Positions 1-41,073 of a stretch of 41,073 bases of DNA are shown here, one piece after another. A model generated the notes under the pieces. That model made no database searches, was not told the origin of the DNA, and worked only from the letters and a program-made list of their open reading frames with translations. The stretch is from Methanomassiliicoccales archaeon (GTDB lineage: Archaea > Thermoplasmatota > Thermoplasmata > RBG-16-68-12 > SOIM01), in assembly GCA_030593885.1 (NCBI GenBank), contig JAUVGH010000018.1, positions 1-41,073 of the forward strand, read 5' to 3'. The first letter of the stretch is position 1, and each line of letters starts with the position of its first letter. Made by a program: the position numbers and the translations under genes.

Positions 1-2
1 TC

Positions 3-2018
3 GACTTGATAAGACAGTATGTGGATGACAACTTCAAACCTCAGGATGCAACCAAGATCTGCAAGGCTCCAGTATCAGCCATTCAGAGCTTCGCCCAAGC
101 CATCTCAGACAACAAGGGCAAGACTCTCTTCGCGGTGGGGATGGGTCCGAACCATTACTGGACAAACGATCTCAAGGACAGGGCAATCTTCCTTATCGCA
201 TGTCTGACGGCGAGCGAAGGCATGATCGGAGGGGATGTCGGGAGCTACGCAGGAAATTACAGACTTGAGATCTTCAACGGCATAGGCCAGTGGACAGACG
301 AGAACCCGTTCAACATTCAGACCGACCCGAGTAGTCCGGTCACCGATTTCGGGAAGTTCAAGGGGACGGAATCAGCACACTACTACAACTACGGTGACAG
401 GCCACTGGAGGTCGGCAACAAGATGTTCACGGGCGACACTCACATGCCCACACCGACCAAGACGGTCTGGTGGGTGGACGCAAACTCCATTCTGGGCAAC
501 TCCAAATGGGCGTACGACGTCATCGTCAACACCCTGCCGCGATTGGAGATGATCGTGTGCAACGAGTGGTTCTGGACCAAGACATGCGAATATTCTGACA
601 TAGTGCTTGGAGTGCCATCCTGGATAGAGCGGAAGTTGCCCGACATCTACGGCGCGTGCACGAATCCGTTCTTCCAGATGGCCGTTCCATCAGCCATAGA
701 TTTCATACATGACGTGAAGGACGATCTGGAGACCTACATGGGCGTGGCTGAGAAGCTGGCTGTTCTCACGGGGGACAACCGATTCAACGACCTGTGGATG
801 TTCAGAGATGGTTCCGGACAGCTGGACATGGGGAAGTACGGCCAGCGTGTGATTGACGCGAGCAATGCCCTCAAGGGGTACGATTGGGACGATGTTCTCG
901 ATTCGTGCAGTCAGGGCATACCCAAGTACGTGATGGTTCGTACGACGCCGCGAACAGGCGGGTACGAGCAGATAAATGACAGTCCGTCCAAGCCCTGGTA
1001 CACCAAAACCGGTCGTCTCGAGTTCTACCGTGACGAAGATGAGTGGATTGACGCTGGAGAGAACCTCCCAATATTCCGAGAAACTGTGGACTCTACTCAT
1101 TATGAGCCGGCAGTGATCGTGGGTCAGACCGATGGTGGGGGTAACCCTACGCATCCAGCAATCGATCCCAAGGGTCCAACTGACTACGGGTTCCTCTTGA
1201 GCGACATGGACGCGGAAACCAGACAGGTGAGGAACGTTGTCAAGCCATGGTCGGAACTCGCCCTGACAAAACATCCGCTGACAATACAAGATCCGGATTA
1301 CAAATTCATTCTCTACACGCCAAAATACCGCCACGCATGCCACTCAATGGCGGCTTCGCAGGACTACAATGCGGTCTACTTCGGCCCGTTTGGAGATTTC
1401 TACCGGAGGGACAAGAGGAAACCCTACGTTGGAGAAGGATACGTGGACATTCATCCTGAGGACGCAAAGGAGCTGGGGATTGAGGATGGCGACTACATCT
1501 GGGTGGACGGAGATCCACAAGATCGGCCGTATCGCGGATGGACCCCGGGCGACGGCAATTTCGAAGTGATGCGCTGGATGGTCCGAGCACGACACTACCC
1601 GGGCATTCCGAGGGGTACGACGAGGGCCTGGTTCCACATGTACGGTGCCACGCACGGAAGCGTTGAGGGACACGAGACACGCGCAGACGGTCTGGCTAAG
1701 AGTCCCCGCACCGGCTACCAGGCAGCGTACCGTTACGGGAGCCACCAGTCGATTACGAGGGCCTGGCTCAAGCCCACGCTAATGACCGACTCACTAGTGA
1801 GGAAGAATGGGATGGGGCAGACCATAGGTAAGGGGCATCACATCGAGATACATTGCGCCACGGGGGCGCCCAAAGAGGCATTCGTAAAGATCACCAAGGC
1901 AGAAGACGGCGGAGAGGATGGAACAGGCCTATGGAATCCAGTGAGAGAAGGCTTCCGATTCGGATATGAGAACCAGAAGATGAAGGACTACCTCATCGGC
2001 AAGTATGGAGGCGACTGA
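3..2018 (+). CDS. Molybdopterin oxidoreductase catalytic (alpha) subunit, type II DMSO reductase family (NarG/SerA/EbdA-like), 5' truncated by window edge
   Basis: Frame is open to the left edge. Residues such as KTLFAVGMGPNHYWTND, GMIGGDVGSYAGN, and a C-terminal molybdopterin-dinucleotide-binding-like region (YRHACHSMAASQDY...YVDIHPEDAKELGIEDGDYIWV). Followed immediately by beta, gamma and chaperone genes. The N-terminal Fe-S region is not in the window. Confidence 0.9.
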   Translation, partial: DLIRQYVDDNFKPQDATKICKAPVSAIQSFAQAISDNKGKTLFAVGMGPNHYWTNDLKDRAIFLIACLTASEGMIGGDVGSYAGNYRLEIFNGIGQWTDENPFNIQTDPSSPVTDFGKFKGTESAHYYNYGDRPLEVGNKMFTGDTHMPTPTKTVWWVDANSILGNSKWAYDVIVNTLPRLEMIVCNEWFWTKTCEYSDIVLGVPSWIERKLPDIYGACTNPFFQMAVPSAIDFIHDVKDDLETYMGVAEKLAVLTGDNRFNDLWMFRDGSGQLDMGKYGQRVIDASNALKGYDWDDVLDSCSQGIPKYVMVRTTPRTGGYEQINDSPSKPWYTKTGRLEFYRDEDEWIDAGENLPIFRETVDSTHYEPAVIVGQTDGGGNPTHPAIDPKGPTDYGFLLSDMDAETRQVRNVVKPWSELALTKHPLTIQDPDYKFILYTPKYRHACHSMAASQDYNAVYFGPFGDFYRRDKRKPYVGEGYVDIHPEDAKELGIEDGDYIWVDGDPQDRPYRGWTPGDGNFEVMRWMVRARHYPGIPRGTTRAWFHMYGATHGSVEGHETRADGLAKSPRTGYQAAYRYGSHQSITRAWLKPTLMTDSLVRKNGMGQTIGKGHHIEIHCATGAPKEAFVKITKAEDGGEDGTGLWNPVREGFRFGYENQKMKDYLIGKYGGD

Positions 2019-2020
2019 GG

Positions 2021-3169
2021 ATGGCCGATGTACACAACTGGCAGCTCAATCGTCAGATGAAATATCAATATGAGGAATCCCGCCCGGACAAGCAGGTCAG
2101 CGCTGTCTTCGATATCAACAAGTGCATTGCCTGCCAAACGTGTACAATGGCCTGCAAGACCACCTGGACGTCCGGAAAAGGACAGGAATACATGTTCTGG
2201 AACAGCGTTGAGACCAAGCCATGGGGATCATATCCGATGGGCTGGGACGTTCGCATTCTTGACAAGCTCGGTCCTCAGAACTGGGACAAGACAACTGACC
2301 TGGCAACCTACAGCGGAAAGACGATCTTCGAGAAGGCCCCACCTGGAGAGAGGGTGGAAGGTTGGCGACCGGACGACATGGATTGGGCATATCCGAACCG
2401 CGGAGAGGACGAGACGAACGAGGCCATTGACGATACCAAGTACCATTTGACGATTCCCCACGCGATCTGGAACTTCTATTTCGCCAGGATCTGCATGCAT
2501 TGCACCTACCCAGCGTGCCTGGCAGCATGTCCGAGAAAGGCCATCTACAAGCGTAAAGAGGACGGGATAGTCCTTATCGATCAGGAAAGGTGCAGGGGAT
2601 ATAGGGAATGCGTCAGGGCCTGCCCGTACAAGAGGGCGATGTACAATCATGTCACCCGCACTTCAGAGAAGTGCATCTTCTGTTATCCCGCGGTGGAAGA
2701 GGGACAGTGGCCAAGATGCATGAGGAACTGCATCGGTAAGATCAGGATCGTTGGATACGTCAACAAACCCGAGGACTCAGTCCCGGACAACCCGATCGAT
2801 TTTCTGGTGCACGAGAAGAAGATAGCCCTCCCGATATTGCCGCAGCTGGGCCTGGAACCCAATATATACTACATTCCGCCAATTCACAGTGACCTGAAGT
2901 TCAGCAGACAGATGTTCGGACCCGGAGCTGATGACGCGGTCCAGACATACAAAGATATAACAAATGGCAACGAGCCTGAGCTGAGGGCTGTTCTGCTATT
3001 GTGCGTGAGCACCGACAAGATCCTGGGCAGATTCGAACTGCAAGGCAACGAAGCTGTTGGATTCGATGTGAGCGATACCGAGGTCGTCAGGGTCCCGCTG
3101 AAGGAGCCGGTGATTGTAAGGGACTTCTATGACCCAGTGCACGACGTGTACAGGCACAATATTACCTAG
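2021..3169 (+). CDS. Iron-sulfur (beta) subunit of type II DMSO reductase family enzyme (NarH/SerB/EbdB-like)
   Basis: Four Cys clusters: CIACQTCTMACK, CMHCTYPACLAACP, CRGYRECVRACPYKR (one Cys replaced by Tyr, as expected for a [3Fe-4S] site in this family), CIFCYPAV...CMRNC. Confidence 0.93.
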   Translation: MADVHNWQLNRQMKYQYEESRPDKQVSAVFDINKCIACQTCTMACKTTWTSGKGQEYMFWNSVETKPWGSYPMGWDVRILDKLGPQNWDKTTDLATYSGKTIFEKAPPGERVEGWRPDDMDWAYPNRGEDETNEAIDDTKYHLTIPHAIWNFYFARICMHCTYPACLAACPRKAIYKRKEDGIVLIDQERCRGYRECVRACPYKRAMYNHVTRTSEKCIFCYPAVEEGQWPRCMRNCIGKIRIVGYVNKPEDSVPDNPIDFLVHEKKIALPILPQLGLEPNIYYIPPIHSDLKFSRQMFGPGADDAVQTYKDITNGNEPELRAVLLLCVSTDKILGRFELQGNEAVGFDVSDTEVVRVPLKEPVIVRDFYDPVHDVYRHNIT

Positions 3170-3183
3170 GAGGTGGCAAGGAC

Positions 3184-4257
3184 ATGGATAAGAAGACAAG
3201 AGTGGTTCTGGTCTTGATTGTGAGCTTTGCTGTCGTCCTGACCGCCCTCCAATACCAAGGCTGGATTTCGGGGGTTGCGGCCTCCGGAAGTAGTCTCATG
3301 ACAGCGGAGGTGGATGGAGAACTGCCTGTTACCGACCCCGAGAATGTGCTGTGGAACAAGGCAACTCCAATCGACGTTCCCTTGTCAGCGCAGGGTATCA
3401 CCACTCCCACATTGAGGAATGCAACCATCGATACTCTTGAGGTCAGATCTCTCAGGAACGATACCCACGTGGCCTTCAGAATAACTTGGACCGATGCCAC
3501 CAAGAACAACAGGACCACCACCAACTTGGAATTCAGGGACGCGGTTGCGATACAAATCGCAGAGAAGTCCTCTGAACCCCTCATTTGTATGGGTGCCTCG
3601 TACGCGAGGATGCATATCATGCAGTGGAAGGCGGACTGGCAGGCTGACATAGAAGAGGGTTTCCGGGACCTACAACACTCGTTCCCCAACTTCTGGAACG
3701 ATTACTATCCCTATGCCATGGGTGAGCCTCCCTACCGGGTGCCAGAGGATTTTTCTGGTGAGGCCAGCCAGTACCTGGTTGGTTATCATGTGGGAAACCC
3801 GTTCTCGGACCCGCTCAAGGTTACTGCAGTAGAGGACGCTGTGGCCGAAGGATTCTCCACGATCGAGACCCAGGAGGTTCAGAACGCCGTCGGAAGAGGT
3901 GTATGGCAGGATGGGACATGGAGCGTCGTTATTGCCAGGGCTATGGACACTGGTGACTCAAATGACACGGTGATAAAGGAGGAGAACATCGTTGCATTTG
4001 CAGTCTGGGACGGGGACGGTCATGATGTGGGTTCGAGAAAGGCCACCAGTACATGGATAACATTCCGGACAGAGGAAGGCCCTGACTACACTCTATATCT
4101 CCTGATAATCCTGTTGATAATCATCGTTGCCGTGATAGTGGCAGCATATATCCTCTCTCGAAGAGGTAAGAGAGAAGAGGAGCCAGAGAAGACCGAAGAG
4201 AAAACGAAGAAGGTGAAAGAAGAGCCCAAAGAAGAGAAGGGGAGTGATGAAGATTGA
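3184..4257 (+). CDS. Heme b (gamma) subunit, ethylbenzene dehydrogenase gamma-like, with C-terminal TM anchor and charged tail
   Basis: N-terminal hydrophobic segment; typical motif CMGASYARMHIMQWKADWQ; C-terminal TM (YLLIILLIIIVAVIVAAYIL) then Lys/Glu-rich tail. Confidence 0.85.
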   Translation: MDKKTRVVLVLIVSFAVVLTALQYQGWISGVAASGSSLMTAEVDGELPVTDPENVLWNKATPIDVPLSAQGITTPTLRNATIDTLEVRSLRNDTHVAFRITWTDATKNNRTTTNLEFRDAVAIQIAEKSSEPLICMGASYARMHIMQWKADWQADIEEGFRDLQHSFPNFWNDYYPYAMGEPPYRVPEDFSGEASQYLVGYHVGNPFSDPLKVTAVEDAVAEGFSTIETQEVQNAVGRGVWQDGTWSVVIARAMDTGDSNDTVIKEENIVAFAVWDGDGHDVGSRKATSTWITFRTEEGPDYTLYLLIILLIIIVAVIVAAYILSRRGKREEEPEKTEEKTKKVKEEPKEEKGSDED

Positions 4258-4964
4258 CCGAAGGCCGCATTGACAAGGAATGCATCGACGCCTTCGTCAG
4301 ATCTCAGATCTATGGCATTACCGCTAGGGTCCTTTCCAACCATGACAGTGTTTTGGATCGAGAGACTCTCGATGACCTTCAGAGGATCACGAACGAGACC
4401 GGAGACTTCCAGGCTTTGGAGAATGAAGTTATCCAGATCCAGAACACCATCGACTCGATTTCCGTGTCAAGCAGGGAGCTGAACCAGGAATACACATCCC
4501 TCTTCCTCAAAGGAAGCGCTCCACCCTACGAGTGCTCGTACCTTCCGCCATCGCGCCTTAATCAGGAGCTTGCCGACATATCAGGTTTCTACTTGGCATT
4601 TGGCCTCCAAACAAACAACGACAGGCAGGACCATCTGGTAAGCGAGATGGAGTTCATGTCGTTCCTATGCCTCAAGGAATCGATAGCTCAGGGGAATCAG
4701 AAGGACGAAGAAGCGGGAATATGCCGAGATGCCCAGACCAAGTTCCTGGAGGACCACCTCGGAAGGTGGATTGGTGTATACCAAAGACTCCTGTCAGATA
4801 AGGCCAGGCTCCAGATCTATCCCCAGTTGGTTGGGCTCGTCCACAAAATAGTTGTCTTAGATGCTTCTTATCTAGGAATCAACCTGGATGAGATCACCGA
4901 GGTGCCAGAGGATGAGGTCGAAGGACTCCCGGGATGCGGTCTCGGTTCGAACGTGGTTGGCTGA
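4254..4964 (+). CDS. TorD/NarJ-like molybdoenzyme assembly chaperone
   Basis: ATGA-type overlap with the gamma gene; motifs PPYECSYLPPSRLNQELADISGFYLAFGL, ...DHLVSEMEFMSFLCLKE...FLEDHLGRWI typical of TorD-like chaperones. Confidence 0.8.
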   Translation: MTEGRIDKECIDAFVRSQIYGITARVLSNHDSVLDRETLDDLQRITNETGDFQALENEVIQIQNTIDSISVSSRELNQEYTSLFLKGSAPPYECSYLPPSRLNQELADISGFYLAFGLQTNNDRQDHLVSEMEFMSFLCLKESIAQGNQKDEEAGICRDAQTKFLEDHLGRWIGVYQRLLSDKARLQIYPQLVGLVHKIVVLDASYLGINLDEITEVPEDEVEGLPGCGLGSNVVG

Positions 4965-5994
4965 GCTACTTCCAGTTGTGGTTCTAGTTCTGATTCTCTC
5001 TGCCTTGGTTGAGTTCTTCCTTCTGCGGATACTGAACCGAATGGGCAACATGCTGCCTGCTTGGATGACCGGGGATGTGATGGCGGGACTCGTTTTCATA
5101 GGGAACATCGGGGGCAACGTGGCGCTGTTGACCGGGGTGCTGGCAATCATTGCCTTGGCAGGTGTCTTCTGGGGAAAGAAGATGTTCCTTTCGATCGTGA
5201 TGATCCTGTGGATTCCGATACTGGTGGGCGTGCAGATAGTTGGCTCTGGAGTAAGCGCCGCGGTGATCCTCGGAGGGTTCATGGCAGCCTTCATGATGGG
5301 CGCATTGATTGGGATTGGGATTATTGCTCAAATACGAAGGGTTCGAGTTGTTGGCTCGTCCCCTGACCTGATGCATAGATTGGTCCAAGTGTCGCCAATT
5401 GTTCTGCTGATATTTGTGCTGTTCACCTATCTTGGGGCATTCTACCTCCATATAGGAGATACGCTTGCCAACTTGGGATGGGGGCCACCGAACAGGGCGG
5501 ACGTATACGGTGCGGTTGAGTGGTTTGCTGTGGGAGCCGCCTTCCTGGCTCCAGTGGCTTTTTGGAGAAGGTTCGAGGCTAAGAATCTGATCCTACCGAC
5601 TGTGGGGGCGATGATCATAACAGCCTTCGCCTTGGCACGCCCAGACATCCTACCTCTAGCCTCGATATGGTCTATCGGATTCAGGTTGAATCTTCCGCTC
5701 CCCCTTTACATTGGAGCCCTCTGGTGCTTTCTCTATTCCCTTGTCAATCTGTTTGCTGAGGAAGACCGGGGCGGTTATCTCGTCCCGGGACTGCTCCTGC
5801 TTTTCTTGAGCGGAAGGATGTTGAATGACTTCTACGTGATCCATTTGGCCGTACTCAGCATCGTCTTCTTGAGCCTGACAGATGAATTGAAGAGGTCCGC
5901 CCCAATGTCATGGCCGATGCCTTCCGCAATACGATCGTTATTCTCTTCAAGAAATCCAGTAGGCACTGAGGGAAAATCAACAAAACCCAGCTAG
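4912..5994 (+). CDS. Polytopic integral membrane protein of unknown function, last gene of the molybdoenzyme operon
   Basis: Many hydrophobic segments; start chosen at in-frame ATG 4912 (track ORF starts 4888), overlapping the chaperone gene. No family recognised. Confidence 0.7.
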   Translation: MRSKDSRDAVSVRTWLAELLPVVVLVLILSALVEFFLLRILNRMGNMLPAWMTGDVMAGLVFIGNIGGNVALLTGVLAIIALAGVFWGKKMFLSIVMILWIPILVGVQIVGSGVSAAVILGGFMAAFMMGALIGIGIIAQIRRVRVVGSSPDLMHRLVQVSPIVLLIFVLFTYLGAFYLHIGDTLANLGWGPPNRADVYGAVEWFAVGAAFLAPVAFWRRFEAKNLILPTVGAMIITAFALARPDILPLASIWSIGFRLNLPLPLYIGALWCFLYSLVNLFAEEDRGGYLVPGLLLLFLSGRMLNDFYVIHLAVLSIVFLSLTDELKRSAPMSWPMPSAIRSLFSSRNPVGTEGKSTKPS

Positions 5995-6797
5995 TCTTCT
6001 TTTCCGTACTTGTATTTGGATATCCCATAGCCAGCAAGGTACAGGACCAGCATAGGGATCGCAACCAGGAACATCGTCACACCGCTACCATCGGGAGTAA
6101 TCACAGCACCAAAGACAAAAATGGCCACCGTAGCATATCTCCAGTTGTTCTTCCAGAACTCTGGTTTGACCAACCCCAAAGCACAGAGACCGATCATAAA
6201 AACAGGGAGCTCGAAGGCCAAGCCGAACCCGAAGAGAAACGTGAGAGTGAAATCGATGAACTCACCCGGATTGAGGAATAGATTGTCAACCATATTGCTG
6301 GCTATCCGGTATAGGAAACTGAAGACGAACGGAACCACGAACAAGTAGGCGAAGATGGCACCAGTAATGAAAAGTAGAGTAGCCGGAAGTGCAATCTTAA
6401 CAAGTAGTCTCTTCTCAGTTGGCTTGAGGGCCGGGGCAATGAACTTCCCGAACTGATACACGATCACTGGCATGCCGAGAGCCACTGCCACGAAAAGTCC
6501 TATCTTTATCTCCACCATGATGGCATCCACGGGAGACATCACAACCGTTTGAATAGGCACGTTATTGATCATAGTGGGCACAAGATCCGCGCGCATCTGC
6601 TCGAAGATCTGTATAGCAACGGGGTGGAAGGCGTTAGGGTACGGGTATGCCATCTGAATACCGAACAGGTTGACCGGTATCAATTCAAACATGATGCAGA
6701 AGGCGAAGATCACACCAATTGTGGCTGCCACGTAGATTATTCTCTTACGAAGCTCCTCCAGATGTTCTAGATACCCCGCCAACCAATCCCAAGACAT
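5991..6797 (-). CDS. tatC: Sec-independent (Tat) protein translocase subunit TatC
   Basis: MSWDWLAGYLEHLEELRKRIIYVAATIG... six-TM TatC pattern with KPTEKRLL and GFGLAFELPVFMI. Start at 6797 preferred over the longer ORF start 6986. Confidence 0.92.
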   Translation of the reverse strand: MSWDWLAGYLEHLEELRKRIIYVAATIGVIFAFCIMFELIPVNLFGIQMAYPYPNAFHPVAIQIFEQMRADLVPTMINNVPIQTVVMSPVDAIMVEIKIGLFVAVALGMPVIVYQFGKFIAPALKPTEKRLLVKIALPATLLFITGAIFAYLFVVPFVFSFLYRIASNMVDNLFLNPGEFIDFTLTFLFGFGLAFELPVFMIGLCALGLVKPEFWKNNWRYATVAIFVFGAVITPDGSGVTMFLVAIPMLVLYLAGYGISKYKYGKED

Positions 6798-6930
6798 GAG
6801 ATTCACTTGATTGAGCCATACATATTTAGCATTTCCCAAAGGAGTGCCTCTAGACCAGCGTTGGGTGGCCTCAAAAAGGTTTAAACTTATGGACTTCTTC
6901 TCCAGATAATGCGGGGAAGAGGGTGAGTTC

Positions 6931-7245
6931 TTGCGTATAAAAGCTGGTTTCAAGCTGTGGTTCGAGGTCGACGGAAAGCCTGTCATGGGTGATGGCAGAG
7001 CGAGTCTCTTGAAAGAGATAGACGAGTGTGGGTCCCTTTCGCAGGCAGCTAGAAATCTCGAGATATCCTACCGTCATGCCCACAAACTCATACAAGACTT
7101 GAACAAAAGGTGCGGAAATGACATTCTTGAGAGCTCCATCGGAGGAAGGAAAGGTGGGGGGACAAAGCTAACTCCGTACGGAAAGAAAATAGTCGAAAAC
7201 TTTTGCGAGATGAGAGAAGCCATTGAGAATATTACGGGGCGATAA
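6931..7245 (+). CDS. ModE-like molybdate-responsive transcriptional regulator, HTH domain only
   Basis: LWFEVDGKPVMGDGRASLLKEIDECGSLSQAARNLEISYRHAHKLIQDLNKR...GGRKGGGTKLTPYGKKIVENF matches the ModE N-terminal wHTH; TTG start; no molybdate-binding domain. Confidence 0.85.
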   Translation: MRIKAGFKLWFEVDGKPVMGDGRASLLKEIDECGSLSQAARNLEISYRHAHKLIQDLNKRCGNDILESSIGGRKGGGTKLTPYGKKIVENFCEMREAIENITGR

Positions 7246-7248
7246 ATT

Positions 7249-7280
7249 TAAGCGTTATGTATCGTTGTAGATAGCGCTTA
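7249..7280. promoter_or_regulatory. Putative ModE-box-like operator
   Basis: Inverted repeat TAAGCGTTAT-N12-ATAGCGCTTA (9/10 arm match), abutting TATA-like ATAAATTTAA and upstream of the GTG start at 7309. Confidence 0.55.
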
Positions 7281-7308
7281 TTGGCATCCAGGAAGAGGAG
7301 GAAGAGCA

Positions 7309-7584
7309 GTGAAATCCCATGAAACAGTTCCAAGGAGCATTGTGAAGACCGCAATCTATAGAGTTCTGATGATCCTGATAACGTTCGTGACCGCACTCGT
7401 TCTCTCAGGAGAATTGTTACTCTCGGCCGGCATAGCAGGCGTGGCGAACTTCACCAAGACTTTCACATACTACGCGTATGAAAGGGTGTGGGGATGCGTC
7501 GGATGGGGGAGGAGATCGGCGAGAGAGATTGAGGAGAATGAGCAGGGACTCCATGGTGGAAGGCTGGTCCCGACGAACAGATGA
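7309..7584 (+). CDS. DUF2061-family small membrane protein
   Basis: RSIVKTAIYRVLMILITFVTALVLSGELLLSAGIAGVANFTKTFTYYAYERVWGCVGWGRR has the DUF2061 pattern (two TMs, YYxxERVW); RBS GGAAGAGGAGG before GTG. Confidence 0.75.
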   Translation: MKSHETVPRSIVKTAIYRVLMILITFVTALVLSGELLLSAGIAGVANFTKTFTYYAYERVWGCVGWGRRSAREIEENEQGLHGGRLVPTNR

Positions 7585-7588
7585 AGCT

Positions 7589-8299
7589 TCAGTCATCTTT
7601 GAACTTGATTCTGATTTCCACGGACTGGACCTTTGATTGGTCAACGCTTTTGAGAGAGGAGACCATTCCCCTGACCGTCCTGGATAGCATGTCCTTGGCG
7701 AACTTACCCATAGGGATGTTCCTGCCGTTCACAGTTGTCTCCACATCGACTGTATCTGAGAAATAGACGCAATCTTGATAGTTCTTCTTCTCTTCAAGAA
7801 TAAGGGAGGCCAGTTCGGCACAGATGACACCGCATTTCTTGCAGTCCAGTCCTGGCAGCCTCTTCAATATCCGCTCTGCTTGTATGCCATCTTCAATGAA
7901 CTTCGTGATCTCGTCCAGATTGTGAGTGAACCTCATTACAGTGTTCTTATCTTCTTCGATGTCTCCGACGGCAATCTTGGATATCTCCTCACCTTTGAAA
8001 CCTTCAGCCAGAACAACGTCGACAGAGCCCAGTTCCTCAATGTGCGATTCGATATCATGCAGTTCCATGTTCCTCCTCAGAATGTACAGAGTTTCTTCAT
8101 CAGTGCTCAGCGCAACAATCCTGGCACCGGCCTGGGCGTGTCTCCATGTGTCCGTTCCTTCAACATCCAAACCATGATCCTTGTGATGAGTGTGTTTGAT
8201 CGTCGCGACACTGTATCCCTTCTCGGTGAGATTTCGGGTCAGCTCCTCGACGAGAGCGGTCTTCCCAGAATTCTTATGACCATATATCCCAAGAATCAT
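7589..8299 (-). CDS. mobB: Molybdopterin-guanine dinucleotide biosynthesis protein MobB with C-terminal FeS-type Cys domain
   Basis: MILGIYGHKNSGKTALVEELTRNL (P-loop), ATIKHTHHKDHGLDVEGTDTWRHAQAGA, AEGFKGEEISKI; C-terminal LPGLDCKKCGVICAELASLILEEKKNYQDC. Confidence 0.9.
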   Translation of the reverse strand: MILGIYGHKNSGKTALVEELTRNLTEKGYSVATIKHTHHKDHGLDVEGTDTWRHAQAGARIVALSTDEETLYILRRNMELHDIESHIEELGSVDVVLAEGFKGEEISKIAVGDIEEDKNTVMRFTHNLDEITKFIEDGIQAERILKRLPGLDCKKCGVICAELASLILEEKKNYQDCVYFSDTVDVETTVNGRNIPMGKFAKDMLSRTVRGMVSSLKSVDQSKVQSVEIRIKFKDD

Positions 8300-8332
8300 G
8301 ATTTCACCGTGAATTCCAACACACGAACCATG

Positions 8333-8342
8333 TATATAAATC
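8333..8342 (-). promoter_or_regulatory. Putative TATA box for mobB
   Basis: Minus-strand TTTATATACA about 35-43 nt upstream of the mobB start. Confidence 0.4.
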
Positions 8343-8388
8343 TCACATTCTCCACAGAATCAGAAGATCAGCGGGGAGCGCACAGAAC

Positions 8389-9825
8389 CTAGTCCGCGGA
8401 GGAGTCAGAATGGCTGCGAATCTGTACTGTTCCTTCCGCTGACTTGGAGGACGTTGGTTCAGGCCCATCGACCACATGTTTCTTCGTTGTTGGATCCTCC
8501 TTGATCTCCCAGATCGAGATCAATGGGAAGAACTTCGAGAATATCAGGAACATGAGCATGAATCCTGCTACAGCCCCGATCGTTATCGACCATTCAACCC
8601 AAGTTGGACTGTACACCCCCCATTCGGACCCTATCTGAGGAAGTGCAAGGGATGGCACGGTGATGATGAAACGTTTGATCCACATCCCGATGTTGACAAG
8701 AATCGAGGCGAACACGATGCCCTTGATGGTCCTTGTTTGTGGGATGGCAAGGATGAAGGCCGGAACTAACAGACCGAAGATCACAAAAATCCAGAAGTAG
8801 GTCGCATATTCTCCGCCGAATATGGCCGCCAGCAGTTGTCCCTCTGACTCTTGGCCCCAGTAGCCAGCTGTCAAGTATTCGCTGAGGGTGAAGTAGATGT
8901 AAGCTATGTTCAGAGTGAGGAGCATTAGTCCCAGATACTTGAAATGGCGGGGCTTCAGGAACTTCTCGAAGCCAAAGACCTTTCGGAAGATTGCCATGGC
9001 GATGATGATGGACGCAATGCCCGAGAAGATCGCACCGACAACGAAGTAAGGTCCGAAGATTGTGCTGTGCCAACCTGCTCTGGGCGTCATGGAGAAAATC
9101 CACGAAACTACAGTGTGGACCGAGACGGCAATCGGAACGATGATAATGGCCATAACCGAGATGCCACGTTCCAGTCTCATCTTCTGCTCCTTCGTACCCT
9201 TCCATTTGAAAGACAGGAAGCTGTAGATCTTCTGCTTCCATCGGGGAATCCCCTTCAGCTCCTTGGCCCTGGCAAGGTCTGGAATCAAGGGAAGATACAG
9301 ATACAGCATGCTCCCAGCAAGATAGGCTAGGATGGAAGTGAAGTCCCACAGAATGGCTGACCCTATCCTGCCGTAAAGTGGCACATTCATCATTCTATCA
9401 GGACGGCCCAGATCTATCAGAATCATCGATGCTCCCACGAGCAGAGCGAAAACGGTTATAGCCTCTGCCATTCTGGTAATCGGTCTTCTCCACTCCGCCT
9501 TTGTAAGTCTAAGAATGGCCGATATCAAAGTTCCAGCATGGCTTATTCCGATGAAGAATACGAAATTGGTGATGTACACTCCCCAGATTACGATGTCCGT
9601 CATCCCGGTTACTATGAGTCCCTCTGAGAGCTGGACGTAATATGCATATGCGCCCAACGCGACCAGTCCGCCAAGAACGGCTACCACTGCATAGAAGCCA
9701 GCTCCCGTCTTGATGATGGGCTTGAATATGATTCTCTCCATTTCTTCGTCTGTCAGTTGTTCCTCTACCAACAAGATCACCAATCTAGCCGCGGGGGAGA
9801 TAATAGACTCGTGGGCCCGTTCCAA
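8389..9825 (-). CDS. NrfD/PsrC-family polytopic quinone-interacting membrane subunit
   Basis: Multi-TM protein with FYAVVAVLGG, WGVYITNFVFFIGISHAGTLISAILRL, LVGASMILIDLGRPDRMMN; follows an Fe-S gene. True start may be downstream (GTG 9780 or ATG 9741). Confidence 0.87.
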   Translation of the reverse strand: MERAHESIISPAARLVILLVEEQLTDEEMERIIFKPIIKTGAGFYAVVAVLGGLVALGAYAYYVQLSEGLIVTGMTDIVIWGVYITNFVFFIGISHAGTLISAILRLTKAEWRRPITRMAEAITVFALLVGASMILIDLGRPDRMMNVPLYGRIGSAILWDFTSILAYLAGSMLYLYLPLIPDLARAKELKGIPRWKQKIYSFLSFKWKGTKEQKMRLERGISVMAIIIVPIAVSVHTVVSWIFSMTPRAGWHSTIFGPYFVVGAIFSGIASIIIAMAIFRKVFGFEKFLKPRHFKYLGLMLLTLNIAYIYFTLSEYLTAGYWGQESEGQLLAAIFGGEYATYFWIFVIFGLLVPAFILAIPQTRTIKGIVFASILVNIGMWIKRFIITVPSLALPQIGSEWGVYSPTWVEWSITIGAVAGFMLMFLIFSKFFPLISIWEIKEDPTTKKHVVDGPEPTSSKSAEGTVQIRSHSDSSAD

Positions 9826-10552
9826 GTTCTTCCTTGTACCTGAAAGCCTGTCTGACCCTGACCACTTCCGACACCTTCAGTAACTCCTGCCCGTTGGAGA
9901 CGGCGTCCTCAGCCAGATCGCCGTAATAAATTGCCCCGGATGGGCATCCAGTTACGCAGGGTGGGAGTATCCCTTTCTCACCATGAGTTACACAGAAATC
10001 GCATTTCTCAACGACCCCGCGGATATGGGGCCAGGGTTCCTCGGGCGAATATTCGTGAGCCAGCTCCTCCTGAGTATGTGGAGGGTCACCCCAGTTGAAA
10101 TACCGAGCTGAGTAAGGGCAAGCAGTCATGCAATATCGACATCCGATGCACCGGTCGTGGTTGATAAGGACCACGCCATCTTTCCGCCTGTAAGTCGCTC
10201 CAGTTGGACAGACATTCCTGCAAGGAGGTTCTTCGCAGTGCATACATGGTCGAGGGAGGTGATATGGAGGTGTCAATGGGTTGTCCTCAACTTCATAGAT
10301 CTTGATCCACTCTTGGTTGAAAGGTATGTGGTGGGCAATCTTGCACGCCTCCGTGCATGCCCTGCATCCGTCACATTTCTTCAGGTCGATGATCATCCCC
10401 CACTTCCTAGGGGCGTTCTCGGCTGATCCGTCAGAGTCTCCCTTGACGAGCGGAAGGTGCCTCAGCAACTGAGAGACGCCTGCAAGTGACGCACCAATGG
10501 TGGCTGCACCAATGCCCAGAAGCTTGACAAAGCGACGCCTACCTGCATTCAC
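9785..10552 (-). CDS. Tat-exported 4Fe-4S ferredoxin-type electron-transfer subunit (HybA/DmsB/ActB-like)
   Basis: Tat-like signal RRRFVKLLGIGAATIGASLAG; clusters CDGCRACTEACK, CMHCEEPPCRNVCP, CIGCRYCMTACP, CDFC...CVTGCP. Confidence 0.9.
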   Translation of the reverse strand: MNAGRRRFVKLLGIGAATIGASLAGVSQLLRHLPLVKGDSDGSAENAPRKWGMIIDLKKCDGCRACTEACKIAHHIPFNQEWIKIYEVEDNPLTPPYHLPRPCMHCEEPPCRNVCPTGATYRRKDGVVLINHDRCIGCRYCMTACPYSARYFNWGDPPHTQEELAHEYSPEEPWPHIRGVVEKCDFCVTHGEKGILPPCVTGCPSGAIYYGDLAEDAVSNGQELLKVSEVVRVRQAFRYKEELGTGPRVYYLPRG

Positions 10553-11568
10553 GAAGTCTCACTCTCCTCTTCCTTACCAAGCTTCCTCACCATGAAGAGC
10601 TGATACAGAACATACGCGAAAGCTATCCACACACCTGCAACCACCAGAATGATCACGATGACTATGGATGGGGGAACGCCGCCAATCAACAAGGGTTCGG
10701 GTTCAACGTCGCCTTCGGACATGATCTCAACAGTAGCGTTCGAAGGTGCGTGTTCGGAGAATCCATCAAAGGAAGCTTCGAGGAGAAAGACCCCCCTTTC
10801 GTACGAAGTGTCTGAATGAAATGCATATCCTTGGCCATCCGTAGTGTTGATGCCGAGTGTGATCTTGCCAAAAGTCGTGATCCTTGAGAATGTGATGTCA
10901 TGTCCGATCAGGGGATTTCCGCTCGCGTCAGTCAGCCGGGCAGACATGTTGAACTCCTCATCCACCTGGACCTCGGATGGAGCATCCAGTGAAATCTCGG
11001 TCTCAAGAAGGGGAGGACCAGCCACCGAGAAAGTGAGGATTCCGCCCTCCTCAAACCAGCTGACGGAGTTCCCACCATGATGCACTCGGGCGGTCAGATT
11101 GTAGGTACCACTCCGGAACGGTGAAGTCATTACCCACTCGAATGTCACTTCTGATCCCAGCCCAGGTGAGGTCTTCTTGACATAGTTGTTCTGGTTACCT
11201 ACTGGATCGGTCACTATACGCCACCCGTCCTCCGAGGGTTGGTCGCCATTACCGCCAGTCATAGACCTAAGCAGGAAGACCCCAATGGTCATATTATTGG
11301 TGAGAACCGTTTCGGTAACGTTCACGTTAACAGTGACTTCTTGGTTGACGTCTGGTTCAAGCGTTGAGGCCCACAAGGAAATGGTCCCATCCCCTCTCTG
11401 AGCTTCCCCTATGTGGCAGATACATCCACCATAGCTGAACTTGCCATCCCCAACACCCCCGCCAAAACCCTGAATGTCACCAGGTGCGAAGATGAGGAGG
11501 CCAGTGACTACTAAGAAGGAAGCGATGAATAAAGCCTTAATTGTCTGCGACTTTGGATGATTCGTCAA
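10549..11568 (-). CDS. Secreted, membrane-anchored choice-of-anchor V/Reeler-like protein with atypical CXCH motif
   Basis: TTG start at 11568 behind GGAGG (track ORF starts 11622). SYGGCICHIGEAQRGDGTISLWAS..., QPSEDGWRIVTD, YNLTARVHHGGNS; C-terminal TM. Confidence 0.75.
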   Translation of the reverse strand: MTNHPKSQTIKALFIASFLVVTGLLIFAPGDIQGFGGGVGDGKFSYGGCICHIGEAQRGDGTISLWASTLEPDVNQEVTVNVNVTETVLTNNMTIGVFLLRSMTGGNGDQPSEDGWRIVTDPVGNQNNYVKKTSPGLGSEVTFEWVMTSPFRSGTYNLTARVHHGGNSVSWFEEGGILTFSVAGPPLLETEISLDAPSEVQVDEEFNMSARLTDASGNPLIGHDITFSRITTFGKITLGINTTDGQGYAFHSDTSYERGVFLLEASFDGFSEHAPSNATVEIMSEGDVEPEPLLIGGVPPSIVIVIILVVAGVWIAFAYVLYQLFMVRKLGKEEESETS

Positions 11569-13231
11569 CCGATTCCTCCATGATTGCCTCTTCTTGCTGC
11601 TGATCTTCGTCCGACTTCTCATTCTCCTTTGGAGGCTTTGACCTCATGAAATAGACGATGGCTATGAACACAACGATAATGATCAGGGCGGCCAACAAAA
11701 TCACTAAGTCCAATCCATCCTGAACTGGCTCGGTGGAGATGGTCTCCAAATCCGTTATCTCTCCAGGCAAAACCTCGACGTTCTCGACAGACCCAATGGT
11801 CGAGCCATCTTTGGTGATCTTGAAGTTGTATGTTCCAGGAGCGATATCGGCGGTGAAGCTACCGTCACTTCCAGTTACCGCTATTTGCTCATCATTCAAC
11901 TGGATTGAAGCGCCGATAACGTCATTTCCGTCCTTGTCAACAACCTTCCCTATCACTTCTCCCGGAGTGAGCATATCAATTATCTCCCGTGCACTCTCGT
12001 TCGCGAACTCCAAGAGGGCAAGGGCGTACGGAAGGTTATGTGCTCCTTGACTCCGGTCAGCTATCACGAAGCTGTAAGAGTAGTTGGCGTCATCATAGAG
12101 ATCCTGGGCCTTGATTAAGATTTGACTGCTGAAATGATACTGATGGGCATTGTCGATCGCGCTCTTGGCCAGGGTCAGATTCGACTTGGTCGAATCCAGC
12201 CTCTCGCGTGTTATGTCCTGCCAAGAATCGACTGCACTGGAAGCCTGATCGACTGTAATGGGAAATGTCCGGGAATCCGCCGCATGGCATGACACGCAAG
12301 CCTCCATCTTTGGTCTGAATGTATGTCCAGTGATGTTCTGAGGTGGACCGGTCGAGTACATATGGCAATCTGAACAGAGAGCATCTCTCATGAATTCCAG
12401 CCTGGGGACCTTTGACTCATCAATCCCACTGATGCCGGTTCTCATAGAAGATTGTGGGTGTCTGATGACCTCGCCGGGCAAGGGCGAACCCACGGTGTGA
12501 CAAGTGTTGCATATCTCCTCAATTGGCTTTCTCAGCTGATATTCATTGGCGGATCCATGGGGATCATGGCAAACGGAACAAACTATAGGCTGGGGATCTG
12601 TTACTGGTCGCTCTGCCGTCCCTCCCTCGAAGTTCTCAACTATCGCAACTTGAGCAACGTGACAACTCTGGCAGCTCGGGTCGGTGGCGACTTGTCCTCC
12701 CTGTGCAGTGAGAGACAGAGCATGGGATGAGTTCAGCCATTCGTCATAATAGGGATGATAGGTCTTCGATTGACCGTCGAACTGAGCAGTCCTGTGACAA
12801 GTGCTACACACAAGGGCATCATAGTCCACTGCATCAGATGAATCTAATAGTGACATCGGGTCGGGTCCGTGGCATGACTCACAGGTCACATTCTTCAGAT
12901 ATTCAGGTTGGTCGGTGGCGGGATCGAAGCCGTTGTGTTCTGGCTCATTGGCTCCAGTAGTGTGGCATGTCTCGCACCATTCCTTCTTCTCGGCCGATGT
13001 GTTCAGGGTGTCCCAGGCGCTCGCGTGTGGGGATGTGATCCAAGAATCATAGATATCAACGTGGCATCCAGGTTGCTGACAGTATTGAGGCCCCTGGTAA
13101 TCTCCGGGAGCCCGGGTTCCATGTGAGTCGGCGCTCAAATCAGAGGTCGCAAAAGACATCAAAACAACGATGAAGATGAAGACGACTGAGAGAAGTAGAA
13201 TCTTAAAAATGCGATTCCTTTTAGTGTCCAA
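11537..13231 (-). CDS. Membrane-anchored nonaheme c-type cytochrome with carboxypeptidase-regulatory-like domain
   Basis: Motifs CQQPGCH (CX4CH), CETCH, CESCH, CSTCH, CQSCH, CSVCH, CNTCH, CSDCH, CVSCH; then GKVVDKDGNDVIGASIQLNDEQIAVTGSDGSFTADIAPGTYNFKI and a TM. TTG start at 13231 with GGAGGAGG RBS aligns with paralog at 19071 (track ORF starts 13264). Confidence 0.9.
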   Translation of the reverse strand: MDTKRNRIFKILLLSVVFIFIVVLMSFATSDLSADSHGTRAPGDYQGPQYCQQPGCHVDIYDSWITSPHASAWDTLNTSAEKKEWCETCHTTGANEPEHNGFDPATDQPEYLKNVTCESCHGPDPMSLLDSSDAVDYDALVCSTCHRTAQFDGQSKTYHPYYDEWLNSSHALSLTAQGGQVATDPSCQSCHVAQVAIVENFEGGTAERPVTDPQPIVCSVCHDPHGSANEYQLRKPIEEICNTCHTVGSPLPGEVIRHPQSSMRTGISGIDESKVPRLEFMRDALCSDCHMYSTGPPQNITGHTFRPKMEACVSCHAADSRTFPITVDQASSAVDSWQDITRERLDSTKSNLTLAKSAIDNAHQYHFSSQILIKAQDLYDDANYSYSFVIADRSQGAHNLPYALALLEFANESAREIIDMLTPGEVIGKVVDKDGNDVIGASIQLNDEQIAVTGSDGSFTADIAPGTYNFKITKDGSTIGSVENVEVLPGEITDLETISTEPVQDGLDLVILLAALIIIVVFIAIVYFMRSKPPKENEKSDEDQQQEEAIMEESVDESSKVADN

Positions 13232-13267
13232 TCTTCCTCCTCCGAAGGGTCGTATCGACAACATAGA

Positions 13268-13298
13268 ACGACGACAGTCTATATCTATCTTGCGAAAA
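13268..13298 (-). promoter_or_regulatory. Putative promoter of 13231 cytochrome gene, conserved with 19111-19141
   Basis: Plus-strand ACGACGACAgtcTATATCTAtCTTgCgaAAA; the same block with identical spacing lies upstream of the 19071 gene; contains a minus-strand TATA-like TAGATATA. Confidence 0.55.
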
Positions 13299-13365
13299 AC
13301 GACAATCTCAGATTAACGAGTGAATCCTCCTTTCCTGCCTCAAAAACCCTCCGAACCAGGACACC

Positions 13366-13680
13366 TCACTGTTTCTCGCTTGCCTCCTCGCCAATCTCCT
13401 CTACTTGATCGGACGAGGACGCCTCTTCAGCCGGCTTCTCTCCGATCAGACGGACCATGTATCCGTCCTTTGTCCTCCAGATTTCTGCGGGAGTGAACGC
13501 CCTCTCGAAGTAGTAGACCAGCTGGGCTATGAGTACAAATGAGACGCCGATAAGGAAAGCGGATTCGGCATAAGCCTCTTCAAGGTAGGACATTGTCATG
13601 AAATAGAAAACGATAGGAAGGAACGCGAAAGTTGCCAGCAGGGATACTATGGCAGCATGTCTCACAGTCGACTCATCCAT
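13366..13680 (-). CDS. Small membrane protein, putative accessory subunit of cyt b complex (family B)
   Basis: Start at MDESTVRH (13680), overlapping the upstream gene. ESAFLIGVSFVLIAQLVYYFERAFTPAEIW resembles ESVFLFGIGFIVLAQVMFAYRIFRYPDSW in 24341..24577. Confidence 0.7.
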   Translation of the reverse strand: MDESTVRHAAIVSLLATFAFLPIVFYFMTMSYLEEAYAESAFLIGVSFVLIAQLVYYFERAFTPAEIWRTKDGYMVRLIGEKPAEEASSSDQVEEIGEEASEKQ

Positions 13681-13963
13681 TCTGATCACCCAAGAAGCTC
13701 TCAAGGAACTTGTTCCTGCGCTTAATCCTGCCCTGCGATGTGTCCAGAACATAAATGATGGCCAGAAGCACCACGAATGACAACACGAGCAAGAAGCCGA
13801 ACACAAAGAACTCGATGAGCCAAATTACGTCGAATCCTTTCGCCAATGCCTGCATTGCATAGAGGACTTGGCTTCCGGAGAACCCGCCAAGTGATACGAA
13901 GAAGATGACCGCGAATAGGGGCTTGGATTTCTTGAGCCTTGATTCCTTCTTCTCCTCGTTCAT
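13673..13963 (-). CDS. Small membrane protein, putative accessory subunit of cyt b complex (family A)
   Basis: Two-TM protein in the cyt b operon; LAKGFDVIWLIEFFVFGFLLVLSFVVLLAIIYVLD...KRRNKFLE resembles LLKGFDILLLILFLVSTYLTLVLMYSIVSIFYNVDKLKGRQKKRLRFLE in 24574..24867. Confidence 0.7.
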   Translation of the reverse strand: MNEEKKESRLKKSKPLFAVIFFVSLGGFSGSQVLYAMQALAKGFDVIWLIEFFVFGFLLVLSFVVLLAIIYVLDTSQGRIKRRNKFLESFLGDQNG

Positions 13964-13971
13964 TCGACCAC

Positions 13972-14433
13972 CTAGTCCACCATACCCATTCCTTTTGCAG
14001 TGTAATACAGGAAAATGATAACGATGAGTATGACGGCAATTCTCAATACCCAGTCCCCGACTTTGTACTTGGACAGGAACCTCTCAGCAAATGGCACACT
14101 GATGAACCCGACCGCGAACAGGCCGATAAGAAGAGTGACTATCCAGGCATCCATCATCTTCAGGAGTTCAAAGACGGCGAGGAAGTACCATTCAGGCAGG
14201 ATCTGTGGAGGGGTGTTGAAGGGGTCGGCGGGATATTCCAGCCTCTGGAGCTCTGTTTCTCCCAGCCCAGACTCGAATATCTGTGAGGGGTGAAGGAGCG
14301 AGGCCAGAATGAGAATGAGGCCGAAGAACAGCAATAGGATCGAGAGTTCCTCTAAGGCGAATCCGGGCCAGAAGGGCCTCGATCTCAGCGTTCTTCTCTT
14401 GGTTTTCTCTTTCTTCGCGACCATTTCTCTCAT
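13972..14433 (-). CDS. Cytochrome b C-terminal domain / subunit IV (PetD-like)
   Basis: YPADPFNTPPQILPEWYFLAVFELLKMMD contains PEWY; follows cyt b gene with short overlap (start 14433). Confidence 0.88.
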   Translation of the reverse strand: MREMVAKKEKTKRRTLRSRPFWPGFALEELSILLLFFGLILILASLLHPSQIFESGLGETELQRLEYPADPFNTPPQILPEWYFLAVFELLKMMDAWIVTLLIGLFAVGFISVPFAERFLSKYKVGDWVLRIAVILIVIIFLYYTAKGMGMVD

Positions 14434-14434
14434 C

Positions 14435-15163
14435 TCATAATGGATCCGCAATCCCGTGCTTTCTGACCAGATAGAAGTGGGTCAAGAGGAGCATCATGAT
14501 GCCCAATGGGAATATCAGTATGTGGAATCCGTAGAATCTGGTAAGAGTGGAGGGTCCGATCTCGCCCCCGCCAATGAACACCTCCCTGGCAAACTGAGTT
14601 ATCGGAAGTAAGAAGGAGCCTATGATGGGCATTCCGCTGAGAGCCGTAATCATGTTGGTGCCCACAGTCGCGGCCCAATAGGCGCGCTGGTCCCAAGGGA
14701 GAATGTATCCGGTGAATGCAATCCCAATCGTCATGAAGAAGAGGGTCACACCGACCATCCAGTTGAGCTCTCTTGGCTTTCTGTATGCCTTGGTGAAGTA
14801 GACCCTCATGGCGTGAAGGACCAGCGTGATCACCATTATGTTGGCCGTCCACCGGTGGATGTTCCTGATGATGTACCCGAAGGGGACCGCCTGTTCGATG
14901 TACCTGATGCTGTCCCATGCGTGGTCAACAGACGGAACGTAATAAGTTGCGAGGAAGGTCCCGCTCATGACTTGAACTATGAAGGCGACGAGGGTCACGC
15001 CGCCCAGACACCACAACGGATTTCGAGCGTGCCTGGGGACCCCTTTCATGACCTGATGTTCCCAGATCTCTTTCAGACCAGCGCTGGTAAGAATCCAGTT
15101 GACTAGGCGTTGGAAGAGCTTCATAATGCTGAATGTCTGGATCTTTCCTAGTATTCCCACCAT
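14435..15163 (-). CDS. Cytochrome b N-terminal domain (cyt b6-like)
   Basis: Heme-ligand pairs: IHRWTANIMVITLVLHAMRV and FHILIFPLGIMMLLLTHFYL; LPWDQRAYWA. Confidence 0.92.
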   Translation of the reverse strand: MVGILGKIQTFSIMKLFQRLVNWILTSAGLKEIWEHQVMKGVPRHARNPLWCLGGVTLVAFIVQVMSGTFLATYYVPSVDHAWDSIRYIEQAVPFGYIIRNIHRWTANIMVITLVLHAMRVYFTKAYRKPRELNWMVGVTLFFMTIGIAFTGYILPWDQRAYWAATVGTNMITALSGMPIIGSFLLPITQFAREVFIGGGEIGPSTLTRFYGFHILIFPLGIMMLLLTHFYLVRKHGIADPL

Positions 15164-15164
15164 A

Positions 15165-15764
15165 TCACCGTGGTATCAACTTCACTTTCTTTCCACCTTC
15201 ATTCACTTCTATGTCGAATTGCTGCAGCGGGGACGGGGGAGGACCGGCGAGTACGCCCCCATTATTGTTGGCATTGAAAATCGCGTCATGGCACAGGCAA
15301 TACCAGACCTTCTGGTAGCTCTTGGAGCTCACGACCACATCATCCCTGAACTCAACCAGACAGCCCTCATGAGTGCACTTCCTGGACGATGCGAAGAGAA
15401 CTCCCTGGGCGTCCCTGGAGATTATTCCCGGAAGGAGCTCGTTCCTACCGTGGAATATGCCCTCGAACAAGAAGATGAAACTGCCAGTCCTTGTAATGAT
15501 GTCGATTATCATGGACTCTGGGATGAACTTCTGATCGAACACCAGGAAGCCATCGTCATCGAGCTTCGGGAGAGAACCTTTCCAATCAGACATGAAGCCC
15601 TCGGTCGGACCGAAGTAGCTGAAGAGGTAAGCGACCTCGGCCACCGCAATGCCCAGACCTGCCGCGATAGCTCCTTGCGCCACTCTTGACAAGAACTCCC
15701 TTCTAGTTATCCCGTTCTTTTCGTCTTGCAGCTCTCGACACCTCCTTTTTGACCTTTCTATCAA
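15165..15764 (-). CDS. Rieske [2Fe-2S] protein
   Basis: Tat-like N-terminus TRREFLSRVAQGAIAAGLGIAVAEVAYLF; CTHEGC and CLCHDA cluster-binding motifs. Exact start uncertain. Confidence 0.9.
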   Translation of the reverse strand: MIERSKRRCRELQDEKNGITRREFLSRVAQGAIAAGLGIAVAEVAYLFSYFGPTEGFMSDWKGSLPKLDDDGFLVFDQKFIPESMIIDIITRTGSFIFLFEGIFHGRNELLPGIISRDAQGVLFASSRKCTHEGCLVEFRDDVVVSSKSYQKVWYCLCHDAIFNANNNGGVLAGPPPSPLQQFDIEVNEGGKKVKLIPR

Positions 15765-16365
15765 TCAATGTGAATGCGGCCCACATCACGAATCCGACCG
15801 CGAGAATGCCGGAGCCGAGAAGATGCGCGTTTGATGAAACGTCCAGACCTGGGAACTCCACGCTCGATGGGTACTCGACCTTGATGTCCTTCTCAACAGT
15901 GTTCCATCCATCACCGGACGGTTCTCCACTGTTGTCAGAGGAAACAGCAGCCACCGTCATCTTCAGATGAACAGCGTATCTGGGAGGAGTGAACTCCACG
16001 ACGAATGTGTTGGTCTCTCCCACCCTGGTCACAGAATTGGGCGCGACTTCAAACAAGAGTTTTCCTTGAAGATCCCTGCTGACACCGTCTGGATCCTCGA
16101 TCAGCACGAAGTAACCGTAAGTTTCAGACGGACCGCCAATGACGGTGATGACGTATGTAGCCAGAATGTTGGTGTGAACAGTGTCTGGCCCGTCCACAAT
16201 GATGTTGACACTGGAATCCTGCACTCCGTGACAGGGACTCTCCGCGTCGCCACAACTCTCAATGTCCACATTCTGATAGCTGTCGCCCAGCGGAGCAGCG
16301 AGAAGTACTACCAGGACTGATGCGAGGCAAGTGAACAGGAAGAGAAGGCGCCTAATCCTCCTCAT
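15703..16365 (-). CDS. Secreted Reeler/choice-of-anchor-like protein with CX6CH motif and C-terminal TM
   Basis: Start at MRRIRRLLFLFTCLASVLVVLLAAP (16365). ESCGDAESPCHG; EPSGDGWNTVEK matches the xPSxxGW motif of neighbouring paralogs. Confidence 0.65.
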   Translation of the reverse strand: MRRIRRLLFLFTCLASVLVVLLAAPLGDSYQNVDIESCGDAESPCHGVQDSSVNIIVDGPDTVHTNILATYVITVIGGPSETYGYFVLIEDPDGVSRDLQGKLLFEVAPNSVTRVGETNTFVVEFTPPRYAVHLKMTVAAVSSDNSGEPSGDGWNTVEKDIKVEYPSSVEFPGLDVSSNAHLLGSGILAVGFVMWAAFTLIDRKVKKEVSRAARRKERDN

Positions 16366-17359
16366 ATTCGTCCTCCTCCCTTCTAAGTAGGCCGATGACC
16401 GCCACCGAGGCGATGAACACGAAAAGCGCGGCCAGCAAGAGGCCAAGTATCTCAAACCGGGGGACTGGCTCAGGCTCGGGCTCAATCACCAAGAATGAAA
16501 AGTCAAGTTCATTGTTCGATTCATCACTCTCAACTATAACGTTCTGAGGATCTATGATGGCATTGAGTGTGAAGTTGCCACCAACCGTAGAGGTCCAAGT
16601 CGCTGTCGCATTGCGAATCCCTTTGCCGGTGACTGTCAGATTGGCAACTTCGGCAACGACCACACCGTCAATCTCGAATCCAACTTTGATATCGTCCAAA
16701 TCAGCAGTGTAATCGTTGAATAGTGTGGCATAAAGAACAATCTGCTCACCTTCCTCTGACTCCGAGGCGCAGAAAGTGTCCATCAGGACCAAGTCTGGCA
16801 GAACGGTTACATCGGGCTCAACCACGAACGTGAGCCCCGTGGAATCCTCGACCCAATATGCCGTACTTCCTCCCCCGTGGTGTACCCTCGCAAATAGGCT
16901 GTAGGTTCCAGAGGAGAAGGGTGCGCGAAGGTCCCACCGGAAGGATGCCACATCTCCGGGACCGCTCACGGTGGCTTGCACATAGTTGTGCTTGTTGCTG
17001 TTGGGATCCGTGGTTATCCTCCAACCGTCAGTTGATGGGACATCGGTGTCACCTGCGGTGAGGGCCCTCAAGAGGAAGACGCCGATCATGTTATTGGATG
17101 AGAGTGTCCAGGATGTGACATTGATGTAGACGGTGACCGTCTCATCCACGAGCACCGAAAGGCTTGAGGCCCACATTTCGACGGTTGCGTTCCCTTCTTT
17201 CGGAACACCGAAATGACAGTCACCAACAGCACAACCACCATATCCAATGCTGGAATCGTCAGCGCCGCTTGGAAAGCCGAAGGTCAGTGATGACAAGCAG
17301 ATTGAGGCGACGAGGGCTAGTGTCGCTATCAGAACTTGGCTCCGGCGTTCCTTCAACAT
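16352..17359 (-). CDS. Secreted choice-of-anchor V/Reeler-like protein with CX4CH motif, CARDB-like domain and TM anchor
   Basis: IGYGGCAVGDCHFGVPKEGNATVEMWAS, VPSTDGWRITTD, YSLFARVHHGGGS; second domain PDLVLMDTFCASESEEGEQIVLYATLFNDYTADL... Confidence 0.75.
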   Translation of the reverse strand: MLKERRSQVLIATLALVASICLSSLTFGFPSGADDSSIGYGGCAVGDCHFGVPKEGNATVEMWASSLSVLVDETVTVYINVTSWTLSSNNMIGVFLLRALTAGDTDVPSTDGWRITTDPNSNKHNYVQATVSGPGDVASFRWDLRAPFSSGTYSLFARVHHGGGSTAYWVEDSTGLTFVVEPDVTVLPDLVLMDTFCASESEEGEQIVLYATLFNDYTADLDDIKVGFEIDGVVVAEVANLTVTGKGIRNATATWTSTVGGNFTLNAIIDPQNVIVESDESNNELDFSFLVIEPEPEPVPRFEILGLLLAALFVFIASVAVIGLLRREEDEYEED

Positions 17360-17361
17360 GT

Positions 17362-19071
17362 CTACTTCATCTCGGGTTCTTTCTCGACTAGGGATTCATC
17401 AACTCTATCCTCATCGGTCACGGGAGACTCCTTCTCGTCCTCAGGTTCTTCCGAGGGTTCATCCCTTTCTTCCTTCTTGCCCGCCGATCTCACGAAGAGA
17501 AGTACGAGAAGTATCGCTAGAACAATTATGACTACAAGCAAAGGCAGGGTCCAGTCGATCGGCTCGGAGAAGCTTATGACGCTCTCACCAGCATTGGTCG
17601 TGGACCCGCCAACAATGGAGACTCCACTCACGGTCCCAACGTGTTCCCCGTCCTTGACCAGGTCGAAATCATAGGTTCCAGATGCGTATTCAAATGAGTA
17701 CGAACCATCTGCACCTGAAATGGCCAGATCCTTTCCGCTTCGTCTGACAACCACGCCTGAAACCGTATCGTCATCAGAGTCCTTGATGACACCGGTGACG
17801 AGTCCGGGCTGCAGAGCGTTCTTTACCATATCGATTCGGTCGGAAGCGAAGTTGAGCAAGGCCATGGCATACTGTGGATTGTGAGCACCCTGACTCTTGT
17901 CCGCAGTGACGAAACCGTAGGAATAATTGGCATCCTCATAATTGTCCATGGCAAGATCGATGGTGGTCAGGTCGAAACCGTAACGGGTGGCGTTCTCGAT
18001 CATAGAATATGCGATGCCGAGGTCGAAGGCGACCTGACCTCGCAGAGTTGAGGTACTGGACTGGTATGCGTTGACGGCCGTCAGAGCCTGATCAACGGAA
18101 AGATCGAATGTCCTGGGATTCCCGTTGTGGCAGTCCGCGCATGCCTCCGGTTTGAAGCTGAATGAGTGTCCAGTGATGTTCTGAGGAGGACCGGATGAAT
18201 ACAGGTGGCAGTCGGCACACAGAACGTCAGCCATGAAATCCTTCTTTGGAACGTCGGTGGGTTTGATGCCGCTGGTACCCTCTCTCATGGAAGATTGGGG
18301 GTGTCTGATCTCTTCGCCAGGCACAGTTGTTCCAGAATGACAGGTGGCGCACAGATCTGCCGGGTCCAGACGCAATTGGCTCTGATATGGTGAACCGTGT
18401 GGATCGTGGCACACGGCGCATGTTATTGGCTGGGGATCGGTCACAGGGAGTTGGGCAGTTCCGCCCTCGATGGTCTCCGCGATCGCGATCTGGGCAACGT
18501 GGCACCCTTGACAATCAGGATCTGTGGCAACGATACCTCCTGCGGCAGTGAGTGATATGGCGTGTTTTGAGTTCACCCATTCGTCGTAATACGGATGATA
18601 CGTCCTTGTGGTGTTGGCAATCTCGGACGTGTGGCATGTCCCGCATAGAGAGGGACCGTAGTCCACTGCATCAGATGAATCTGATAGCGACATGGGATCA
18701 GGACCGTGGCATGACTCACATGTCACATTCTTCAGGTATTCAGGTTCGTCGGTGGCGGGATCGAAGCCGTTGTGTTCTGGCTTATTGGCTCCGGTAGTGT
18801 GGCAGGTCTCGCACCAGTCCTTCTTCTCGGCCGATGTGTTCAGGGTGTCCCAGGCGCTCGCATGTGGGGATGTGATCCATGAACTGTACTGATCTGAATG
18901 ACAACCGGGCAATTCCTGACAGGTCACTGGACCTTGATAGTCGCCTGCGGCCCGCGTTTCTGGTGTATCCGCCTTCATATCAGTGGATACAAGACTGATT
19001 ATGGCGAAGAAAAACACTACAAGGGAAGCCGCGAATACCAGTACACCTAAGTCTCTCTTGGTGAGTTTCAT
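17362..19071 (-). CDS. Membrane-anchored nonaheme c-type cytochrome with carboxypeptidase-regulatory-like domain
   Basis: CQELPGCH (CX5CH), CETCH, CESCH, CGTCH, CQGCH, CAVCH, CATCH, CADCH, CADCH; GVVVRRSGKDLAISGADGSYSFEYASGTYDFDL; TM and acidic tail. Confidence 0.9.
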   Translation of the reverse strand: MKLTKRDLGVLVFAASLVVFFFAIISLVSTDMKADTPETRAAGDYQGPVTCQELPGCHSDQYSSWITSPHASAWDTLNTSAEKKDWCETCHTTGANKPEHNGFDPATDEPEYLKNVTCESCHGPDPMSLSDSSDAVDYGPSLCGTCHTSEIANTTRTYHPYYDEWVNSKHAISLTAAGGIVATDPDCQGCHVAQIAIAETIEGGTAQLPVTDPQPITCAVCHDPHGSPYQSQLRLDPADLCATCHSGTTVPGEEIRHPQSSMREGTSGIKPTDVPKKDFMADVLCADCHLYSSGPPQNITGHSFSFKPEACADCHNGNPRTFDLSVDQALTAVNAYQSSTSTLRGQVAFDLGIAYSMIENATRYGFDLTTIDLAMDNYEDANYSYGFVTADKSQGAHNPQYAMALLNFASDRIDMVKNALQPGLVTGVIKDSDDDTVSGVVVRRSGKDLAISGADGSYSFEYASGTYDFDLVKDGEHVGTVSGVSIVGGSTTNAGESVISFSEPIDWTLPLLVVIIVLAILLVLLFVRSAGKKEERDEPSEEPEDEKESPVTDEDRVDESLVEKEPEMK

Positions 19072-19086
19072 CCCCTTCCTCTCCGT

Positions 19087-19106
19087 AAATCGGTTTTTGC
19101 CGATTT
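19087..19106. repeat. Perfect inverted repeat in the leader region of the 19071 cytochrome gene
   Basis: AAATCGG-TTTTTG-CCGATTT between the TATA-like box and the ATG. Confidence 0.5.
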
Positions 19107-19110
19107 GGTA

Positions 19111-19141
19111 ACGACGACAAGATATATCTAACTTCCCGAAA
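19111..19141 (-). promoter_or_regulatory. Putative promoter of 19071 cytochrome gene, conserved with 13268-13298
   Basis: ACGACGACAagaTATATCTAaCTTcCcgAAA; see paired block. Confidence 0.55.
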
Positions 19142-19171
19142 TCGCAACGGAATGTCGAATTCGGAAACCGG

Positions 19172-19825
19172 CTATTTGTTGGATGTTCTGTGCCTGATGG
19201 ATACTATGTCAAGGATCTTGCTGGAGTAGATGACCAACAGAACACCGATGATGCTTACAACTGCCACAATCACGTACAAGAGCTCAGGCGGGAATATCCA
19301 GGATGCGTGAAGATCCACGCCGAGGAACTCCCAGAGCGGCTCCATAATGCTGACCTTTCCGGCCATGGTGCCCCCGATGCTGCCGCCTGTGATGGAGAAG
19401 AAGTATCCCAGACCTCCGGTGGATACCATCATGAGGGACCTGTTCCTGGTGTCCCAGGATTCATCTCCGTAGGTCAAGTTGAAGGCTATCAACAGCATCC
19501 AGAGCTCTGTTGCCGCAACCGTGACCATGACCTTGTTGAGAGTGATGGAAGAGGTTTGGAGAGTGCCTTCAGGAACAAGACTCGATCCGGTATATGCTGA
19601 TAGCAGCAGGCCGACGACCCCGCCGATGGCCGCCAGCAGAATGGTCGGTGAAGAATACTCGGACGCCTTCAGCAACACTCTTCGAAGGAATCCGCCTTTC
19701 TCTCCCAGGAATCTGCCCCAAAGCATGTCGATGACCTTGATCGCAATGCAGATGAACGCCAGTGTGAGCATTCCACCGTGAAGCTCGATGGTGACTGAAT
19801 GAACGGCTCTCATATCAAACGTCAT
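19172..19825 (-). CDS. Integral membrane protein (about 4-5 TM) of unknown function, possible electron-transfer subunit
   Basis: Start at MTFDMRAVHSVTIELHGGMLTLAF (19825; track ORF starts 19909), overlapping upstream gene; hydrophobic with N-terminal His residues. Confidence 0.65.
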   Translation of the reverse strand: MTFDMRAVHSVTIELHGGMLTLAFICIAIKVIDMLWGRFLGEKGGFLRRVLLKASEYSSPTILLAAIGGVVGLLLSAYTGSSLVPEGTLQTSSITLNKVMVTVAATELWMLLIAFNLTYGDESWDTRNRSLMMVSTGGLGYFFSITGGSIGGTMAGKVSIMEPLWEFLGVDLHASWIFPPELLYVIVAVVSIIGVLLVIYSSKILDIVSIRHRTSNK

Positions 19826-20816
19826 GATCCTCCTCCTTTGATTCCTTGGACTTGGTGATCTTGTAGCCGATGATCCCGGCAAAGACGACCGCTTCGGTGA
19901 CAATAACAATCTGGATGATCCAGGCGGTCATGTTCGGGACTTCAGGCCTCTTCTGGATCGAGAGTGTGAAGACGGCCGTATCCGTGACCAAGGGGCCGTT
20001 GCCAGTATCGCGATTCGCTATTATCTGGTACTCGAGCTGGACCTCCGTTCCCTGGGCAGGAACGGAGCCTTCGAACACCCATCCATTCTCATCCTCAATC
20101 GAGGTGTTGGTCATCTCGATGGAATCGAACTGCAATCCTCCGACCTCCCTCCAGTGCAAGAAGACCTTGGTCGCATTCACAACAGATGCCTGCATAACGG
20201 TTGGCTCCTCGAAATAACCGGTCGAGACGGGACTATGCTCAATGGTGGGCAAACCCGGAGGCAATGGACTGACCTCAACGCTGATGATCCCTGAGTAATC
20301 CTCCCACAATGGGTTCCTGGCAATGCTACCGTGGTGGACCCGGACGTACAGGTTGTAAGTGCCCGGAGTTGCTGGAGCGGCCAGACTCCATTTGAATGTG
20401 ACCGTCTCCCCTGAGGCCGGTGAGTGCTTCTCCACGTAGTTGTGGGCATCATCACCCGCACCCCCGTTTGGATCCTGAGATATGGTCCACCCCTGACTTG
20501 AAGGATGATCGTCCGAACCCGTCTGAGAACCCAGCAAGAACACGCCGACGAGGGAGTCACCGCCCAACTGAACGAGTGTCACGTTGACGGTCAGAGCAAC
20601 GTTCTGACCGGAAAGAACCGAGGTCTTGTCAAGTTCAACCTGAATCTCGCCCGCTCCCTGATTCGCGTCTCCCAAATGGCAGGATGTCCCGCAGTTGTAG
20701 TCCTGAGTATCATCCCGCCAACCTCCGCTGTAGGCATTGACGAGGCCTGCCACGAGTATTCCGGAGAGAACGAGAAAAGCAATGATGGAACCGATCTTCT
20801 TGACCTTTTTGTTCAT
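19815..20816 (-). CDS. Secreted choice-of-anchor V/Reeler-like protein with CX3CH motif and TM anchor
   Basis: DYNCGTSCHLGDANQGAGEIQVELD, DHPSSQGWTISQD, YNLYVRVHHGSIA; C-terminal TM. Confidence 0.75.
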   Translation of the reverse strand: MNKKVKKIGSIIAFLVLSGILVAGLVNAYSGGWRDDTQDYNCGTSCHLGDANQGAGEIQVELDKTSVLSGQNVALTVNVTLVQLGGDSLVGVFLLGSQTGSDDHPSSQGWTISQDPNGGAGDDAHNYVEKHSPASGETVTFKWSLAAPATPGTYNLYVRVHHGSIARNPLWEDYSGIISVEVSPLPPGLPTIEHSPVSTGYFEEPTVMQASVVNATKVFLHWREVGGLQFDSIEMTNTSIEDENGWVFEGSVPAQGTEVQLEYQIIANRDTGNGPLVTDTAVFTLSIQKRPEVPNMTAWIIQIVIVTEAVVFAGIIGYKITKSKESKEEDHDV

Positions 20817-20914
20817 TCTCCTTCGACCTTCCGAATCTGAACCGAACTTGTCGTATTCATTCCCAGTCCATCCGCCTTCTGCTCGAAATCTGTGCCGTTA
20901 GTCATCAAGTTACA

Positions 20915-22504
20915 TCACTTCTCTCTCAACCTGAACCAATAGAACGCCACTACCAGTATTGTGACGACGATGATTATGATGATGAGGATGATGTAGCCAG
21001 TATAGTCATAGGTCACAGGTGGGAAGTTGTAGGTTCCCACATCAACGAGTTCACCAGCGGTCACATCAACATCACGTATTGTACCGATATTCTCTCCGTT
21101 CATCTCGACCTCGAATGTGAACTGGCCTGGTGCGTGATCGAAACTGAAGCTACCGTTCGGGAGCGTCTCATTCACGAGCACGAACCCGTTCCTCAAGATC
21201 TTGGCTCCGAAAACCGGATCTCCGTTGTCGTCCTCAAGTTTGCCACTGACAGTTCCAGTTTGAAGAAGGGCTATCACCTCGTTCGCTTTGCCGTTCGAGT
21301 AGTTCAAGAGATTCCATGCATAGGTAGGATTGTGCACACCCTGACTGCCATCAGCCTCGACATAGGTGAGAGAATACTTCGCATCATCGCACAGGGCTTG
21401 GGCTTGATCCCTGACCGCCTGAGAAAAGCCCAGCTTCTCTGCATCGGACAGCAGTTGAGAGGCTTCAGTGGCGTTGTTCGTGGTTGCGAAGATGTAGTCA
21501 TGTGTGCTGCCTTTCCAATACTCGATTAGGGCATCGGACTGGGCCACGTCCAGCTGTGGCAAGGCGCTTCCATCATGACATTCCGCGCAGGCCTCGGGTT
21601 TGGGCTTGAACTCGTGTCCGGTGATTCGTGGAGGGCCAGCGGTCGCATACATGTGACAGTCCATGCAGAGTGTCGTCGGCATGTGGGTCGAGGATGGGAC
21701 CTCTGAAGTGGGTATCTCGCTCACACCATCCCGCATGGCAGATTGTGGATGTTCAAGAGGGCCTCCAGGTGGGGGGTCAGTGGGATGGTGGCAAGACGCG
21801 CACAGTTCGGCGATAGGTTTCCTGAGCTGATATGGATTGGCAGATCCGTGTGGATCGTGACAGGTCGGACAGGTTATCGGCTGGGGATCATTGAGAGGGC
21901 CGGTGAAGGTCCCGCCTTCGAAAATCTCCACGATAGCCACCTGGGAAACGTGACATGTCTGGCAATTGGGATCTGTCACCACCTGTCCGCCCGCCAAATC
22001 AAGTGAACGCGAATGGGAAGAATTGATCCATTCATTGTAGTATGGATGATACTTCCTTGCCGAGTTTCCTTCGGTGGCGATCCGATGACAGGTGGAGCAT
22101 ACATCGGCTGAATAATCGACGGTTGAGCTCGGTCCACCAGGAGCGTTCATGGGATCAGGACCGTGGCATGACTCACAGGTCACATTCTTCAGGTATTCAG
22201 GCTGGTCGGTGGCGGGATCGAAGCCGTTGTGATCTGTGTCATTGGCCCCAGTAGTGTGGCAGGTCTCACACCATTCCTCTTTCTGACCAGATGCGAGGAG
22301 TGAATTCCATGCATTGGAGTGAGGAGTGGCGTTCCAACTTGTGATCGTGCCGTCATGACAAGAGGCTCCTGCACAAGTTGTGTAGCCTTGGTAATCTCCC
22401 TGAGCTCGGGTACCTTCCTCTGCCCCCGCAAGGCCGAGGATGACAAGAACGAACACAAGGAATCCAGCCCACGAAAGCATTAAGACAATTCTCTTTCGAG
22501 TCAA
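20915..22504 (-). CDS. Membrane-anchored nonaheme c-type cytochrome with carboxypeptidase-regulatory-like domain
   Basis: CAGASCH (CX4CH), CETCH, CESCH, CSTCH, CQTCH, CPTCH, CASCH, CMDCH, CAECH; GKLEDDNGDPVFGAKILRNGFVLVNETLPNGSFSFDHAPGQFTF; TM. Confidence 0.9.
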   Translation of the reverse strand: MTRKRIVLMLSWAGFLVFVLVILGLAGAEEGTRAQGDYQGYTTCAGASCHDGTITSWNATPHSNAWNSLLASGQKEEWCETCHTTGANDTDHNGFDPATDQPEYLKNVTCESCHGPDPMNAPGGPSSTVDYSADVCSTCHRIATEGNSARKYHPYYNEWINSSHSRSLDLAGGQVVTDPNCQTCHVSQVAIVEIFEGGTFTGPLNDPQPITCPTCHDPHGSANPYQLRKPIAELCASCHHPTDPPPGGPLEHPQSAMRDGVSEIPTSEVPSSTHMPTTLCMDCHMYATAGPPRITGHEFKPKPEACAECHDGSALPQLDVAQSDALIEYWKGSTHDYIFATTNNATEASQLLSDAEKLGFSQAVRDQAQALCDDAKYSLTYVEADGSQGVHNPTYAWNLLNYSNGKANEVIALLQTGTVSGKLEDDNGDPVFGAKILRNGFVLVNETLPNGSFSFDHAPGQFTFEVEMNGENIGTIRDVDVTAGELVDVGTYNFPPVTYDYTGYIILIIIIIVVTILVVAFYWFRLREK

Positions 22505-22538
22505 GTAAGACCCCCTACTCCAGGCTTGCTGGGAATGG

Positions 22539-22553
22539 TATTACAGTGTAATA
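22539..22553. promoter_or_regulatory. Putative operator TATTACA-G-TGTAATA
   Basis: Perfect 7-bp inverted repeat overlapping a minus-strand TATA-like sequence upstream of the 22504 cytochrome gene; related copies at 26899, 26922 and 33517. Confidence 0.55.
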
Positions 22554-22667
22554 ATATAAAACCCTTCTCCAGCTCGAATACTTGATATCTCACTAACATC
22601 ACGGTCCTACCAGATTGTCTCCACCGTCTATCATATTACCGTTGAGAAGCACTTCGGTCGCGAGGTT

Positions 22668-24254
22668 CTAGGTCTCTTCTTCGGGTTCGGGTTCCTCCTC
22701 CTCAGGTTTCTTGGGTGCAATCTTCCGCATCCTGTAGAACATGAAAATAACGAGTACAACCAGAAGGGCTATGACAATGACAGCCATCATTAGAGGTATG
22801 AAAAGTGACTCCTCGGTAATGGTCACGTCCCCAACATCAGTTGTCTGCTGGCTCTGGACCGTGACCAGGTCAACGCTTCCAACCAGGTCCCCCTTGAGCT
22901 TCAAGTTGAACGAATGAGTTCCTGGGGCGAATGCGAACGAGAATGTCCCATTGCTACCGGTTGTCGCCATGGTCATCCCATCAGTCACAACCACCACACC
23001 CTCAACCGGATTGCCGGATTCATCAATGACCCTTCCCTCTACAGTTCCAGGTGTGAGAAGCCCGATGATCTCATTGCTCTTGTTCTCGGCAAAGCCCAGA
23101 AGCTGTTGGGCGAAGACTGGATTGTGAGACCCTCCGCTGCCATCGGCGACAACGAAGGTGAGAGAATAATTCGCCTGTTCGTGCAATTCTCTGGCCAGGT
23201 CAATAGTACTATCTGAGAAGCCGTAGTCCGGGGCATCATCGATTGCCTTTCCAGCAAGAACCACCAATGCCTGGACGTCAATGGCCTTGGTCCATGTCTG
23301 GGTCTTCCATTCGGTTATCTGGACCTGCGCTGTGTCGTTCGAATATATTGGGGGGGTGCTTGTGTGACATTCGACGCAGGCCTCCGCTTTAGGCGTGAAA
23401 CTGTGCCCGGTCACATTGGTCTGCTTGTTCATGTAGACGTGACAGTCGGCGCAAGTTACGTCAGGCATGAAGGGATCACCGAGAATCGGTGCCCCGCTTC
23501 TCCCCTCCCTCATCGAGGATTGCGGATGATAGATGGGGTCTCCAGGCAGCGCCCCAGATGGATTGTGACAATCAGCGCAAAGCTCGTCTGCAGGCTTTCT
23601 GAGCTGATTGGGGTTGTCTGAGTTATGAGGATCGTGACATCTTGAACATGTGATACTGTATTGCGCGTTATCGAGTGTCGTCGCATCATCATCGAAGTAC
23701 TCTTCCACAGAATGGCAGATTAGGCAATCTTCTTCAGCGGCTCCGGAGGCACCTTTGAGGCCCAGCAGTGATTGGGCGTGTCCGCTCTGGTTCCACTCTT
23801 CATAATACGGGTGGTGTTCCTCCTGGTGGCACACAGCACCGCAAACAAACGCTGATAGGCTGACCTCCATTGGGCTGGTACCAGATACGATATGAGCTTC
23901 TCCGGGTCCGTGACATGCCTCGCATTGAGTACCCTGCATGGCGACAGGAAGATCGGTCGCGGGGTCAAAACCATCCTGGCCGGTCAGATTATACCCGGTT
24001 ACGTGGCAAACCTCGCAGGCCTCGATCTTGGAGCTCGAGTTGTTCAGGGTGTCCCAAGCTGTTGGATGATGTGTGGAGTTCCAACCATCGTGCTTATCGG
24101 GATGACATCCCATGCATTCATCCGACCCCACATAGTTCTCACCGGCCCGCGTTTCCACCTCATCGGCGTATGCAGGTGGTTGAAATAGAATAACCAGGAG
24201 AAAAACCAGAAACGCCACGAACAGGATGCTCAGAAACAGGTTCCTTTTGATCAT
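22668..24254 (-). CDS. Membrane-anchored nonaheme c-type cytochrome with carboxypeptidase-regulatory-like domain
   Basis: CMGCH, CEVCH, CEACH, CGAVCH (CX3CH), CLICH, CSRCH, CADCH, CADCH, CVECH; GRVIDESGNPVEGVVVVTDGMTMATTGSNGTFSFAFAPGTHSF; TM and PEEEEPEPEEET tail. Confidence 0.9.
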   Translation of the reverse strand: MIKRNLFLSILFVAFLVFLLVILFQPPAYADEVETRAGENYVGSDECMGCHPDKHDGWNSTHHPTAWDTLNNSSSKIEACEVCHVTGYNLTGQDGFDPATDLPVAMQGTQCEACHGPGEAHIVSGTSPMEVSLSAFVCGAVCHQEEHHPYYEEWNQSGHAQSLLGLKGASGAAEEDCLICHSVEEYFDDDATTLDNAQYSITCSRCHDPHNSDNPNQLRKPADELCADCHNPSGALPGDPIYHPQSSMREGRSGAPILGDPFMPDVTCADCHVYMNKQTNVTGHSFTPKAEACVECHTSTPPIYSNDTAQVQITEWKTQTWTKAIDVQALVVLAGKAIDDAPDYGFSDSTIDLARELHEQANYSLTFVVADGSGGSHNPVFAQQLLGFAENKSNEIIGLLTPGTVEGRVIDESGNPVEGVVVVTDGMTMATTGSNGTFSFAFAPGTHSFNLKLKGDLVGSVDLVTVQSQQTTDVGDVTITEESLFIPLMMAVIVIALLVVLVIFMFYRMRKIAPKKPEEEEPEPEEET

Positions 24255-24340
24255 CGGTTACACATCCGTACGATTTTTGGGGACATATATAATCCTTTCT
24301 GAGAAGTGTTTGGCAACTGACGACAGAACGATCAGGAGCA

Positions 24341-24577
24341 TCATTCGGCCTCCTGAGCGGGTTCTTCTTCGCGCACAGCCTCCTTCTTCCATGAGTCAGG
24401 ATACCTGAAGATACGATATGCGAACATCACCTGGGCAAGCACAATGAAGCCTATCCCAAATAAGAAGACGCTCTCCTGATATTCTCCAAGATATCCATTG
24501 TAAGCAGCATATATGAACGATGCGACACTTATCGCGGCGAGGGTGTACACCAAGTATAGACCCATATTGGATCTCAT
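24341..24577 (-). CDS. Small membrane protein, paralog of 13366..13680 (family B)
   Basis: See 13366..13680; last gene of second cyt b cassette. Confidence 0.68.
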   Translation of the reverse strand: MRSNMGLYLVYTLAAISVASFIYAAYNGYLGEYQESVFLFGIGFIVLAQVMFAYRIFRYPDSWKKEAVREEEPAQEAE

Positions 24578-24867
24578 CTCTCTCCGCCCTCCCTGTCAAC
24601 GTGGATCTCCAGGAACCTCAGTCTCTTCTTCTGCCGTCCTTTGAGCTTGTCGACATTATAGAATATCGATACGATGGAGTACATGAGAACCAGTGTGAGA
24701 TACGTGGACACCAAGAACAGAATGAGGAGGAGGATGTCGAACCCTTTCAGGAGGTTGGAGAAGGAATATGTCATGAACCACAGGGTGGCACCCGAGAGCG
24801 ATATCAGTAGAAGGGTGTAGACCAGGATCCTTGCACCTGGAGATCTCGCTTTCGTTTTGGCTTTCAT
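24574..24867 (-). CDS. Small membrane protein, paralog of 13673..13963 (family A)
   Basis: See 13673..13963; ATGA-type overlaps with neighbours. Confidence 0.68.
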   Translation of the reverse strand: MKAKTKARSPGARILVYTLLLISLSGATLWFMTYSFSNLLKGFDILLLILFLVSTYLTLVLMYSIVSIFYNVDKLKGRQKKRLRFLEIHVDREGGER

Positions 24868-25241
24868 AAGAACCCCATGACCGTGAATGCTGCCCAGAAT
24901 GCCATCAGAGCCAGTATGATCGCGAAGAAGATCAGCCTCTTGCGTGGATGTTTTTCCTCTGACTTGTCGAGAAATGGCATAGCCAAGAGGAGGATGACGA
25001 CTGCAAAGACGACCAGAGCGCCGAACAATGGGGAGACGAGGTCGATCATCTCCAGAACTCCCACGAAGAATATGCTGGGGAATCCAAAGGGCTCGGGTCT
25101 GCGGAGGGCGGCGGCTATCAAGATGATGCCAGTAATCAAGAATACCACTCCAATCTCTTCCATTATGTGATTGGGAAGGAAAGGTCTGGAACGTTCTTCG
25201 GATCCCGCCTCGGATTCTTTCTCTGGTTCTATTTCAGTCAC
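24864..25241 (-). CDS. Cyt b subunit IV-like protein with degenerate Qo motif
   Basis: GTG start at 25241 overlaps the cyt b stop (track ORF starts 25334). FGFPSIFFVGVLEMIDLVSPLFGALVVFAVVILLLAMPFLDKS aligns with the PEWY region of 13972..14433 but reads PSIF. Confidence 0.72.
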   Translation of the reverse strand: MTEIEPEKESEAGSEERSRPFLPNHIMEEIGVVFLITGIILIAAALRRPEPFGFPSIFFVGVLEMIDLVSPLFGALVVFAVVILLLAMPFLDKSEEKHPRKRLIFFAIILALMAFWAAFTVMGFL

Positions 25242-25942
25242 AGTGGACCACTTATCCCGTGCTTTCTGATAAGGTAGAAATGGACAAGGAGGAACAGAAT
25301 AATCGCAATTGGGAGTACGGTAACATGCATCCAATAGGATCCGGTGAGAGCTTCCCCGACAGTATCAGATGCCCAATTGAAGACACCGCCCACATGGGGA
25401 ATACCGCGAAGCCATCCGAAGGCCCCGGACATCGAAGTGATGGCGAATTCGGACCTCTCATCCATGGGGAGCACATATCCCGTGAGAACGAACAGGAACG
25501 TGAAGACGAGCAGGATCACCCCACCCATCCAGGTCAGTTCTCTGGGGTTCTTGTATGAACCAGTGATGAAGACCCTTAGAACATGGAGAAGCACGGCTAT
25601 GACCATTACATTCGCCGCCCAACTGTGGATGCTCTTTGCGTAAAAACCAAAAGGTAGCTCAGTGGAGATTATCTGGATGCTCCGTTGGGCCCCACCCTCG
25701 GATGGTTCGTAGTAGTTCGCCAGGAAGAACCCGGTCAAGGCCAGAATCAGGAATGCGACAAGAGTGACGCCTCCCAGACAATACGCGGGATTGAGGGCGT
25801 GCTTGGGGACGGTCTTACCCTCGGTCTCTTCCATGAAACGCTCAAGGCCACTTCTGGCGATTATCCAATCTCTTGATTTCGTGAACATCTTGCCTAGCGG
25901 GAGCAGGGCTTTGGATAGGGCACCAGTTGACTCCTTATCCAT
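25238..25942 (-). CDS. Cytochrome b N-terminal domain (cyt b6-like), second copy
   Basis: IHSWAANVMVIAVLLHVLRV and MHVTVLPIAIILFLLVHFYL ligand pairs; start at MDKESTG (25942) with GGAGG upstream. Confidence 0.9.
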   Translation of the reverse strand: MDKESTGALSKALLPLGKMFTKSRDWIIARSGLERFMEETEGKTVPKHALNPAYCLGGVTLVAFLILALTGFFLANYYEPSEGGAQRSIQIISTELPFGFYAKSIHSWAANVMVIAVLLHVLRVFITGSYKNPRELTWMGGVILLVFTFLFVLTGYVLPMDERSEFAITSMSGAFGWLRGIPHVGGVFNWASDTVGEALTGSYWMHVTVLPIAIILFLLVHFYLIRKHGISGPL

Positions 25943-25946
25943 GGTC

Positions 25947-26879
25947 TTACGCCTCACTTCGCCTCCTTGAAAGAGCTAGACCTAAGAAAATGGCAATAGA
26001 GGCCGCAAGCGCGATTGCACTGAATAGAACCACATCGAAGATTACCTCTTCGTGAGGAGTTGCGGATGCCGCATGCATGGGCTCATGACATTCCAGGCAC
26101 TTGGGGTACGAATAGCCGTGATACTCGCCGTGGCACTCGTCACAGGTTTTGGTCACCGTCTCGTGTTCCCCGTGACATTCCGAGCAGTTGCCTTCACTGT
26201 GCCCACCATCCTGGAGCTTTGTGAACTCTGCCGGGTGGCAGTCCTGGCAGACATCATTGCTGAGATTGTGCTTGAAGGTGGCCTCGATGGGATCATGGCA
26301 CTCGAGACACTCAGGATACACATATCCTCCGACTGTCCAGTCGTCATGCTTGGTGCCATGGCAGGAGTCGCACTGATTGGAGGGCGCGGTATGATTCTGG
26401 TGACAATTAGTGCAGTCCTGCCAACTGTGGGAGCCCATGTCCAGACGAGCGGTTTCATTGGTGTGACAGGTCGCACATTGCTCGTTGGTTATCTCATGTT
26501 TCCAGTTGGTTGCATGAGGATCATGACAATCAAGACATGATGGGTATTCGAAGTCGTGCATGTTGCCGTGGCAGTAATCACATTCTGTTGTGATGTTTAA
26601 CTCTGACTGGCTTTCTGGATCGTGGCAGGTCTCGCAGGCGGCCCATGAGTGCTTTCCACCCTCCACGGCTTGTGTAATGGTGAAGTGGCACGAATCACAA
26701 TCATCTGCCCTTGTTCCGTAAGAACCGTGCTGAATGACAATATCGGTCTTCTCCTGAGCTGATTCGGAATTCGTTGCGGATGCCTGGAGCAGAACGCCAA
26801 CAATCAAGATAAGGACGATGATGAAAATCGGCTTCCGCAGTGCAACGGTTCTTTTCGAACCCGCTGGAAGTTTGTACAT
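25947..26879 (-). CDS. Dodecaheme c-type cytochrome with C-terminal TM anchor
   Basis: Twelve CXXCH motifs: CDSCH CETCH CDYCH CLDCH / CATCH CTNCH CDSCH CLECH / CQDCH CSECH CDECH CLECH. Confidence 0.93.
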   Translation of the reverse strand: MYKLPAGSKRTVALRKPIFIIVLILIVGVLLQASATNSESAQEKTDIVIQHGSYGTRADDCDSCHFTITQAVEGGKHSWAACETCHDPESQSELNITTECDYCHGNMHDFEYPSCLDCHDPHATNWKHEITNEQCATCHTNETARLDMGSHSWQDCTNCHQNHTAPSNQCDSCHGTKHDDWTVGGYVYPECLECHDPIEATFKHNLSNDVCQDCHPAEFTKLQDGGHSEGNCSECHGEHETVTKTCDECHGEYHGYSYPKCLECHEPMHAASATPHEEVIFDVVLFSAIALAASIAIFLGLALSRRRSEA

Positions 26880-26898
26880 CTCGGTAATTCTAAGCTAG

Positions 26899-26913
26899 AT
26901 TTACGGCGTTATA
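26899..26913. promoter_or_regulatory. Putative operator copy ATTTAC-GGC-GTTATA
   Basis: One of two copies, 23 bp apart, upstream of the dodecaheme gene; overlaps TATA-like TTTATAAC on the minus strand. Confidence 0.45.
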
Positions 26914-26921
26914 AATCTTGC

Positions 26922-26936
26922 TATTACCGTGTTATA
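26922..26936. promoter_or_regulatory. Putative operator copy TATTAC-CGT-GTTATA
   Basis: Related to 22539 and 33517 palindromes. Confidence 0.5.
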
Positions 26937-27127
26937 GACTGATATCAGTTTAGCCATTTTCGGTCTTTTCTCTGCGAGTTATCGATATTCAATGTTCACC
27001 TCTCGAACATTGAATGACGATTTCTGACATGATTCCGAAAGAATACGTTGACAGACAGTCCGGCGTCCGCTTCAGAACTCTTGAACCCTGGGAATCGCTT
27101 ATGAATGAAAACACTGGAGGCCGGCCC

Positions 27128-28489
27128 TCAGCCCTTCCCGTCGATCTCCTTCATCACGTCAACCGCACTCTTCTTGTACTTCTCCAAGAGGTTCTCATAG
27201 ACATCTTCTGGAATCTTCCCCTCCTCGAAGTCTGTCTTCAACCTCTGGATCGCCATCAACATGGTCTGCTTCTTCTGTTCCAGTTCGGAGAGGGGTTCTA
27301 CGACCTCTTCTGTATCCTCCGCCCCTTCAGATGTCTCCTTCTCCTCTCTGGCGGACTTCTTCTGGTAGAACAGATACCCGATTAGACTCCCGATAACGAT
27401 AATGGTTATGATCAAAGCCAAAAGGGCGTAGTCGAACTCGTTCTTCCAGCCCACTGTGAAGCTGATGGTGTCATTGGAGGAGAGGTCGACCCCGGTCATT
27501 GCATACCACTCTCTCTGATGCGAATCGCTCCATTGGGAGAAAAGGATATTCAGATTGTCTCCGACGGTCATCTTGTCGTCCTCGAGAATGAACGCGAATA
27601 TCTCGATGAAGTCGTTGGGGTATATGAGCTCCTTCCGGTACAGGTAGTCCGCGGATGGATCGTCGGCACCATCAATAGGAATGGCATAACCTAGCTGTAT
27701 CTCGATCTTGTAAGTGGGGACCTGAATGTGCAGAATGATCTCCTTGCTCTCATTTGACCCAATCGAGGTCTCGTTGACTACCCCATTCTCTATCAGGATA
27801 GCGGTCCAACCTTCAGGGAGCCCAGTAATCTCAAAATCGACCGTGTCGTTGAACGGGGAGTTGTTGGTTATGTTGATCGATTGGATGAGGCCCAACCTCT
27901 CGGCCATTCCGCTCGCATCCACGGGTATGGTCGCCACGACACCCAGCTGTTCAGCATTGTCGGTCAGGTGCAGACCATCCCCCGTGACAACTGGAAAATC
28001 ACCGAAGGTCTGTGCTTGACCTACCGTCACATTGAGAAAGAGACTATCTGAATAAGATGAGTTCTGGGCAGTCCCCTCAATCACGATGGTCGCCTCCTGG
28101 CCGAAGTATGACATGAAAGTGTCTGGCTCGAACGGTTGACCATGAACGATGTTATCTATACCGGTCGGGAGCATGTCGAAGCAGAGCATCACACCCGCCG
28201 CGTCCATCCTGCATGCCATGTTGGGGGCATTGCCGCAACACTTGGACCTGACAATGGCATTGTCCGGAAGCCAGGAGAAGATGGTCCCATTGAACGTGTC
28301 TGTCCCTGTGTTGTTGAAGAAGATGAACTCTGTAACATCCAGGGTCTTGCGATCCTCCTCCTGGATGATGTCGATCCATCTTTCATCCACCACAAGACCG
28401 TTCGTTGGCATCGGATCATCCGCGCTTATGTGAATGGGGATGGTCGTCAATATCAGCAGTGCAATGAACAGTATAGCTCCAGTCCTCAT
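27128..28489 (-). CDS. Secreted/membrane protein with C-terminal CcmI-like helical segment, ccmF-linked
   Basis: Start overlaps the ccmF stop. Signal peptide, Cys-containing ectodomain (KCCGNAPNMACRMDAAGVMLCF), TM, then LEQKKQTMLMAIQRLKTDFEEGKIPEDVYENLLEKYKK. Confidence 0.7.
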   Translation of the reverse strand: MRTGAILFIALLILTTIPIHISADDPMPTNGLVVDERWIDIIQEEDRKTLDVTEFIFFNNTGTDTFNGTIFSWLPDNAIVRSKCCGNAPNMACRMDAAGVMLCFDMLPTGIDNIVHGQPFEPDTFMSYFGQEATIVIEGTAQNSSYSDSLFLNVTVGQAQTFGDFPVVTGDGLHLTDNAEQLGVVATIPVDASGMAERLGLIQSINITNNSPFNDTVDFEITGLPEGWTAILIENGVVNETSIGSNESKEIILHIQVPTYKIEIQLGYAIPIDGADDPSADYLYRKELIYPNDFIEIFAFILEDDKMTVGDNLNILFSQWSDSHQREWYAMTGVDLSSNDTISFTVGWKNEFDYALLALIITIIVIGSLIGYLFYQKKSAREEKETSEGAEDTEEVVEPLSELEQKKQTMLMAIQRLKTDFEEGKIPEDVYENLLEKYKKSAVDVMKEIDGKG

Positions 28490-31269
28490 CCTTCCTCCTC
28501 CAGTTTCATCAGCTCCTCTTCCAGCAACTTCTCGTAGTCCTTCTCGGCGACCGGGACCCCTTCTTCAACCTTGATTTCTGCGACCTTGGCCTCCTCAACG
28601 ACCTCCTCCTTGGCCTTGATCCTTTCCTTCCTCACAGGCCTGCGCTGAATCGGGAGATAGTCGACAAAGACCAGAAGGAATATGCCGAAGGACCCCATCC
28701 ACAGACCACCCCACAGGGCGCTCATGAGGGGCAGCGTCTTGACTTCGAACGAAACACCGCCGACAGTGTCCGAAGTGAACATATTGCCAGTGTTCTCGTG
28801 CGCCCAGATCCACCCGTCAACGACAGTGTAGAAGGCTCGGGGTATGAAGTATATGTCCTCGTAGTAGGTGTTCTCCACATAAACGTCAAGCATGTAGTGG
28901 GCATCGTTCGGATTCGCAGGGACCATCCACCATAGGTGGAAAGTGGCTTCGCCAATGATAGAGCCGTCCCGACTGATCTCCACGATAGCAATGAGGTCCT
29001 CATATCGTCCGTCGCCGTCGACGTCGGTTCCGTGTGAATCTACAAGCCTCAGTTCGTACCCTTGGAAATCATCGGAAGACCCTGCCAGAAGGGGTTCTGA
29101 GTAAGCATCGAAGTCCTTCTCAACCATCAGATACGTGCTCCCAGCATAGCCGATAAGCAGCAATACGATGCCGAGGTGGATGAGCTGAGGACTGATCCCG
29201 CCGAGGACCGATCTTACAGACTGGACATTGAGGCGGGCCTTGGAGAAAGCAGGTAGAGACGTCAGTATCAACAACAACGCGATCACGCTGAGAACGCTCC
29301 CAGCGAAAAAGTAACCGAGGGACAGAATCCCGAGGATGGCCCCGATGATGCATATCAGAGGACTTCGTCCCCTTAGGCAGAAGAGTCCGCCGATCAAGGC
29401 CCCTGCCGAAACAAGGAATGCCAGGGCCCCGATCAACAGATCTGGCTTCACTGGCGGAGATAGGCCGATTATCCTGGTCAAGCTGGACCAGAACAACATA
29501 CCGATGATGCCGGCAATGACGAGGAACAGTCCAGCAATCTGCAGGCTTTTCTTTCCGGTCTTCCTGGTGCTGCCCGTGGCCATCATGAATATCCTGTAGA
29601 TGGCGGCGCACAGCGCACCGATGAGTACCACGATGTACGCACCGAAGACATTGCCGGAGAAGACGGCGTAGTAGGCCAGAAGCGTCGCGATGATCAAAGC
29701 GACTATGAGGTAGACGGAGTTCTGTCTACCAAGGTATCTCCACGCCAGACAAACGGTAAGCGTGATCATGAGCGGTATTACGATCAGCGGCAATCTGCTC
29801 TCAAAGACCTCGGGTTGAAGCCCCTCAGAACCCAGGATCATGAGCAGGAGGGTTGTTACGAACCAGATGGTGAAGATAGAGACGGAGACCAACATCGTGG
29901 TCTTGTCGTTTATCACGCTGGACAACGTTACCGGTTCGTTGTCCTCCTCCCTCTCTTGAGAGGTGTATATTATCCATAGAATAGGAATCCCGATAATCAA
30001 AAGGGCCAGTATGGTCAGCCCGATGCCTTTGTTGCCGAACCCTACCAAATCTGAAACACGAAGGCCGAGGGAAGTGAAGGAGGCAACGTCCACGATAGCG
30101 AACAGCAGGAGAACGGCTAAAGAGATCATGTACAGGCTCGGAAACATGCCGGCCGCTCCCTTCAGTGAGCCTTCTCTCTTCCTGATGTTGTAGAACATCC
30201 ACATGAAGAGGACTCCAGCAACAAGCAGAACTGCCAGCATCATCATCATGAAGAAGCCAGCACCCAAGTTCCCCTCAAGTATCGCGACCAGCCTGTCACC
30301 CGGATCGGGTATATCGGACCCGAGACCCGTGAAGGCGTGCAACGGGGACGCCACAAACCCGCTCCTGGTCTCAAATGTCGCAAAGATGATGAGAACGAAT
30401 GTGACGACCGCCAATAACGGCGCCAGGAAATTGTACTGCCTCCGCTTCCGAAAATACGATTGAGTATGTACAAAGCCGGTGAGCGCGATCCATGGGATCA
30501 GATTGGCGACCTCGACCGGGTCCCAACCCCAGTACAGCCCCCATCCGAGAACGGTATAGGCCCACAGGGCACCGATGCCGATACCCAGAGAAAGGAACAG
30601 CCAGCTCAATCTGCTCCACTGCAATGATGAGTCGGTCCACTTCCTGTCACCGGTGATGAGGTAGGCAAGGGCCGAGGCCAACGGGAGCGTCATGAAGGCG
30701 TATGCTGCGAATTCCACTGGTGGATGAGCGATCATCAGGGGAGTCAAGAGCAGCCGGTTGATTCCTTTACCGTCTGGGAAGCTGACAAGGTCGAGCGTGG
30801 TGGTTGCCTTGAAGACATCCGTGTTGATAAGGAGCACCAAGAAGGCAATGAGGATGATCATTGAGATCACCCTTATCCAGTCGTACAGAAGAATGGCCTT
30901 ATCGTCCACTCCCGACTTCTTCGCTCTCCGGCCCTGAATGGCCTCCTCGACGATGATGGACAGGGAGATCAACCAGACCCAGAGCACGATGGTCCCTTCC
31001 TCTCCGGCCCAAAGGCCAGTGAGTTTGTAGTACCAGATATAGTCGGTGGAGGTGTGCCCGTGAACGTAATGGATACCCAAGTTAGGCTCCAAGAAGTAAT
31101 AGACGAGAAGGAAGAAAGTGGTTGTTGTGGTTATGAAACACAGGAATACCAGGAATCTGGACACATTCCGGTGCCTTCTGTCCTTTGTGTAGATGTGGGA
31201 CAGTGACAATGCCACTGAAGCGGTGGCTAGGACCAGAGATAGGTAGACTAATACTGTGCCAATTTCCAC
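28486..31269 (-). CDS. ccmF: Cytochrome c-type biogenesis protein CcmF (heme lyase subunit)
   Basis: WGWDPVEVANLIPWIALTGFVHTQ tryptophan-rich motif, AHPPVEFAAYAFMTLPLASALAYL, ~15 TM architecture. Confidence 0.93.
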   Translation of the reverse strand: MEIGTVLVYLSLVLATASVALSLSHIYTKDRRHRNVSRFLVFLCFITTTTTFFLLVYYFLEPNLGIHYVHGHTSTDYIWYYKLTGLWAGEEGTIVLWVWLISLSIIVEEAIQGRRAKKSGVDDKAILLYDWIRVISMIILIAFLVLLINTDVFKATTTLDLVSFPDGKGINRLLLTPLMIAHPPVEFAAYAFMTLPLASALAYLITGDRKWTDSSLQWSRLSWLFLSLGIGIGALWAYTVLGWGLYWGWDPVEVANLIPWIALTGFVHTQSYFRKRRQYNFLAPLLAVVTFVLIIFATFETRSGFVASPLHAFTGLGSDIPDPGDRLVAILEGNLGAGFFMMMMLAVLLVAGVLFMWMFYNIRKREGSLKGAAGMFPSLYMISLAVLLLFAIVDVASFTSLGLRVSDLVGFGNKGIGLTILALLIIGIPILWIIYTSQEREEDNEPVTLSSVINDKTTMLVSVSIFTIWFVTTLLLMILGSEGLQPEVFESRLPLIVIPLMITLTVCLAWRYLGRQNSVYLIVALIIATLLAYYAVFSGNVFGAYIVVLIGALCAAIYRIFMMATGSTRKTGKKSLQIAGLFLVIAGIIGMLFWSSLTRIIGLSPPVKPDLLIGALAFLVSAGALIGGLFCLRGRSPLICIIGAILGILSLGYFFAGSVLSVIALLLILTSLPAFSKARLNVQSVRSVLGGISPQLIHLGIVLLLIGYAGSTYLMVEKDFDAYSEPLLAGSSDDFQGYELRLVDSHGTDVDGDGRYEDLIAIVEISRDGSIIGEATFHLWWMVPANPNDAHYMLDVYVENTYYEDIYFIPRAFYTVVDGWIWAHENTGNMFTSDTVGGVSFEVKTLPLMSALWGGLWMGSFGIFLLVFVDYLPIQRRPVRKERIKAKEEVVEEAKVAEIKVEEGVPVAEKDYEKLLEEELMKLEEEG

Positions 31270-31300
31270 TCTAGAACCTCGAATCGGCTAATGCCAGCGG

Positions 31301-31323
31301 AGAATAAAAACTTTGTTTATTCT
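31301..31323. repeat. Perfect 8-bp inverted repeat between multiheme gene stop and ccmF
   Basis: AGAATAAA-AACTTTG-TTTATTCT, overlapping the stop codon of the 31317 gene. Confidence 0.4.
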
Positions 31324-33488
31324 TCGCTTTCCATCTCAGGCTCGGGCTCTGGCTCAGGGGCCATCTCTTCTTCCATTGGTTCCTCTTCCATTGATGGACC
31401 GCCCCTCTTCTTCATAGCCACAACCGCGATAATTACAACAACGACTATTATCACGATAATGAGGAGCAGATAGAGCATAAGATTGTCTTCTTCACCATCA
31501 TCATCATCATCTGGTGGTGGTGGTGCTTCGCCGATCGTTATGGTCCCGAGATCAGTGGTGTCCCCGGCCGTAACAGTGCCATCGAAGGTTCCTTCCTCCA
31601 CACTTTCTATCAGAACGGTGAAGGTGCGAGCACCTGCAGCGAGGTAGACCTCGAACTCTCCTTCGGCATCAGTAAGTACGTACCAGTCACCCACAGTGAT
31701 GTTGGCATTTGCTATGGGATTACCTTCGTAGTCAACAATAGTACCTTTGAGGGTTCCATTGACGAGCAGGGCTAGAAGTTCGTTCGCCTTTTCGTTGGCA
31801 AATTCGAGAAGATCCTCAGCGTACATGTAGTTGTGATACTGGCCCATGCCTGAATCAACGACACCAAATGCGAAGTGTGCTTCGTTTGCCAGATCCTCGG
31901 CTTCTGTCATCGTAGCAGCCGGGAAGTCCTGATGTTCAGCCTCTTCGAGTGCTGCCACCATGGCAGTGATGTTAGTCTCAGCGCCCGCCTTGAGCGGCAG
32001 AATCGTTGCTTCCCAAGAATCAATGCCAGATTGGGCTTGAACATCGGTTAGAGCAAAGCCCGTGGTACCGTCATGACAGGAAGACGTACATGAGTTGGGC
32101 ACTCCAACTGCAGCGGTCTGATCCGGCATGATGACCTTGAATGTGTGGCTTGATATGTCGCCTGGCAGTGCGCTCTTGGCCGTTCCAATCATGTGGCAGT
32201 CCGTGCAGGCGACCGATCCTCCCATCCATGGCATTGGGGTGCCTGGCAGGTTCAGAATCGTCTCTCCTGCAATAATCTCCATCTGCGCATGATGAGGTTC
32301 GTGGTCAATCTCCTGCACACCTATTGTGTGGCAGGCGACGCAGAGCTCATCCTGTGGAAGTCTCAGCTGGTGATCGTTTCCTGCGTCGTCGTGTGCAGAG
32401 TGACAAGCGGCGCATGTCTGCTTCCAAGTGACGTTACCAGCATCAGGTGCTGTCGGACCTCCAAGAGACTCAATGAAACCTTCTGTGCTCCTGCAGCTCA
32501 TGCAACCATCATTCTGTGCATAACTGGGCGCGATCTCCGCGTGTCCGTTGCTCTCAGTGGTCAACCAGTCTCTGTATTGCTGGTGATGTTGCTTTGAGGA
32601 ATCGTGCTCGTCACCCCAGGTGCCTTCACCGGGAACATAGAAATCGGAAAAGGTGTCCCCAGGCATGTACCATCCTTCAACATCGTTCCACGGATAGCCA
32701 AGGGGCTCAGGTGCACCGGCGAGCGTCCCATTGCTCGTTCCTCTAATATGACACGATCCACAAATCTGAGCATCTACAGATTTCCAAATGAAATCGGGAT
32801 TGCCCAAGTGGTCGCTACCGGGACCGTGGCAGGCTTCGCAACCTGCGCCCAATTCAGACCAAGTGGCAGTCCACTCTTCTGTGGGGGCATTGTATGTGAC
32901 GTCAGTTCCAGTCGTATGGCAGCCAGCGCAACCTCTGTCCCATGAGTCCTTTGTGGCACTGGGCCAATCTCTGATGTCCCCATTTGTGTCAAACCACCGC
33001 TCCAGGTGGTACGCAACCCATTCCTGTGTGTCCTCATTCCACTGGATGGGTAGGAAGTAAAGGCTTGCATTTATCTGTGTCAGATACCTCTGCTTCCAGA
33101 ACGATCCAACGGTCTGGTCCACTGGGAACGTGTTGCCGTTCATAGTAACAGTGAATACTCCACCAGTACCATCCAGATCTATGATCACATCTGGGATACT
33201 GTTCGCAGTGTCGTTCAGGGTCGGGTCGATCGTGAAGTCCCCAGTGACAGTAGCCACATCAGGGTCCTGAATCATCTTGGGGTGCAAGCTGTTGGACCAG
33301 TCAGTGTGCTTTGTAGGATGACAGCCCATGCAAGAGTCAGAACCTACGTATGTTGCTGAATCCATGTAGCTGTTGTCAGTCGACCCTCTTGTTCCTTCAT
33401 CATCGCCGATGGTGCCAAATCCGAAAACCAAAACACCGACCGCGACGCCGATAGCAATCATTGCAATTGCGACAGAGATCCTCTTCAT
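31317..33488 (-). CDS. Large c554-like multiheme cytochrome c with carboxypeptidase-regulatory-like domain and TM anchor
   Basis: CMGCH, CAGCH, CEACH, CGSCH, CMSCR (degenerate), CAACH, CVACH, CTDCH, CTSSCH (CX3CH); YVGSDSCMGCHPTKHTDWSNSLHP; GTIVDYEGNPIANANITVGDWYVLTDAEGEFEVYLAAG. Confidence 0.9.
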   Translation of the reverse strand: MKRISVAIAMIAIGVAVGVLVFGFGTIGDDEGTRGSTDNSYMDSATYVGSDSCMGCHPTKHTDWSNSLHPKMIQDPDVATVTGDFTIDPTLNDTANSIPDVIIDLDGTGGVFTVTMNGNTFPVDQTVGSFWKQRYLTQINASLYFLPIQWNEDTQEWVAYHLERWFDTNGDIRDWPSATKDSWDRGCAGCHTTGTDVTYNAPTEEWTATWSELGAGCEACHGPGSDHLGNPDFIWKSVDAQICGSCHIRGTSNGTLAGAPEPLGYPWNDVEGWYMPGDTFSDFYVPGEGTWGDEHDSSKQHHQQYRDWLTTESNGHAEIAPSYAQNDGCMSCRSTEGFIESLGGPTAPDAGNVTWKQTCAACHSAHDDAGNDHQLRLPQDELCVACHTIGVQEIDHEPHHAQMEIIAGETILNLPGTPMPWMGGSVACTDCHMIGTAKSALPGDISSHTFKVIMPDQTAAVGVPNSCTSSCHDGTTGFALTDVQAQSGIDSWEATILPLKAGAETNITAMVAALEEAEHQDFPAATMTEAEDLANEAHFAFGVVDSGMGQYHNYMYAEDLLEFANEKANELLALLVNGTLKGTIVDYEGNPIANANITVGDWYVLTDAEGEFEVYLAAGARTFTVLIESVEEGTFDGTVTAGDTTDLGTITIGEAPPPPDDDDDGEEDNLMLYLLLIIVIIVVVVIIAVVAMKKRGGPSMEEEPMEEEMAPEPEPEPEMESEE

Positions 33489-33516
33489 GGTATCCCCTTC
33501 CGAATTCGAAACGTGA

Positions 33517-33531
33517 TATTACATGGTTATA
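33517..33531. promoter_or_regulatory. Putative operator copy TATTAC-ATG-GTTATA in the divergent cytochrome/ccm promoter region
   Basis: Overlaps TATA-like TTATATATAA; lies between the 33488 (-) cytochrome and 33605 (+) ccmA. Confidence 0.5.
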
Positions 33532-33604
33532 TATAAGTCTTATTGAGAGCCATGTCGAAGAATCTACAAGTTTGACCAAGAAATCTTTATTATGTTGTTC
33601 ATAG

Positions 33605-34318
33605 TTGCGACATTCGTTGATAGAAATCGAGAATGTTGTAAAAGAATTCGGGAGAAAAGGGGTGATAAACGGCATCGATCTTCGGGTCGAGAAAGGGGAT
33701 TACCTCGTAATCCTTGGACCGAACGGGGCCGGTAAGACCACCCTCCTCAAGCTCATCTCCACGCTCCTCAGGCCTTCTGAGGGAACCATCAAGATAGACG
33801 GTTACGACGTGAAAGAGGACGGAGTGGCAGTTAGGAGGCGGATCGGGGTACTGGGCCACGTCTCATACCTTTATGACGAACTCAGCGCGCTCGAGAACCT
33901 GCGATTCTACGCGAAGATGTACGGTGTTACCTTGGGACTGGAGGAGATCAAAGCCATTCTGTCCAGAGTGAAACTGGCCCACAGGATGAACGATCTGGTC
34001 GGGACGTATTCCAGGGGTATGAAACAGCGGTTGGCAATTGCCAGGGCCATAATCCACAAGCCCAAGATCCTGCTCCTTGATGAACCGTACACAGGGCTGG
34101 ACCTTAACGGACGGAAGATCTTGACCGAGATGCTGCGAGGATTCCAGAAACTGGGCATAACAACGGTCATGGTCACGCATGACATAGAAAGAGGATACGA
34201 GATGGGCAACCGATTGGCCGTGATAATCGACGGGAAGATCGCCGCTGATCTGCGAAAAGAGGATATGAGCTTAGAGGAATTCAAGAACAGATATGCGGAC
34301 TTGATGGGGGCATCATGA
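33605..34318 (+). CDS. ccmA: Heme exporter ABC transporter ATP-binding protein CcmA
   Basis: Walker A GPNGAGKTT, signature YSRGMKQRLAIARA, Walker B ILLLDEP; followed by ccmB and ccmC. Confidence 0.92.
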   Translation: MRHSLIEIENVVKEFGRKGVINGIDLRVEKGDYLVILGPNGAGKTTLLKLISTLLRPSEGTIKIDGYDVKEDGVAVRRRIGVLGHVSYLYDELSALENLRFYAKMYGVTLGLEEIKAILSRVKLAHRMNDLVGTYSRGMKQRLAIARAIIHKPKILLLDEPYTGLDLNGRKILTEMLRGFQKLGITTVMVTHDIERGYEMGNRLAVIIDGKIAADLRKEDMSLEEFKNRYADLMGAS

Positions 34319-34989
34319 GCGTGAACGGTATCACAATCGCATTGAAGGACCTTAAGGTCGAGTTCAGAACGATGAGGATGATCGTCACGATGGTCATCTT
34401 CTCCTTGATGGTGATCATGGCCTTCAGATTCGCTTTCCTTTTCTACTCCGCCGAGACAGAACCAATGATGATCGCACCCATACTCTGGGTAACGTTCACC
34501 TTCGCAGGCATGTTCGGGCTGGTGTCATCCTTTTCCAAGGAGAAGGATACAGGTTCCCTGCAAGGGTTGATGCTGTGTCCGTCGGACAGATTCTCGATCT
34601 ATCTTGGAAAGCTCCTGTCCAACCTTGTCCTGCTGCTGATCGTAGATTTTGCCGCCCTGCTGTTCTTCTCGGTCTTCTTCGACTTCGACTACGGTGGCAA
34701 TATCGTACCCATAGTATCTTTGGTAATACTGGGATCGGTCGCGTTCACGATTGTCGGTACATTGGTGGCTGGAATGTCCGTGAACCTCAAGGGAAGAGAG
34801 AGCGCATTGACAATCCTTATGTTGCCGTTGATTATACTAACTGTATTGATGCCGGCAATAATCGCTACTTCAAAGGCCTTGGAAGGTCAGATCGGAGATG
34901 CATGGGGAGAGATTAGAATCATCGCAATGTTCTCCCTGGTCTATCTGGCGCTTTCGTATCTCCTGTTCGAATACGTACTGGAGGCATAG
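34315..34989 (+). CDS. ccmB: Heme exporter protein CcmB
   Basis: LKDLKVEFRT...FSKEKDTGSLQGLMLCPSDRFSIYLGKLLSNLV; 6-TM; ATGA overlap with ccmA. Confidence 0.9.
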   Translation: MSVNGITIALKDLKVEFRTMRMIVTMVIFSLMVIMAFRFAFLFYSAETEPMMIAPILWVTFTFAGMFGLVSSFSKEKDTGSLQGLMLCPSDRFSIYLGKLLSNLVLLLIVDFAALLFFSVFFDFDYGGNIVPIVSLVILGSVAFTIVGTLVAGMSVNLKGRESALTILMLPLIILTVLMPAIIATSKALEGQIGDAWGEIRIIAMFSLVYLALSYLLFEYVLEA

Positions 34990-34991
34990 AG

Positions 34992-35957
34992 TTGGGGAAG
35001 TACAAAGCATTGGATTATGTTCTTTTGATTGGGTCGTTGATCTTCATTCTCGTCACAGTCTTCATGGCGATATACTATGTGCCATTGGTCGGGACCGACG
35101 TCTCGATCGTTGCTCAGAAACCGGATGAATACACCGAGCTCGAGTTGAGGGTGAAGGGGGTCGTTGACGACATAAGCGGCGCATCTGAGTTCGATCTGGT
35201 GGACATCGGCAACTCGGAATTTGAGTTGAACGTTGAACACAATGAGAACCTACCCTCGGGACTGAGCGAGAATGATGTGGTCATCGTGACAGGCGTTCTG
35301 GTTGACACTGACGCATTGATCTTCGAATCCACGGATATTGAAATTGCAGATGACGACACTAGTGCGGGTTGGGTCGCCCCATACGCCCAGAAGATTTTCT
35401 ATCTGCACACCCCAGCAGCATGGGCATCCTATCTTGCGTTCGGCATCGTCTTCGTCGGGAGCATAATCTACCTCAAGAACGGTAGCAACAAGTGGGACAC
35501 CATTGCCCTGTCCTCGGCTGAGATAGGTGTCATGTTCTGCACCTTGGCGATAGTCACTGGCCCTCTCTGGGCAAAGCCTGAGTGGGGTGTGTACTGGAGA
35601 TGGGAGGACACCAAACTCCTCACGACGTTCGTCATGTGGATGATCTACCTGGGCTACATCACTCTGAGACTTGGCGCGGGAGGAAGGAGCGTGGCCCGCA
35701 TTGCTGCTGTGTTTGGAATAATCGGCTTCATGGCCGTTCCCTTGTCGTTCATATCTTCCAGGGTATGGCAGAGCCTTCATCCGAACCCGGTCGGGCAGAG
35801 CGGTGGCCTGTCATCCGAAGCGGGAATGACACTTATGGTGGGAGTGATCGCCATGAGCTTCCTGTATTTCTATCTGCTAAAGAAACGTGTGGAACTTGAG
35901 GAGACCAAACACAAAGTTGAAGAATTAAAGGACGATATGGAAGGTGAGATCGAATGA
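34992..35957 (+). CDS. ccmC: Heme exporter protein CcmC with inserted OB-fold-like domain after TM1
   Basis: KIFYLHTPAAWASYLAF, GPLWAKPEWGVYWRWEDTKLLTTFVMWMIYLGY (WxWxD motif), ~80-residue soluble insertion RVKGVVDDIS...FELNVEHNENLPSGLSENDVVIVTGVLVDTDALIFESTDIEIAD. Confidence 0.92.
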   Translation: MGKYKALDYVLLIGSLIFILVTVFMAIYYVPLVGTDVSIVAQKPDEYTELELRVKGVVDDISGASEFDLVDIGNSEFELNVEHNENLPSGLSENDVVIVTGVLVDTDALIFESTDIEIADDDTSAGWVAPYAQKIFYLHTPAAWASYLAFGIVFVGSIIYLKNGSNKWDTIALSSAEIGVMFCTLAIVTGPLWAKPEWGVYWRWEDTKLLTTFVMWMIYLGYITLRLGAGGRSVARIAAVFGIIGFMAVPLSFISSRVWQSLHPNPVGQSGGLSSEAGMTLMVGVIAMSFLYFYLLKKRVELEETKHKVEELKDDMEGEIE

Positions 35958-36100
35958 GAGGACTCGACGAGCTATACATTGCGTACACGGTCATTTGGCT
36001 GGGAGTGTTCGGCTACATGCTATATCTTCATCTGAAGCAGCAGAGGCTGCTGAAAGACGTTAAGAATCTCGAGGGGATGTTGAGTGAACGAGGAAGTTGA
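35954..36100 (+). CDS. ccmD: CcmD-like small membrane protein
   Basis: Not in the ORF track (48 aa). MRGLDELYIAYTVIWLGVFGYMLYLHLKQQRLLKDVKNLEGMLSERGS; ATGA overlap with ccmC; overlaps the ccmE start. Confidence 0.82.
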   Translation: MRGLDELYIAYTVIWLGVFGYMLYLHLKQQRLLKDVKNLEGMLSERGS

Positions 36101-36524
36101 GAGTGACGAAGTTCAGAAAACCAAAGTCGGGACCGAGGCTGAGAGGCCCAGGTCGAGGCTGACTGGAAAGAGGAAGAAGCTGCTCACAGCTGTTGCCGTG
36201 TTGGTGATAATAGCACTGGCACTTGTCGTTGGATTCTGGGGCAACGCACCGGTTCCCTACATGACCGTCAGTCAGGTCATTGACAACTCCAATTCATACG
36301 TTGACAAGGAAATCGAGATCAAAGGTCTAGTGGACAATTGGAACACGACAGCGAGGACCTTCGACCTGACCGATGAGGAGTCCGTTCTGAAAGTAAGCTA
36401 CGACGTAATTCCAGATGGCTTCAATAACGGAAAGGAGATCGTTGTAAGCGGCGTACTGAAAGGTACCAACGGAGTGGTGTTGGAGGCCGATAAGATAACC
36501 GTGGGCTGTCCTTCCAAATACTGA
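36084..36524 (+). CDS. ccmE: Heme chaperone CcmE, CXXXY type
   Basis: TM anchor, OB fold (EIEIKGLVDNWNTTARTFDLTDEESVLKVSYDVIPDGFNNGKEIVVSGVLKGTNGVVLEADKITV) ending in GCPSKY (CXXXY). GTG start. Confidence 0.88.
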   Translation: MNEEVESDEVQKTKVGTEAERPRSRLTGKRKKLLTAVAVLVIIALALVVGFWGNAPVPYMTVSQVIDNSNSYVDKEIEIKGLVDNWNTTARTFDLTDEESVLKVSYDVIPDGFNNGKEIVVSGVLKGTNGVVLEADKITVGCPSKY

Positions 36525-36603
36525 GACGGACGGATCCCGCCCTTTAGAAAAGGAACTTTGACAAGGTCGATACATTTTTGGTGGTGAAATCCAATCGAAG
36601 CTC

Positions 36604-37215
36604 GTGAGATCAGCGGTTATCCTCGCTGGGGGAAAGAGCAACAGGATGGAGTTCGATAAGTGCGTCGTCCCATTTCACGGCAAGCCGCTGATGTTCTGGT
36701 CGTACAGCGTTCTTGGAAGCCTGGCTGAGGACATATTATTCTCAATATCAACCGACAGGGACGAGGGTCCCCTCCGGGAGTTCCTGGGTGATGAGGTGAG
36801 GTTCGTCAGGGACAAGGAGGCTGGTCTGGGACCGCTGTTCGGACTGTCCCTATCATTCAAGGAGGCGAGAGGAGAATATGTGGCAGTTGCTCCCTGCGAT
36901 GCTCCTTTCATAAAAGCAGAGCTCTATCTGAGATTGTTTCGATTGGCCGAAGGTGCGGATGCGGCAGTACCGGAGATCAAAGGCTATTGGGAACCTTTGC
37001 ACGCGGTCTACGAGAGGAAGGCCATGTTAGAGGCCATTGAGAAGGCCATCTCCGAAGGGGGAACACGTCCCAAGGACACGTACAAGCACCTTGAAGTGAG
37101 GAAGATGACACAGGAGGAGGTCCAGACCTTTGATCCTGATCTTCTGTCCTTCGTCAACATAAACACGATACAGAACCTCGAGAACGCGTCAGATCTCAGC
37201 CCACCAGATCGCTAG
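36604..37215 (+). CDS. mobA: Molybdenum cofactor guanylyltransferase MobA
   Basis: SAVILAGGKSNRMEFDKCVVPFHGKPL nucleotidyltransferase motif, VAVAPCDAPFIK, FVNINTIQNL. Confidence 0.9.
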   Translation: MRSAVILAGGKSNRMEFDKCVVPFHGKPLMFWSYSVLGSLAEDILFSISTDRDEGPLREFLGDEVRFVRDKEAGLGPLFGLSLSFKEARGEYVAVAPCDAPFIKAELYLRLFRLAEGADAAVPEIKGYWEPLHAVYERKAMLEAIEKAISEGGTRPKDTYKHLEVRKMTQEEVQTFDPDLLSFVNINTIQNLENASDLSPPDR

Positions 37216-37445
37216 TGGCACAGGTAGTCTATGAACTAGTGGTGACAGTGCATAGGTAGTGGAAAACTTCGTAGTTCTCATTGAAATACGTCATATTCCT
37301 CAGGAACGGCCCTAAGAAACTCTGAGGTGGAGAGAAGAACTGCGTCGGCAAATCGATACGGCTGAAAGAGCTTCATGAATCAGAACTACGATGTAAAGTG
37401 ATGAAGACCAGTAGGAGAAGGCTGAAGTGAAATCAGTAAATCTCT

Positions 37446-37994
37446 TCACTGTCTGTGTCTGCCAAAGCTCGGAGGACTCTTCAGCGCCCTATCCAAGGCA
37501 TCCACAGCAACTGCGACAAGAATGCCCTTCTCAGATAAGCGAAAGAACGATACTGTCCTCTTTTCACGACAATGCTCCACCCGCCTGAGGATTCCCATCG
37601 ACTCCATCGATGCAAGGCAACGGTACGCCTGATGCGGTGAGATGCTCAGATCCTCAATCATTCTGCTTATGCCTTTGTATCCTCTGCTGAGCAAGTATAT
37701 GAGTATGGGCATGCAGCGCTTCGGAAGCCTGGAGAAGTCCTCCGCCTTCATATCCAAAGAAAATCTCAAAACCTCCCTTAGATGTCTTACAAATTTCGCC
37801 ACATAGACACCTCTCTCTGAGAGAAGATACTGCTTTTCGAACCGGGGAAATGATCCGTGGGTTTCGACATCTACAAGTCTGAGTTCCCTGAGTGTTTGGA
37901 GACTGCTCATTATAGTCTTTCTGTTCCAACCCTTTGAAACCATCCCTGATAGAGTGTTTTTGTCACAGCTTTGCAGTAAATGTAAGATTCTCAA
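37446..37994 (-). CDS. Transcriptional regulator with two winged-helix-like segments
   Basis: GWNRKTIMSSLQTLRELRLVDVE...KQYLLSERGVYVAKF and ISRMIEDLSISPHQAYRCLASMESMGILRRVEHCREKRTVSFFRLSEKG; TTG start uncertain. Confidence 0.65.
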   Translation of the reverse strand: MRILHLLQSCDKNTLSGMVSKGWNRKTIMSSLQTLRELRLVDVETHGSFPRFEKQYLLSERGVYVAKFVRHLREVLRFSLDMKAEDFSRLPKRCMPILIYLLSRGYKGISRMIEDLSISPHQAYRCLASMESMGILRRVEHCREKRTVSFFRLSEKGILVAVAVDALDRALKSPPSFGRHRQ

Positions 37995-38231
37995 AGCTAA
38001 GATTGGTCTTTCGATGGAAGCGATTCCCTCCCCTGATGATACCGTCCGATCCCTCCACTTGGAACTGTGGCCTTGAGTCTTGTATTTGCATTTTCCTCTA
38101 TAAAGATATCGTTACATCTTTTAATTCTTTCTTACCTTTCATAGCATTGCTACGATTTGCAAGGAAATGATATATGCAGGAACAGAATGGTTGCATTTGG
38201 GATTTTCGATCCCGGAGGAAGTGAAAAGTGT

Positions 38232-38741
38232 ATGAAAGACAGTTGCAAAAGAGGAAAGGCAAGAATAGCGAGAATTGGAACGGTGTCTGCGCTCCTTATG
38301 ACCGCAGTTGTGATTCTGACTCCCACCGTGTTGGCAACAAACCATCCGTACTTGGTGGGGTTAGGAATTACTTTGGTTAACAGGACCTTGTTGGACGCTA
38401 GCGTTTCCGATGGAATGCCCCCATTGGAGATAGCCATCGTCGACTTAGACAGTGTCACGATCTACTTCAACTATAGTTATTCTGATGATCGCACGACCGG
38501 ACTTCTTAAGGCCTACCACAATTTCAGCCTGGCAGTCTATTATAACGGACCCTCTTCCAACGGCAACCAACACCAAACATTACCTCGTGATGGTTATTTT
38601 GAAGGCTCTACCTCGGTGACAGTTTACAATGTTACAGATGACACCTACATCTGGGTGAACTACACGGCCTCCATCAGCTGCGGCGCCGTGCCGCCGTACA
38701 ACGATTCGGACACCCATGGGGAAAGCATTTATCTGTACTGA
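38232..38741 (+). CDS. Secreted protein of unknown function
   Basis: MKDSCKRGKARIARIGTVSALLMTAVVILTPTVLA signal peptide and Asn/Tyr-rich ectodomain; start may be 38157. TATA-like TCTATAAAG at 38097-38105. Confidence 0.6.
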   Translation: MKDSCKRGKARIARIGTVSALLMTAVVILTPTVLATNHPYLVGLGITLVNRTLLDASVSDGMPPLEIAIVDLDSVTIYFNYSYSDDRTTGLLKAYHNFSLAVYYNGPSSNGNQHQTLPRDGYFEGSTSVTVYNVTDDTYIWVNYTASISCGAVPPYNDSDTHGESIYLY

Positions 38742-38934
38742 AAGAGCGGGCTAAACCAGGCGATCACAATTCCCTCTGGCAGGCAGGACGTCTGCTCTCG
38801 TGGAAGCACGAAAATAGCAAGCATGTCGCACGCTGACCATGGACACCATTCGCGTATGGCAAAACCCGACCTGAGGGCAAGACAACACCGCAAAATTCAT
38901 GAAGTCGGTCAAAGATTAGGGTATTGAGGGATCC

Positions 38935-41073
38935 ATGAAACGAACATTCGTTCTCATTTTCGCTGTTATCCCCCTAATCGGGGCAGCGATGGTGCATGTC
39001 TCGGTGTATACTCTTGCGCCGGACAGCGAACCGCCTGTCGGAGGCGTGAACGGAGTTGCCGTTCCAATCGTCCAATCTTTGCCCGATGGCTATTTCACGG
39101 AGAACCTCGGGCAGGTCCGGAACGAGGATGTCCGCTTCTACCTCTCGTCCGCGAATATACGCGTCGGTTTCGCTGCTGGAACAGTCCTTCTCATGGTTGT
39201 CGAGCATGCAGACCAGAAGCCCGATGCCCCTTTCCAGTTCGGTTTCGACGAGTATGTTGCACCACAGGACCCGGTCGCGACCCGCGGGGTCCTGGTGCGA
39301 ATCTCCTTCACCGATTCTCATGTCGTGGAGCCCAAAGGGCGTGGTGAGCTGTCTTTCATGAACAACTATTTCCTCGGCAACGACCCCTCTAAATGGCTGA
39401 CAGGTGTGCGCAACTACAGGGAGGTAGTGTACGAGAACGTGTACGACGGCATCGACCTGGTGTACGGCGTGAAGGACGGGCATCTCAAGTACGAGTTCCA
39501 CGTCGGCCCAGGCGCGGACCCCGTGCAGATCGAGATTGCATATGAGGGCGTTGATCGCCTTTTCCTTGATTCCGACGGCGGCGTGACCGCTTCCACCGCA
39601 GTAGGAGACGTGAGAGACCTCGCCCCTGTATCATACCAAGGCAAGGACGAAATCAAGTGTCCATTCCTCGTTCGCGGTCCAACCTCGTTTGGATTCGCTT
39701 GTGAATGGTGGGACGCCTCCCGTGCCCTCGTCATAGACCCTCTCGTGTATTCGACCCTCTTCGGAGGCGCGGGCGGAGCTGATAGCGGACACTCGATAGC
39801 GGTGGACTCGGGGGGGAACGCCTACATCACCGGAAACGCTCAGTCCTGGGAATTCCCGGTTACTCCCGGCGCCTATGATGAGCTGATGGGCGGCACTGCA
39901 GACGCCTTCGTCGCGAAAATCAACGAGGTTGGAAGTTCTCTCACCTTTGCCACCTTCCTAGGGGGCTCTGAAAACGACAGGGGAGAAGCCATCGCCGTGG
40001 ATGCGCAGGGGGAGTGCTATGTCACCGGCCATACAGATTCGCCCGATTTCCCGACGGTCTCCAGCTTCGACGACACATACAATGGGGCGGTCGACGTGTT
40101 TGCAGTGAGGCTTTCGGCACTGGGCAACCAGTTGCTGTACTCGACGTATCTCGGTGGTAACAACATTGACGAAGGGGAGGGGATTGCAGTCGCATCCTGG
40201 GGTTCCGTGTTCATAACCGGAAGGACCTTCTCCAATAACTTCCCCATAACGGCTCAAACGATAGATTCGAAACTAGACGGCACCTCCGACGCGTTCGTGA
40301 TCCGCCTTTCCCCTCAGGGATACGTACTCGAGTATTCCACCTACCTCGGAGGCAACGCCCAGGACCGGGGCGAATCCATCGCTGTCGTTGGGCCTGGGGA
40401 CGTGTGGGTCGCGGGGAACACTCTCTCAAACGACTTCCCCACGCCTGGCGGGGCCGACACATCGCGCGACTCCTACGAGACTTTCGTAGTGAAGCTCGAC
40501 CTGTGGGCTAACGTGGTCGTCCACGGAACGTATTTCGGCGGCAGCGGCGGCGAAGAATGTTGGGGGGGGTTCGCCATCGACTCAGGCGGGAATGTCTACC
40601 TCGCAGGCTATACCTCCTCCTCCGATCTTCCGTCTGCTTCGAACGTCCTCAATGGCCCCTCGGATGCTTTCATAGCGAAGTTTAATCCCACTGTCTCGAC
40701 CATTCTCTACTCCAGGTACCTTGGAGGCTCCGGCCGTGAGATCGGCCAGTCTGTTGCCGTCGATGCCTCTGGAGCTGTTTACCTGACCGGGATGACGGAT
40801 TCGTCGGACTTCCCGACGACTCCTGACGCCCTAAACTCGACCTTTGGCGGGATCGGCGATGTCTTCCTCACGCGCATCGACCCCACGGGCGCCGTTCTAC
40901 AGTTCTCTACGTTCATAGGCGGCGCCGCCTATGAACAGGGGCAATCGATTGCGTTGGATTCCGCGGGCAACGTATACATTACTGGTAACACGATGTCCGC
41001 CGAGTTCCCGGTCACGCCGGGAGCTTTCGACACTTCCCCGCCTACGGACACGGATGGATTCGTCGTCAAGGTG
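38935..41073 (+). CDS. SBBP-repeat beta-propeller secreted protein, 3' truncated by window edge
   Basis: Absent from ORF track because no stop is in the window. MKRTFVLIFAVIPLIGAAM signal; PDGYFTENLGQVRNEDVRFY N-domain; about 7 repeats of the form YSTYLGG...GxxIAVDxxGNxYxTGxTxSxxFPxTP...DAFVxKx. Confidence 0.88.
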   Translation, partial: MKRTFVLIFAVIPLIGAAMVHVSVYTLAPDSEPPVGGVNGVAVPIVQSLPDGYFTENLGQVRNEDVRFYLSSANIRVGFAAGTVLLMVVEHADQKPDAPFQFGFDEYVAPQDPVATRGVLVRISFTDSHVVEPKGRGELSFMNNYFLGNDPSKWLTGVRNYREVVYENVYDGIDLVYGVKDGHLKYEFHVGPGADPVQIEIAYEGVDRLFLDSDGGVTASTAVGDVRDLAPVSYQGKDEIKCPFLVRGPTSFGFACEWWDASRALVIDPLVYSTLFGGAGGADSGHSIAVDSGGNAYITGNAQSWEFPVTPGAYDELMGGTADAFVAKINEVGSSLTFATFLGGSENDRGEAIAVDAQGECYVTGHTDSPDFPTVSSFDDTYNGAVDVFAVRLSALGNQLLYSTYLGGNNIDEGEGIAVASWGSVFITGRTFSNNFPITAQTIDSKLDGTSDAFVIRLSPQGYVLEYSTYLGGNAQDRGESIAVVGPGDVWVAGNTLSNDFPTPGGADTSRDSYETFVVKLDLWANVVVHGTYFGGSGGEECWGGFAIDSGGNVYLAGYTSSSDLPSASNVLNGPSDAFIAKFNPTVSTILYSRYLGGSGREIGQSVAVDASGAVYLTGMTDSSDFPTTPDALNSTFGGIGDVFLTRIDPTGAVLQFSTFIGGAAYEQGQSIALDSAGNVYITGNTMSAEFPVTPGAFDTSPPTDTDGFVVKV

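Follow-up and report, generated by a model that had tools for sequence, protein, structure and literature searches.

An archaeal cluster of OcwA-family cytochromes that looks like modular wiring for carrying electrons from the membrane to extracellular acceptors

The window analyzed here, 41,073 nucleotides of contig JAUVGH010000018.1 from a Methanomassiliicoccales MAG, carries an island of large multiheme cytochromes, exported CXnCH proteins and membrane electron-transfer subunits. The genes named in the initial annotation are all open reading frames on the minus strand, at the coordinates used below (minus strand unless indicated). Profile (HMM) annotation was run, and Pfam backs the cytochromes, NrfD, the 4Fe-4S and Rieske proteins and the N- and C-terminal parts of cytochrome b. 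All multiheme cytochromes and genes for cytochrome c maturation that were detected in the MAG lie in this one cluster, as the profiles Cytochrom_C_asm, Cytochrome_C554 and Paired_CXXCH found their sole MAG matches inside the window. Because the MAG is 86% complete, statements of 'only' or 'absent' are provisional for it, including the finding of no heme-copper oxidase. A thermosome similar to PDB 1a6d (Thermoplasma acidophilum) makes a Thermoplasmata-like archaeon probable; a scan of named genomes yielded bacterial relatives only.

The full gene order is kept in one congener (G001) and part of it in G002, G006, G007, G010 and G287; nonahemes of the island type are present in 7 of the 37 genomes of the order. 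The loss of synteny in relatives that was named initially as a refutation was not observed. The relatives resolve the island into a CcmF and CytE block, a dodecaheme/cytochrome b6/subunit IV block (block D), a nonaheme with a choice_anch_V protein and a 5-TM protein, a full Rieske/b6/PEWY block that has a separate nonaheme and two choice_anch_V proteins (block B), and a nonaheme with choice_anch_V, Fe-S and NrfD proteins (block A). This supports the initial proposal of duplicated cytochrome ectodomains adjoining quinone-type membrane modules. The idea of four variations on one design was too tidy: the dodecaheme/b6 block stands separate, and choice_anch_V proteins pair mainly with the 5-TM protein. 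The unit boundaries drawn initially were right in part, but in relatives the dodecaheme block ends at 24341 without the nonaheme at 22668, which groups together with the nonaheme at 20915, the choice_anch_V gene at 19815 and the TM gene at 19172. In agreement with the remark that this exact arrangement was not recognized as a described complex, no one-to-one counterpart was found in the literature searched.

On sequence grounds, the five large cytochromes are assigned to the OcwA/NrfA/c554 superfamily. In PDB searches OcwA of Thermincola potens (6i5b), a characterized terminal reductase of the bacterial cell surface that acts on metals (PMC6703420), was the best solved relative across the entire heme domain: the family profile reached E 9.1e-60 (chain 13-496) and CytE alone E 6.5e-53 (phmmer). 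Cyt9A (11537..13231, or 11537..13264 for the open reading frame), Cyt9B (17362..19071; heading the Rieske/b6 block in the place expected for cytochrome f/c1), Cyt9C (20915..22504) and Cyt9D (22668..24254) each have eight CXXCH and one longer motif, CX4CH, CX5CH, CX4CH and CX3CH respectively, which bears out their nonaheme label; 0.01-0.14 CXXCH per protein are expected from composition-preserving shuffles. As in OcwA, the nine predicted sites divide into c554-like 1-4 and NrfA-like 5-9, with Pfam Cytochrome_C554 and C552 matches. The paralogy noticed initially is real (54, 48, 40 and 31% identity to copy A). So are the YHPYYDEW and HPQS motifs, which align with the two distal-pocket His-His motifs of OcwA at a constant offset of 29 for both (hand count on the alignment). 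Orthologues of Cyt9C occur in G001 and G006 and those of Cyt9D in G001, G002, G006, G007 and G010; G002 has no Cyt9C between its Cyt9D and ReelC. The split of nonahemes B, C and D predates the divergence of the two families.

The copies differ at the distal His-His pairs of hemes 2 and 5, both of which are present in CytE, whereas Cyt9D has the heme-2 pair only and Cyt9A-C have neither. With one or both pairs lost, Cyt9A-D look like conduits. The sequences carry N-terminal signal/TM segments and C-terminal TM anchors. In contrast to OcwA, the island proteins are archaeal, membrane-anchored, equipped with a CarboxypepD_reg-type domain and encoded alongside quinone modules. The four tandem paralogues also lack the beta domain of OcwA; CytE retains it as an insert together with both His-His pockets, but differs by CXXC(R/K) at heme 5. 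The OcwA-family membership of these cytochromes had escaped the first reading of the sequence.

Block B continues from Cyt9B through two choice_anch_V-type genes to a Rieske protein (15165..15764; PF00355; CTHxGC...CLCH; Tat-type signal), a cytochrome b6-type subunit (14435..15163; Pfam; PDB cytochrome b6 E 2e-52), subunit IV (13972..14451; Pfam) and two small 2-TM subunits (13673..13963 and 13366..13689). It has the Rieske CTHxGC/CxCH, the intact PEWY and the four b-heme His of a bc/b6f complex; within the order, close homologues of its Rieske protein occur only in G001 and G006. In block A, Cyt9A and ReelA adjoin a 4Fe-4S electron-transfer subunit (9785..10552; PF13247; Tat-type signal) and a predicted NrfD-type quinone-site membrane subunit (8389..9825; PF03916, 129 bits). 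Modules combining a multiheme cytochrome with 4Fe-4S and NrfD subunits are known as the Nrf, Qrc, ACIII and Geobacter Cbc types, from which block A differs by its OcwA-family cytochrome and its choice_anch_V protein.

Block D is headed by a cytochrome (25947..26879) whose dodecaheme label was confirmed by 12 CXXCH. Its orthologues in G001, G002, G007, G010 and G036 have 11-12 CXXCH, and a PDB sequence search gave no informative match. The adjoining cytochrome b6-type subunit (25238..25957; PF00033; PDB cytochrome b6 E 1e-49) has the bis-His b-heme ligands and the Cys of heme ci. In the subunit-IV-like protein (24864..25334; PF00032) a segment of ~25 residues is missing and PEWY is replaced, the position reading PSIF, PNIF, PHVF or PHIF in 5 of 5 homologues aligned. 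Two small 2-TM subunits complete the block (24574..24867, orthologues in G001, G002, G010 and G036; 24341..24577, orthologues in G001 and G002). Block D contains no Rieske gene, and the Rieske protein of block B was not found in G002, G036, G007 and G010, all of which carry block D. That this b6 unit is devoid of both Rieske and PEWY had gone unnoticed initially. The b6 modules of blocks B and D both share with cytochrome b6f the split b6/subunit IV, the bis-His pairs and a Cys aligned with b6 YCLGG (heme ci), but a nonaheme or dodecaheme stands in place of cytochrome f, and block D departs further by the missing Rieske and PEWY. Rieske and cytochrome b genes, partly with a split subunit IV, lie beside multihemes also in Methanoperedens, Coatesbacteria (L055) and Zixibacteria (L062); unlike these clusters, the island adds an OcwA-family nonaheme and two choice_anch_V proteins to this unit and has a second b6 module of the block D type nearby.

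CytE (31317..33488) is an OcwA-like cytochrome with a C-terminal TM anchor and a predicted surface location. It was described initially as an 8-heme cytochrome; the seven CXXCH and one CX3CH are there, but a ninth site, CXXCR at heme 5, was missed. This site coincides with the NrfA-type catalytic heme. The motif is CXXCR in the window, G001 and G036, CXXCK in CytE of G002 and in paralogues of G007 and G010, and ends in His in other orthologues; in the alignment, every protein with CXXC(K/R) also retains the heme-5 His-His pair. No report on a cytochrome with CXXCR as a heme site was found in the literature searched. These features make CytE the most likely candidate for a terminal reductase of the island. 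It adjoins a CcmF/NrfE-type heme lyase (28486..31269; NCBIfam nrfE 153 bits, under the cut-off of that profile), which matches Cytochrom_C_asm; the only other match to this profile in the MAG is likewise in the window. A membrane-anchored companion (27128..28489) matched no Pfam family and is found beside CcmF in G001, G002, G036, G007 and G010. The rest of the cytochrome c maturation genes (CcmA, CcmB, CcmC and CcmE; 33605..36524, plus strand) are divergent from CytE.

The exported CXnCH proteins were initially termed Reeler-like. None of the four matched Pfam Reeler at E<=0.1; the proteins as such are real, and their best profile is NCBIfam choice_anch_V (NF041895), an exported beta-sandwich domain. 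Against its 42-bit cut-off, ReelB2 (15703..16365, or 15703..16485 for the open reading frame; CX6CH, no HHG) scored 54.0, while ReelC (19815..20816; tandem Ig-like, CX3CH, conserved HHG) and ReelB1 (16352..17359; CX4CH) stayed below at 38.7 and 23.5. ReelA (10549..11526) did not match and is assigned to the type by paralogy (38% identical to ReelB1), mutual similarity linking all four. The CXnCH spacing varies (n = 1-6), and heme c attachment at the CXCH of ReelA is unlikely. An AF2 model of ReelC is a beta-sandwich (pLDDT 71.9), for which a fold search found no more than generic Ig-like folds at low TM-scores. Its partner, the 5-TM protein TM4C (19172..19825; AF2 pLDDT 75.6), has a conserved H-x6-H in the first helix; a fold search against the PDB found no significant match (STEAP came closest, E 0.73, TM 0.42-0.45), and PDB sequence searches with the 5-TM and Reel proteins were uninformative. 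Eukaryotic Reeler/cytochrome b561 ferric reductases offer a loose analogy, with the differences that Pfam Reeler does not match and that the 5-TM partner has no significant fold match. As genomes across the phylum have the choice_anch_V/5-TM pair but no nonaheme, choice_anch_V partners primarily with the 5-TM protein and not with the cytochrome, and by its distribution the pair appears to be a module older than its nonaheme association. Near bacterial OcwA relatives, homologues of either protein were found at 0 of 80 loci. Of 14 genomes, only G382 (99% complete) has no Cytochrom_C_asm match, and its Reel has lost one Cys; in G333 Ccm is present, yet the TM-linked Reel lacks Cys-His and HHG.

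We consider it fairly probable that the island encodes a modular extracellular (pseudoperiplasmic) system for anaerobic electron transfer from quinol. Several membrane modules would oxidize quinol: block B, with its quinol-oxidation motif intact, would be one oxidizer and the NrfD/4Fe-4S module of block A another, while the b6-type module of block D would pass electrons to the dodecaheme. The anchored nonahemes heading blocks A and B, and the dodecaheme heading block D, would then serve as ectodomain wires, if they bind the predicted hemes and assemble with their membrane partners. The choice_anch_V/5-TM pair may add a putative one-heme membrane module or a docking unit. CytE would be the terminal reductase, with metal oxides, shuttles or N-oxyanions as acceptors, and the neighboring molybdoenzyme may be a further electron sink. 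The subunits could also serve separate chains instead of one system. Only tentatively do we put forward the following combination: that CytE-type proteins hold a covalent, Ccm-matured active-site heme at CXXCR, interchangeable with NrfA-type CXXCK; that the island has recruited, in the choice_anch_V/5-TM pair, an undescribed archaeal module for membrane electron transfer that spans the phylum; and that a b6 module without Rieske and PEWY feeds the dodecaheme.

The island is flanked by MobA, MobB, TatC (5991..6986; PF00902), which recurs within the island of G001, close to the nonahemes of G006 and at G287, and a type II DMSO-reductase-like molybdoenzyme operon (6..5994, plus strand) with an alpha fragment cut by the contig end, an FeS beta and an EB_dh gamma subunit, a NarJ-type chaperone and a membrane protein. 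These neighbors would fit an island whose main role is to supply a pseudoperiplasmic molybdoenzyme, in the manner of archaeal nitrate respiration, the nonahemes being shuttles and true extracellular transfer being absent; in Methanoperedens, a Rieske/cytochrome b cluster with pentahemes has been suggested as the electron source of a Nar-like enzyme (PMC4683180). We regard this as unlikely, since a similarity search with the window genes found no such molybdoenzyme next to the islands of G001 and G002, although G001 retains the whole cytochrome cluster, and CytE has reductase-like features of its own.

It is less likely still that CytE and its CXXCK relatives are nonaheme nitrite or hydroxylamine reductases and the island a system for nitrite ammonification or detoxification. 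Pointing this way are the CXXCK that G002 and the G007/G010 paralogues have at the NrfA-equivalent heme, the adjoining NrfE-type CcmF, and the slow nitrite reduction and reaction with hydroxylamine by OcwA (PMC6703420). Against it, the window, G001 and G036 have Arg in place of this Lys and other orthologues have His, and four extra conduit-type nonahemes exceed the needs of an Nrf system. An inward flow from Fe(II) or a partner cell to the quinone pool seems least likely of all: OcwA-like wires and b6-type modules could run in reverse and block D has no obvious Q-cycle, but the intact Rieske/PEWY of block B and the lack of a detected terminal oxidase favor outward anaerobic respiration.

Read as an outward quinol-oxidizing system, the island extends OcwA-family surface cytochromes, whose characterization has so far come from a Gram-positive bacterium, to an archaeal lineage and pairs them with probable quinone-side donors and maturation genes in what would be a compact, self-contained electron-export system. 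It makes a case for asking how a b6-type module works without Rieske and PEWY, whether a catalytic heme can be bound by CXXCR, and how minor alterations around hemes 2 and 5 turn multiheme enzymes into conduits or the reverse. As for the class of the large cytochromes, MtrC-type was rejected: Pfam MtrC/MtrF domain II-IV matched above its cut-off, but the PDB profile search widely favored OcwA. A more distant relative than OcwA is 6qvm, a multiheme cytochrome that is probably the OmhA protein from Carboxydothermus.

All genes named in the initial annotation were found where it had placed them as reading frames of the window, and its heme motifs occurred far above chance expectation. The following families, gene order and motifs were observed directly. 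The minus strand encodes four nonaheme cytochromes (Cyt9A-D), one dodecaheme cytochrome and a fifth large cytochrome, CytE (31317-33488), together with two cytochrome b6-type modules, a Rieske protein, a 4Fe-4S/NrfD pair, four exported choice_anch_V-type proteins (ReelA, B1, B2 and C) and one small polytopic membrane protein. CcmA, CcmB, CcmC, CcmE and CcmF are interspersed with or adjoin the cytochrome and module genes. Since all Cytochrom_C_asm (n = 2), Cytochrome_C554 (n = 7) and Paired_CXXCH (n = 6) matches of the 2.14 Mb MAG fall inside the window, it holds the whole detectable multiheme inventory of this incomplete genome. No heme-copper oxidase was found in the MAG, which is 86% complete and of which the window forms one entire contig. 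The MAG's thermosome matched 1a6d (Thermoplasma acidophilum) best in the PDB, which makes a Thermoplasmata-like archaeon the likely source.

To place the cytochromes, the five large ones were searched together as a profile against the PDB. The best match was 6i5b (E 9.1e-60, across the heme domain), followed by 6qvm (1e-30) and then by NrfA and octaheme nitrite reductases. We take 6i5b to be OcwA, the cell-surface metal reductase of Thermincola potens, as supported by a constant offset of 29 (counted by hand) between chain and paper numbering at both His-His pairs. In OcwA, hemes 1-4 are c554-like and hemes 5-9 NrfA-like, and the open hemes 2 and 5 sit under the His-His pairs 281/282 and 380/381 (PMC6703420). 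When mapped by hand, these pairs align with the YHPYYDEW and HPQS motifs that the initial annotation had listed for the island cytochromes. CytE retains both pairs (QHHQQY, PHHAQ) as well as the additional stretch that lies between heme 1 and heme 2, Cyt9D has the heme-2 pair only, and Cyt9A, Cyt9B and Cyt9C have neither. Heme 5 is CXXCH in Cyt9A-D; CytE has CXXCK at this site in G002 and CXXCR in its window, G001 and G036 versions. The same alternation recurs in a second clade (K in G007 and G010, R in G285 and G071), and in both clades the heme-5 His-His pair is always kept alongside CXXCR/CXXCK. We infer that CytE may be the catalytic member and Cyt9A-D conduits. The CytE homologue of G007 is spread over three reading frames (L123:7896-9825), reflecting sequencing error or decay. 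G285 encodes a 24-CXXCH cytochrome (L126:12685-14730) close to Ccm genes and an OcwA-family cytochrome, and in Gemmatimonadota (L013, L019) OcwA-family nonahemes lie near cytochrome b and very large multihemes (16-21 CXXCH).

Both cytochromes b matched cytochrome b6 best; the two His pairs lined up with it, as did the Cys that belongs to the b6 YCLGG motif. The Rieske/b6/subunit IV unit (block B) has the Rieske ligands and PEWY, which makes a Q-cycle plausible. The dodecaheme unit (block D) lacks a Rieske gene, and PEWY and ~25 preceding residues have been lost from its subunit IV in 5/5 homologues aligned. No block B Rieske was detected in G002, G036, G007 or G010, all of them block D carriers. 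Block D might represent a different kind of quinol module, with the dodecaheme as its electron acceptor. The 4Fe-4S/NrfD module constitutes block A. With electron donor, direction, complexes and acceptor all predicted, blocks A, B and D would oxidise quinol, with anchored nonahemes or the dodecaheme receiving the electrons and relaying them to CytE or to a different acceptor on the outer side of the membrane. Similar to the island, Methanoperedens carries clusters with multiheme cytochromes beside Rieske/b (PMC4683180). The bacterial loci analysed here place multiheme and Rieske/b clusters in Coatesbacteria and Zixibacteria, too, and OcwA is known from bacteria. No system uniting all island parts is described in the open-licence papers searched.

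The membrane protein with five TM segments (5-TM; 19172-19825) lies beside ReelC (19815-20816) and has relatives in 38/390 phylum genomes. A choice_anch_V-type gene, called by profile in five cases and by a weak BLAST match only in L148, directly adjoins the 5-TM gene in all six nonaheme-free loci read (L144-L149), which argues that the pair is an older module. A large CXCH-bearing exported protein precedes the pair in L146, L147 and L149. Across choice_anch_V-type copies the CXnCH spacing varies from n = 1 to 6. Cytochrom_C_asm was matched in 13 of the 14 pair-bearing genomes tested; in the remaining one, G382, the CXnCH motif is reduced by the loss of a Cys. In G333 Ccm is present, yet the TM-linked copy has lost Cys-His and the conserved HHG. 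Taken together, these observations make heme attachment plausible for CX3CH/CX4CH copies and doubtful at the CXCH of ReelA.

A type II DMSO-reductase-like molybdoenzyme operon (6-5994, cut by the contig start), including an EB_dh gamma subunit and a NarJ-type chaperone, adjoins the island, which is flanked on both sides by MobB (7589) and MobA (36604). This molybdoenzyme, sought by similarity to the window genes, was not seen next to the island in the congeners G001 and G002. Complete gene order is kept in one congener, G001. G002 retains CytE, CcmF, the dodecaheme block, Cyt9D, ReelC and the TM gene, and on its contiguous contig lacks Cyt9C, the entire Cyt9B-to-NrfD stretch and TatC. G036 (same family, other genus) has CytE, CcmF and the dodecaheme block within the stretch read. 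G007 and G010, from another family, carry the dodecaheme block, with Cyt9D-ReelC-TM in divergent orientation. One contig of G006 holds orthologues of Cyt9D, Cyt9C, ReelC, TM and Cyt9B, and a second one ReelB2-Rieske-b6-IV-small-small. At E 1e-20, nonaheme relatives occurred in 7/37 genomes of the order and in 7/390 drawn from the phylum. In the tree, the duplications giving nonahemes B, C and D predate the split of the two families, and A groups weakly with B (83/55). The N-terminal heme segment of G001 Cyt9B is closer to copy A than to window Cyt9B (17362-19071), suggesting gene conversion between nonaheme copies.
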